Shown in pieces: positions 1 through 64,000 of a DNA stretch of 64,000 bases; position 1 is the first letter of the stretch, and the number at the start of each line of letters is the position of its first letter. The notes under the pieces are model-generated. The model saw only the letters and a program-made list of their open reading frames with translations, was not told the origin of the DNA and ran no database searches. Both the position numbers and the translations under genes were made by a program. This stretch comes from Sipunculus nudus (taxonomy: Eukaryota > Annelida > Sipuncula > Golfingiida > Sipunculidae): contig CM049318.1 in NCBI GenBank assembly GCA_026874595.1, forward strand, positions 34,183,956 through 34,247,955, given 5' to 3'.

Positions 1-51
1 TTATTTTATGTATTGTATTGTACGTTTTAAATATGCATATGTATCTTTGTG

Positions 52-55
<4 letters not shown>

Positions 56-107
<52 letters not shown>
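56..107. repeat. (TA)n microsatellite
   Basis: Pure TA dinucleotide run in the intron 5' of the first recognisable exon. Its six-frame translation gives spurious YIYI peptides. Similar runs occur at 582-602, 26299-26347, 35912-35978, 62040-62060 and 63219-63269. Confidence 0.97.
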
Positions 108-111
<4 letters not shown>

Positions 112-401
112 AACCTTTTTGAAGTTATATCATCAAGTGTACAGCGACATTCTATCCTAGTCTCACTTTCAGTCTGGGGTCGTAAATATATTCTGTAACA
201 CCTCATAAATTCCCAACCTTTTCCATTCATCCTTAGATCTAATACATTCTCTACAACCGTAACCTAATATATTTTCCTTCTGAAAAGACGAGTGTCTAGT
301 GGGTGGGTTGGAGAAAGTTAGAAATTTGCTTTGTAACTGAATCCGTTGCCGTCTTACATTTTGACACTAAGAATATAAGTGAATACATTTCAATGTTGCA
401 G

Positions 402-515
402 GGAAATGCTCCGACGTCTTAGCCTGCAAGGGCGGTATGTGTGTGATGACTGGCAAGAACAACTCAAAATGTCTCTGCCCAGCGGGCAAGAAACCTAGGG
501 GGGAATCATGTGTCG
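402..515 (+). CDS. EGF-like exon (receptor-protease gene)
   Basis: Internal exon bounded by an AG acceptor (400-401) and a GT donor (516), phase 1 at both ends, 114 nt. It encodes one EGF-like module with six cysteines spaced C-x5-C-x4-C-x9-C-x-C-x10-C, ending in GESCV. In LDL-receptor-related proteins a module like this caps a YWTD propeller, and the next exon here begins such a propeller. The last base joins the next exon to make an Asp codon (GESCV-D-SDDFPP). It is not the first exon of the gene: no signal peptide is visible and the 5' part must lie before base 1. It is the most upstream exon I can support. Confidence 0.75.
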
Positions 516-1988
516 GTCAGTAATCAGCAAATTCCACATTGTGTCCCTGTTAACAGTTACGGCGTTAATGTTTAAACAGGAGAATATATATATATATATA
601 TATCTTCCAATCCGGGTAGTAGGAGGTAATCCCAGGAGTAAACCTGATTTATAAACGCGAAACAAGAGCCGCAAAGGATGAGCAGTTCCGTTCCAGTTCG
701 GAGGCTGCGCTTTAATCCTGTTACAAGGATATCCCAACTGTGTCTTCAAATAACACTTGCTGGAAACAGTATATCCGTTCAAAATCACATTTAATCCTTT
801 CCTTTGTGTAGTTGCATTTCATAGAGCAACTATAAACACAGGAAACTATGCCGACGTAATGACAACGCACTCGACGCGTTGATCTATTCGTTGAGCCTAA
901 ATGGCTCCGGGTGTTAGCCTAGTACTTACTTGACCGTTAGAAAATCTCCACAACCCGATATAAATTAGAGCATACGGCTTTGCTGCACTAAAAAAACGTT
1001 TCTTTTAGCTGTTACTAAGCTCTACCGGCCATCTGTCGAAATACCGCCTTATTTTACCATATCTTCATGTTCATTCTGTGTCATCATCACTAAACCAATC
1101 AAATGTAAAAATATTCTGAATACTAAGTATTGCCCGGATAAATGAGTAGTTTTTATCGGAGTATGAAAACTCTATTTGATACCTATACGTTTGCTGTGTT
1201 ATTTTGATATGAACCAATAAGCTCGCTCGTCTAAATATGACAGAAAGCAAATACCGTCGTTTGTGGATATCAGATCTGAAAGCATTTGTAAAACTGCCCC
1301 AATAAACCGATTTCCTGCATTCTCAACGTGTCACGAAAACACCAAACACATAACTCCCATTAATAACTGATCATCACAACTAAATAAAGAAAACTTATAA
1401 ATCGGTCACAACGTATTTACCTATGAAAGACAACTAATAAATTACTATAACTGGCACTTAATGATTACATTTCGAACGAGATGTTGCTATTTTTACTTTT
1501 CATGCTGTAATTTGTGCACGAAATTGTTCGGATTCTGAATGTACTAATTATCTAATTTTTTTCCAAACTCAGCACTTCCCCAGGGTGGGATTGATATTTT
1601 GATGGTTTGTCAACACTCATTTCCATATATCTATGGAAATATGGATTTTAAGTGCCAAAAAATTAAGGCGATGAGAAAATACAGAATAAACTTATAAAAA
1701 GTCGCGCTGCAGTGGAGAAAATAAATGATAATTTTTTTAATGTGATAAGAAACCGATCAAATGTGGCTTTACTTTCTCTCAACATGTTATCTGTTTATCG
1801 GCAATTTAGTATCATTATCATTAATTGAAATATGCCAGAAATCATGTTGTAGACAAAACAAATAGAACAAGAGAAAGCTTAAAAACTGAACAATATAAAA
1901 CCTACTTATCTTGGTTAAATATTACTTTTATGTGTACCTTTTCTGCTGGGTGATATACTGTTGTGAGATTATACCCTTATCATTACAG
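516..1988 (+). other. intron, no other feature seen
   Basis: AT-rich non-coding DNA between the EGF exon and the first propeller exon. It contains a short (TA)n run at 582-602. I see no conserved coding signal or RNA gene. Confidence 0.6.
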
Positions 1989-2255
1989 ACAGCGACGACT
2001 TCCCGCCTCTCTGCTTCGTTTACGCTGTGGGCAATGCAATATGTTCGGATCACGTGCTTCAAGTGCAGGAGACGTCAAGATCAGATACATCAGGATGCTT
2101 TAAGAGATCCCCCGGCGAGGTCAGCGCCCTCTGTGTACATTCGTCATCTAAAACAGTCTACTTCTATCTTAGTGGAACTTCCTCGATACGAAGCCGGCGC
2201 CTTGACAAACAAAGCGCATCTGCAATTAAAATACGTTCATCTGGAGATGTCACTG
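1989..2255 (+). CDS. LDLR class B propeller exon, blades 1-2
   Basis: Acceptor ATTACAG (ends 1988) and donor GTGAG (from 2256); 267 nt, phase 1 to phase 1. It encodes 89 residues that begin SDDFPPLCFVYAVGNAI and read as the first two blades of a six-bladed YWTD-type propeller: PPLCFVYAVGNAICSDHVL, then VSALCVHSSSKTVYFYL with following SIRSRRL. The YWTD signature itself is degenerate here, as is common in outer blades. It joins the EGF exon and the next exon in frame (SGDVT-D-MAVDQSTGTLYWT). Such propellers bind ligands on the cell surface; no ligand can be named. Confidence 0.75.
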
Positions 2256-2528
2256 GTGAGGAACAAAATTATGCATCGATGTTGTAATTACTTCTGGGAT
2301 CCGTACAATCAAGAAAATTTGCGCGACCTGTTTTTTTTTTCTCTTCTTTTCTTGGAATGCCTCAGAATGTTTCTTTTTTGATATTTCATATATTTTATTC
2401 TCTTTCATCATCGACATCCCATCATTAAATCGAGCTCAAAGTGAACTAAATATGGTTCAATAAAAAAATAATATAATTAAATACAAAATCATTAAACACG
2501 TAGACAATTCAAACGACAATCCTCAAGT

Positions 2529-3980
2529 TTAACATCTGGTATTTAAAATGGAGAGTATTTTCCCCCATTTTTCCATATATTTATGTACTTCTCTTTCTTT
2601 TTCTGCTACCTTACGTTCGATTAATTCTTTATCTTTTATATACTTGTTAAATATCAAGAGCAAAGGGACTCTTCCTTGCTTACGATATTTTAAAATTACG
2701 AACTTATATGTCAATATCAATATATCAATTAGCTTTTTGTATGGAACATCACTTGAACACCCTGAATATTTTATTTCTCTCGTTAATGCTGGCATATAAA
2801 TCCTTGCTTGACTGGCCCAACTTGTAATATGAAAATAAAGAGATTTGGTAAAAATACATTCACAAGAAGATGACAAACAGATTCCGTATCCATGAAACCA
2901 TGCGAGCATCTATTCGTATCTGTTACTCTCCATATATATAACTTTTCGTTAACAGTCAAAATATTATGTAAAATTTTAAATTGGAATTGCCTCAAATACA
3001 TGTTCCTTGGTGTTATATATATATGCTTCAAAGCTTTCTACCAACAGAAATCGTTGGTTAAATCTCGTTGAAGATTTACTTTGTTCACTGGTTCTTCTAT
3101 TTTTTTTTCAGTATTGATCGATTAAACACTTGCTTAAAATTCGTTTCTCTAGATTAATGAATATATCCCCCATAGATATTATTTCGTCAGATAATATATC
3201 ATCATTAGACAAGCCTGTTTTTATACTATCTCTCGAACCACCTCCTGTAACCCTCTCCAGTGAATAACGTTAGAAGAATAAACAGTACTAACGGGAATCA
3301 CTTGTGAAATTTCTTTTTTCCGACCATCATCATGTAATATATGGTATATATATCTGATGCATATATCATCTTAATATTTAATATATACCTATCCTTCCTA
3401 GCAATATATATTTATTATTCCACAGCCGTTTTAATACGGTCTCTGAACTAATAGGTTCTACAGAGGTAAAATTTGACCATGCCAGTAAGCAGTGCTGATA
3501 GAACTTTGATACTGTTCTTTTTATGCAACTAATGTCAAAATTAACTGATATATTTGACACTCCTCCTACACTTCTTAAGAAGTGATTCGGTATTTCAATA
3601 CATTTTGCTTTCTTCAATATCTTCATTCTAACAACCCACATAATTCTTTGTGTTTCTATAATAGTACTTATATCTGGCAATCTAATGCCCCCTGCTTCTC
3701 TATCATTTAAAAGAACCTCATGTTTAATTTTCGGCTTTCTTCCATACCATATTAAGTCTGAAATACAGCTTTTAATTTTTTAACAAAGCTTGATGGAGGT
3801 TCTAGTATATGTGAAACATACAGTAATTTCGAAATGCCTAAAGCTTTAACAATTATAATTCTCCAATATATTTTCAATGCTCTTTGTTTCCAGATGTTAT
3901 GTTATAAAGGACTTCGATTTTATTGTGAATCCTATCAAAATTTAAAGTATTAGAACGTGTAGTGTCATACGTATAATAAA
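2529..3980 (-). mobile_element. Tx1/L1-like LINE, C-terminal part of ORF2 (relic)
   Basis: Minus-strand fragments in several frames resemble the post-reverse-transcriptase region of Tx1-clade LINE ORF2. The pieces, in element order, are KILGIYYTYD (about 3975), then LPDISTIIETQRIMWVVR-like sequence (3670-3380), then QFKILHNILTVNEKLY followed by TDTNRCSHG and ESVCHLL (3030-2800), a cysteine/histidine-rich C-terminal motif. Frameshifts and stops break it, so it is dead. It is the downstream half of the element continued at 6590-8100; the block between them is an insertion. Confidence 0.75.
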
Positions 3981-6590
3981 TCCCTAAAATTTTAATTGCG
4001 TCTTTACGTAAGTTGACCCATTTAATGTCGTCTTCACCTGCTGGTATATCCGTGCTAGTACCAGGCCAGGCAGCTTCACATTTGTTAGCGAAGCTGTGAC
4101 CTTATGCGATGGTACGGCGTCGTCCGGCGTACGTCGTGCGTCGTGCGTCGTCTGTACGTTAACCATAGCTATCTCAAAAACGGCAGAAGCGGGCATCACT
4201 AATTTTTTTGCAAATGATCAGTCATCTGATTTTGTCAATTTTTTTCAAACTGCATTTTCTTAGATTTTATAGGGAAAGCTAAAAAAGTTTTAAATATTTT
4301 CTTCTCCAAAACTGTCCAGCCAAATTGTCCAATATTTCACAGAAATAATTCCTGGGACAATCTCTCTCAAGTTTGTTCGATTGGTTCCAGTTCGGAGATT
4401 TTTGGCTGAGTTACAGGAGGTTGAACTTAGTCATCCGTCCCAAAAAGCACACTAAAATTAAAATCTCTGAAACGGCTAGAGCTAGAATCACCAAATTTTA
4501 TACCAATGTTTGTCACATATGTCATATCTGAAATTGAGGTATTGGTGGCGCCACCTACATTGATCTATTTTTTAAGCGAACATGTAATTTTAAACTCTTC
4601 TAGCTTATACACTGATTTATGATGAAACTGTTAAGCTGATTCGTTTAAATTTTACAAGAATTATTCTTTGGTAGGGTTCTGTCAGTTTTATAAAAATAGA
4701 TTGGGTAAATACAGCTTTAAAAAAAAGCATTGTAGCCAATTTAAAAAGGCTTTCTGTGTTTGAAAACAGATTTGACAATATGCTGGGTTTCAGCAGCCAA
4801 GCCAAGAGGTCACTCAGCACAAACAGGTGGGGTCCAGACATCACTATGGCAACTGACCTGGCTCTGGCGGATGTCTAGACAATGTGTCTATACGTCTAGA
4901 CACTGCGTCTAGACGTTTAGACACAATGTATAGACGCAGAATTCCCAGATTATTGGAACTATATCTTTCAGCTGTTTGAAAAAACTTGGTTTGCATTTTT
5001 AGCGAATCCGTGAGCTTATGCAATGGTGTGGCGTCTTCCGTCTTCCGTCGTCCGTCGTGCGTCATAGCTATCTCAAAAAGGGCAGAAGCTAGCATCACAA
5101 TTTTTTTTAAAAAAGATTAGTCATCTAAAAAATTATCGGATTTTTAGCAAACCTGTGAGCTTATGCAATGTTGCTGCATTGTCCATCGTGCGTCAGTGCG
5201 TCATGCATCGTCTCTAGTTAACCATACCTATCTCAAAAATGGCAGGAGCTAGCATCACCAATTTTTTTGCAAATAATCAGTCATCAGTCATCATTTGTTT
5301 ATTTTTTTCTAACTGCATTTTCTTAGATTTTTACATTGCGTCCATTTGTTCATCTGCCTTGGGATAAAAACACTCGTATCTTGGCAGTGGTTTGGCTTAT
5401 CCACCCGAAATTTTGCAGGTTTATACATCCTTGACAGCTTTCTTGATTTTATGGCAGGTGGCGCCACCACCTTCATTCAAATTTACGCTGCAAACATCTC
5501 TGGAACCATTTGACCGATTGGGCAAAAATTTTGCATGTTTATAGATCTCACATAGCTCTTTATCATACACAAAACTGGTGGCGCCACCTGCAATCATTTT
5601 TGCACAGTGTCCGTATATTTGTTTGTCGTGGGATAAAATCACTTATATCTCGGCAGTTGTTTGACATATCTGCCTAAAATTGTGCAGGTTTTTTTACATC
5701 TTGGATAGCTTTCTCGATTTTGTGGCAGGTAGCGCCACCTACATTTATGTATACTCTGCAAACATTCAGACATATCTCAGGACCTGTTTGACCTATCCCC
5801 GTGAAATTTTGCATATGTATAGATTTCACATAGCTCTTAATCATACACAAAAATGGTGGCGCTACCTGCCACCATTTTTGCAGAGCGTCCGTATGTTTTG
5901 CTGCCATAGGCTTAATTCACTCATATCTCAATGTGATTTGACTTATCTGCTTAAAATTTTGCATGTTTATACATCTTGGACAGTTTTCTAGATTTTGTGG
6001 TAGGTGGCGCCACCTACATTTATGTATATGCTGCAGATATTAGGCTTATATTTCAGGACAGGTTTGACATATCCCCCTGAAATTTTGCATGTGTATAGAA
6101 CTCACATAGCTCTTAATCAAACACAATAGTGGTGGCGCCACCTGTCACCATTTTTACACAGCGTCCGTCTGTTTGTCTGCCGTGGGCAAAAATCACTCGT
6201 ATCTCATTGGTGGTTTGACTTGTCTGCTTAAAATTTTGCATGTTTATACATCATGGACAGTTTTCTGGATTTTGTGGTAGGTGGCACAACCGACCTACAC
6301 ATTTCGGCTTCAAACATCCAGGCTATTATGCAACACACCTGACTCTATTTCCCCTTGCCACTCAATCCATGCCTCACTTCACACGTCCCAATCTGATTTT
6401 GGCAGATACAAGTAGTCGCTTGTTGACTACCTCTATTCTAGTTTTTGTGTTGTGTGCACCCATGCTAGAATTTCAGCAGTGATGTTTTTTTAATTGTTTC
6501 TTGTTCTAAGTGTTTAGTACTTGCATTATTGAAGCATTATACCTGGTGTAATCTCATTGCACAGGTTCGCATTAGGCCTGTAGGCCTTGT
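3981..6590. repeat. 2.6-kb repeat block inserted in the LINE, with GGTGGCGCCACC palindromes
   Basis: Non-coding block separating two halves of a minus-strand LINE. The left part has three related stretches ending in a CGTC/CGTG-rich run followed by a CATAGCTATCTCAAAAA-type sequence (about 4080-4200, 4990-5100, 5140-5290). The right part is a tandem array: about four units of roughly 270-277 bp, marked by the 12-bp perfect palindrome GGTGGCGCCACC or one- to three-base variants at about 5459, 5579, 5729, 5855, 6003, 6131 and 6280, with a single copy at about 4547. Each unit repeats 'ATTTTGCATGTTTATA' and 'CACATAGCTCTTAATCA'-like words. No coding potential is convincing. Confidence 0.85.
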
Positions 6591-8100
6591 TGTAATTTAT
6601 TTCGAGAGATGAAATCTTCTCAAATTGTTTCAAAAAATTTACCTAATCTCTTTCATAGATTGTGAATCCCTAAGAAAAAAGGGTGGGTCGTCTGCATTAA
6701 GTATTGCTTTATTTCAGAACCGTTTATACTTATACTATATTGGCAAATCATTATTGCTAACATTTCAATCACCAATATATAAAGATACGGGGCCAATGGA
6801 TCTCCTTGTCTTGTTCCTCGTTCCAAATGAAAGTACCTAGTGCTGTACCCATTGTTCATTACACAGCTTTCCAAGTTATTTTGCAATATATTAATCCACC
6901 GTAAGAATGTACTCACAAAACCAAATTTCTTTAAAGCATTGAATGAAAATACATGATCAATACCATCAAAAGCTGCTGCAAAATCTATTGCGAAAATGAT
7001 AACCCTTATCTATTCAAGGCCACAAAAATCTAATATATATCTGATAAGGAAGTTTGTATCAGAAATCCTTCTACCTTCCACGAATGCACTTTGGTCTTGA
7101 TCTATCAGTATTGGTAAACATTTTTTTAATCTTTCTGCCAAAACTTTGCTTAATATTTTTAAGTCCACGTTCATTAAACTGATAGGTCTCCAGGATGAAA
7201 GTCTCCTATTGTCTTTTCCAGGTTTTTCAATTAGTCTTATTACTGCTTGTCTTTGGCTAGTTGTAAGAGACCCCTTAGTAAAACTTTGATTAAAACAATT
7301 TAACAGGTCATCAATCAAGACATCAAAAAAGGTTATGTAAAATTCTTTTGGTAATCCGTCATTACCAGGTGTTTTGTTATTCTTCATATTTTTTAACGCA
7401 TTTTTAAAATCATCCTTAGAAATTTCACTTTCACATTGATCTACCTCGTTTCCAGGTATTGTCGGTACTTTTATATTATCTAAAATTTGTAAACATTCGT
7501 TTTCTTCTACATATAGTTTTCTCTTATATTTTTCTTGATAATATTCCTTGACTGATTTCATGATATTTTCTGGCTCTTGGACTTCTTTTCCATTTATTAT
7601 CAATTTTCTTATAGTAGATTTTATTTTATTTCTCTTTTCACTATTCATAAAGTACTTTGTACTGCGTTTACCCTCATCGTGCCACTGGACTCTGGTTCTC
7701 ACTATTAATCCTTCTACATATGCTTTATAAAATTGTTCATGCTCCAGTTGGCGATGATCATATTGTACCAGATTAAGAGTTTTATCATTTGATAAGTTAT
7801 TTTCTGCTTGTGCGGCATTTTGTTTAAGGCTCTCTAATTTCTTCCTTGCTTGCTTTTGTTTTTTCTTAGTATACTTAATTGTAATTTCTCTTATTTTGTA
7901 TTTTAAATATTCCCAACTGGTCATATCATCCATGGTGTCTTTATCGTTGTCTCGCAAATTTTTAACGTTTTCTCTAATTAAAATATTGTACTCTTGGTCG
8001 TTCAACAATAAGGTATTATATTTCCAATGTGATTGACCATAACCTGTTTTTAACCATGACAGAAAGTAGTCATATTCAAGCCAAGCGTACATATTACGAA
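6590..8100 (-). mobile_element. Tx1/L1-like LINE, ORF2 linker and reverse transcriptase (5'-truncated)
   Basis: A 360-residue minus-strand reading frame (8092 to 7010) carries the region before and including the start of a LINE reverse transcriptase: DEGKRSTKYFMNSEKRNK, NNKTPGNDGLPKEFY, SSWRPISLMNVDLKILSKVL and DQSAFVEGRRISDTN. The frame breaks near 7010 and continues as AFDGIDHVFSFNALKKFGF, then RGTRQGDPLAPYLYILVIE (6900-6740). The catalytic ADD lies about 6690-6705 in another frame (NADDPPFF), so a frameshift has broken the polymerase. The N-terminal endonuclease is absent, as expected for a 5'-truncated insertion. Clade call is from overall motif pattern (Tx1/L1-like), not a phylogeny. Confidence 0.85.
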
Positions 8101-8680
8101 ATTTCGATGCGATACGATTTCGTAATACCCTATCGCAGCGTTATATCATAAATACCTAAGATTCATATCGCATTTTTCCATACACTATACGTATTCGTAC
8201 AAACGGGGATGGGATAATTATATCAAATACTGTTTAAAAAACATTGCTGCTTATTAGATGGTCGGTTTTATTAATCGCACAAAATCGGTTTTACGCACCG
8301 AGAACAGGAAATAAATTTAGGGTAGGACAAGAAAAAGGACTAAGCCACTAAAGTCCAGCGTACACATTAAAAAATTTGTAATTTTTAATGGCATCTACTT
8401 CTGTGCCCAGTACCCGGATGAACGACGCAAGGAGCCATCAGAAGTTCATATTTACTTTCCAATTCCAGTACATAATGTGAATGCAACATCAAAATCATAA
8501 ATGTGAGCCTGTAAGCCCAATATAATATTAAGTGTGGTCAATTTTTTTAATGTCGTTTAATGTTACAGACAGGAAATTGCTCTTGTTTGTGACGCGTGCC
8601 AACTCAAATGCCTTCGAATTAAGAACATTTGTTTAACTGACGTGACTACCACAGCCCTTATTAAGTAATTTTGGTAATTG

Positions 8681-8945
8681 GCCCAAATACGCTCCTGCAC
8701 AGAAGGCTTCCAAAGTTCATGGTTGCGAGAGCTGTTTATCGAACAGTCGTGACATCACAAAAGCCGGTCGAGTATGACGTCGCATTCACTGACATCATCA
8801 GCTTGAATTCTATATCTTTGTTCTCAATCGATGAATATATCGCATTCATTGTGAAGTGTTTTGTCATATTTTCGATTACTTATTATACGGATTTAGTGCA
8901 AGGTAAGACATAATCATTCACTTAATACTCAGCGGACTACTCCTA
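8681..8945 (+). repeat. interspersed repeat, copy 1 (shared with about 53368-53640)
   Basis: An intronic stretch of about 265 bp is clearly related to 53368-53640. Shared words include TGATGAATATATCGCATTC or its one-base variant, 'ACTGACGTCATCAG'-like, and 'TTAAGTGCAAGACATA'-like at the right end. Its frame at 8671-8913 is open by chance; the second copy is not open in the same way, so I do not call a gene. Confidence 0.7.
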
Positions 8946-9245
8946 CAACCTTAGCCGAGAAAATTTTATTTTGTCTCATTTTATAAAAAAAAAATCCCAG
9001 AAAAATTATGGACAAGGGTATTTGTACAGACCACTTATCCGTGTTTGGGTGTTTGGGAGAGTTGCCCAAAATATGCAAATTTTCGCCTTGTCAGATGATT
9101 GACTGCTTACATTGCCAACGGTAACTTGATTGGTTGTGTTCAACTGCTCTGCTTAAGATTATTCGTTGGACAAATATGTGATAAAGGTTACATAGAGTTC
9201 ATGATTAGGTCAATGGATAAAGTTTACCTTAATGCCAATTTGCAG

Positions 9246-9390
9246 ACATGGCTGTTGACCAGAGTACAGGTACACTTTACTGGACGCTTATGAACCAAAA
9301 TCTCATACGCGTATGGAAGGAGGGCATATCCATGACATGGAAATATCCAGTAATCAGACCTTACGCAATCACAGTGCATGCAGGAAAAAG
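9246..9390 (+). CDS. LDLR class B propeller exon, blade 3 (YWT)
   Basis: Acceptor TTGCAG (ends 9245), donor GTAAC (from 9391); 145 nt, phase 1 to phase 2. It encodes MAVDQSTGTLYWTLMNQNL and onward to a PYAITVHAGKR end, with a clear YWT signature. The Asp made at the upstream junction gives VT-D-MAVD, the normal approach to a YWTD blade. The final two bases (AG) combine with the first base of the next exon to give Arg. Confidence 0.85.
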
Positions 9391-10316
9391 GTAACCCTTT
9401 TATCTGTAGTTTAAATATGTAATTCTTAGTTGCCAATAGAGTAATATAATATAATTAGAAAAAGAATGCAGAATACAGTGTAACTTTGTGTGTGGCAAAA
9501 ATTCATTGCTCTCGTTTTACTAAACTGTATGGAACAAGGCAGTTAACTGTGTTCAGAGAATTTTTCCGTTTTGTAGATTTAAGAATTTCCATGAAAAAAA
9601 TCCGTTCCTCTCCTTATTTCCGACTGCGTTTCATCTATGCTTAAAATGACAATAGTCTTAATACTTGCAGACATAAATAAAGAATTACCATATAATATGT
9701 CATAATTTATTACACCTACCAACGAAGGGGGCAGGTGAATATGTGATCAATCGTGTCCGAGTGATATATCTTCGATAGTTCCAAGGGAATTTGTGGATTG
9801 ATCGGTCATAGATGAAGAAAAATTTTTTTTTTTTGCAAATCAGAACAATTAACTTTCGCTTATTATTGGCTAGGGTTTGTCCGTTTATTTCCAAAATAAT
9901 TTCGCTTTCTTCCTTTTATCAATGGCCCGTCTTCCTAAAAAGTTTCATTTTAATCAGTAGAGAACTTGAAAAAAAATAATGTTTTATGACTGATGTTGTA
10001 ACTGATGTTTCTCGTGGTCATGGTTACGTCGGCTAGTTATAAAACGGGTTCAGTGACAATGACCTCAATCATTTTACTTTTATTTAACAAGTTAATCGGG
10101 TCTAGGGAGCTTGGCGGGAGCGGAAGAACATCCCCCTAGCATTCGTCATAGTTTGTCCACAGGTTAAATACATCCTTATTAGGACAATGAATTTTAGGAA
10201 ATCAATGTGAAATGGTGGGATGTGAGCTTATCACATTTTGAGGTGGGTCTAGATGGAGAGAGGGATGCGCTAGGTACGTACTTTCATTTAAATAAATTTA
10301 TTTACCTGTCAAACAG

Positions 10317-10448
10317 GATGGTATTCTGGAGCACGTTATCCGATCAGCCAAGTTTGAACTCTGCTCAACTTGATGGGGACAGCGTAACACAGATTTTGTC
10401 TGGCGGGCTAAAACACCCGAGTCAACTTGCTTTTGACGGGGACAACAG
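10317..10448 (+). CDS. LDLR class B propeller exon, blades 4-5
   Basis: Acceptor AAACAG (ends 10316), donor GTGGG (from 10449); 132 nt, phase 2 to phase 2. It encodes MVFWSTLSDQPSLNSAQLDG and ends PSQLAFDGDN-R. FWST replaces YWTD in blade 4; the 'xxAQLDG' turn and the PSQLAFD strand before the next YWTD are typical of the family. The donor GTGGGT is acceptable and keeps the frame to the next exon. Confidence 0.85.
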
Positions 10449-11931
10449 GTGGGTTGTCGTTTTATATATCTTATATTACTGGTACTACTTTACCATTAAA
10501 ATAAACATTCAACAAAATATGGTTAGTTCACCACCTGTTTTGATTGGTTTGCACTTAGAAACTGAAGATCAAGTGCAAATATTGTAAATTGAAAGAACAA
10601 TCACAATTGATTTAAAATCAAATCACCCACTGCAAATATGTAATAAAGGATATAAGGTCACTTGATTACCTTTAATTACAAATGTAATAAAACAAAAAGA
10701 TTTAAATTGACTGCCCTAATTTACTAATATCAACTAACAGGTAATTTGATTCATAGTGCATTTAAAAACACAACATTTATAAAACATCAGTGCATATCAT
10801 GAGGCTTAAATAGATAGCTTTTACCTGGAGGATGAGAGATTTGCATTGGGTATGCCTTGCTTCATACAGTCGATAGTTTCATATCAATCAAGGGGCATGC
10901 TAAGATGCAGAACTCTAAACACTTTTGGCAAATGAATGAGGAAGTGCTAGTTCACGGGAGCCCAAATTATTTCCGGTTAGTGCAAGGACGTCAGCGTATT
11001 TGAAGTCTAACGAACAACGGGGATTGCACTAGGACAATCTAGGATTATGCTGTAACATTCTCGCTCTATAAGCACATGTGCATATGAAGACGTGTATAGT
11101 AGAAACGGCCTAATAAAACCCTACAAACACCGATCCGAGCAGCTGTGGAGAGTAGTTTGCAAATGACAGAAAAAATAGGAAGTTGACAATAACTGTGGTC
11201 GTGTATGTGCGCATTCTTCGTTTCTGTTTAACTTTTTGCTGGTTTTATATTCTTTAAATGAGATAAATAAAATTGTATTAAATAAGTTGAACTTACTTGA
11301 TTCTTTTTTTAACATTTATTTATTAAAAGTTTTTTTTAAACCCCTGGTGTAGGTTTATTGTGCTTTTTCTGAACCGGTATTTCCTACCTGATCAAATGAG
11401 CCTACAAAAAGAACTTTTTTTACTGTTCTTAGAGTTATACCTAGGACCATTAAGGGCTAATAAAACCTCCTACAAAAGGTTCCTCACTGGCTCCAGTCCC
11501 AAAAGAAAATCCCCAGGGTTCTTCTTTATGTAACCATTTTGTCTATGACTCTGAAATGCTCATGTGTCTCAGTATAACAACAGAGTTCATTTTCGTAGGC
11601 TGTTAAATGTTATTTCTCAATTTGAAAATAAGATATAAAAAATAGAAAATAAACGTATTTCAAACAACTGATATACTTGATAGGCTGGTTTGCGAGTCGA
11701 ATTCGACAGTAACCAGTTCATGCTTCACAAGTAACTTGAACTTGTGTATTGTTTTGTTCATCGATATTTTTGATAGTCACTGGTATCTTATATTTTATAA
11801 TTTAGAATTTCGACAGCGACGATATCAATTTAATTTGTTTTGGTAGTGCAGTAGAGAAGTTCTTCTGGACAGTAACATTACGCTCTCCTTTAACTCATGC
11901 CTTTGCACTTCCATGTTTTCTGTGACTTAAG

Positions 11932-12043
11932 GCTATACTGGACAGACAAGCATGAATCTTCAATCAATTCCGTCAGACTGGATGGTACGGATAAAAGAAA
12001 ACATCTTCACCGGACGAGTGTCTTTGGTATAGCATTATGGCAG
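11932..12043 (+). CDS. LDLR class B propeller exon, blade 5 (YWTD)
   Basis: Acceptor GACTTAAG (ends 11931), donor GTATG (from 12044); 112 nt, phase 2 to phase 0. It encodes LYWTDKHESSINSVRLDG, a canonical YWTD plus RLDG blade, then a VFGIALWQ strand that leads into blade 6. This is the clearest LDL-receptor class B repeat in the window. Confidence 0.9.
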
Positions 12044-13450
12044 GTATGTTCAGGTATATGTGGATATAACGTCTCACTTTCACTAATTTATCATAGTTTA
12101 ATATGTTAACCTCAACGTGGTTACAAGTCATACTCTTCTTGTATTTATACAATTTATATATGTTGGCACGGAGGACAGATTGAAAAAGGAAGGCAGACAT
12201 GATGATTGATAAAACTGACCTTGCGTTTCATTAAATATCAGTAACTCTTATCCTTAATATTAATGCATTATAATGAAAAAGTAACTTTTAGGGTCGGAGG
12301 GTAAGTGTGTCTGTCTTTTTGAAGTACCTATTCCGATGTCTGATTTCTGCTAACTATAGGTAATCCCTGAACATTTCTAAACAAATGGGCCCTGTTTATG
12401 ATATGCGGAATCAAATAATCAAAACATGTGGAACATGCGGAATCACTCAAAACACATCCAGCTAGGACATCTGGTGGCAATTCAGAGTTTCGTAAATGCG
12501 TTGTGCAAATAGTGATCATTGCAAACAGGCAACAAACCACCTTTTGTGACATGTTATTTTTTTCGTGTGTCAATATTGCGCTGTTTACTAACAGCCTAAA
12601 GATAAACAAATTACGTTAATAACTGAGGCATTAAATGAACCTTACCTGACAGAAATTACCTAGATGTCATTTAGATGGATAGAGAGTGAGCCAGAAATCA
12701 CTTGACTTTAGAATGGAATGGTAGTAGATTAGCTGAATTTAACAGGTCATGTTTAACTGTTTGAATAAGATAAGTCAAAGACTGCACAGTTGGTACAAAC
12801 AATACGAAATAGTGGACACAGGTATGTACAATAAAGGGGAATTTCCTTTCCACTGTAAGTCCCATAATAGAACGTGATTCTAAATTTGCTTGTTAGGTAG
12901 GTGTCATATTAAGGAAATAGATATCTATATATCATTACATAAATACACAGTATAAAGAGTACAAATGTATAGGTAACCTTTCTTTAACAATTATTATGAA
13001 AGCAGTCATCTGTTTCATAGTTTTAAACTTAAGAGTTACCGCAATAACTTTTACGTAAAGCAGTTTTATAGTTGGTTGACTATCATCCAAATGTGTGTGT
13101 TCCAAAACATTCTTTATTTTGTTAAAGTAAACTTAATTTTTCACACCTATGGGAATGATGATCTTTTCATCTATCTTTAAACTATGTCTATCCTTTAAAA
13201 TATGCAAATCGGTGCGTTACAGGTCTCCTAAACCCCAACACCACTCTATCGAGACATTCTACAAACTTTTTTTTCTACAATTACTTCCTTCATTCTGGCA
13301 GAAATATCGCCCCAGGAAAAGGAACAGGAACGTCTTCAAATCAACCATAAGTTTCACAACCAATGTATGTCGTACAAATTTCAAATAAACAGTTCCAATG
13401 TAAGAAGCATATAAAATCGTCTTAAAAGACAAAAAAAAGTATTTACTTGA
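12044..13450 (+). other. intron, no other feature seen
   Basis: AT-rich intronic DNA between the blade 5 exon and the plus-strand LINE relic. Short open frames here show no family resemblance. Confidence 0.55.
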
Positions 13451-14862
13451 TTAAGTATTATAAAACGTGGATCACTTTCATTCAGGAGACGCACACCAAG
13501 CCTCAGGATGACAATGTGTGGTCTTACGAATGGAGATCCAAAACATTGTACTGGCACGGATCAAGAAATAGTGTAGGGGTAGCCATATTGTGGCCAGAAA
13601 CCTCTAAATAACTAACATTCTTTAGATCAAAATGGCAGGTTCATTCTGATCAATTGCAAAATAAAAGATACAGAATTTTTACGTAACAATGTTTGTTTTC
13701 CGACCAGAGGTCACCTTAGAGACCAAATAAAATTCATCCAAACATTGATGGAATGGTTAAATCGATATATTGATAAAAGGTGATAATTGGAGGTGATTTT
13801 AATATTATCATGATTCCAAAATTGATCAAACGGGCTCCGGCCATGAAAAAGTAAGCCAGTCGGCTTCTGAATAACTTAGTGTAATGAAGGATTATTATTA
13901 ATTCAATGCCTGGAGGGTTTCTTGATCCAAATAAAATGGATATAAAAGAGTACAATATAATCCGCATATTGCATCTCGATTAGACTATATCCTGGTCTCA
14001 GACTCTATTATGCCTTATATTAAATCCTCTGTTATAAAACCAACAACTATATCCGATCACAGTATAATAGTCATTTCAGTAGAGGGTGACATTTGTCATC
14101 CAAGACGGGCGGGATACAGGAATTTTAAAAATGAATTGCTTCAAGATGTAGAATATGTTCATGTAATAAAAACACTGTTGACTGATTTGAAAATTTAACA
14201 TAAAAACTTGAATGTATACATACCTTTCAGGACACTGTGAAATTTGAAATTAGAGGATATACAATTTAATATTCAAAAAGACGGAGGAGAGTTAAACCAC
14301 AGATGGATTATGAGTTAAATAAAGAATTATATTGATTAATTGATCAAATATATGAGTTTCCATATGACAAAAATTTCATGACAAAAATGATTGAACTGTC
14401 AAACACGATTAGAAGGATTGATAGATTCAAAACAAGAGGAAACCGATCCGTTAAAGACAGCGGTGGTATGAGGATGGTGAAAAAAATTCGAACTTTTCTT
14501 TTTTAGAAAGTAGGGACTACACTTTTCTGTAATCGAAAAGAACGGAAAACTAACCAGTAACTAATCAGAAATACTACAGGACAAGAGGAATTTAATTGCA
14601 ATTTATACAAATCTAAATGTAACAAAAACACAGACAGACGATTGTCCATTTTTCAATCAAACCTACACTCCGAAATTAAACTCTTCTGAAATAAACGAAA
14701 TCAATAAACTGCTAACCCTTCATGAATTTCTTAAATGATTAAAACAACTTAGGCGAAATAAAAGTCCGGGTTAAGATGGTTTTAAGTCGGAGTTGTATTT
14801 TTTAGGGAGAGGGCAATATTTCGGAGATATTTTATCAATGTGTAAAATACTGTTATGATGTA

Positions 14863-14910
<48 letters not shown>

Positions 14911-15030
14911 AAGAAAAACGAGGAATAACATCCCTACTACCCAAAACAAGATAAAGACTTGGACCAAAAAAATTGTTGCGGCCTATATCCTTGCTTCCTT
15001 GATTTAAACTATACCTAACAAAATTTATAC
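13450..15030 (+). mobile_element. Tx1/L1-like LINE relic, endonuclease region
   Basis: Degenerate plus-strand sequence reads in shifting frames as the N-terminal apurinic-type endonuclease of a LINE: RNSVGVAILWPETS (about 13570), KVIIGGDFNI (13780), then LDYILVSDSIMPYIKSS and TISDHSIIVIS (13975-14080), which match the GDFN and SDH catalytic motifs of the family. It goes on to ITSLLPKT and LRPISLL near 14930-15000, the start of the reverse transcriptase, and then fades. It has many stops and is broken by a (CT)n run at 14866-14908. Confidence 0.75.
14866..14908. repeat. (CT)n microsatellite
   Basis: A pure CT run of about 43 bp inside the LINE relic; its reverse translation is an RERERE artefact. 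Confidence 0.95.
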
Positions 15031-15561
15031 ATCCTTGTCACGAAATAGATCGTGTCATTGAGCTTAATTTTAAATTCTCGGGTTAACTGTACCGGACTAG
15101 CTGTGGATTTGTATTTGTTGAGCTAGAATTGACGCGACGTTCAGGACATTGTTTTCTTAAGCAATGGCAGTATTCAAAAATGGACAAAAGTGTTTAAATG
15201 AAAAAAAAATCTTACTTAATTTTCCTAACCTTACTCTGGAAATTCAAACCCAAAAAAAATCAGTAATGATCCAAGGGGTTGCATGATACTTTACATATGT
15301 TGTTTACTTGATAATTCTTTTGGTATAAACTTTGTTTGTTGTGTTACTAATAACATCATTCATGTTGTGTTTAACAGGGCGTAAAGGAGATATAATCTGA
15401 ATACGCAGGCATGGTAATACTGATATGGAATATCGATCTTGTTGGAGAAACATATGCTTCTTAAGGGACTGACATGAGTATACGTGGTTTATGCTATTTT
15501 CAAGTTTAATACCTGAGGAGGGTCTTTTGTTTAGTAATTTAATTATCATCAAGAAATCAGA

Positions 15562-15627
15562 TGTGCCTATATGGGTCCTTTTCTAGGGGACAGATCCAAA
15601 GTTACCTTCCGCAATCGTCAACCAAAT
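15562..15627 (+). repeat. 66-bp direct repeat, copy 1
   Basis: A 66-bp sequence beginning TGTGCCTATATGGGTCC is repeated at 16253-16318 with about two differences, 691 bp downstream. Confidence 0.9.
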
Positions 15628-16252
15628 TGTAATATTAAACATTACGTTCTTTCCTCTTTTTGATGTCGATGTTGAAAGAGAAAAAAAAATAGAAATAATA
15701 AATGTACTTATTGTCTGAGACGCCACAAAAGATGGAGGAGAGAAGAAAAAGAGAGAAAAACTTTAACGTAAAGCATGGTGGTTTGTCTTTGTGTCTTGTG
15801 CTGCTCCTGCCCCTGGAGGCGTTTAATTGCAATCCATGAATGCTACCTCCCGTTTGGATGCATTTCTTCTTTTGTGGCAATGTATCATTCGGAGGTACAG
15901 ACCTGGAAACTCCACATAGTCCTGTACGTTGGAAATGAGATGTGAGTCTCGTGTTTGGATTATCAGCTTCTAGGCACAATCAGCCACCAAAGTTTCACTA
16001 TCATAGTCATTATCTCTAGTCAAGCAAACAAAAATTTTCAGCTGTGGACTTTAAAGGGAGCTTTTTCCCGTCTTCAATTTCATGTGGAGCTAGCATACAT
16101 CACAATGGGGTACATGAAAGTTACCCTCGCCCTTCTAAGCACTGCGTTTTTGGAATGACCTTAGAGTCTTGCCTCAGGGATTGCATGTAGGACGCCTGTA
16201 AAGACGAATGATAATGATGATCATTTCCTGCAAACGTATGCCACTCACAAGC

Positions 16253-16318
16253 TGTGCCTATATGGGTCCTTTTCTAGGGGACAGATCCAAGGTTACCTTC
16301 CGCAATCGTCAACCAGAT
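16253..16318 (+). repeat. 66-bp direct repeat, copy 2
   Basis: Second copy of the repeat at 15562-15627, same orientation. The pair brackets about 625 bp with no recognised coding content. Confidence 0.9.
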
Positions 16319-17975
16319 CACAAGCTGGATCATATTCGTTTGAGGCGTTAACACCTACATGAGGTCACTCCTTTCTTTGCCTTGCAGACTGTTATACTGA
16401 TCACTCCCATAGTGCACAGCAAGTTGTGGATTTCTTCGAGAAAGGCACATCATGCAAAATACAAAACTACCGCCATCCCCTGCCCTAATACGACGAAACT
16501 GCATAACCAAGAGCTGAGTGCATACTTCCAGGAAACCGCACAACCTGTAACGGATGTTGGATGAACTTCTTGATGATCCAGTCTTGGACCACTTCCGATC
16601 CATCGTTACAGACGCTGCACACCCAGCCCTTTTCATAAGGGTGAAATCTCAACATGACTGGTTCAAAACTAATGTTGAGGAACTCTCGCTTGTATTGCTG
16701 TAAGACGTGCTGCTAGACTTCATAATTGGCGCTGCTCCGCCAAAGTGAATAAACTAGATCGAAAGAAGTCAAAGAACACCAGTTTAGCAATGTACTGATT
16801 TGGATTTGTATTCGCATAAATTACGTGCTTCAGCAGGCAACAAGGTTGGTTTTATTGCAGATTTTACAGCAGCTCAAAGCAATTCACTAAACAAGACGTT
16901 CATCCTGACACTCTGGCACTAGAAAATTAAGCTCCAATACCTAGGCTCTTCAGGTGACAACGTCTTCCGCATGTAAAACGAGCCGAACGTGCTCATCGGT
17001 AAGGTAAGACCCCTAAGGCTTCACACCTCGATACATTGGAACAGAGACGCTTGGAACAAGGAGATTGTGGCTAGCAGAGGCAGAATTGCACCTAAAAGGT
17101 GGACTATTCGACTGACTAATCTCGTAAATTCATGTGGAAATAGAAGGTATGGCGAGGGTGCCCGAGGTGACATTGAGGCACCAGCGTGCATATGGGCGTT
17201 CATGGCGAGCGTGCATGTGACTGTGTCCGGGTGAGCGACTGAGAAGAAGGATAAGGTACAGTGCGCCCATGCAGCATATAACTAGGGGAAATCTTTAGTA
17301 AGACACCAAGAATACAAAGAGGCAGTGTATAGGCCCTGAAAAGAGTAATTGAGTATGCTAGAGAATGCAGCTGGTCTCGATGGAAAACCTGAGGCTTTAT
17401 AACAAAACACAGAGTGCACATAGAACGTATGTGAGAACCTGAATCTGTTGTGTAGTCGGTTACTGCTAATATTTAAGCGATTATATATACTCTTTCACAA
17501 GGTTGTAATTTTTGTTGTGTCACTGCACACAGGTGGGGTTTTCCTACCCAAATTTGGTGAAGACTTCATATGGTAACAGGGTCGGAAACAAAGCCTAAGC
17601 GGGGATTGTCTCATATCCTATGGTTCAGCACGTTTTATGATGGCCGGAATGACTTTACCACATCCACCAAACTATTTTCGAGTCACACCCCAGAAAGAAG
17701 TGTCCACGCCGTACCATGGAAGCCCCTTAACATCACTTCTCAGTTTGGTGTCTTGATAGGACATGTTTTCTCCCAGAAATGTACTGGTACAACTAAAAAA
17801 AACTATAATTAGTACTACCAGCAAAGAGTTGAAATAAGCTCTTCCTGGTGAGATAATTCCACAAAAGGGACACGGGTGCATTGCAATAATATTGATCAAT
17901 GTATTATCAGTAAACTATATACATGTAAATCAAATGCTTCCTTTAATTTACTAAAAGTAAACACAAATACTTCAG
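16319..17975 (+). other. intron with unclassified, higher-GC stretch
   Basis: About 16380-17250 is less AT-rich than the surrounding intron and has short open frames in both directions (for example LHNQELSAYFQETAQPVTD at 16500-16560), suggesting an old transposon or processed sequence. I recognise no family motif and find no intact frame. Confidence 0.4.
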
Positions 17976-18108
17976 GGTTATCTTGCATGGACGGAGACTG
18001 GCCCTACAACAATCGTGTGGGCTATAAATGATAACGGCATTATGCCTACCGGTCGCCATGAGTACACTGATCCTTCCTTTACACATCGGCGGCCAAGGCA
18101 GACTTTTC
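17976..18108 (+). CDS. LDLR class B propeller exon, blade 6
   Basis: Acceptor ACTTCAG (ends 17975); encodes GYLAWTETGPTTIVWAINDN, the sixth propeller blade with YLAWTE in place of YWTD, followed by a RRPRQTF tail. The proposed end uses donor GTTTAG at 18109, which is weak, but it gives 133 nt, phase 0 to phase 1, and joins the next exon as RPRQTF-L-HGPCEQ, exactly the proline/glutamine link that precedes an EGF cap in this family. A GTCGCC site near 18051 is an alternative in the same phase but would drop the link. The boundary is therefore less sure than the exon. Confidence 0.75.
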
Positions 18109-18886
18109 GTTTAGTCTTGCTTTAAAGTCCAACGTTTTTCATTTTTGTGGATATTGTTTGCCAACATTCGATGTTTTGAAAAAAGGCAGCCAGCCTTGGG
18201 CAGTTTTAGAAATAAATAAAAAATTCAAAATACATTAGATACCATGACGCTCTCAAGTTTACAAAGATGTCAAGTAATACAGGAATTTAAGGATACTTTA
18301 GTTAATAGGGTATTCATTTTCCTTTGATTTTTTTACATCTTTTTTTAACTTTGCCACCATGTTCAGAGTGGTTCCCACAAAATAAAAAATGTACATATTA
18401 TAACTAATGTATAAACTCGTGAATTTATTTATCAGTATTACATAAATATTATTATAAATATATAGCGTCATAAAAATTATTTTAAAATTTTCATTTGGGG
18501 GTTTTAACTGCTACAGATAAGCAAACATGGCAGCGTTTTCCCTGCACTGGGACCAGGCATCCTAAGATTTAATGTTAAGATTTTATGTTTGTTATATCAG
18601 TCATTATAGTGTTCTCCATTTAAAAATGATCTTGACCTACCAATTAGATAATAATGTATGTTACTGTTTGTTATATTGGTTTCATAAAAAAGGCAGTACT
18701 TATAATTAATATGAACATGGAATATGATTATGGTTGCAATATGTTTTTGATAAGGATGTAAAGAATATAATACTCAATTTTTATTTCAATAAGACGAGCT
18801 GGCTTTGAGAGTGTAATAAGGATAATTGACATGCTTTTGAAAACCGACTAATGGATAAATAAATATATTTTACTGTATTGGTAAAG

Positions 18887-19015
18887 TCCATGGACCTTGT
18901 GAGCAGCCTGGTAACGGCGGGTGTGATCAGTTCTGTTTCGCCAGGTCTTCCACCATGAGGGTCTGCAGATGCGGCACAGGCTTCACGTTAAAGAGTGATG
19001 GCTATTCGTGTACTT
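18887..19015 (+). CDS. EGF-like exon closing the propeller
   Basis: Acceptor GGTAAAG (ends 18886), donor GTAAG (from 19016); 129 nt, phase 1 to phase 1. It encodes an LRP-type EGF module: GPCEQPGNGGCDQFC, then CRCGTGF and YSC, with cysteine spacing C-x7-C-x3-C-x9-C-x-C-x12-C. The GNGGCDQFC stretch is the hallmark of the EGF module that packs under a YWTD propeller. It ends in phase 1, matching the sushi exon that follows. Confidence 0.9.
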
Positions 19016-19123
19016 GTAAGTTAAGAAAAAGCTCTAATAGTAGACGTCATTCCGTTCTTTTAAAATATTTTATTTGAATCATGTGAGGCTCATTGGATGG
19101 AAACAAGATCGCTCACAATACTC

Positions 19124-19125
19124 TT

Positions 19126-19182
<57 letters not shown>

Positions 19183-19190
19183 AGTAATAG
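19124..19190. repeat. (ATT)n microsatellite
   Basis: Trinucleotide ATT run followed by interrupted TAA/ATC repeats to about 19240. It translates as poly-Leu/Ile, which is not a gene. Confidence 0.95.
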
Positions 19191-19648
19191 TAATAATAAT
19201 CATCATCATAATAATAAGAACATTATTATTATTATTAACAACAGTTAATTATACCATTGTCTGTCTCCGTTTGAATCTTTATGGTTATTATGAGATCAAG
19301 TATTGTGTAAAAACACTTGTAAAAAAATATTGTCCATGAATTTTAGATTTGTATGTTACTCTATTTTGTTATTAATAAAATATAAAGAATCGTTCCTGCT
19401 CACACCATTTTTACTATTACATTCTGGCTAATCAAATGTTTCATAGTAATGGAGAGCTGGATCTCTACTTTTGTTGTTACAGGTTATAGCAGGCTTACGC
19501 ACACACGTCATCAAATATGTATGGGTTTTTTCTTCAGTTTGAAAAAAAAACTAACAATTGCATTGATTCGAAACGTATGTTTTTTTCTTCAGAGCCTGTC
19601 CAAGTCTGCCAACATCAATTGATAACGGCCGTACATCTTGTACGTATA

Positions 19649-19673
19649 GGGTGGGGGGGGGGGGGGGGGGGGT
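19649..19673. repeat. poly-G run
   Basis: Long G homopolymer with one early interruption. Other homopolymers: C at about 26859, G at 38516-38529, G at 45345-45360, C at about 63969. Confidence 0.9.
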
Positions 19674-20059
19674 TGGCTCCAGGTTCGTCATAACCAAATG
19701 TTATGTATTATTAAGCGCACCACCATATCTTTGCATTGAAAGGGGTATTTTTTCTCTTTGAGGTGGCCTTGACGTTACCTTTCAATGTCAAGTTGAAATA
19801 TGACCATTGGACATCCTTTGTTTGTCACCGCTATGGCACTCGAAATACATGTATTTTTGTTTAGTTAATTTTAATAGAAGTGACTCCCTCCTACTGACTA
19901 ACTTTTGAGTGACCTTGACATTAATTTACATCATTTATAGGCACATTTCCATTTGCTCTCAAAGGGATGTCCGAGCATCCAAGTCAAATTTTAGCTCAGC
20001 TGACTGAAAGTCCAGGTTCCCCAAGTCTCCCCATTAAGCATGCCGAACGTGAAAAAATT

Positions 20060-20135
20060 TCGCCGCCTCGGCTGAGATTCGAACTCCTGGTTGTAAGTCC
20101 TGCGCTCTACCCCTGAGCCAGAAAAGCCGGTAGGT
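20060..20135 (-). repeat. tRNA-derived SINE head, reverse orientation
   Basis: On the minus strand this reads TGGCTCAGGGGTAGAGCG, a good RNA polymerase III A box, and about 30 bases later AGTTCGAATCTC, a B box. A complete tRNA cloverleaf is not present, so this is a tRNA-related SINE rather than a tRNA gene. A diverged relative lies at 35280-35345. Adjacent sequence from about 19960 may belong to the SINE body. Confidence 0.65.
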
Positions 20136-20204
20136 TTTTACTGTTTGAAAAGAAGACTTGGAAATTTTACATATTTATATATCGACGATTTATCTTGTGT
20201 TCAG

Positions 20205-20381
20205 TGACAGGGTGTCCGGAACTGGCCTACCTGACCCATGGTTACTGGGACTGTCCTAACGGAACTAGGTTTAAATCTACCTGCAAAGCTAAATGTTCTG
20301 AAGGGCATAAATTACTTGGAGATGCCGGCGCCACATGTGGAAATGACGGTTCCTGGATATCTTACGAGACCTCGTGCACGG
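20205..20381 (+). CDS. sushi/CCP exon 1
   Basis: Acceptor GTGTTCAG (ends 20204), donor GTAAG (from 20382); 177 nt, phase 1 to phase 1. It encodes one sushi (complement control protein) module with six cysteines: GCPELAYLTHGYWDC, STCKAKC, ATCGNDGSW and SC. The GxW near the end and the spacing fit the family; the extra cysteine pair resembles sushi modules of selectin/polydom type. It is one of three near-identical exons in tandem and directly follows the EGF module in frame. Such modules bind ligands extracellularly. Confidence 0.9.
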
Positions 20382-22195
20382 GTAAGACATTTACTTTTTC
20401 ATAGGAGCAGCGCGAGGATACATTTCACAATTCTCATAAATTTCCTACATACATGGGGTGCGTTGACAATTTGAATATGTAGCTAAGGAAACGTTGGAGG
20501 CACCATCTTAGATTGTACGATTTGTTAGTTCCCTGCAGATCTTAATCAAATTGGATGATGCTTGAAATTGGTAGATGGCACGGCTGTATAGCAAATTAAA
20601 GCAGGTGGATCTTACTTTATTCCAGGCTGTGTTTCTTTAAAAAAAGTCTAAGCTAAATTTATTGTTGGTACTTAAGTGCTGAAACTGGATATTTTTGCTA
20701 GAAAACCGTTCTTTGATAGGAAAAAACTGTCATTTGGTTGACGTTTTCGTATTGTTGGATACACCAAAGATCAATAATTTTATTTAAAAGGAGATTATAT
20801 TCGCTTGCAAAATCTTGTTTATGGTAGAAGTGCTTGACCTTTCTTACATTTGAACGGTAAAGTTTAGTAATAGGAAGGCCACTTAATGAGGTTCCATTTT
20901 CTTTTTGAGATGGAGATTTAATGTCTTCCTGCTCTTGCAACAATTTAGTGACCTCCAACAGTTTTGATAAACCAGAAGCCTACCTTTTTTGGAGGGGAAC
21001 CAATGTGCCAACACTAATTTAGCACAACTAATTGCTATGTATTATTAAGCGCACCACTTGATCTTTGCACTAAAGGGGTTATGTTTTCTCTCTGAGGTCA
21101 CCTTGACGTTACTTTCCAATGTTAAGTTCAAATATGGGCATAAGGCATCCTTTGCTTGTCGCCGCTATGGCACTCGGAGTATTTGTGTTTAGTTAATTTT
21201 ATTGGAACGGCAACATTCTCCAACTGACTAACTTTTGATTGACCATAACATTACATTGCAAAATTTAGAGGCACATTTCCATTTGCTATGGCAGAGATGT
21301 CTAGGCATTCAAGTCAAGTATTCTTATATACCGAAATACACCAAAGCTTATCAACATTTTCTGAAATAAGTTCACTTGGACCTATTTTGCTATGAATCTA
21401 GTTATTCAGCTTTACTGTAGCAATGTCCACTATATCCAATATATAAGTCTGACTATGTCACAAGGGTACGTCCTCCCTGTATTTAGACTAGATTGTTTCC
21501 CCTATTTCATACAAATAAATAATTCAGCAAGATTTTTACACCAGAAAATCCTCACGTGTGAATTTAGCCATGAGATGTTTCCTCATAATACGCCATGTTA
21601 AAAATATAATGAGTAAAACCTTAGATTCGAAAAGATAAATTTGGTAAATTAGAAAGAATGCACCCTATGTTTGAATAACTGTTATATTTAATGATAAAAT
21701 GAAAAAGAACAAATCTAAAATACGTTAAAATATAAAGTTGAGATTAAAGAAAAGGACTACGTGACGCTTCAACTTGCCCCAAAGTCATCATTAATCTAAA
21801 ATCATACGGCTATGCACTTCATGAGAGGGAACTGGTATCAATAAGACACTCTAAAATATGTTTTGTCCAGGTTACGAAAGGGGTAAAAATATAAGCGGAA
21901 AAGCTTATTGAATATTCATGTCATTCTATAATGAATCTGGAGTACCTATATGCGTGGAGGCACCTACGTGAGATGTTAAGCTTATGTCTTTTGATGATTT
22001 TTTCCTTTTCCGCTCATTCATCTCTATCATTGTGTATAGAACTTTCCTTTAAAATGTACATAATAATTCTGAGATAGTAAAGATGAGTGTCTCGTCATAT
22101 TGAATTGTTTCACCTTTTTAATGGTATAGTAAGGGATTTACTGTATAAAAAGAAGACTGATATATTTATACATTGACAATATATGTTATATTCAG

Positions 22196-22372
22196 TGATA
22201 GAGTGTCCGGAATTTGCCTCCCTGACCAACGGTTACTGGGACTGTCCTAACGGAACTACGTATAATTCCACCTGCAAAGCTAAATGTTCTGAAGGACATA
22301 AGTTACATGGAGATGCCACGGCCACATGTGTATATGACGGTTCCTGGATATCATAGGGGACCTCATGCGCGG
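22196..22372 (+). pseudogene. sushi/CCP exon 2, with in-frame stop
   Basis: Same length, phase (1-1) and splice-site context as sushi exon 1 (acceptor TATTCAG, donor GTGAG), so it is clearly a duplicate. The codon at 22354-22356 is TAG where the sister exons have TAC (Tyr), giving WIS-stop. All six cysteine codons remain. If included, it would end the protein before the membrane and protease parts. Because the exon is symmetric (177 nt, phase 1-1), skipping it keeps the frame from sushi 1 to sushi 3. It may be a dying exon, a regulated poison exon, or an assembly/allele error. Confidence 0.85.
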
Positions 22373-23827
22373 GTGAGTTAAAAAAAACTGTTATTACTGT
22401 ATTGCATGATACACTTAAGACCAATATATACTTTAAATGGAGATTATCTCGACTTGAAAAATCTTGTAAATGGGAGAAGTGCTTGTACTTTCCTACATTT
22501 GAACTGTAAAGATAAATAAGAGGACGGTCACTAAGTGAGGTTCCATATTCTTACTGAGATCGAGATTAAATGTCTTCCTGCTCTTGCAGCATTTTTGTGA
22601 CCTCCAACAGTTTTGATGGCCCAGAGCCCTACCCTTTTTTCTGGGACCAATGTAGGACCACTTTCTCTCTTTAGCACAACCAATTGCTATGTAGTATTAG
22701 GCGTTTTTTTTCTCTCTCTCTCTTAGGTGACCTTGATGTTACCTTTCAATCTCATGTTCGAATATGGGCATATGGCATTCTTTGCTTGTCGCCGCTATGC
22801 ACACCGGAGTATTTGTGTTTAGTTTATTTTATTGGAACAGCGACATCCTACAACCGACCAACTTTTTAGTGACCTTGACATTAATTTGCATGATTGAGAG
22901 GCACATTTCCATTTGCTATGACAGGGATGTTTGGACATTAAAGTAAATTTTCTGATTTACCGGAAATACTCGAAAGCAAGTTAACATTTTTTTCTGAGAT
23001 GAGGTTACTTGGACCTATTTTGTCATGAAAATAGTAATTCAGCTTTACTGTAGCAGTGTCCAATGTGATAACGGTCAGAATTACACCAAACCAAACAGTC
23101 TTGATATATTACCAGAGTACGACCTACCTGTATTTAGACTAGATTTCGGACAGATCGACCCTCTTTCTTTACACAATTTCATATTAATAACTCACTAAGC
23201 AAGATTTTCATAATAGCAAATACTCATGTATGAATTTATTTATGATAGTTTTTTTGTCATAATACGCCATATGAAAAATATATTGAGAAAGACCTTAGAT
23301 TCGAAACAATAAAAAGACCAGGAACAAACCAAAAATTCGTTAAAATATGACGTTAAGATTTAAGAAAAGGACTATGAAATGCTTCAGCTTCACTAAAGTC
23401 ATCAATTATCTGAAATCATACGGCTCTGTACTTCATACGAGGGAACTGGCATCAAAAGCCTTAATCTATAATAATTTTTTCTGGACTTAGGAAGGGGTAA
23501 AAGTATAAGTTGAAAAGCTTGTTGAATATTCATTTCATTTTTCTATTAAGGACATTGAATCTCGAGTAGCCTTTTGCATTGAGGCAACATTGTAAGGTGT
23601 TAAACTTTTGTCATTTGGTGAATTTATCCTTTTCGACTCATTCATCTCTGATGTTTGATACAGTACGTTCCTTTTACATGTACATAAACACTCTCAGATA
23701 GAATAGTGAGAGTTTATATATTGAATTAATACACTTTTTTATGGTATAGTAAAGGAGTTTACTGTTTGAAAAGATGACCTGAAAATCTGATATATATTCA
23801 TGTATTGACAATATATGTTGTATTCAG

Positions 23828-24004
23828 TGATACAATGTCCGGAACTTGCCTCTCTGACCAACGGTTACTGGGACTGTCCTAACGGAACTAGGTTTAATTC
23901 CACTTGCAAAGCTAAATGTTCTGACGGACATAAGTTACATGGAGATGCCTCGGCCATATGTGGAAATGATGGTTTCTGGATATCATACGAGAACTCATGC
24001 ACGG
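23828..24004 (+). CDS. sushi/CCP exon 3
   Basis: Acceptor TATTCAG (ends 23827), donor GTAAG (from 24005); 177 nt, phase 1-1, open throughout. It encodes QCPELASLTNGYWDC and ends YENSC, with the same six-cysteine pattern as sushi exon 1. It is 1632 bp after sushi exon 2, and the introns are duplicated as well. Its last base can join the transmembrane exon at 30385 to give an Ala codon. Confidence 0.9.
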
Positions 24005-24792
24005 GTAAGACATTTACTTTTTAATAAGAGCAGGACGGGGTGCATTTTACATTTTTTATTAATACCTTACACACCTTAGGTTGTATGACTTGTAGCTTCC
24101 CTGCAGGTCTGGAACAGATTGGATAAAGTCATGTGGGACTGAATTAATTCGAGGCTGTGTAGTTTGGGACAAACGTTTAAGCCAACATTGTTGTTGGTGC
24201 TTGGGTGTTGTTAGCTTGATATTTATTCCAGAAGACTGACGTCTTTCAATAATGTGTGAGCCCCTTGTTATAATCTTTGCTGGGATCTTCATTATTGACA
24301 ATTCGAATCAGTTGACCGTTTCGTAATTTTGGACACAAAAAAGTAGAATATATACCCTAGAGGGAGATTACCTTGACTTGGAATATCTGGAAGATGTGAA
24401 ACGTCCTTTACCTTAGAGATAATTGAACTGTAAAAATTGAACCAACTGAGGGCTAGCTAGCGAGGTTTTGTATTAGTACTTATATCGGGACTAAATGGCT
24501 TCTTCCTTTTGCAGCACATTTATTAACTCAAGCAAATCTATCCTAGTGGTTAAGTCGTTGAACTTCTTAGCTGAAAGTATGAACCCCACCGGGTTGTGAC
24601 CTCTGGATTATTCCTAACCTTGTGCATGTAAAACCTGAAATGCAAAAGGCTTAGTTTTAATATATCATTAATTTCACATGGAAACCTTCCATAAAAAAGG
24701 GCTTCCAACAGGCCACAGACCTACCCTTCAGCAAACTCCAGTTTCTTGAATTAATGTATTGCCTAGTTCCCTCTTTTTCACAATCAGCTGCA

Positions 24793-26270
24793 TTTGGATC
24801 GAAGAGGACCCGATCGGCGATTTTATTGTTGTATGGGTTGGATTCAGTTTCTAAATGCTGCTACCTATTAACGTTATTTAATAGTTTTGCAATGAAAAGG
24901 GCATATTGTTTCTAGTTGCATTAATTTTGCCGTTCATTTTGAAGGTCAAGTCAAAGTCTGGCCATCAGGTAGCGTTTGCTTATTAGCGCGATAACACTCT
25001 GGGTTTTCATTGGATTTAGCTCAGGTTTTTGGAAAGCAATGACTTATAAAACACTGGAACTGATGACGTTTTTTTTTTTGGTAAACCTGGCAGCATTTTT
25101 AAGGGTTCATCCCTTTTGTCCATAGGCTTAATTTCACTGCACATATGTCAGTGGGATGTCTGTTCATCCACTTACACTTTTCTTATTTACTAGTATTACA
25201 TATAGCTTTTGGATTCGAAAGGACCGTATCGGCGATTTATTGTTGTATGGGATGGACGCATTTTCAAAAATGCTGCTACCTATCTACGTTATATAATAGT
25301 TTTGCACTGAATGGTCACATTTTTTAAGTTGTTTTAATCTTGATGTTCATTTTGAAGGTCAAATCAAAGTGTGGCCATTAGGTAGCGTTTGCTTGTAGCG
25401 CGATAACATTCTGGGTTTTCATTGAATTAAGCTCAAGTTTTTGGACAGCAATGACTTATGAAACACTGGAACTAATTACTTTTTTGGTAAACTTGGCAGC
25501 ATTTTTAAGCGCTCCTCCGTTTGAACCATATGCTTAATTTCACTTCATATCTGTCAATGGGATGTCTGTTCATCCACCTACACTTTTCTAATTTATTAGT
25601 AATACATATGGCATTTGGATTAGAAAGACCGTATCGGCGATTTATTGTTGTATGGGATGGACGCAATTTCAAAATGCTGCTACCTATCTATGTTATATAA
25701 TAGTTTTGCACTGAATGGTCATATTTTTTCAAGTTGGTTTAATCTTGACGTTCATTTTTGAATGTCAAGTCAAAGTGTGGCAATAAGGTAGCGTTTGCTT
25801 GTTGGCGCAATAACACTGCGAATAAAGCAATGACTTATGAAACACTAGAACTTATTACTTTTTTTGGTAAACTTTTCAGCATTTTTAAGCGCTCTTCCCT
25901 TTGAACCATATGCTTTATTTCACTGCATATCTGTCAGTGGGATGTCATCCAACTGAAATTATCTTATATACTAGCACAGCACTGTAGCTGGCTAACACAT
26001 TTTCCTTTAATATGAGCACCGAGACGCATTTTACCCGTAAAACTAGGTAAAACAGGACAACCTCAGAAGTGCCGTTGGTTTCTCTTATAACGCTCAGTAA
26101 ACAACAACCTAAACAGTCTTCATCACTGTGTAAGCGTTTTCGTTGTGACCTTAAAATTTTCTTTCAATGTCAAGGTAGAGTAGCCATAAAGCAACATTTA
26201 CTCGTTAGCGCGATAACAGTTCAAACATGTTGGAACGTAGTGACATATGACTAACTTCCCTGACTCAGGT
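24793..26270. repeat. about 410-bp tandem repeat array
   Basis: Units start at 24793, 25208 and 25614 (periods 415 and 406), each beginning TTTGGAT with a nearby 'TATCGGCGA' or 'GATCGGCGA' word, then TGCTGCTACCTA, a TTCATTTT GAAGGTCAA-like stretch and TAGCGTTTGCTT...GCGC. A fourth, diverged partial copy runs from about 25950 to 26270. The internal TTGAC/TCAA and 'GCGCGATAACA' words are related to the repeated introns around the sushi exons. I see no reading frame conserved between units. Confidence 0.85.
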
Positions 26271-26295
26271 TAAGGTGAGCTGGAACTTTTTTGCA

Positions 26296-26298
<3 letters not shown>

Positions 26299-26347
<49 letters not shown>
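26299..26347. repeat. (TA)n microsatellite
   Basis: Pure TA run just downstream of the 410-bp array. Confidence 0.97.
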
Positions 26348-26352
<5 letters not shown>

Positions 26353-26359
26353 ATGTTTA

Positions 26360-28230
26360 TTTACTGAAATAATATCTTAGGGACGGATGTTAATTTTTCT
26401 TATTTATCAGTATTGCACCATAGCTAGTTAAAACCTTGCTTTCTCAAATTAAGTCATGGTGTCACATCACATACGCAGCTGACATATATTTCCCGTGAAG
26501 TTTCATTTAAAAGTCCAAAATTCACACTGTCTCGGGGTACACAAACATGGGTTTATTCTGGTACGTACAACAACTGCCCATCGCCGTCGTTGACTAGCTC
26601 CAATCTCACATGCAATCCTTAAACCGTTCTGTGGCTTTTACCGGCCGTTAACTGGCTCTAACTTCACAAATACAAATTCCTTAAAGTTCTAACGCGGGAC
26701 TCGACCAACAGTCCGCCTAGCGCAACTCTGCGTCTTACGACACGTCCTCTGCAGCAGAACGATTCTACTCTAACTCCCTTCTATATATCGGCACAACAAC
26801 GAAGGTTCTAGGAACTAGTCTTTTTGAACAAGCTACATTGAAATTACCAAGTAAGCCCCCCCCCCCCAAGCATCTACCATCAGCAATCTTATGTCAGCTA
26901 ATCAAAACACACTGTGGCCTAATAAGTTCCATTATTTGAAACAGTAACAACCGATCTACCGATCAATACAAATAATTAACAAGATAAACACAACATTATT
27001 AAATATTAGTAACTGCATGGCTATATGTTATATCCTATGGTAGGTATATCAGAAAAAATTCAAAATAAAAAAAAATAAATTAAATTCCATCATCAAATGG
27101 CTTCTGACTTGCGATTTTAGAAACTGTTTGAATTTTGTAATTATCTTTAAAAACAAAAAAAATATTAGCTTTTGTACTTCTCATTGAGCAGCCCAAAGTG
27201 TGGACAAAATTAACCCCATTTCTTGTGACCTGCAGGCTGGATAGGAAGTGGAGGGCAGGGCAGGGCTAATTAACCCAGGGGCTGGGAAGGGGTACTGCCT
27301 GTTCCTAATTGGCTGGAGTATTAGCCAATAATAGTGGATGTGATGTTGCTAGTACTAAGGGCTGTTCCACACAATCACATGTGAACCTAGCACAGCATGA
27401 CATTCTATCACTTGTATTTTTGCTAACTCAACACAGTAAATTAGTGCACATGTTGCTTTATAGAACACAATAAGTACAATATTATAACACTTGGATCAAG
27501 ATACATATTTAAACTTTATATTTAATCACAAGTGTACAAAAGTTACAAATGATCATAAACACTAAATATGAACAAATAAGTATAAAGTTATCATATAAAA
27601 ATAAATTATGATTTAAAAATAGGATTTTAGATGCTGACATGTATTTGTTGAAAAAGTAATTAAATTATCAAATGCTGAATTCATTCACATATTAAAAAAT
27701 TCTCATTTCCAGAGATCACAAGTATATAAAATTGATGAAACAAAATAATAAGACTTAATTATACATGAAATGGATTAATTTGATTATTATAAAAATATCA
27801 CAGTCAACCAGATTAAATATGCTGAGAGCTACTCCATATTTGGCATAAAATATATACTCTAAGAATAATACCATGACAGGATTATCACAAGAAATTCAGC
27901 ACAAAGCAGCACAAAAATAAAAACCCAAGTAAAATAAGCATATATAGTGACATATAGTGCACAATGTGTGGCTGTGGTATACAAATATTGTATATGTTCA
28001 ATCAAAAGCATTTGAAGTGTAAACAAAGTTCTGTAAAACTCAAATAGGTGTATAATAAAATATTACTAAACTATGTGGACTAAGACTACAGAACTTGCCT
28101 GTTATGTAACTTTATACTGGATCAATATATACAAATATACAAGAATCATGTTATTACAATTGAGAAGAGGAATATGGATATAGGTATCACATAATATCAG
28201 TGCTCAATTTCAACACACCAAAATACACCC
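26360..28230 (-). other. AT-rich non-coding stretch; possible 3' UTR of the minus-strand gene
   Basis: No coding signal on either strand. A GC-richer patch at 27230-27320 has no recognised identity. If the minus-strand two-exon model at 28231-29272 is real, this is where its 3' untranslated region would lie; minus-strand AATAAA words (TTTATT on plus) occur in it but none stands out. Confidence 0.3.
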
Positions 28231-28424
28231 TTATGAATGAATTTCTAAGTCCCCTCTAATAATATCAGCAAATATTTCAGACCAGGTCATGTAACACTCC
28301 CAATCTAAGAACTTTAATTTTAGCTGTGGTGAGAATATCCAAGGCAATTTTGTTTGTGATACAACCTGGCCTATAGGAAGCAAGCTCGGCCAATTAAACA
28401 GTTTTGCCAAATCCATCAGCCATC
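28231..28424 (-). CDS. candidate terminal exon of a small minus-strand gene
   Basis: On the minus strand a strong acceptor (a T-rich tract ending CTTGTAG) precedes an exon starting at 28424. It opens in phase 1 and codes for 63 residues to a stop ending at 28231. The predicted peptide is rich in Trp and Leu (WLMDLAKLFNW, LPWIFSPQLKLKFLDW, TWSEIFADIIRGDLE). I recognise no family. The phase matches the donor of the candidate first exon at 29239-29272, which supports a real 75-residue two-exon product. It could also be a transposon-derived or chance frame. Confidence 0.35.
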
Positions 28425-29238
28425 CTACAAGATAAAAAATAAAAAAATGATTACAATGAATTTATAAAATTGTATAAAAATTAATTACAATTAAATTTAA
28501 ATAAACAAAGAATATGACTGTACTTTTTGGATTGGTATATCAGCTCATACATGAGTCTGTAAAATAAATAAAAGGCTTATTTTGTATGGACGTGTGTTGA
28601 TATATCATAAACTGTCACAAGCTAAATGCAATGTCAGTGACAATTGTAAACGGGGTGGTTGATTCACTGATTATCGCCCACGTAACGAATGAAAGTATGA
28701 CGTATATACATGAATCTACAGCCTACTGACATATAATATTATTAATTTCCTATCTCATGGGATGGTATTGAAAAAACAGAGACATGGAATAAGCCGAAAT
28801 TAACGTGCTTAATTTTATATATGACATCGTGTCCGTTTGCAAAGGGGAGGGCGCTTCGAGTATTAACAAAGACGGTATCAGCCATCTCAGTCATTCTATG
28901 TCTTACATAGACGTTGACAAATATCGAAACATTATTTTACTTGATGTTTAACAGACACAGACTCATTTATTTATATGCATTTCAATATATCGTCTGCTTG
29001 GCCATATACGATTATTTGGAACAGCTCCGAACCAATGCAAATGGCGTCGCCCATGTACCTCGGGACCCTTCGTCCATTACCGGAATCATTCGGACTCAGA
29101 TTCATACATTTGATCAGCGACGATCTTTTATCAATTATATTGGCCCGAAGAATTATAGTTAGATAAATCGTAAGTGGTTTAAGTATTAGATAAAGTTTGT
29201 CCAGCACCCAAACATAAGAACACGGCAAGGCTGCTTAC

Positions 29239-29272
29239 CTTCGAACTCGCCGTCCAAAATCATGCTGCACAT
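29239..29272 (-). CDS. candidate first coding exon of a small minus-strand gene
   Basis: On the minus strand the sequence reads MCSMILDGEFE and then a consensus donor (GAAG|GTAAG, donor at 29238-29234), phase 1. The start is either of two in-frame ATGs (29272 or 29263); the second has A at -3. Upstream the frame stays open for nine more codons (ILIGENLKR) to a TAA at about 29308-29310, so a longer exon with a different start is possible. Joining to 28424 gives E-G-WLMDL in frame across an 814-bp intron. The gene would lie inside an intron of the plus-strand receptor gene. Confidence 0.35.
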
Positions 29273-29309
29273 ACGCTTCAAGTTTTCTCCAATTAAAATG
29301 GCGTCTGTG

Positions 29310-30384
29310 CATTATAGAACCGCACAAAATTAATATTTGAGATCCCATTGGACTATCTGATCACATGACAGGGGAATCCCAACGCCACCATGCATATGAT
29401 TGTTGATTCAAAATACGTCGATTCACGGAGGGGAAGCCAGGGGTGGTCACAGGAAATAGGGCAAAATCTGTCTACGCACGAACCGCGATGCCCTCTGGCG
29501 GAATCTGATATAACTACCTATGGGATTCTCATTTAACATAACCTGACCTGGTAAATACATATGTGTCACTGAGACAAAATTCATTGTAAGCCTATCTTTA
29601 TCATACCATTTGCCGGAAATAATAATGATTACAAATGCAGGCAAACATTGCAGACATACCTTCTGTATGCCAGTTCCTTTTTTGCTATTTTGTATGCCAC
29701 TTTCATCTCCAATCTCACTGCTACTATGAACATTTACTATCCTTGTTAAGGTTTCATGTGAAGTTTTGCTTAGAGTTACAGATGCAATAAATGGGGTGCT
29801 TCATGTATGCAAATACGATGCAAATCCCTGTTCGCCAGTCTTTGATGTACTGAAAGCATAATTATAATCGTTTGATAGGAGATGGGTTGTTCGTTAAAAT
29901 AATGTATGGACACATAACAACATTGTAATATATGATATGAATACATCAAGACAGGGAATTATAATCATATACATAATTATAATGGTCAATGGAGATATTT
30001 AACCAAGTGCAACATCTAGCAAGTAATTTGTTTTACTTTTTTTCTAAATCATCAAATATCAAATATATAGTTTCAATAATTTGTAATGGAATAAACATCT
30101 TCTTTTAAATATATGGATAAATAATTTTTTGTTGATTATTAACTGCCCCATACACAATATGAATTTAATAATGAATATATTATCTATTTTTCAATGTACA
30201 GTATAATATGAATAATAAATAGAACACGTAATTCATTATTATGAACAAATGAGGAATGGAATATCGGAGTAAGTGTCGTGTTTTCAGTGTATTACTCTCT
30301 GTTTTATTTTATAACGTTAAGCTACAGTACAAATATTTTTATACTGAGTTAATCATGCAAACAATTGGCTTTGAATTTAAACAG
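29310..30384 (+). other. intron, no feature recognised
   Basis: Non-coding in the plus-strand model. 29400-29650 is less AT-rich and might hold promoter sequence for the minus-strand candidate, but no motif is decisive. 29880-30384 is strongly AT-rich. Confidence 0.4.
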
Positions 30385-30581
30385 CTCAAATAAACCTATA
30401 CACCATTTTGGGCGGATCCATTGCGGGGATAGCTGCCATGGTATTTGCGTTGATTGGCGTTGGCGTGTTTAGATCACACAGACAGAAACTCTGTGGCCCT
30501 AGAACAGGTGTGGTAGAGGACGGCACTGGAATTATCTTACCAGAGGACAGGAGTATTGATAATGAGAGGAACATTGAGATG
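30385..30581 (+). CDS. transmembrane and juxtamembrane exon
   Basis: Acceptor TTTAAACAG (ends 30384), donor GTGAG (from 30582); 197 nt, phase 1 to phase 0. It encodes a hydrophobic, glycine/alanine-rich helix (ILGGSIAGIAAMVFALIG, then VGVF) followed at once by RSHRQK, a basic stop-transfer sequence that predicts the C-terminal side in the cytoplasm. Then comes an acidic linker ending ERNIEM. Phase 1 at the start matches the sushi exons upstream, and phase 0 at the end matches the protease exon, so it ties the extracellular modules to the S8 domain. If transcription instead starts nearby, this could be the signal-anchor of a separate protein, but no ATG precedes the helix in frame within the exon. 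Confidence 0.75.
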
Positions 30582-31411
30582 GTGAGTTTTAATATGGATT
30601 TTATATAAGCTAAGTTTATTATCAACTTGTCGTCAAGACCTTTGGGTCACTTGTTGAATAAGTATAACAGTTTAATGCAGTGGCTTGATAAATAACGAAA
30701 ATTTTTCTGTTCTAATAAGACAGAAAAAGCATTGATTGGTGTGATAATAAATGTTCGAATTACCGGTGGCCATGAGTCAAAAACTAACGAATTATGGCTT
30801 CATCTGAATATGTTTATCCCTAAGCTTTCAATAATATAATATAATTGTTTGGCCTTTGGTGTTTTGTTCACCTGTGATGTCGCATAGAACTTTGCATCAA
30901 ATCCTCTGAATTCCTTACATCTTGGATTTATTATGTAATTTGAATCTTTCTTTATATAATTAACTTCTATATAAAATAGCAAGAATCAGATATAAACACG
31001 TGTTATCATGATAATATGGCTAAATGTTTCTTTTTTTTGTAAAACGGGTTTTACTCTTAGGTAATGTAGGAAATGGTCTTGTGATTTGTGCCTTTTCGTC
31101 GACTGCCGTGATGGATCCTGAAACAGTTTTATAATATGGATAAGATTAGCATAGTGTGATAATTCTCATATTTGTCCTTATGCATTTTTTTCTAGAATCT
31201 GAATCTGTATTGTATTGAACGATATTTCAACTCGATATAATTCAGTTTCGTTTTAATCTTGCAAACTTTGTATGCAATATAGTCAAAGTTTAAGGTGCAT
31301 GTCAAAATTATTGGCGTACTTGTATGAGCTATGTCAAACTCTTAATATGTTTTCCTGTAATAAATTTTCATTAAATTCAGTCTTGAGTTGAATACTTTGT
31401 TTTAAATTTAG

Positions 31412-31823
31412 GAACCTGTGGCAAACGAAGGTCAGGCATTCACTTTGCTCTCACTGCAGGAAGAGAACTGGGCATACAAAGATGTTGCAAAGTGGGGCGC
31501 CTGTGATGTCATCGACCCTGCAACCATCCCTGTTACAATTGCCATTGTGGACTCTGGTGTCCAGATGAATCACCCTTATCTAACAGAATGGGAGCCACAC
31601 TTCATCCAGCATATCTCCTGTGTCGATGACAACGGAAGTGAGGCTGCAAGGAATGATCACTATGGTCACGGGACATTTATTGCTGGGATTATCTGCCACA
31701 TGCTTTCAGCGGTCAGACCGTATGTTCACATCATAAACATCAAAGCACTCAATGATTTGGGAGAGCTCCACCTGGACTGCTTCTGGAAAGCGATGGAAAA
31801 ACTGTCCGACTTCCAAAACATAG
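31412..31823 (+). CDS. subtilisin-like S8 protease exon: Asp and His of the triad
   Basis: Acceptor AATTTAG (ends 31411), donor GTAAG (from 31824); 412 nt, phase 0 to phase 1, 137 residues. It begins EPVANEGQAF and encodes the N-terminal half of a peptidase S8 (subtilase) fold: TIAIVDSGVQMNHPYL holds the catalytic Asp (codon 31550-31552) and HYGHGTFIAGII holds the catalytic His (31667-31669), 39 residues apart, followed by a VHIINIKALND strand. There is no pro-peptide-like segment and no signal peptide directly before it. In the joined model the domain lies about 40 residues after the transmembrane helix, on the cytoplasmic side. Subtilases cleave peptide bonds through a Ser-His-Asp triad; the substrate is unknown. 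Confidence 0.93.
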
Positions 31824-32595
31824 GTAAGGTGTAAAAATGTGGCATTGGGGTACTAGACCAATTTTACAGGAAATATGGTTCACTTGTTTTCTTGTTTTTA
31901 CTTTCACACTGATGTGAGCAAGCTTGGTGCAAGCAAGTCGGACTTGAATAAAGAATTGGTTCTAAAATGATTAAACCCACCAACAGACCAATTAATGAAA
32001 TGTAAAGTCAATTAAACGACGAAACCACATAGCAAACTTATTTATCGTGTAATCGTACACTTAGTTACTATCATGATGTATTACATTATCGCGTGTATCC
32101 TAAATGGTTTAAATGAAAGAGAAAGTTTGCATCGCCAAATTAATAAGAATTCTCTGAAGCCTTTTAAGTGGAGCCACGAAAGCTGAGTATTTATGCCAAT
32201 TAAGTTTTGTCAAAGCCAACCACAATTGTAACAACCACAAACACTCCGGCTTCTTTAGTGTGCATGGTACAAAATTCTGTCAACATACCTTAAGATGGAA
32301 AAAGTAAAGCAAATGTTAAGGCATAAGGCCTTTTTAAAGGCATATATATTGTGGGTACATTTCATCACGAAGTTTGATTAATAAAATGAAGCTTATGACA
32401 TTGCCCGAAAGTATTCACAGTCTATGTTGATAACCCTTTTATATCGAAGTGGTATTTAAATTATAAATTAAGATTAGTGTGTTTATTCATTGTTACATAA
32501 TCAAAATATAATTGTTAAAAATTAAACAGAGGTTAAAGAGGTAAGTGGTATGACATGCACTCGAATGTCGCCGCCTGCTTATCTTCGTCTTTCAG

Positions 32596-32684
32596 ATGTC
32601 GTGTGCCTGGCCGTAGGATTTGAGGAAACTCCAGAAGAGACTCTTATGAAGAGGAATATGTTGGCAGACCTCTCAAACAGGACG
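32596..32684 (+). CDS. subtilisin-like S8 protease exon, central helix
   Basis: Acceptor TCTTTCAG (ends 32595), donor GTAAC (from 32685); 89 nt. It opens in phase 1, completing an Asp codon with the previous exon (QNI-D-VVCLAVGFEETPEET), and encodes the strand and the following helix (LMKRNMLADLSNRT) that in subtilases precede the oxyanion Asn segment. It ends in phase 0. The next recognisable exon opens in phase 1, so a 3n+1 piece coding for the beta strand before AAASNYG is missing from my model. Confidence 0.8.
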
Positions 32685-33652
32685 GTAACAAATGTTATTT
32701 CATTCAATTTCAGTCCACTTTCAGCCATGCTAGGCCATGGGGAAATTGCTGTCATTCATCAGTGTCCTTTCTGAGTAGTACAGGTGATTTTTACTTTTGT
32801 ATAATGTTTATGTCGTATTATCTCAAGTGTGATCTACTTAATGTCTTGGCTTCCGTCCATCCTCCGTCGTCTGAGGAGTATTCTGCCTTCTTCGGTTCTT
32901 TCTCTTTATGTCAGAAAACTTCAGTATTTGTATATATCTGGGGCAAATTGTTCTGCAAAACCAAACAATTGGATTTCTTTTTTATACTTGTAGTACTTGG
33001 AAAAATATATTTGACAAGTGTTGTTTATTCATTGACCTTGGTGAAGCTAGCCGATTATAAATGAATGCTTAATCTTACCCTACGTTTCTGCTCCCTTTTC
33101 GCGTTTACCCGTTTGTCACTTTGGATTTTTATGTCAGCATAATGCATAGTGTTGTATTGGACTTAATTTGATAGAATTGTAAATGTCCAGTTGAAAAGTT
33201 ACGTTTGTAATCAAATCCTTTTTCCCTTTTTATACAATTGGTATTAATCATGACGCTTGATGCTTCTGTGTCAGTGTAGTCACATCTTGGTCTGGTCATA
33301 AATTATTATTTTCCCTAAGATTGTATTCAGAATTCAACGGTTAGTGGTTTATTTAAATATTTTTGCACTTTTATTGAATAATAGCCACACAAACTATTGT
33401 TTGAAAAAGTTCTTGTTTGACAACGACGTATCTTACCTGAGTCATGAAAATAAATCCCCTCTGTTTACGCCAAAATATTGAGTGTGATGACCGATAGTCT
33501 CTTGTAAATTAGTCGCGTCAGTATAACTTGTGTATATTTACATAAATTAATGTTAAACATGGGTATTAAATATAAGCATCAATAAGACATGTTAATATTA
33601 CTGGAAGATATGGTTTCTATGTATTTATCTATTTATCTGTGGGCAATGATAG

Positions 33653-33943
33653 CAGCAGCTTCAAACTATGGTGTACCAGGCCCAGATAGCATAGCATGGC
33701 CAGCTAGGAGACTGATCGCTGTGGGCAGTCATGATAAACATTTCCGATGCAGCTCCTTCAGTCCCCAGGGCCAGCAGTTGGATGTCCTGGCCCCGGGAGA
33801 AGACCTGTGCTCACTGAATGCATCATTTAATATAAACAGTCCTTCAGAGTATATCAGAAGAGATTCAGGTACATCATTTGCTGCAGCTTACGCTACAGGA
33901 GTGGCTGCTCATTTTCTCCTCCAGGTGGCATCACGGGTACCAG
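33653..33943 (+). CDS. subtilisin-like S8 protease exon: oxyanion Asn and nucleophile Ser
   Basis: Encodes AASNYGVPGPDSIAWPARR with the oxyanion-hole Asn (33664-33666), an IAVGSHD strand, LDVLAPGEDL, and DSGTSFAAAYATGVAAHFL with the catalytic Ser (33874-33876). These are the expected motifs of the C-terminal half of an S8 domain. The donor is GTAGG (from 33944), phase 1. The start is less certain: three overlapping AG acceptors (33652, 33655, 33658) all give phase 1; extension upstream is also open and would add LWAMI, which resembles the missing beta strand, but no acceptor there gives the phase needed by the 32684 donor. Confidence 0.85.
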
Positions 33944-34597
33944 GTAGGTGCATTGTGTCAGACAGTTTCAAACTTAAAGCAAGAACAGGCTGGTGGATCC
34001 TTCTAGAACAGATAGGTGCATGCTTTTAGACAATTTCCACATTAAAGCTTGTTCAGGTTATTCTTTCTAGATGATTTCTTAAGAAAAGAGAATTAAAAAT
34101 GGTATACAATTTAAAACCATTGAAACACAAACTTACTTATATTAGTCCACAGCGTTTAAATGATGTATCAAATAGAAACTACTGCTTCAGTCTGGATTTT
34201 AAATCTACTTACGTTGAAGGTTTGCCAAATTAAAACTAAGAACGTTTTATTTTGACATTTTTGGCTGTGAACAAAGGCTCGCTTAGGCTCCTGATGGATA
34301 TAAAATTAGGCAGACAGGCATGATACGTATAAAACTTTAATATTTGTTGTAACCTACAGGTATGTTAATTATAAAAAATGCAGTGTGCCAAGTGCTCAAA
34401 GGGACACTGAATCTAATCTCTGGGTATAAAACTCACCTCTTCCACATGCGCATTCACACATCGAAATGTGATATTTTTATTTTGAATCGTTATGTTGTAC
34501 AGTTATGGAAAAAATGTCGATCTGATTTTCAAACGAAAAGTGCGGTTACATTTCCTTTCTTAATAAAATTATCATAATCCTCCTAATGATGTTATAG

Positions 34598-34687
34598 GAG
34601 TCTATATGACTGCCGATGTGTCAGAACCATACATTGATGGAACAATTTTCACACAATCTGCCCCTGTAAATGTCTCTGATGGAACTA
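34598..34687 (+). CDS. subtilase C-terminal region exon
   Basis: Acceptor TTATAG (ends 34597), donor GTATGT (from 34688); 90 nt, phase 1 to phase 1. It reads VYMTADVSEPYIDGTIFTQS and ends NVSDGT. It joins the Ser exon as RVPG-G-VYMTADV and the last exon as VSDGT-S-NAGIRRQ. No separate domain is recognised; it lies where the last helices of the subtilase fold would be. Being symmetric it could be an alternative exon. Confidence 0.65.
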
Positions 34688-35139
34688 GTATGTGTCAGAG
34701 GTAGTCGTTTTTCTCCCACGTTATTCGTCATGATGTATCATTTCAAGAAAATTATTGCATTATCAAAGAAAAGACCCCAAAAATATTACAACTGTCCCAA
34801 CTATTCATGATATAATGTGTCTTTTTATGTGATATCACGTTATGAGGACAAAGGTTAGGAAACAAAGTATAATTTTTTTAAATGACTTGCCTAATAAATG
34901 GAGAGAGGAGTTCAGCATACCCATATCATTGCAGAACATCTTTTTGGTGGAGATTAACGCCTCCATTTTCAATACTGACTAATCTTAATCTTAAGCTTTG
35001 TCTGTACACCATTCTGGTTTGAGATAACAGATAGGACGGTAGCACTCGCTTCCTTTCATTTTATTTTATATCTTGGTACCACGCATGCCCAAAGTCTACC
35101 ACACCTGCAGGTTCTGATGTGTTATCAACCCCGTTGTTG

Positions 35140-35345
35140 GGTCATAACTCCGAGGAACCCTTCCAAAGACACACTCGTTTGTTAGTGATGTACGGCTTTA
35201 CGGTAAAGCCTTCCCATTAAGCCTGTTGAGCTCTCAACCCAGGTTGGGGTCGACGATGAACATCTCGCCGGTCCTTGGCTGAGATTTGAGCTCACGACCT
35301 CCCGGCTTTGAGTCCTGTGCTACCCCCTAATCCGCAGAAGCCGGT
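35140..35345 (-). repeat. tRNA-related SINE, diverged, reverse orientation
   Basis: On the minus strand the 35345-35280 end shows degenerate A-box (GGATTAGGGGGTAGCACAGG) and B-box (GAGCTCAAATCTC) sequence, similar in layout to the element at 20060-20135. The word CCCATTAAGC is shared by both copies outside the tRNA-like part. Confidence 0.55.
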
Positions 35346-35569
35346 CACCATTATAGAATTTTACAAATTATATATATTAACCTAACTTTAATTTTTTTAA
35401 GCATTTCAAATGTTCATCTAATGCAGATAGGTGGCGGTGTCCACCGACTCCCTGCAGACCGTAGTGTTGCCGTTATCTATTGCAGTCGTTTCAGGTGTCC
35501 TTTACTTTGATCACTGCTTTGTATACATAGTTTTTGTGGTCTCGACACCAGGGCTGGCACAGGTCAAAG

Positions 35570-35800
35570 AATTGTAATCAGACAGATGGGGGGTGGGGTG
35601 GTATCGGCTTATGCATCAAACCAATGACAGCAGGGTGTCAAACTTAAAAGCTGGATGCGCAGTGCATCTGTACAACACAGGTATACAAAGCTGCGTGTAA
35701 AGCGAAGGAGATATAGAACGACTGCCGTGTATAACCGCTGCCTGAGGAGTGTACGCAGACAGGAATGGTTGAAGACGCATCCTCTGATGATTTTTAAAAG
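35570..35800 (+). repeat. half-copy of the fold-back element at 36300-36650
   Basis: It shares TGTATAACCGCTG with a following TGAGGAG (35738-35755) and CAGCAGGGTGTCAAAC-like sequence (35627-35645) with the right half of the fold-back element. Confidence 0.6.
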
Positions 35801-35908
35801 TCCATACCTCATATGACATGCGGTAGTAGAAGCAGTTTAGAAATACTTTTCATCTGTTTACAGATTATGTTGAAATTTGCAGGAGATGACATCCTTGAAT
35901 CTGATGAG

Positions 35909-35911
<3 letters not shown>

Positions 35912-35978
<67 letters not shown>
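35912..35978. repeat. (TA)n microsatellite
   Basis: Pure TA run of about 67 bp in the last intron of the receptor-protease gene. Confidence 0.97.
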
Positions 35979-35983
<5 letters not shown>

Positions 35984-36299
35984 AAGAATGAGGTTGACCC
36001 TGTGATAAATTATAATTAAGCCTTATTGATTACAAGTAATCTGTTTAGAGAGCTGACATGATTAATTAGAGTGAAATGTCGCCTTACGACCACCCAGCTA
36101 TCAATACAACCCCCGCTAAGAGGATCATTATTTTGGCCCGACTAAAGTTAATCATCATAAATACCTTACACAACCACCTCGCTCTCACGACCACTTTGAC
36201 TAGTAACGCAGGCAGCCGAGTTGGGGAGATTTCACTGTACATAGTCCTGTGCAGCTGAGTCAACAATGCCATTCTGTGTGGAATTTCTGCTATTACTTT

Positions 36300-36650
36300 T
36301 GAGCAGGTGGAGGGATACGCTCCTCAAGCAGCGGTTACACGCTGCATTCGTCCCAGATCTCTTTTCGTGTAATCGCTGCTTTGTATCGTATTGTCTGATA
36401 ACGCCGTTTCTGCACAGGGCCAAGAATCAGACCAATAGGAGCGGGTCCTGGTTTAATCAGAGACAGCGGGTGTCGCATGTTTAAAATCTGGAGCTTGGCG
36501 CATGCACTCATTGGTCTGATTTAAATTCTTTGCTACGTGCGCACCCTGGTGTTCAGACCAACAGAACCTTGCTATACAAAGGAGCGGTTTCCCAAAAAAT
36601 ATTTTGGACAACTGCATTGTATAACCGCTGTGTGAGGAGCGAAATAGAGG
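36300..36650. repeat. fold-back (long inverted repeat) element, about 350 bp
   Basis: The left arm (36310-36440) and the reverse complement of the right arm (36500-36650) align over most of their length: CGCTCCTC near the ends, CAGCGGTTA, CTTTGTAT, CACAGGG/CCAGGG and ATCAGACCAAT. Identity looks about 70-75% by eye. The centre is near 36470. This is the layout of a fold-back or MITE-type DNA transposon. It lies in the intron before the last exon. Confidence 0.75.
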
Positions 36651-36839
36651 GATAGACTCAGGAACTTTCCGATCATAAATACAACACATAACCACGAGGA
36701 TACAACAGGGGCAGAAGCACCTTAGAATGACAACCTACTATATTTCTACTTCTTATATCCAAACCTTTTTTCTTAGTTTGTCTTTGGAATTTTAAACAAA
36801 TGACAGTAACAGACATATGCAAATGATTTATGTTTATAG

Positions 36840-37021
36840 GTAATGCTGGGATTCGAAGGCAGATGACGTCGACAGATATGATGAAAGCCGTGCTTAGGCA
36901 CATGGCACGTGACAGCCAGCACACTGTCAGGGAAGGATACGGACCACTCAGACCTTTGTCAGTATTTGAAGATAATGACGCATTTCGGAATCTGGTGAAA
37001 AAAGCACTAAAGCGCCACTAA
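36840..37021 (+). CDS. terminal exon of the receptor-protease gene
   Basis: Acceptor TTTATAG with the exon opening at 36840 in phase 1; encodes NAGIRRQMTSTDMMKAVLRH and then a basic tail ending LVKKALKRH, with TAA at 37019-37021. MTSTDMMKAVLRHMARDS looks like the C-terminal helix that follows the Ser helix in S8 domains. It can follow 33943 directly or through the 34598-34687 exon, both in frame. The likely polyadenylation signal is AATAAA at 37305-37310. Confidence 0.8.
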
Positions 37022-37304
37022 TTCATCTGTGCAACACGAAAATGAGAAATGTATTTTTGGAAGTGTAGAACTGATTTACACCATTTCACCGGGTGTAGAA
37101 CAGAACTGCGTGTAGATTAACTCCCTCTGAGCCCCTTCAATATATGACACTTAATTAAACAACCAAATCCATATATTAATGATTATATGTACATCTACAA
37201 ACATTGCTGGAATGAGATCGGTATTTTCCAACCCTGTTCTGTTACAGGGCCAGGTTCGAAAGTTACTTTGGAAGAGCAACCAGACTTAAAAGTATCATTT
37301 TATT

Positions 37305-37310
37305 AATAAA
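37305..37310 (+). promoter_or_regulatory. polyadenylation signal AATAAA
   Basis: Canonical hexamer about 285 bp after the stop codon at 37019-37021, in an AT-rich 3' region. It fits a short 3' UTR; cleavage site not determinable. Confidence 0.5.
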
Positions 37311-40104
37311 TTCAAATTTAGATACAAATGATGCTTTTTTTCTATTAACGTCTGTGTGAGTGTGTACAAGATACTGCATAATGTAGAGATATCATTTTAA
37401 TTGCGAAAAATATGTGGTAAATTAATTCTGTTTCCTTCTTATAATTATAATGCTGAATCCTACTTATAAGATTGACATGACAGCGGTTTTTTACATGGCG
37501 TCAAGTTCAAAGCAGTTATCTATAACAAAATAAAATAGAAAAAGTGAGCCTTTTTACCTTAACCTTGAATTGGCAATTTTTTTATGAAAAACATACTAAA
37601 CAGATATCTAGCAATCGGGCTGTCAAAATATTTTTGTGTTCCAAAATTTGGATATCATTTCTTGTACACTGGACTGTGAGACCCGCCTACAGCCCTAGTT
37701 TTCATTCACTGCACAGTTTTCTCTCTCCACCATTGCAACGGAAACAAACGTGAGCAATATCACTTGCGGGGTGTCGAGTTTGAGGTTTATATTAAATAAA
37801 ATGGCATTTATCAAACAAAGATTGACATGTCCATTAATATTAAATATGTAGTCATGATCTTCATCTTAAGAATTATCTCTTTGTAGAAGGCAGGGACCAA
37901 AGAATTTTTTTCAGATTTTTAGATTTCCAAGACGATATCCCTTAGCACCAATAGTAGAAAATCATTGCACATGAAAAAGGGTCAGATGTCTCTATAAATT
38001 ACGACAATGTTCTTAATTTGGAGAATAGCCTTGACCTTTTGTTGGGTTATCCGAGTTAAACTTAAATAGATCAGATATCTCAGGAATGGTAAAATGGACT
38101 TTCCGAAATATTATTTTTGGTGGTCTACCTAGATATTCTGATTGTTCAATTGGACAAAAATACTGAAAATCATCAAGAAACTACCGAAAGACAATCAAAG
38201 GTACAATCTTGAATAAATGAGCTGTTCTTTTATAAATTAATACGTGTAAATGTCGGCTAGAAATAGTATAAGCCTAATGCCTATATATTTCACAGGAATT
38301 TTGTATGTCCATTTTTACCAAAGCTGTCGGTCTGGATGTTGGTAATATTAACATATTAATACCATATCTATAACATTAAATAGTGTCAAAAGTGACTGCA
38401 ATTTAAGTACTAAGAAGCTGTCAATCTTAATATATTTATTGATCAAATAGTTTGTTGTTTTATGATTATATAAAAAATCAATATTGCATTCTAGGGCCGC
38501 ATATGTGTCCCGCCTGGGGGGGGGGGGGTCCATTTTTTTTAGAAAAAGAAGAGAAAAATGCTATTTTTTGGTAACTTATAAAAAAAGAGATAAAAATCAT
38601 ATTTGTAATAAAAATTGCACATGGAATCAGACATCATGACAGCCATGAGTAATAATTAGAAAATAATCATTAAGATGTTTCTATACAACAATAAACAAGA
38701 TAAATATTATTTACTGACAAAATTTGTTTACACGTGTTATGTACATTTCATTTTAATGGTGTGAGAAATTGTTAAAAAATAAATTCAGAATAAATCAAGG
38801 CTATAATGATGCATTGCCTCAGAATATAATAAATACTTGTAAGTTGTAATAACGAAGTGTAACTGTGCTAACTTTCAATAATTAAATTATAAAAGGTATG
38901 ATAAATACTTTAACAATAAACAATAAGCGTTAGTATCTTTTTGAAGATAATATTTGGATGTATCACAGTGTCTTTTATACTAAAAACAAATAACACATTT
39001 ATTTACCAAATGGAGCATCACTTGTTATTTACAGTTCTCATTGACATATATTCAGTATAATTAAATTAAATTATGACATACAAAAGTCACTTACTGTGAG
39101 TGTTAAAAGAAGATTCTAAAAATTATTGCAACAGGTTGCGATAACTGACAGAACAGCAAATTTTCTGTAAATAATGCACATGTATAAAGTAAAACAGTAA
39201 ATTTACATATCCTTGATAGGCCCCTGATATACATACACACTATATATATAAAATATACTAAATATATATATTTCCCATCACATCTTTTAACACAATACAA
39301 AAGATTTAGGACTTTCATAAATAATATCTATATCTATGTTTATAAATTTCTTCTGGTACACACATCTTTCTTCACGTGTAAAATCGGAGTGCTTTCTATT
39401 ACAAACATAAAAAAACATGTAATATTTGATAATAATTTTCACTTCAGTTTCTAATCGGTTTTATTCAATAATATTCTCAGTATATTAACTTTTATTTAAC
39501 ATAAATAATATTTGATTAACCGCGTGTATAAACAGCACGCTTTCTTTGCTTAATGTCCCACCTAGCAACCCTACCCAAGGTAGGCGGAGTTAACTCGTCC
39601 AGGCCGTCACGTCAATAACTTACCAAAAATCCTCTGGATTTTTATTGAACTCATCATCAACATTAACCAATACAGTTCCTCACCTGTATTACATTCTCAG
39701 CAAAGTTCACGCATATTTAATGAGGTCAGAGGTCACAGAATATGCAACGGGCGTATTATGCAATATTTGCAGTGGTCTTGCTCATAATTCTGTACATTCA
39801 CTGAACGTCACTGGTTTAATTGAAGATTATGTCATATAAATAATTCGTAAACGTAGCCTCTGACAGTCTATAATATATCCACAACATACTCAAAATACTT
39901 ATCATTTAATTTTATGCTCAAATGTGATATATATATATATGCGCGTGTGTGTGTCAATTTGGCCCAAATTATTCTTTATTGTGGACACCATATATCACAA
40001 GCTTAGGCCCCTGCGGTCATGAAGATACTTCTTTTGAACATACATGTTGAAAAATAATTATTTTCATGTTCTGGGATTTTCCTATGTAGATTCAAAATGA
40101 TGAA

Positions 40105-40164
<60 letters not shown>

Positions 40165-42365
40165 AGGGAGCAGGAATTGATTCAGATGTGAATGTAGTCG
40201 ATGGGTAATGACGATTATCTGAATTTTCACAAAGAGTATGTTAACCCTCAAATTTGTGAAAACAAGTGACACATGGGTCATGACGCTCCGCTGATGGACG
40301 TGTTAGCTATTGCTGTAATATTACATACATTTAAGTGTTTGGAACTTGAAATAAGGTTATGATGATCTATTTTAAGTTGTTAATATACAAATTTGTCAAG
40401 ATTAAGCATCAGTGATTATAACACTAGTCATAACTGAAAATTGACTACTAGTCTTAATTGTGAAATGATGTGTTCGACATGTAAATTGCAGAACATAGGC
40501 TGCAGTTACCTTATATAAGGTTTCCACAGAAATTTCCGAGCACATTTCTGGATATCAATAAGGAATTTAGAACTCTGTAGTATAGCCAAGTTTTAGAAGT
40601 CAACAAACTGCACCAATGCGGTAATTTAAGGGTATCAGAATTGCAGATAAAATGTATAAAAAAATAACCACCTATAAAAATTGTCATAATGAATATGCCT
40701 GACAGGTTTGAGGAAACTATATGAAACTAGAGCAGAGAACACATGTAATGTCATCTCATGGTCTCCCAAATACAGGAAAGGAAAAAATATGTAACAATTA
40801 ACCATGGGTCATAAAACTCAGCTTACTAGCATGACATCATAGCCTAACAACAACAATAATAGCGTGTTAATTGAGATTAACTTCACATGTGATCGTTGCC
40901 TCTGACCTTATGATACCAGATTGTACTAGATTCTTCCTTGATTAATTGGATCCTGGGAAAGAAAATTCGAAGTAAACTTTTTTGTGAATTGTTTCCTGTT
41001 AACAGACGTCAGGATACTGGGCAAAGACGACTGGCTATAGTTCAGCTGCCCTAAATATGCAGATTTTACCACAATTCTTTTGAAAGAAATGAAGCATTTG
41101 ACCATCCTTAAAACAGATAAAATGTGAGAAATAAAAACAGATTGCGCCATTAGTTTCCCACAACTGATGAAACAATTTATGAAAAATAAACACATCAGGT
41201 TTCAAGACACTAGATGAACCTATTGTTGGGAAGCTACCACGATTGACGTAGTTTAGCCGTCTCAAAAACGGTGGCAAAAATTCAAATTTTGAATTCAAAT
41301 TCCGTTCTCATGCTGTGTAATAAGTTCTAACAGAAACTTAACTATTTATGCCCTGCTTACGGCCGGACGGCAGGGTGGAAGGACGACATACATAGAGTGA
41401 TCACTATAGCTCTACATGACTGAATGTCAGCTAAGCTAACCAGGAAAAGGTTAAGGTTTATAATCTAGTATCACCGATGATGACAGTCTTGTAAAACTGT
41501 ACCTGTTCATCTTGTAGCCTTTCCCTGGGGATAAAGACTTTGGGCAACCCGAACAGGAATCGTAAACTACAACCTTACAGTCACGTCGTGATAAATAGGC
41601 AAACATATAACCATACTCCCAGATACATATAGTGATAGTAATATTTAATGTATACTGCTGCTTAAATGTATTTTTAAAGGCTTGATACCACATTATGATT
41701 ATGATACCATTTATGACACAGATCACGTCAGTATATATGCCTTATACATATAATTAACAAGTATATTTCAAGAAGTCCAGGGAATGTGGTATGTGTTGAT
41801 TTTCTCACACTACAGTGTGAATAGTTCAAAGTGAAGGTTAAAGTGTTTACTCTCATCCACAACCGATGATGTTCTGTGGCAGGTGTCTCGGGTCGCTGCT
41901 TCTCAATAAACGTCCTCATTAACACCCCTGTAGCATATACCAAGTCAAATTACTCATCAGTTCCTTGAATTACCGATACGCAGAATAAATACCTTATCAT
42001 ACATGGTTCATGATTCAGCATCCGCTCTGGAGCGCTGCCAGCAACAGTGTTGAGAAATTAAAGAAGTCATAAATCTGATGCATAATAATCCCTCCAATCC
42101 ATGCATCTCTTTGATCACAAACATCGCGTTGGAAGATAAAACATCGTAATTAATTGAGATAAAATAAAGGTAATTTGCAGATCATTAATCTTATTACTTT
42201 TATGGTGAGTGATGATATGATATAACACATGGTGCAAGACCTATCAAGTTTATGGCTAATGTTTTATGTTAAATCGCATGGACTTTATAGAATGTTGTTT
42301 TAGGTTCAATGCAGACATTTTCGCCCAGAGCATAAATTCTTCGAATCCTAGTTGTTCTACGTTGC
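37311..42365. other. intergenic region, no gene recognised
   Basis: AT-rich DNA between the polyadenylation signal and the next candidate exon. It contains a poly-G run (38516-38529), a short TA run (about 39931) and a (CT)n run (40111-40164). Short frames show no family motifs. Confidence 0.5.
40111..40164. repeat. (CT)n microsatellite
   Basis: CT run with one interruption (CTAT); the reverse translation is an RERERE artefact. Confidence 0.95.
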
Positions 42366-42559
42366 ATGTCGTGTTGTTCAATGAGTAAAGAATCTAGTCC
42401 CGAGTGTCAAAAGCGCTCCCGTCTCCAGGGATTGAAGAACATGCCCGCACGTATAGTATGGGTGTTTGTAGGCCTAGGCCTTTTAGCCAGGGCTCTGACT
42501 GGACCATCTTTGGTGTCAACCCCTGCGGACACCATAGGCGGGGTTACTAAGGCGCCGAT
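42366..42559 (+). CDS. candidate first exon with signal-anchor or signal peptide
   Basis: It starts at ATG (42366) and reaches a consensus donor GTGAGT at 42560, ending in phase 2. It encodes MSCCSMSKESSPECQKRSRL, then a hydrophobic stretch ARIVWVFVGLGLLARALTG. With the first Met this would be a type II signal-anchor after about 28 basic/polar residues; with the internal Met (NMPARIVW) it would be a conventional signal peptide. The base composition is richer in GC than its surroundings, as expected for an exon. It cannot join the MAM-gene exons directly (phase 2 against phase 1), so an unseen exon or a different gene is needed. Confidence 0.45.
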
Positions 42560-42784
42560 GTGAGTAAAACAGTCTACTCTCATCTGATTTAACCATTTTC
42601 ATAAATTTATTTTCAATAATTCTTTAAATTACTTTCAAAGCTCTTGAAGAAAGTACACCAAGCCCCATGATGAATTGGGCATATAATGATTTTTGTGAGT
42701 TTGTGAGTGTACGTGTCTGTAAGCTGTGATTGCGCAGTTGCACATAAATCAATATGACTTGTAGCTGAACGACAAGATCTTATG

Positions 42785-45085
42785 ACCAGGGTTGGGTTTA
42801 AATGCGACTCAAATGCAAATGCAAATGTTATGTTGTTTCCGAAATGCAAATGCAAATGCTTCACCCGTCATTGCAATTAAATGCAAATGCACTCAGATTT
42901 TTGTCAAATGCAAATGCAAATGCATTTAAGTGCATTTAAACTGCAACTGCAAATGTCTATATATACTACAGCATATGAAATATATCCTTTTTCCGTTACA
43001 AATAATGCGCACCAACATTTTTGGATCAATTTTAACGTGTCTATTTATTTAAATTTTAATTCTTGTAATTGTCGTCCATAATTATAATGAAAATTAAATA
43101 GATTTAAATGTTGCAGTACAAATGAGGTTCTTGTCTCAATTAATACGCAAAATTTTGTTTAGTACAGCATTATTTAAAGTTAATTCATGATCAGTACAAT
43201 ATTAATCCAGTTCCGGTAGGTTCATATTCATTATTGTTAAAGACATGATCTTTTATTACAGTTCGCACAGAGTTCGAAGGAAAGTAAATAACTTCGTTTT
43301 AAGCATATTTCTAAAGAAAAAGAGTGATGTTTGAATAAACCTGAAACACAAAAAATATTAAATGAATGTTTGGTCTAATATGGCGAAGTAAATATGATCG
43401 GTTCCTGTTTAACACAACATAACCAAGTAATATATGTATGTTTATCTGTATGTCTTTTATTTATAGAATATACAATGTACACATAGTTCTTCTTGCTTGT
43501 AACATTCAAATTAAAGCTATTCATGTACATAAAAACATAAAGTCGTGTAAAATTCTCTACCACCAATTTATTACATTTTATTAGATTAGTCCATTTTAGT
43601 TTAGGCTGTTGCTATATTCAATTTTTAACTGGAGCACTTTATGTAGGACTTTCTACAACTGGGACAATACGCATAGACCCGGAGATCTGCAAAATTACCA
43701 GAGAATTGTCATTAAATGTGACCGAAGCGAACTGCATAATTTTAAATTATGACCTAAGCAAGTACTATATATGTACTCATAAATTAATGTTTAAACTAAA
43801 GTTCAATATAAATAAATAATCATTGTTTATAGGCTTGAGATCAAGTCCATATATGATTTTTAATGAAAATGTAATGAGGCCTATTCCCAGTTTAACATAT
43901 TAAGATATTAATGAAAACTGATTAATACAATGGGTTTTATAAGCATGTTGGGCCATAATTATTACTAATAATACCGATGTTGTATGTACATTTAGCTCTT
44001 CACTAAATTGCTTAACTACTAACCAGAAATAGTCCAGACGTTTAGCTCTGGGGCAATGTGTCCGGGTCCGGAGCTCTAGACACTTCCTTTAAGGCTTCTT
44101 GAGCAGGTGTTTATTTCACATGAGAAACATTTGATTTTCAAACTCAAAGATTGTTCAAACTATAGTACTTAGACTTTTAGCTCTGTGGCAATGTGTCCGG
44201 GTACTTTTAAGGCTTCTTATGTAGGTGTTTATTACACATGATAAACATTAGATTTTCAAACACACAGATTTGTTCAAACCATAGTACTTAGACTGCAATA
44301 GTGCATGGTAAGTACAAACAGGGCCTCATTCCCTGTCTGTGGCACCACTAATTAAATCATCAGAGCTTTTGAATCAGACTGTCTACCTCTGAAGTACTCA
44401 AACATCAGCAGCACTGCTGCCGTACTCTCTAACCTCAGCTGATAATAACTTCTCCCCCATTATGTGTAAGCTGGCCAAGAACTAATGCAATGTTTACTAA
44501 CCAAGCCTAATTAAAGAATCTACAAACAAGCCGAGAGTTTATCTAAATGAATATCATCTCAAGCCAGTGCCTATTGCCCCGTGTTAACCGAACAATGACA
44601 GCATCTTGCATGAACTAATCAAACTAAAACTTTAACCTTTCCTGTGTTTCAATATATAATCAAACAAACGCTCCATCCCCTATCCTGTTTTAGTCAAGTT
44701 TGGTAATAGTTAAAGTAAAAGCTTAAATAGGTTAAAATTCCTTGTCTATTACTATGACTATTAATTTATACTATTACTTTGAAAACCTGTAATTTCCTTT
44801 TACTATTACATAATACAAATACCCCAATCCCACGCAAGTACATATATTTTGTTGCATGCCCAACATTTGGAAAAATATAAAGAACTTTTACATGTGACAG
44901 TTAATTTATATGTTAATTGCGAATGCAAACGCGTAGCATTTTCTCAAATGCAAATGCAAATTCAAATGCACTACATTAGCCTGGCATTTAAATGCAAATG
45001 CCGGCTTTTCCAAATCGTCGCAATTAAAGCAAATGCAAATGTGCAACATTTAAATGCATTTGCATTTGGACCAAACTCTTTCGAC
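42785..45085. mobile_element. probable non-autonomous DNA transposon with ATGCAAAT-rich ends
   Basis: Two clusters of the hexamer AAATGC (octamer ATGCAAAT) lie at 42785-42955 and 44920-45070, with more than ten exact ATGCAAAT words or their complements. The outermost bases form an imperfect inverted pair: CAGGGTTGGGTTTAAATGCG at the left, and on the other strand AAGAGTTTGGTCCAAATGCA at the right (14 of 20 match). CAGGG-type ends suggest hAT, but no matching 8-bp target duplication is seen. The interior is AT-rich and non-coding. Confidence 0.55.
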
Positions 45086-45949
45086 TTTGTTTCATAAGGC
45101 CATGAGGTTTTTGGCTTAAAACATGGTTACAAAGAGGTAAAGGCAGACTGATTTTTTTTTTATCGAATTTAGAAAAATAAAAATATATATAATAGCCTCA
45201 TTGTATCAGATGTGTTCAGTTGAAGCCATTGCCGAAAGGCAAATGGTTAGAAGGGCTGGTCACAATCTAAGATCTACTCGTGTAATAAACATGTCCTTTA
45301 ATCGGCTTAGCCTAAGTTAATCTACACAAATAAAGGTGTGTGTTGGGGGGGGGGGGGGGGTGACTTGGAATAGGGAACCTAAGGTTCCTTGCTCGAAACC
45401 CTAAAGAGCATCAAAGCCAAAAGTCATGACAACTCCGTGGAACCTTAGACATTCGCCTTGATGATTTTACGACAGGTTACAACATCTTGATTAATTCCAG
45501 TCCAGTGCATATAAAACGTTAAAACAATAAATCATAATAAAGCTTTTTTAATAAATTTTTATTCAATTTACACTAACAAAAGCAGGTCATGGGCCTATCC
45601 TTAAGAAGGACACTTAGAGCAGTATTATCATTTAGGAAAAGTAAGCTACGTTCCTTTTTTCAGAAGTGTCTGATTAAGCTGATTCGCTGTAGTTTTACGT
45701 GTGCATATTTAAGAACTGCTGTATGTTTTGTTTTCTTTCAGGGAATCTGCAGAGTCAAGGACGGTCACCGACATTTCATCCATGCTTACTCTTTCTCCAA
45801 AGAGCTTGCAATCAACTGAAGAAATAATAAAACGCTCCCATTTCATGTGTGTTTTCACGCTATATCCCTGTTTGTAAAATTGTTTATGTATTCAATACAA
45901 TCACCTGTACTTCGGGACAACATATTAAAAAGAACATTCGATGCCATAT

Positions 45950-47860
45950 GAGCTATTTCCAATCTTAAATCCTGTCCTGTCCTTACCCGTTTTCTTCATT
46001 AGGAATTTCTGGATCTATTTGCTGACTACACAACCAACCATATTCTGCGACAAATATGTGTTTGGAACCCAATTTTTTTATCCAATTTTCTTTCACAAAT
46101 GCTCTAAACGATCACTATTTCTGTTCTTTAGATAATTCTAACGGCTCCACTGAAGGTACTGATGGTTATACTTTCATTTATTTTAGAACACTTTTTTTTT
46201 GTTATCTGGTTTGTACCGAAATAACTTCTATTCTTTCACCATCGTCCCTGACTGCTGTGATTGGTGCTTCTACAAATTCATGCACCGGTTGCCAATTTAA
46301 GTTAGGATCATGCGTATCCCAGGTTCCTTCTACATTTCTTATAACTGCTTCAGTTTGGAATGCTTAAAGCTTCCACCTCTCGTGATATATAAGGTGAGTC
46401 AATATTGATACTAACATCAGGAAATTCTTTCACTGTGCCATCGATTAGAACCACTGATTGAACCCTATCAATCTCTTTTACAAAATCTGATCTAATCACA
46501 GAGTACTACACCCTAACTCTTAGTACTGACACTAGGGTATTATCTTGCATAATTCTTCCAGACACGATTGGCATATTTTTTAACATAGCCCCTACTTCCT
46601 CATAAACCATTCCCTGTTTATGCATACTTTCATCTACTCTTGTTTCAACATCGGATTTTTATTCACAAACTTTCAGTGCATCCTAATGTATATCTAGACA
46701 GGCGGCTATCATGTTTGGGAACTGACCCGTTCCTGAATCACAAAGATTCCACACCCATTGACCTTCAGGAGGACCACTATCAACGTAAGAAGAGACCTGT
46801 ATAGGCTGACGTGATTTTCCCTGAGTCAGAATGCCCTGAGCTACCTATCATTTTAACTGATCACAATAACGTCTATAATGATTTCCTGCACACACATGGC
46901 ATAAAACCTTTCCTGGTTATCTACCCTCTCTCTCTCTATCGGCATTTTCTCCTCCTTTTGGAAACCTATGACTGGCCCTGTCTTATTACCTGGGTCGGGT
47001 GTTTTGTTCCTAGAACCATTATCTGTACGACCACCTCTATCCGATACCTTATATTATCCTGATTGGAAAGAAAATGAATTCAATCCGTGGGCTTGTACGT
47101 AGGTTTGAGCTTATTTGTTTACTTGTTTGAAAGTAGCACTTTCTCTTTCCTTGACATATACCAACAATTCTCTGTAACAACAGTCCATGAATTTTTCACA
47201 GAGAATTAAATCTCTAAGACTCTCATAGGATTTCTCTATCTTTGCTTAGTCTACCCAACTATTGAACTAGTGTGACAGCAAACTGATCGGGTGTTACCCT
47301 TTTTCTGGTTTACATGTTCTAAATTTCTTTCGAAATCATCCTTGTGTCAGTCTGAACTTGTGCCTTAGCACTTCCTTTACTTTCGTATATGAAATCGACT
47401 CATTCGATATGTGGCTTCTGATACTTTGCCATACATGAGAGGGCTTAAGAATATTGCCCATTGGTATGTTGGTCATTTCATACTTAGAGCCATGCTTTCA
47501 AAACATTTGATAAAATCATCAAAGTTATCCTTCTCCTCATCAAATTAAGGTAAAGAAACAGAAAGGATTCAATTCCGAAAAGATTGAGAAATAGAAGTCT
47601 CAGATACACTAGCATTACTCAGATTTAACTCGAGTTCCTTTTCTATCTTCTCTAGTTGCCTCTGCCTCCCGAGCTTTTCTTTCTTTCTCACTTTTCTTTT
47701 CTAGCTAAGTCTGCTTCAGCTTTGGCTGCTTTAGCTTCAACTTTGGCATCAGCGATAGCACTATCAATGAAAGCTAATAAATCAGCTACCTTCAACCTAA
47801 TTTCCTTCCCAAGCTCACCTGCTTTACTTCTAATGGATATTACATCCATTTTGTTCTACG
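45950..47860 (-). mobile_element. LTR retrotransposon relic, gag to protease region
   Basis: On the minus strand, from 47850 down, there is a frame starting MDVISIRSKAGELGKEIRLK with an Ala/Lys/Glu-rich coil (AKVEAKAAKAEADLARKEK), typical of gag N-termini in gypsy-like elements. Farther on there is a CCHC-type zinc knuckle CHVCAGNHYRRYC (46903-46859; spacing C-x2-C-x3-H-x4-C, one short of canonical) and a DSGTGQFPNMI stretch (about 46750-46700) that resembles a retropepsin active site. Many stops and frameshifts interrupt it. Reverse transcriptase and clear LTRs are not found in this window. Confidence 0.6.
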
Positions 47861-48305
47861 TTGAGCAACTACAGGATATAAATGTCTCTGAGACTATTTA
47901 CAGGGTCTACTATCGCGACTAGTATCTATCTAAACATTGTCTGCAACAAACAACCTCACTCTGCACGAAAATGCACGGAAATTAAAATACATGTATGTCA
48001 ATTCCTAATCCAAGTTTGCTATGAGAACTTGTTATATATGCTATCTAAAATAGCATCACACTCAGTTGCCAAACTGGTGAACGTGTTCTCTCAGAACATC
48101 TACGGCTACGGCTTACGTCGAGAGCTACGATACCAAAGTATCTACGTCCCAATCTTGAACGTTTTACCCCATGTGACTCTACCAACTACTACATCACGTT
48201 CTATCATGTGCAATTTTTTGTTCTACACAAATCTCACGGACCAAGGATAAACCAAAATGTAAGTTTAAATGACCTTACTGACGCAACCTCAATGTACGTC
48301 TCACA

Positions 48306-48560
48306 GTGTGACCCTGATTAAAGCAGTATCTAGCCCTGTCACCGGCTTCACACAAAATACGAACCTATACAATGGTTTATAAACCAACTGTAAGCCCCTG
48401 ATTTACGCAGCATTTACCACTGCCACCGGCCTCACACATATAAACCTGTACACATCAGTTTTAAAACCTACCGTGTGACCCTGATTATCGCAGTATCAAT
48501 TACTACCAACGGCCTCACAAATAATTCACTGTACCGAACAGTTTTATAGCTTACAATGAA
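48306..48560. repeat. about 83-bp tandem repeat, three copies
   Basis: Units begin at about 48306, 48389 and 48472 with GTGTGACCCTGATTA or CTGTAAGCCCCTGATTTA, followed by 'GCAGTAT/GCAGCAT', 'ACCGGC' and 'CTCACA'. They lie on the 5' side of the minus-strand gag relic, so they may be part of its leader or LTR. Confidence 0.75.
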
Positions 48561-51500
48561 AATGCATAGCCGTCCTTATAGCATATTGTCACATCGCCCT
48601 ATAACACCATTAAAGCTATAAGCTATGACCCAACCTTATTCTCTTTACAAATATCAGAAGAGGAACTACCAATATGGACTTAACAAAAACTGCAAGCTGC
48701 CATCAAAGAGAGTTACACCATACAGTTAAGAGAAAAATGATGTCCTACCTGGCTTTCATTCCACTAGCATAGCAATGGACAACTAAACAACTCAGGATTA
48801 CCCTAGACTTCTGGTTTCCGGCCAGTCGCTGTTCAAGATCAGGACACTCGAAAACTTCCATCCACAGCCGTTTAAGGCTCTATCTTGCAGAGCTACAAGA
48901 AAGCATAAAGACCGACTTGTTAGGCAGCTGCACTCAGCAAAATGCAATGAAAAATATCAACAATATACTTAATACAAATTATTACAACTACATTAAAAAA
49001 TACATTACATTTATAAATTAAAGTCTCTAGCTGAAATTTTAATAATAAGTTTACACCATTTAAGTCATTTATGTAATATAAACCGAGTATTCCAAAAACG
49101 GAGTATGAAATACTAATACTCATTCCCCAGTAAACCGAATTAACATATCACGGTAGGACCTTCAGACACTGCCATGGGGAACTAAGTAATGACACATTGA
49201 TTGAAATATAACATTTTAAAAATGACAAAATTAACAATTTGAATGATACAATAAGTACATATATTTTAAAACGACCTGGTTCACTAGAGTATTCTGAATA
49301 TTGTCCTTTAAATGCGACTGAATTCTGGTTAATCTATTTCTATTAGTATCACTTGTAGTTGGTGGTGACACGCCCATTGTGACATTTGACGTCGGACTCA
49401 TTCAGTTCCGACCCTCAGGGAGACTAGACTAGTGGCCGTTTATAAGGGATGGGCAAGAAACCCCGTCTGACCAGGTTATAAGAGTGACTCATGAGAGCCT
49501 AGATGTCAACATGGTGTTCTGTGTAGCTCTGAATACGATGTTTGCAACACCTTATTTATATTATGCGTGGTTTTTTACCTCGCAAAGGAATCATGTGATC
49601 ATGAAAATTTGAATCTACGTGTTTATTACAGATGCGTACAATGGTTCTCGTTACAATATTCTTCACTAAGGCACTGGTGCATTACTCCTTCATTCACTAG
49701 GACTCGGGCCCGTAACCAGTTCATTCATTACAGCTCGGGCCTATTTCCCAATAATTCATTACGGTTGGGGTTCACGAGTTCACATGCACTAATGAAAAAT
49801 CCCTTGAAAATATAGTAAAGCGAAGGACAAGTCACACGCTCAGATAAGACCAGTTCCCAATGGTAAGGTGGTCGTACGACGAATCACCTGTGATAGCTGG
49901 TAGCCGGGAAGTATCGCACGAGCAAAATTGTTTAGAAATGGGTCTATGATCCTGGATTATAGATTATGATGTGATCGTGGGTATAGTAGCTTATCTTGGC
50001 AGACCATCGTGTCAGACACTTATGATGGCCTCGCTCAGTCGGAAACTTCAGTATCCTTTACGACCAACGTTCCTTCGTAATGACTGTTTTTATGAGAGTC
50101 GTAATTAACTATTGCACGACCACACATGACTATTCGCAAGATTGCCATCGCAGTTGTACTCTGTGCTTACGGAGAGCCGTACAAAATTTCAAAGATCGGC
50201 ACTCCAGGTGTTGCGATTTTTTTTTTATTTTGACCGAAAGTGTCATACAAAGTCTGTTTTCCGTCACTGAATGACACATCGATCTGATGTAAAATATTGA
50301 TTTATGTTCTCCAGTCACTTATCATCCAAAATGTTGATGTTTAGAATAAAAATTTAATCTTCGGTCTTTAGTATTTATTGAAATATAAAATTCATAAAAT
50401 CAACCAAGCAGAATAATTCAAAATTTTTCGTATATTTACATCAATAGTAATTGGAATCAACAAACTGTTTTCATATCTCTGTTTTAGTGATTTATTGCGA
50501 AAACAATATAACTTTGGTTGTTATAAACCACAAACAACCCCAAAAGAGTACAGATGCAACTTCCGTGTTGTATATTCTTTTATATAACTTAAGCTTTACA
50601 TAATAATTTATAATATTTAAACTTTACAAATGTTGCTTAATGAGAAAGTATAAAAATCGAGAGGAATGTATTTATTTGTGCTTGGGTTGAATCTTGGAGC
50701 TTCCTGTTGGTTTAATCAAGATATCTATTTACACGATACCATGTGTGATATTTCCTTATAATTTCCAGGTGGGTTCATTGAGGGTTGTTCTAACATGTAA
50801 AGCTTAATGAAAGGACACATTGATGACTAGAATAAACTACGGATATGGTACAATCCGTATCCACAAACGATACAAGATTCCACACTGTATCCTTTTATAA
50901 AATATGCTGTTATAGTATGGTATGTAGCAAAAATTAGTGCAAAGAATATCATAGAGGGATTGTGTCGTTATGGCACAATGTATGACGTATTTACAGAATG
51001 TTGAAAAACAAGACAAACTTGCGTTACAAAGAACACACACACATATATATATTATTAAAATAGCTTTGCACATTTTCAGTTGAGGTTTGGAGATCAAAGA
51101 AAATGAGGAAAAGGTTGAATCAGAAAATAAAAATATAAAGTCATCATGTTTTGCATTTTAACACTTTCTACAATTTAGAATTTCCAGTATAACTTGAATT
51201 TTTAGGATATGTGTGCAAGTTCTTCACTTGTATATTTTCTCGGATTATAAGCTGAGCTGAATAAACTTGATCTGAGCTATTGGAATGGCCGTTTACACAT
51301 CGTTTACCCGGGCGCCAGTAACAGTGAACAAATCATAACCGTATTTCCCGGAGATTCAAACTGCACATGCTGACAGATCTTGATTGGTTCTCTGTGAAAG
51401 TCACTGTGACTTGTTTCCTCCCCAGTTATATCGAAAATAATGCTTGATCACCTCAGAAAATTAGATATAAGACACAATTCAAACAAAAGGCCAGATTACT

Positions 51501-52507
51501 TTGGAACAGCTGGATGTATTGATACGAAATTCGGAAAGTTATTTGATCTTTTAGAAGTTTTGCATAATACTGGTTGGGTTACATGCAAATGTGATATTTT
51601 AAAGCTTTTTTAAAACATTACCGTAAGGCACGGGAGTTAAACCTTCATATGATGGCAGGTCCTGATAGGGTCTTAGTAGACTTAAGGCTCAGTGCATGGT
51701 GTCATAAATTTTACGAGTTCCTAGATGACACTCATTCTTACCACTAGGGAAACCGATAAACCCAAAAATAAAAATAGACACAAAACACCAGTTTTCTGAA
51801 GAATTGTTCTACATATTTTGTTGACATTTCGGTCTGCTAATTCGACATGCAGAATGTCAACGGCTGCAGCAGACAAATTTCTTTAAAACCCCCAAATACG
51901 CTTCTTTAGTAGAAATTTAGGTGCTATAACCTTTATTAATCTGTTATGATCAGCCGAGGGTCAATATCAATGGGTCACCAGTGATGTTTTATTTCCAAGT
52001 GCGTAGTAAGCGCTATTATTATTATTTGAATTAAGACCATTATTTACCAATTCTACTCGTGCTTTTATAACACAAGTTGCATTGTAATTCCGATGCAGGT
52101 TTAAATAAGAATTTGCAGAGAGAATCCTTGACATGACTGTTGAAAACTTTATTCATTCAGGGTTTTCTGCTTTCGCTTTTAGACACAGCCAAATCCAGAA
52201 TTGGCGCCATTTTATGGTATTGAATCTCTAACGATCTAATTGAGACGTTTCAATCAAAAGCAGTGGCTCTTTCCGTCCGTTTTCTTGTATGGGTCGGTAT
52301 CAAGTATACCTAAATTCATATCTCCAAACATTAGGCATTCTGTTGCATATGGGTTTGTTTGCAAAACTGTGACTGCAAGGGTATGGTTCTGTTTATTGGG
52401 CTGAGTCATATAGTATTTAAAAGATCATAAAAAGCAGACACAAACATAAGGTGCATTTAGAATCAGTCACAGATCCTGATGACCTACAAAATCTTTCTTC
52501 ATTTTAG
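48561..52507. other. no gene recognised
   Basis: Mostly AT-rich. 49360-49560 is GC-richer with a TTATAAG word and could be an LTR or promoter-like piece, but no terminal repeat partner is seen. Confidence 0.4.
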
Positions 52508-52546
52508 AATTCGAATTTACCGTATTGACTCTTCAAACACGTGACG
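52508..52546 (+). CDS. candidate 39-nt microexon before the MAM domain
   Basis: A strong acceptor (TTCTTCATTTTAG, ends 52507) and donor (GTAAGC, from 52547) bound 39 nt, phase 1 to phase 1, coding FEFTVLTLQTRD. It joins the MAM exon at 53082 in frame, making Glu at the junction. No domain can be assigned to 12 residues; support comes from splice signals and phase only. Confidence 0.45.
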
Positions 52547-52611
52547 GTAAGCACTTTTTTATCTCAGGAAAGGAAATCCTGATTTCTATGTAAAATGTAT
52601 ACAAACCAAAC

Positions 52612-52749
52612 ACGTATCTGTAACTGGAAAATATTAAGGTCCATGTAGATATTACTCCGTAAACAAGATAATATCTTATCTTCTTATCATAATTTATTTA
52701 GGGAGTAATATCTACATGGACCATAATATTTTCTTTTTAAAGATACATG
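52612..52749. repeat. near-perfect hairpin (fold-back/MITE), about 138 bp
   Basis: The left arm 52630-52658 and right arm 52702-52730 are 29-bp inverted repeats with one mismatch (AAGGTCCATGTAGATATTAC against its complement). Weaker pairing extends outward (ACGTATCT / AGATACATG) and inward to a centre near 52680. No coding content. It lies in the intron just after the 39-nt exon. Confidence 0.9.
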
Positions 52750-53081
52750 TTCTGTTTCTGTACATTTTACATATACAGCTAAGTTTAACACGGTTATATC
52801 AGATATCACGAACTTCTAATATTATTTTCGAAAACTGCTAAAACGACGGCGTAAATTGTAAATTTTATCGCATACTCCATGAAATAAATGACAATTGATG
52901 TGACCAGAAAGGAAGCAATGAATAAGGTTTTTTATCATATTTAGTTATAGTTTTCTTTTAAATGTATGAAACTGTAATTTATTTTTCTTATAAATTCGCC
53001 TTCTTAGTTTTCTATTCATGTAGACTGATAACATTCCTATGACATGTTTAGCTGTGCTAAAAGAATTGTGTCATATTGTAG

Positions 53082-53222
53082 AATTCTTAAGGTGTGACAT
53101 AGACATCAACCTGTTTTTCACAGACCTAAACAAAAATTTTTCCTGGGTGACAACACTCGGGAACTTAAGTGGAGGAAACCGCTTCAAACCAGAAAGAGAT
53201 CATACATATGGGACCGTTTACG
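53082..53222 (+). CDS. MAM domain exon 1
   Basis: Acceptor ATATTGTAG (ends 53081), donor GTAAT (from 53223); 141 nt, phase 1 to phase 1. It encodes LRCDIDINLFFTDLNKNFSW and onward to DHTYGTVYG, the start of a MAM domain: first Cys, the aromatic/acidic strand, the FxW strand and the DHTxGxxYG turn. The second conserved Cys appears replaced by Phe (NLFFTD). MAM domains are extracellular adhesion or assembly modules. An alternative acceptor (TTCACAG, ends 53125) gives the same phase but would remove the first Cys. Confidence 0.8.
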
Positions 53223-53367
53223 GTAATGCATAAACGAATCTCGACCCGTATCCTCGGTTGCAACGTGATAGTTGAAGCAATTCAGTAATGTGATTTCCAT
53301 TCTGTATAACTGACCTAATCACCATAGAATTTATGCTATACCCTTTTTACCAAATTATGCAAATGAG

Positions 53368-53640
53368 TCCCCAAAACACTCCTACAATGTAGATGCTCCA
53401 AAGCTATGGTTGTTTTAAGACAAAAGTGATGTCTTTGTACCAACATCAAAAGGTCCGTCGCGTATTACTTCGCATTGACTGACGTCATCAGATTGAACTG
53501 CTTGTTTATAACTTGTTCTCTGGTGATGAATATATCGCATTCTCTATAAAGTATTTTCATATTTTCTACCACTTGTCTTATGTACGTGTTAAGTGCAAGA
53601 CATATTAAATATTACTTAAAGTATAGCTGCTGTATTCTTT
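53368..53640 (+). repeat. interspersed repeat, copy 2 (shared with 8681-8945)
   Basis: Same family as the intronic repeat at 8681-8945, same orientation. Here it lies in the intron after MAM exon 1. Confidence 0.7.
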
Positions 53641-53950
53641 TGGCCAGAACGTATCATACTGTAATTTATATAAACAAAAATTATCGAGGTAAAGGTACGA
53701 GATGATTCATTTTCATTGGGGATCTAATTCAGTTGTTTATACATAGGAATTAAAAGTCAAGGCACTGTTGGGCTCATGATGCCAACATCTTAATGTTTGA
53801 AAGAATCAAGTTTATATATAAATAGTGAAAAAATATCAGCAACGTGGCAATAACAACTTAACAATTAGATTAACGAAAGTCCTGACGTAGGTACGCTTAA
53901 CCAAACTTTAGAGGTGTAGATTTCTCTCTTTCGGGCTTTGTGTTTGACAG

Positions 53951-54145
53951 GAAAATATATGTATGCTGATGTGACGAACCAAAGAAAGGGTTCAGGTGCA
54001 GCTATGGCAGTTTATGTCTCCCCTCCGTCTGGCGTGACTAAAGTTTGCACAGAATTTTCATACAGAGCATATGGAGTATTGATTGGTGACTAAGCCCTCG
54101 TGTTTTCGCAGAATCAAATATTCACAGAGATTTGGAATGATAAGG
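53951..54145 (+). pseudogene. MAM domain exon 2, with in-frame TAA
   Basis: Acceptor GTTTGACAG (ends 53950), donor GTAAT (from 54146); 195 nt, phase 1 to phase 1. It encodes KYMYADVTNQRKGSGAAMAV, then CTEFSYRAYGVLIGD, a stop (TAA at 54091-54093), and in the same frame ALVFSQNQIFTEIWNDKG. The part after the stop matches the expected centre of a MAM domain and leads in frame to SKGSSWQ in the next exon, so the exon clearly once read through. A donor GTGACT at 54086 just before the stop would keep phase 1 (135 nt) but delete about 20 residues of the fold. Confidence 0.8.
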
Positions 54146-54323
54146 GTAATTTTCACATAACTGAATATAATGATTATATAAAGTAGATTATAATTACTGA
54201 ATAAAATATCGGATACATAAACAGTGTACAATAAGATTTCATATTCATGTGCAAATCCAATTGTTAGAGAATTAAAATTTCATGATGAAGATATTTTGTC
54301 ACGATGTATTTTTAATTTAACAG

Positions 54324-54491
54324 GAAGCAAAGGTAGTTCCTGGCAAACCCAAAGGATATCCATAAATGTTATGAAAGATACGAATTTTATCCTCGGGTTT
54401 TCGGTTGTCCAAGACTTGTCGGGTGGTGTTGGAGGACTCGCGATTGATGATCTGACGGTGCGCTCAGGAGCCTGTAACGGATCTGGAAGTG
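54324..54491 (+). CDS. MAM domain exon 3
   Basis: Acceptor TTTAACAG (ends 54323), donor GTAAT (from 54492); 168 nt, phase 1 to phase 1. It encodes SKGSSWQTQRISIN, NFILGFSVVQDLSGGVGG and LAIDDLTVRSGACNGS: the GxxW, FxxxFxxxxG and (I/L)AIDD signatures of the C-terminal half of a MAM domain, with its last Cys. Clear homology to the family. Confidence 0.92.
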
Positions 54492-54704
54492 GTAATATTT
54501 TCAATCAGTATATTCAATGACATAGATAAAAAAAACTGAGAGTTTTATTTATATATCCTATAACCCCAAGTTCTGATATAAGACACTATTAAAGTATTGG
54601 TTTCTGTGTGTACTCTCATCTACCCATGTGCATGTAGCTTTTAAGATTCCTGATGGTTTCTTAACAGCTCCAAACTATTAGGCACAACAGCGGAACAAAA
54701 CTTT

Positions 54705-55585
54705 CCCCTGTTACATTATAAGGACTATATGAATGTTGTTCATACATACATCGTAATACGCCACAATTTAATCATTTTTTTAAGATCCGTCCATTTCACT
54801 TTGGAGTCCATGGACAATATGTTCCCAGACTTGCGGGGCTGGACTCCGCATCAGAATTTTCAACTGTACAGGAACAGCTTGTGCAGGGAGAAGCCGAATT
54901 CAAACGGGCACCTGTTCAGAGGGAACTTGTGATGGAACCTCCTGTGGATCCTGGTCAACTTGGTCATCCTGCTCCACAAGCTGTGGATCGGGAACGAAAA
55001 CCCGGACAAGAACGGACTATCCCAGAAGTGATCAGACGGAGCTGTGTAATACACAGGCGTGTCCTCACTGGCTGGCTTGGCATTCATGGAGCTTATGGAA
55101 TGAACTTTCCGCTATTATACTGTTTTCGGGCATTTCGACGAGAAAAAAACAAAAACCCTAGGGATTTTATCATTATAGCCGGGAACTTCAATCACACAAA
55201 GTTGAAAAAAGCCCTCCCGTAATACTATCAACGTGTCAAATGCACTATGCGGATAGACAAGGTCTCAGATCACTGCTACACTACGATTAACGAGTCATAC
55301 AAGTCTTTACAATATGCCCCACTGGGAGACTCGGATCACAACATGGTCCACCTGTTGCCTAGGTATCGGCAACTACTAAAGCGTTTTAGGCCTGTTGTAA
55401 GGTGGACTCTACTGTCCACCGAAACCGCTATTCAATCGCTACAAGACCTTTATGCGTGTACAGATTGGTCTATGTTTTGAACGTTGACCTAAGCGAAAGT
55501 ACCGAGGTTGTTGTTGATTACCTTAGATTTTTGTCAGGGTTTGTGACTGCAGAGTAAAGACGTAGTAGTGTACCCAATTAATAAG
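54705..55585 (+). repeat. chimeric duplicate: TSP1 exon piece fused to LINE piece
   Basis: 54705-55083 is almost identical to 55586-55974 (start of the TSP1 exon and its upstream intron), and 55084-55585 is almost identical to about 56703-57170 (LINE endonuclease fragment). The left copy lacks the roughly 720 bp that separate these parts in the right copy. The boundaries show only a few shared bases (ATG/GAATGAAC). Confidence 0.9.
54785..55083 (+). pseudogene. truncated duplicate of the TSP1 exon
   Basis: It has the same acceptor (TTTTTTTAAG, ends 54784) and same start (SISLWSPWTICSQTCGAGLR) as the intact exon at 55665, but stops at WHSWSLW where it runs into LINE sequence with no donor. One cysteine codon has changed to tyrosine (TDYPRSD against TDCPRSD). 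It covers two TSP1 repeats and the first residues of a third. If used in splicing it would derail the protein. Confidence 0.85.
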
Positions 55586-55664
55586 CCATGTTACATTATA
55601 AGGACTATATGAATGTTGTTCATACATACATCGTAATACGCCACAATTTAATCATTTTTTTAAG

Positions 55665-56090
55665 ATCCGTCCATTTCACTTTGGAGTCCATGGACAATTT
55701 GTTCCCAGACTTGCGGGGCTGGACTCCGCATCAGAATTTTCAACTGTACAGGAACAGCTTGTGCAGGGAGAAGCCGAATTCAAACGGGCACCTGTTCAGA
55801 GGGAACTTGTGATGGAACCTCCTGTGGATCCTGGTCAACTTGGTCATCCTGCTCCACAAGCTGTGGATCGGGAACGAAAACCCGGACAAGAACGGACTGT
55901 CCCAGAAGTGATCAGACGGAGCTGTGTAATACACAGGCGTGTCCTCACTGGCTGGCTTGGCATTCATGGAGCTTATGTTCTGTGACTTGCGGAGATGGTG
56001 TCAAAACAAGATCACGAAAATGTTCAGGCGTTGGCTGTGTCGGTCCTTCCGTAGAAACTGGGAGTTGCCTTGAGGAAGCTTGCCAAAGCG
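55665..56090 (+). CDS. TSP1 exon, three thrombospondin type-1 repeats
   Basis: Acceptor TTTTTTTAAG (ends 55664), donor GTAAT (from 56091); 426 nt, phase 1 to phase 1, 141 coding residues. Three TSP1 repeats: SLWSPWTICSQTCGAGLR, GSWSTWSSCSTSCGSGTK and LAWHSWSLCSVTCGDGVK, each with the WxxW, CSxTC/CSVTC and basic ladder pattern, ending SCLEEACQS. The junction with the MAM exon gives GSGS-D-PSISLWSPW. TSP1 repeats are extracellular; the tryptophans may be C-mannosylated and the CSxTCG site O-fucosylated, by family knowledge. Confidence 0.93.
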
Positions 56091-56700
56091 GTAATATTTA
56101 TTTCCATTTTTTTAACTGTAAACGTTGGTCAATATGCAATATGACGAATTAAGGACCACCATTCTTTTATGTGTATATATATATATGGTTAAAATGAGTT
56201 TCTTTCACTGGATACTTTAAATGTAAATATTATTAATTGTTTTTTCTCTATGTATTATTATTATTATTATTATTATGTTAGGTTTTTGCATTTGTTACAA
56301 TGTTGTATATTTTGTTAATTTACTCACTGTATGATAAATGCACTTATGGAAACTATGGGCCTTAGGCTTTAATCTCTTAATTAAATATTTATTCATTCAT
56401 TCTGGATTAATTACCATGTATATATGAAAACCAGGGGTACATTCAATTCAACAGTGGTAGATGTCTTAGAAAGACCATTATATAAAGGGATAAAGAACTG
56501 TATGTTACAATTTCACTTTCGTATATTTCCTTGGTTGTTGGGTATGTTTTTTGATTAACGAAAAATGATGCACGGAATCAAAAGTCATTTCTAAGTTGTG
56601 TTCCCTCGAACTGGAAGTGTTCATACTATAGTGCCGCCCCTTTCACCTGCCTCAGGAACTCTGTGCATTCATTTTTCCGGTTGTCTACGTACCGCCAGAG
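56091..56700 (+). other. intron part, no feature beyond short repeats
   Basis: AT-rich intron with a short TA run (56173-56183) and an ATT run (about 56256-56275). This is the segment missing from the upstream chimeric duplicate. Confidence 0.6.
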
Positions 56701-58890
56701 GTGAATGAACCTTCCACTATTATACTGTTTTCGGGCATTTCGACGAGAAAAAAAACAAAAACCCTAGGGATTTTATCATTATAGCCGGGAACTTCAATCA
56801 CACAAAGTTGAAAAAAGCCCTCCCGTAATACTATCAACGTGTCAAATGCACTATGCGGATAGACAAGGTCTCAGATCACTGCTACACTACGATTAACGAG
56901 TCATACAAGTCTTTACAATATGCCCCACTGGGAGACTCGGATCACAACATGGTCCACCTGTTGCCTAGGTATCGGCAACTACTAAAGCGTTTTAGGCCTG
57001 TTATAAGGTGGCTATTCAATCGCTACAAGACCTTTATGCGTGTACAGATTGGTCTATGTTTTGAACGTTGACCTAAACGAAAGTACCGAGGTTGTTGTTG
57101 ATTACCTTAGATTTTTGTCAGGGTTTGTGACTGCAGAGAAAAGACGTAGTAGTGTACCCAATTAATAAGCCATGGTTTGGTCGTTCGATTAGGTAGAAAC
57201 TGGTTGATATGGACATATAGCTTACCGGAATGGAGACAAAGACAAGTTTAAATTCGCAAAGTATGAAGTCATACAAGCCAATAAGCCCGCGAATAATAGA
57301 TACGCTGAAAGATTAGAATTTTACTTGAAAGCCACGAATGATTCTTGACAGTTGTGGCAGCGAATAATAACAATCGTACCTAACAGGGCCAAGTGTAAAT
57401 CTGCTAATATTACAGAAAACTCATGTCTACCAGATAACTTAAATGAATGCCCGTTTCGATCAGGTTGTGTCAAAGTTTTAGCCCGCTTCAAAGTTTTACT
57501 GTGATGACCCTACCCTATTTGTGATTGAAAATTTGGGATAAAAAGAGGGTTTTCGCTGGCTTAAACGTACGCAAGGCCGCTGGTCCTGATGGGATTCCAT
57601 CGCGTCATCTGAGAACCTGTGCAAGTTGTCCCAAATTTTCTCTCTACTTTTTAACTGGTCCTTGTGAACGAGCACAGCACCGGACATCTTCAAACGATCT
57701 GTTTTCATCCCAGTTCATAGGAAATCTTCCGTATCATGCGTGAATGATTACCGTCCCGTCGCTCTTACTTCATTTATTGTAAACAGCTTTGACAGACTGG
57801 TCTTAAATTATCTTAAACGCTGCATTTCGGATACTTCTGATCCTTTCCAGTCTGCTTGTCGCAGGAACCGTTCTAGGGATGATACCGTTTCGATAACACC
57901 ACATAATATCCTCAACCATCTTGATATACGGGAATCTACCTATGCTAGAATTTTATTTATCAATTTTAGTTCTGCATGTAATTAAATTCTCCCTAAGAAG
58001 CTTATTCTTAAATTAACAGAACTAGGTCTGCATATAAACATGTGCGATTGAATAATAGACTTTTTGTCGAATCGCCAACAAGTAGTTAAGATCGGTGATA
58101 AAATTTCTAAAGAACTGTCTTTAAACACTGGGGCACCCAAAGGTTGTGTATACTCACCAACACTATATTCATTATTTTCATATGACTGTGCAAATGTGTG
58201 CAAATATCTGGTGAGTGTTTGATAGTGAAGTTTGCAGTTAACACACAACAGTTACCGGACTTATCCGATAAGGTAACGAACGTGTATACAGCCAAGAAAT
58301 TGAACACCTAACTACGTGGTGCTCTGAAAACAACTTAGACCAATGTTAGGATGATAGACTTTTGAGGTAAAAGATCAGGGATCTTGCCAAAAAAATAATG
58401 GCTCTGCTGTCGAAATTGATTATTTTAAATTTTTAGGTATCCACATATCATCAAACTTAAAGTGGTATGAAAATGTTAATTATTGTCCGAAGAAGGCCCA
58501 ACAGCGGCTGTACTTTTTACGAAGACTGAAAGGGTTTGGTCTAGGCCTGCTGGTGCTGCTGAAGTTTTATAGAGCAGTTATAGAGAGTCACTTGTCGCTC
58601 CCTGTGCAGGGAGGAAATATAAATTCTGAGGAACGGAAGCTACTTAACAGGGTTATTAAAATGGCTGGGGGATAATAGGGACTTATTTACCATCTTTTAA
58701 ATCCATTTACTATAAAAGATTGCTCAAGAAAGCAAATGCTATAATTAAAGATTATAATCAGCCAGCACACTATCTATTCCAAATGATGAAATCTGGAGCT
58801 CGCTATCGATCGTTTCCAAATCATTCAAAAAGAACTGTAACGAGCACATACGTGTCAGCAATCCGAAGACAAATAGATCCCTTGTGAAAA
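56700..58890 (+). mobile_element. CR1/L2-like LINE, 5'-truncated and inactive
   Basis: In order: endonuclease C-terminus (AGNFNHTKL, SDHCYTTINESYKSL, PLGDSDHNMVHLLP; 56785-57000), then VFAGLNVRKAAGPDGIP (57550), NDYRPVALTSFIVNSFDRLV (57745), FINFSSACN, GAPKGCVYSPTLYSLF-like sequence (58130), then FAVNT (about 58225) where active reverse transcriptases have FADDT, then EIEHLTTWCSENNLDQC-like sequence, QRLYFLRRLKGFGL (58505) and SGARYRSFPNHSKRTVT (58795). Frameshifts and stops are frequent. The catalytic aspartates are lost, so it cannot move itself. Confidence 0.85.
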
Positions 58891-59296
58891 ACTAATCTGT
58901 GTAATTTTATGTACGATTTTATGAATTTATTTATTTATTCTTCTTAAGTGTAATGTTTACAACAAGCAAGTCACGACAGATATATTGTGTGTAATACTTT
59001 TACCATGTATGTATTGAAAGAAAGTATCTTATATTATTCTTACTGCTGCAATTATATTTTCCTATTTGAAAGTATTCCTTAACTTTCTCAACCGCCTAAA
59101 AAATGATTAACATCAGATAATAATCTATTATTAGACTTTTTATAAAAATTAACAAATACTGTTCAATACCTGTTCAGTATTATCTTGGTTTAAAAAAGAC
59201 AGAAAGCAGGATACATGAGCAACGGAACAAGACAACATTCACAGCAATATTTGTGACATTGTATGGGAGTGGTTATTTTCTTTTCGTTAATAACAG
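58891..59296 (+). other. intron, LINE tail and AT-rich DNA
   Basis: Possible LINE 3' tail with ATTT repeats at 58922-58940, then unremarkable intron up to the CUB exon acceptor. Confidence 0.5.
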
Positions 59297-59430
59297 TCAC
59301 GACTTGTTCAGCAAAAGTTGTTTCACTAGCCCATTCCTCAGGAACCATCGTCTCCCCAGGGTTTCTAGCGGGACGTGATTACCCTAACAACTCTCGGTGC
59401 CGATGGCGAATTACAATCCTATCAAGTAGT
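59297..59430 (+). CDS. CUB domain exon, N-terminal part
   Basis: Acceptor CGTTAATAACAG (ends 59296) after a T-rich tract; opens in phase 1 and encodes TTCSAKVVSLAHSSGTIVSP, then FLAGRDYPNNSRCRWRI. The SGTIVSPGF and YPNNSRCRWRI pattern is the beginning of a CUB domain, with the first two cysteines. It ends at AGT|GTATGT (donor 59431), phase 0; GTGTAT three bases earlier is an alternative. It joins the TSP1 exon in frame (EEACQS-V-TTCSAKV). The rest of the CUB domain must lie after this exon and was not found before 64000. The upstream frame also starts with ATG at 59263, but that part is the polypyrimidine tract. Confidence 0.75.
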
Positions 59431-62400
59431 GTATGTATGTTTTCACTGTGTAATGACGTAAATTTGCCGTGTGCTTCTTCTCTTGAATAACTGCTTTCAG
59501 GTCGTCTTCAGAGTATTTTATAAAACATTTCTTCTTTGACCCAGAAATAATTAGCATGATACAGTGTTGTTTCATGTTGTTTCATAACAATATTACCTGG
59601 AAATGCAAAGAACTGCTATATTCACAAAGTTAATTGGACATCATATGTGAATCCAACCTGGCATCTTTAATTACATGTAATACATACAATCAGGCCTATT
59701 TTAACGAGGGCGAGTAATCTGTTTCCCTTCCTGTTGGAGAAGTGTACTGAATCAATGAGGAACGGATCAATGTTTCCAGAATGACTTAAACAGCAAAGTA
59801 AATTTCACTTGGAGTACAAGAGAACCTGCTTTATAGGTTGCTGCTTTCGAAACCTATGTTCCTGGTGCTTTGCCACCGACCAACTCACTCCGGTCTCTAC
59901 TGTCATTTCTGTTAGCGAAGCTCTGAATTTTATCTGCCTTTTACCTGAACCAAGAGCTTTGCGTCTTTCGAGTTTAAACAGTTCCGTATAGGCAAACTTT
60001 TTGTAAGCATTAGACGTTCATTTTGATGGACATTATGAAGCTTGTGCTTCAGGGACTTCCAAGAAGCATCTAGGGAATTCGTCTCCTCATAAAACATAAA
60101 ATCTATCATAACTCTCGTGTGTTCAAAGCACGTTCAGCGCGGAAGCCATACTAACATGTTTTTTTTAGGACTAACCAAGGTAGCTTGACCCCTGTTGTGT
60201 TGTGGTAGCTGCGACGTCATAATTTGGTCGTCATACCCTTGGAGAGCCTGGCATGATTGCGCACAAAATGATTAGTGTGAGAATCATATCAAACATTTTT
60301 CCGATTCTGTAACTGATTATTACTTATTCCTTCCCTTAATATCATCGGTGGTGGACAAGACTGCCTACTACCGCCGCCTTTGCACTTGGACTTTTTACTG
60401 TGGTTTCTGCTTGCTGTCAGCTGTACTGATCCACCTTTTTATTTCCTGTTTCTACTGTTCTCAAGCAAGTTACAAATGGTCTACCACGCATACTCTTACA
60501 GACTTCCAGGTTAAAGCAATACCTTAACGGCTCTTGTAGAACGGGGCCTTATTTTGGTTATATGACCGATTAAACTATTTCCTCTTTGGTGCTGTTCATT
60601 TTATCTTATGGATTTTTTTTGTGTTTGAAGTGTGCTCAACCATTACAAGGTTAGTTATTTCACTTTATTTATTCCTTTTTATCAATTTTTTTCCTTTGCT
60701 GAATGGATGAACCTGCTTTCGCGTTTGCGTCAGCAATTAATATTATAAGGTAATGTTTTAGATTTTCCTTTTGTATTTACTCTGAACAGTACTTTCTTCA
60801 TCAATGACATCAGTACTTCATTATCAGTACTTCATTTACTTCTGATATATTTACGTTTTCAATTTTGAATATTGCATTGATCTTGCCCTTTCATTTACTG
60901 GTACCCATTATATCAGATGTGCTTATTTGTTCATGGCTAAGAAAAAATGTTCTTTCTCTTGTTGATGTTCTCAATCGTTCAGATCCTGTTAAAAGTAATT
61001 TCATCATTCCTTCAAAACTATAAGGTATCTTTGTCTTTGGTGTGGCTTTTTTGATACCAGATAAGGAAGTGAAAAGCCAAAGAAAGTATTTTTGAAATAC
61101 TTTTTTGGAATAAGCTTGTAGAATGATTTGCAATCTTTATAAGAATGGGTAGCCACAGCCTGTCATCCCAAACGTCAATCCCAAACTGAAGACGATTAGG
61201 TGACAGTACAATCCTTTGGGTTCGTATCAATTATAGTATGTGCAGAATTGCACGCCATTTTTGACACTACTTTTTAATGTTCATCTAATTCTCGAACTGT
61301 CATTTTCCTGAGTCAAGACAAAAATTGACGTTATTTTGATGGGGAAAATAATAATAATTACATCCACGATTGACTTACGTGTATTCGTGCAGCAGTTTTA
61401 AATACCGGGGCTGGTTTTACTCGAAAAACTCGTCTTCGTGTCTGTCATGACGGCTTCAGTGGGAGAACCATAACTTCCAGTAGGGGATTCCTTAACAGCT
61501 CTGTTAAAATCGGAAGTCATATGTCGAAAGCAAGGATTTTTAAAAATTAAGCAATGATCGAAGCATATTTAAAATGCTACTACGTCAATAGAAAGTACCA
61601 TTTTATTTTCTTTAATAGAACAAGGTTTATTCTATCGTTATGTAAAAAAAAAATTGATATTTTATTTCATTTTGTAAAACAAAATTATATTAACTCACCA
61701 ATATTTTACGCTGTTACCGTATTTTGTGAAGGTGGAAAATAAATAAAATAAAGATTTTGATAATATTTTATTCACGTTTAAAATGTGCCCCTATAAAAAA
61801 TACCCTGATAATATCATGGAGACATAAACAGACAGAACCACAAAACGTCCAGTAAATGTTTCTACAAGGATTTTTTGAACAAAATATTTTATTTTTATGT
61901 ATAAATTGAAAACCTTTTCCTCTTCCATTGACCAAAAAATTTAATCTGGATTATGAATCTCTTAAACTCTTACAGAATCTATTATGTAATACTTTTTATG
62001 CCAAATTATATTTGACATTTCATGGTCAGTTGCACACATTTATATATATATATATATATATTAGTAAAATCAAAATGTAAATTAACAAAATGTAAAATTC
62101 CTGCTGTAAATGGAGCCCGTTTCAAATCATGCTTTGAAATTTTGCCAAAATAGCATAATTGAATGATGCTTTACAATAATTTGTTTGATAAACAAATTTA
62201 AAAATTTTGAAAGAAATCACAAACAGAAAGAAATACACAATGCATGTGTAAATAGACATGATGCCGATCGTAACATTTTACGATAATATAAAATACAATA
62301 GTTTATGTTTTGCAGAACGATTCAATATTTAATCGATTTTTTTTACTGTTAGATACAATATTAATCAAATTAATGTTCTGAAAATTTGCAAAACCGCAGG

Positions 62401-63216
62401 GCGCAAACATTAATACATTATATATACATATATTCAAAGACGTCAGTTGGAAAATCTAAAAAAAATCAATAAAACCTCAACACAACATTTGGCTTAGCAA
62501 GAAATGTTCAATAAATGTTTAAAAATAATTTTTTACAGAGAATATGTTATAGATTTTAAAGATTCTGCTTGATAATAGTAACTGATACCAATTATTAAGT
62601 CCGGAGGGAAGGAAGTCCGAAAGCGAACGGTTCTACTGTATCGAGAATTCCGACTAAAGTCCCGTGACTACCAGTCCTCAGAAAGAGCATCCTATCTGTA
62701 AAATTTTGTTGCTGAGGATAAAAATATAAGAATCAAATAAAAATAGTGAATATACACGAAATAATCAGATGCCTGGAATTTTATAAAGCAGTGAATATGT
62801 AACCTGATCTATCGAAACGGTTTGGTTCCATTATTGCATGGTGTCATCATTTTTATGTTGAAATTCAAGGAATAAATTTTAGATGAGCAACAGGTTCAAT
62901 AAAATGCCTATATCCCTTAGCATCTTCAAGACACCAGGTCGACTATAGACAGAAATTTACTTGAAGCTCCAAATGCCTTACGTGTCGATTAAGATTCTAT
63001 TATATGGTTATATTCATCAAAGATTTTACATTCAACAATCTTCTCTGTACACAAAATCGAAATTTCGTATCGAGATCGTCGTAATCGTACAGAAATCTGA
63101 AATATTTATATTTACATACCGGCCCCATGAAAATATAAATAACTTTAACAAAACCATGGCTCTAGATTTGTTGGTAATATATTTCACGGGGTGTAATATA
63201 TTACATGAAAATACAC

Positions 63217-63274
<58 letters not shown>

Positions 63275-64000
63275 TTTACAAAGCCAAAAATTAAGAACTT
63301 ATAGTTTTCTGATTATGTATCATGTATTGTATTATTCACACATTAAAAGCAGAATCATGCATAAGCAATTTAAATATATGCATGCAACTATAATTATAAT
63401 GAAACTGAATTTGGGCTGTGGCTCTTTACTGACCACAATTAAACCACTGCGTTATACACATTTGGATCACATCCCAGCACTTCTGAGTGACATCTGAGAT
63501 GGCTTCCGAGCACAAAATCGTCCATAACTTTCAGATGGATAATTATTATTCCTAGAAGGATAGTAAAGATCTTATTCTGTCGGGAAAAAAGGAAAACTGT
63601 ATTAAAGCGTTAGCATTTTGTATATGCTTTAAACTGCTTTATTTATAAAACTGTTCCTTGGTTTCCGGCTTCCGGCTTCGACTTCCAAGTTACATACACG
63701 ACCCCGCCATGACACCTTAAGTTTTTAGATCAGCTGACTGTAAGTCATCTGAGCTATAGCGATCACTCTTTGTCCGTCGTCCGTCTGTTTGTCTGTCTGT
63801 CTTGCCGTCCGTCTGTCCGTCTGTCTGTCCGTTAACCAGGCACAAATCGTAACCACTGGACCTAGAATCTTCATTCTTGACACAGTGAGAGAACTATGAA
63901 AAGTCTCCATGGAAACCTGAAATTAGGTCTCTGTTACATATCTTTTGAGCATTGGGGCCCCAAAGTACCCCCCCCCCCCCACAATAGTAAAAAAATTCAT
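59431..64000. other. intron or intergenic, no exon confirmed
   Basis: No second CUB exon is recognised. 61400-61490 codes in one frame for GAGFTRKTRLRVC, like a TSP1 core, but without the WxxW part. TA runs lie at 62040-62060 and 63219-63269. 63722-63905 is a repeat with GTCCGTCTGTCT-rich core that resembles the CGTC-rich repeats near 4100 in style. A poly-C run lies at about 63969. Confidence 0.5.

What the first reader, a model, noticed from the sequence alone, without database searches (positions are those of the whole stretch)
402..37021. A receptor-like protein whose cytoplasmic tail appears to be a subtilisin-like protease
Seen: exons for EGF, six-bladed YWTD propeller, EGF, sushi modules, one transmembrane helix with a basic stop-transfer, and an S8 protease, all on one strand in this order, with matching intron phases at every junction but one. 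Known: LRP-type receptors normally end in short signalling tails, and animal S8 proteases (furin, PCSK, S1P, TPPII types) are secreted, luminal or soluble. Known also: some fungal intracellular immune receptors are reported with S8 domains as effectors. Inference: a surface receptor that signals by releasing or activating a cytosolic protease, possibly in innate recognition. I know of no described receptor with this order.
Basis: partly seen in the sequence, partly recalled or inferred. Interest (0 to 1): 0.88.

Follow-up and report, generated by a model that had tools for sequence, protein, structure and literature searches.

The report
Receptors with a built-in cytosolic subtilase
The gene in this window is one (apparently recently broken) copy of a family of animal cell-surface receptors, several with a TNF-receptor-like outside, whose inside end looks like a complete subtilisin-type protease, which would be a new way for a receptor to signal.

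Summary
The window copy itself looks broken: sushi 2 has an in-frame TAG, and the exon carrying the S8 catalytic Ser is preceded by GG where two paralogs have AG. The architecture is supported by paralogs in the same genome. A repeats the exon order. B, D, L025, L026 and L027 have TNFR-type repeats upstream of the same S8 clade; D gives an uninterrupted 599-aa model, signal peptide-TNFR-TM-S8, 5 of 5 junctions in phase. A TM exon (phase 1 in, 0 out) precedes a phase-0 S8 exon at 6 of 12 S8 loci looked at; the other 6 were scanned only partly. Catalytic D/H/N/S are invariant in 8 of 8 aligned domains; S8 is under purifying selection (w about 0.2). The tree suggests TNFR-S8 is older and the YWTD/sushi ectodomain was swapped on. 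Best reading: surface receptors that signal through their own cytosolic protease. No RNA evidence; species unnamed; mechanism is inference.

The parts
402..515 (+). EGF exon, phase 1-1
   Evidence: Pfam EGF E 0.011, below cut-off; 76% identical exon in paralog A
1989..2255 (+). propeller exon a, phase 1-1
   Evidence: w 0.43 versus A; no Pfam hit
9246..9390 (+). propeller exon b (LYWT), phase 1-2
   Evidence: w 0.17; no Pfam hit
10317..10448 (+). propeller exon c, phase 2-2
   Evidence: Ldl_recept_b E 0.0046, below cut-off
11932..12043 (+). propeller exon d (LYWTD), phase 2-0
   Evidence: Ldl_recept_b E 0.0022, below cut-off
17976..18051 (+). tentative propeller exon e, phase 0-1, weak donor
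   Evidence: 78% identical stop-free segment in A; phases close
18887..19015 (+). EGF exon (FXa_inhibition/EGF_LRP2 type), phase 1-1
   Evidence: Pfam E 3.8e-9; w 0.13
20205..20381 (+). sushi exon 1, phase 1-1 (start 20205 or 20211)
   Evidence: Pfam Sushi E 2.3e-8
22196..22372 (+). sushi exon 2, phase 1-1 (start 22196 or 22202), in-frame TAG at 22354
   Evidence: Pfam Sushi E 8.5e-9; stop seen
23828..24004 (+). sushi exon 3, phase 1-1
   Evidence: Pfam Sushi E 1.5e-8
30385..30581 (+). transmembrane helix, basic stop-transfer and juxtamembrane tail exon, phase 1 in, phase 0 out (ATG|GTGAGT)
   Evidence: same exon in A and B
31412..31823 (+). S8 exon a with catalytic Asp (VDSG) and His (GHGT), phase 0-1; no in-frame Met before the Asp
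   Evidence: Pfam S8 E 1.6e-7
32596..32684 (+). S8 exon b, phase 1-0
33641..33642 (+). GG at the acceptor of S8 exon c; AG in paralogs A and B
33643..33943 (+). S8 exon c with oxyanion Asn (AAASN) and catalytic Ser (GTSFA), phase 0-1
   Evidence: w 0.13 versus A
36840..37021 (+). last exon, S8 C-terminal helix and stop, phase 1 in
   Evidence: 90% identity to A, 88% to B

Best explanation
The locus is one copy of a family of single-pass type I receptors whose cytosolic tail is a subtilisin-family (S8) protease. The older form probably has a TNF-receptor-like cysteine-rich ectodomain (D, B, L025, and by weaker evidence L026 and L027, on the same chromosome). In one branch (window copy W and paralog A) exon shuffling put a YWTD/EGF/sushi ectodomain, of a kind also found without S8 elsewhere in the genome, in front of the TM+S8 exons. 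The window copy has probably lost protease function recently (lost acceptor before the Ser exon, stop in sushi 2), while A and B keep that acceptor and D has its S8 core in one open exon. Proposed working (inference): ligand binding clusters the receptors, as TNF receptors do; clustering brings together S8 domains that have no recognised propeptide and activates or releases them; they cleave cytosolic targets, so receptor and effector protease, separate in the death-receptor/caspase-8 route, are one polypeptide. A gasdermin, the target of a fungal S8 recognition protease, is one candidate substrate (speculative). Shown: exon order, phases, conservation, catalytic residues, paralogs. Inferred: joined transcript, cytosolic side, activity, clustering, substrate.
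For: Exon chain and phases in the window; full-order paralog A; TM and S8 exons together in W, A and B. D: 6 exons, 1797 nt, 599 aa, no internal stop, 5 of 5 junction phases match, Pfam TNFR_c6 E 5.4e-8 and Peptidase_S8 E 1.8e-24 in one model. TM exon donor phase 0 and S8 acceptor phase 0 in W, A, B, D, L025, L027 (donors of B and L027 are my reading and less certain). TNFR_c6 scan: 24 matches at 17 loci up to E 1; 5 of the 17 lie 5-25 kb upstream, same strand, of an S8-clade exon (of the 8 loci over Pfam's cut-off, 2 do: B and L025), against about 0.003 expected by my arithmetic at random; none of 37 Death matches lies within 2 Mb of them. The S8 exon has no Met before the catalytic Asp in W, D, L025 and L027, so it needs an upstream coding exon. 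No alternative ATG exon with a strong phase-0 donor between TM and S8 in W, A or D; one in B. D, H, N, S invariant in 8 of 8 aligned S8 domains. dN/dS over S8: 0.22 W/A, 0.21 W/B, 0.20 A/B. Tree: W+A support 99, with B 100, with D 100. Ectodomain without S8 at C13:14.19-14.23 Mb (no S8 match there). One gasdermin-N locus present.
Against: No transcript or protein evidence of any kind. Tandem duplication would also copy two neighbouring genes together, so the loci are not independent. In the genome scan the TNFR matches of D (E 0.13), L026 (0.003) and L027 (0.007) are below Pfam's cut-off; D passes it as a joined model, L026 and L027 were not retested, and L027's TNFR stretch was not fetched. 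The TM exon shows no purifying selection between W and A (w 0.93; codon-position differences 5/5/5 in its first 47 codons), though 0.37 (W/B) and 0.54 (A/B) against B. Read past the donor, the TM exon reaches a stop within about 8 codons in W, A and D, so a short-tailed receptor is also possible. The S8 exon of B has a Met five residues in, and A one just before the Asp. At 6 of 12 S8 loci no TM exon was recognised: L026 (about 25 kb; weak TM-like ORFs, 1.9-2.2), L028, L029 and L030 (about 5 kb each; L029 two weak ORFs, L030 one at 2.5 without a strong donor), L035 and L036 (10 kb each). The window copy is broken. Ligand, activity and substrate are untested; the gasdermin locus is not near any S8 locus.
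Confidence: 0.72

Rival explanations
1. Two neighbouring genes: a membrane receptor that ends with a short tail after the TM exon, and a separate cytosolic S8 protease gene just downstream, duplicated together as a pair.
For: The TM exon has an in-frame stop soon after its donor in W, A and D; tandem copying keeps neighbours together; related S8 genes without a recognised TM exon exist elsewhere in the genome; B's S8 exon has an early Met.
Against: The S8 exon opens with a phase-0 acceptor in all six TM-bearing loci and has no Met before the catalytic Asp in four of the six; the TM exon donor is phase 0 in 6 of 6; no alternative start exon with a strong donor in W, A or D; the one longer stop-free segment shared by W and A in that intron differs evenly by codon position (3,5,4), unlike S8 exons; four dissimilar TM sequences (W/A/B, D, L025, L027) keep the arrangement.
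Confidence: 0.15
2. The ectodomain belongs to one gene and TM+S8 to another in W and A only: a membrane-anchored cytosolic protease with its own start between sushi 3 and the TM exon.
For: The ectodomain exists without S8 at C13:14.2 Mb and C9:13.8 Mb; sister gene B has a different ectodomain.
Against: Phases match sushi-to-TM in both W and A; in A the gap is only 1.85 kb; the stop-free segments shared there by W and A are short (18-24 aa) and were not tested further.
Confidence: 0.12
3. The S8 domain is outside the cell (membrane-anchored secreted subtilase of the PCSK/S1P kind), so this is a protease with receptor modules, not a receptor with a protease tail.
For: Known animal S8 membrane proteins (PCSK, S1P) have luminal catalytic domains (recalled).
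Against: S8 follows the TM helix and a basic stop-transfer while TNFR modules precede it behind a signal peptide (read by eye) in D; no I9 propeptide or P domain was found; related genes with no signal peptide or TM recognised carry tandem S8.
Confidence: 0.05
4. The S8 tail is a binding or scaffold domain without catalysis.
For: Some S8 relatives in this genome have lost catalytic residues.
Against: The catalytic D/H/N/S are invariant in 8 of 8 aligned domains, with w about 0.2.
Confidence: 0.1

Closest known systems
TNF receptor superfamily / death receptors with caspase-8
   Same: TNFR_c6 ectodomain, single TM, cytosolic effector output in D, B, L025
   Different: No Death match within 2 Mb; a subtilase is part of the receptor itself instead of a recruited caspase; in W and A no TNFR repeat was seen in the part mapped
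Fungal HET-Q2-like S8 proteases and NLRs with S8 effector domains (PMC10197012, PMC12881547, passages read)
   Same: S8 protease used as the output of a recognition receptor; HET-Q2 is reported to cleave gasdermin HET-Q1
   Different: Those are intracellular receptors with NLR or repeat-type sensors, in fungi; these are predicted surface receptors in an animal-type genome; no gasdermin neighbour
LRP/LDLR-type receptors (YWTD-EGF)
   Same: YWTD exons followed by an FXa_inhibition/EGF_LRP2-type EGF
   Different: Sushi array and S8 tail; no LDLa exon noticed by eye; no short signalling tail in the gene model
PCSK/furin and S1P transmembrane subtilases
   Same: S8 domain plus one TM helix
   Different: Order reversed (TM before S8), no I9 or P domain found; the 60 PDB matches shown (of 81) are subtilisin-type enzymes, none named furin or PCSK
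Bacterial anti-phage subtilases (PADLOC subtilase, IetS)
   Same: Weak profile similarity (E 1.5e-13 and 9.9e-7 for D)
   Different: Different architecture; generic S8 similarity cannot be excluded

Membership tests
Peptidase S8 (subtilase) | Asp, His, Ser triad with oxyanion Asn in a subtilisin-type profile | tested here: met
   Pfam E 1.8e-24 for D; D/H/N/S aligned with subtilisin and invariant in 8 of 8; in the window the Ser exon has lost its acceptor
Peptidase S8 (subtilase) | proteolytic activity | not testable with these tools
   needs expression and assay
TNF receptor superfamily | TNFR_c6 cysteine-rich repeats before a TM helix | tested here: met
   D, B, L025 over the cut-off; L026, L027 below it; TM exon found in D, B, L025, L027, not in L026. 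Not met for the window copy in the part mapped
TNF receptor superfamily | death domain or TRAF-binding tail | tested here: not met
   no Death match within 2 Mb of these loci; TRAF-binding motifs not tested; not every TNFR has a death domain (recalled)
LRP/LDLR-type receptor | YWTD propeller followed by EGF, TM, short NPxY-type tail | tested here: not met
   propeller and EGF exons present but the tail leads to S8 by the gene model; six complete blades not shown
PCSK/furin-type protease | signal peptide, I9 propeptide, S8, P domain, luminal | tested here: not met
   no I9 or P domain hit; S8 lies after the TM helix
Fungal NLR/HET-Q2-like S8 receptor | NLR or repeat-type sensor on the same protein, gasdermin neighbour | tested here: not met
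   TNFR or YWTD/sushi sensors instead; the one gasdermin locus found is on C16:15.8 Mb, away from the S8 loci

The most novel reading that the evidence does not exclude
Animals have a class of protease-linked receptors: TNFR-like and LRP/sushi-like surface receptors whose own cytosolic subtilase domain is switched on by clustering and executes the response (for example gasdermin cleavage and cell death), bypassing adaptors and caspases, with ectodomains swapped by exon shuffling.
Probability: 0.4. Interest if true: 0.95.

Novelty: categorically new. Interest (0 to 1): 0.86.

Why it matters
Textbook enzyme-linked receptors carry kinases, phosphatases or cyclases; death receptors recruit caspases through adaptors (recalled). 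A receptor with its own cytosolic protease would be a new signalling class, would link animal surface receptors with the S8-based recognition systems described in fungi, and would give a directly testable, adaptor-free route from ligand to cytosolic proteolysis. It also shows one effector (TM+S8) attached to two unrelated ectodomains in one genome. If only the two-gene rival holds, the interest falls to a clustered receptor-protease pair.

Tried and rejected
Rejected: a window-only chimera or misassembly (the TM-S8 arrangement recurs at six loci). Rejected: my first idea of a hidden micro-exon between S8b and S8c; paralogs A and B show a plain phase-0 acceptor that the window has lost. Rejected as coding: the 22-aa segment upstream of S8a shared by W and A. 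Rejected as TM exons: TM-like ORFs near L026, L029 and L030 (weak score or no strong donor by eye); the background rate of such ORFs at score 2.2 or more is 22 in 448 kb of strand, D's own exon among them. Considered and dropped: the ORF at 34567-34701 as an exon (its counterpart in A has a stop). Led nowhere: prokaryote genome scan with D's S8 (26 pattern matches, no relative); profile scans of genome and viral collections (alignment not conserved enough); haemocyanin as a mollusc marker (0 matches and no positive control, so uninformative); ncbifam and padloc (only distant S8 similarity). Ten literature searches listed no paper that by title or abstract describes a TNFR or LRP-type receptor with an S8 tail; six of the ten returned no paper at all. 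Only open-licence PMC papers were searched; subscription journals and predicted-protein databases were not. PMC10197012, PMC12881547 and PMC7836458: passages read; others: listing only. No structure prediction was run: the tool takes window proteins letter for letter and the S8 domain here is split over four exons.
Full report
What is there. The window is C13:34183956-34247955 of an unnamed 1.43 Gb genome in 153 contigs. With splice sites read off, 15 exons from 402 to 37021 chain with matching phases at all 14 junctions. Thirteen of 15 listed starts have AG directly before them; sushi 3 uses an AG six bases upstream (the same site is available to sushi 1 and 2); S8 exon c has GG. One propeller exon (17976-18051) is tentative. 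Pfam support is strong for sushi, the second EGF and S8, and weak for the first EGF and the propeller exons.

The window copy looks broken. Sushi exon 2 has an in-frame TAG at 22354; since it is phase 1-1 it could be skipped. The exon with the oxyanion Asn and the catalytic Ser starts GCAATG in paralogs A and B directly after AG; the window has GG. The next AG would shift the frame. Other window exons still carry the mark of long constraint (dN/dS against A 0.13-0.43 for seven ectodomain exons, 0.22 for S8; sushi pairs were matched by similarity and may not be true counterparts), so the loss is probably recent. The TM exon is an exception (0.93 against A, 0.37 against B).

Paralogs. Own-genome searches found this S8 clade at 21 loci (25 matches at E up to 1; 18 loci at E up to 0.001). 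Paralog A (C13:34118239-34140562) repeats the exon order EGF, propeller, EGF, sushi x3, TM, S8 a-d with no stop in the matched exons. The whole block (aligned stretches 63-82% identical, introns included) is a segmental duplication reaching about 31 kb upstream of the window, with further exons including a YWTD blade. Because the block was copied whole, A alone does not prove one gene. B (minus strand, C13:34277342-34295123) has the same TM and S8 exons at 53% and 63-88% identity, but its upstream domain is TNFR_c6 (E 1.2e-7).

Gene D is the key. At C13:34089896-34098682 six exons give 1797 nt, 599 aa, no internal stop, and 5 of 5 junction phases match: signal peptide and first cysteine-rich exon, two TNFR exons, TM exon, S8 exon, last S8 exon. 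Pfam finds TNFR_c6 (E 5.4e-8) and Peptidase_S8 (E 1.8e-24) in the one model. The signal peptide and splice sites are my reading of the sequence, not a predictor's.

The TM exon is phase 1 in, 0 out, and the S8 exon opens in phase 0, in W, A, B, D, L025 and L027 (donors in B and L027 less certain). That is 6 of 12 S8 loci looked at. None was recognised at L026 (about 25 kb), L028, L029, L030 (about 5 kb each), L035 or L036 (10 kb each); L026, L029 and L030 have TM-like ORFs of score 1.9-2.5 that I did not accept. The helices share little sequence between W/A/B, D, L025 and L027. A genome-wide TNFR_c6 scan gave 24 matches at 17 loci up to E 1; 5 of the 17 lie 5-25 kb upstream, same strand, of S8 exons (B, D, L025, L026, L027). 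Of these B and L025 are over Pfam's cut-off (2 of the 8 loci that are); D, L026 and L027 are not in that scan, though D is as a joined model. By my arithmetic about 0.003 of 17 would be expected at random, but the five sit in two clusters and are not independent. None of 37 Death matches lies within 2 Mb of them.

One gene or two? Against two genes: the S8 exon has no Met before the catalytic Asp in W, D, L025 and L027 (A has one just before it, B one five residues in); no alternative ATG exon with a strong phase-0 donor exists in the TM-S8 intron of W, A or D (one in B, possibly chance); the one longer stop-free segment shared by W and A there shows no codon-position bias (3,5,4), unlike S8a (11,12,26). 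For two genes: no RNA, in-frame stops soon after the TM donor in W, A and D, and tandem duplication.

Origin. A maximum-likelihood tree of ten S8 domains, rooted by me on three C15/C17 domains, groups W with A (support 99), then TNFR-type B (100), then TNFR-type D (100); L025 with L026/L027 has 80. On that rooting TNFR-S8 looks older and W/A acquired the YWTD/EGF/sushi ectodomain. Related ectodomains without any S8 match occur at C13:14188019-14231969 (EGF 58%, four propeller exons 63-75%, EGF 77%, then a long sushi array) and C9:13.81 Mb. A second S8 group (C13:55.8 Mb, C17) has tandem S8 domains, the upstream ones degenerate, with no TM recognised in the part scanned.

How it may work. S8 sits after a basic stop-transfer, so by the positive-inside rule (recalled) it faces the cytosol. 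No I9 propeptide or P domain was found. The catalytic D/H/N/S are invariant in 8 of 8 aligned domains. The most likely mechanism is activation by clustering, with the protease as direct effector. In fungi, S8 proteases act in recognition systems and HET-Q2 is reported to cleave gasdermin HET-Q1 (PMC10197012, PMC12881547, passages). This genome has one gasdermin-N locus, a candidate substrate only. Gasdermin E-like proteins are reported for an oyster and a gastropod (PMC7836458, passages).

What is not known. Species (mollusc not established; haemocyanin scan uninformative), expression, topology, activity, ligand and substrate. Ten literature searches listed no such receptor (see Tried and rejected for their limits). 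The verdict is that the family is probably real and new in kind, while the copy in the window is probably a broken member.

Noticed in passing
window 54221-54517, 54784-56149, 59257-59487 (+): Exons of a neighbouring multidomain gene or genes: MAM (E 7.2e-6), thrombospondin type 1 repeats (E 3.8e-17; the block appears twice) and a weak CUB (E 0.006, below cut-off).
   Followed up: partly
window 7013-8140 (-) and 57668-57982 (+): Reverse transcriptase fragments (RVT_1 E 1.6e-8, and E 0.0091 below cut-off), the first inside an intron of the receptor gene.
   Followed up: no
L036 (C13:55816401-55826400, -) and L028 (C17): S8 genes with tandem S8 domains, the upstream ones with the catalytic Asp changed (Asn or Ser) and no TM recognised in the scanned stretch; possible soluble relatives of the receptor tails.
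   Followed up: partly
C13:14188019-14231969 (+): EGF-YWTD-EGF exons related to the window gene, followed by a long sushi array and no S8 match: possible source of the swapped ectodomain.
   Followed up: partly
L010, L025, L027 and window TM exons: Juxtamembrane tails share a short leucine-containing motif (KKLMP, DPLLP, TKLMP; GIILP in the window), possibly a sorting signal.
   Followed up: no
C16:13471264 (-) and C16:13430992 (-): A TNFR_c6 cluster with a Death match 40 kb downstream on the same strand, possibly a conventional death receptor.
   Followed up: no
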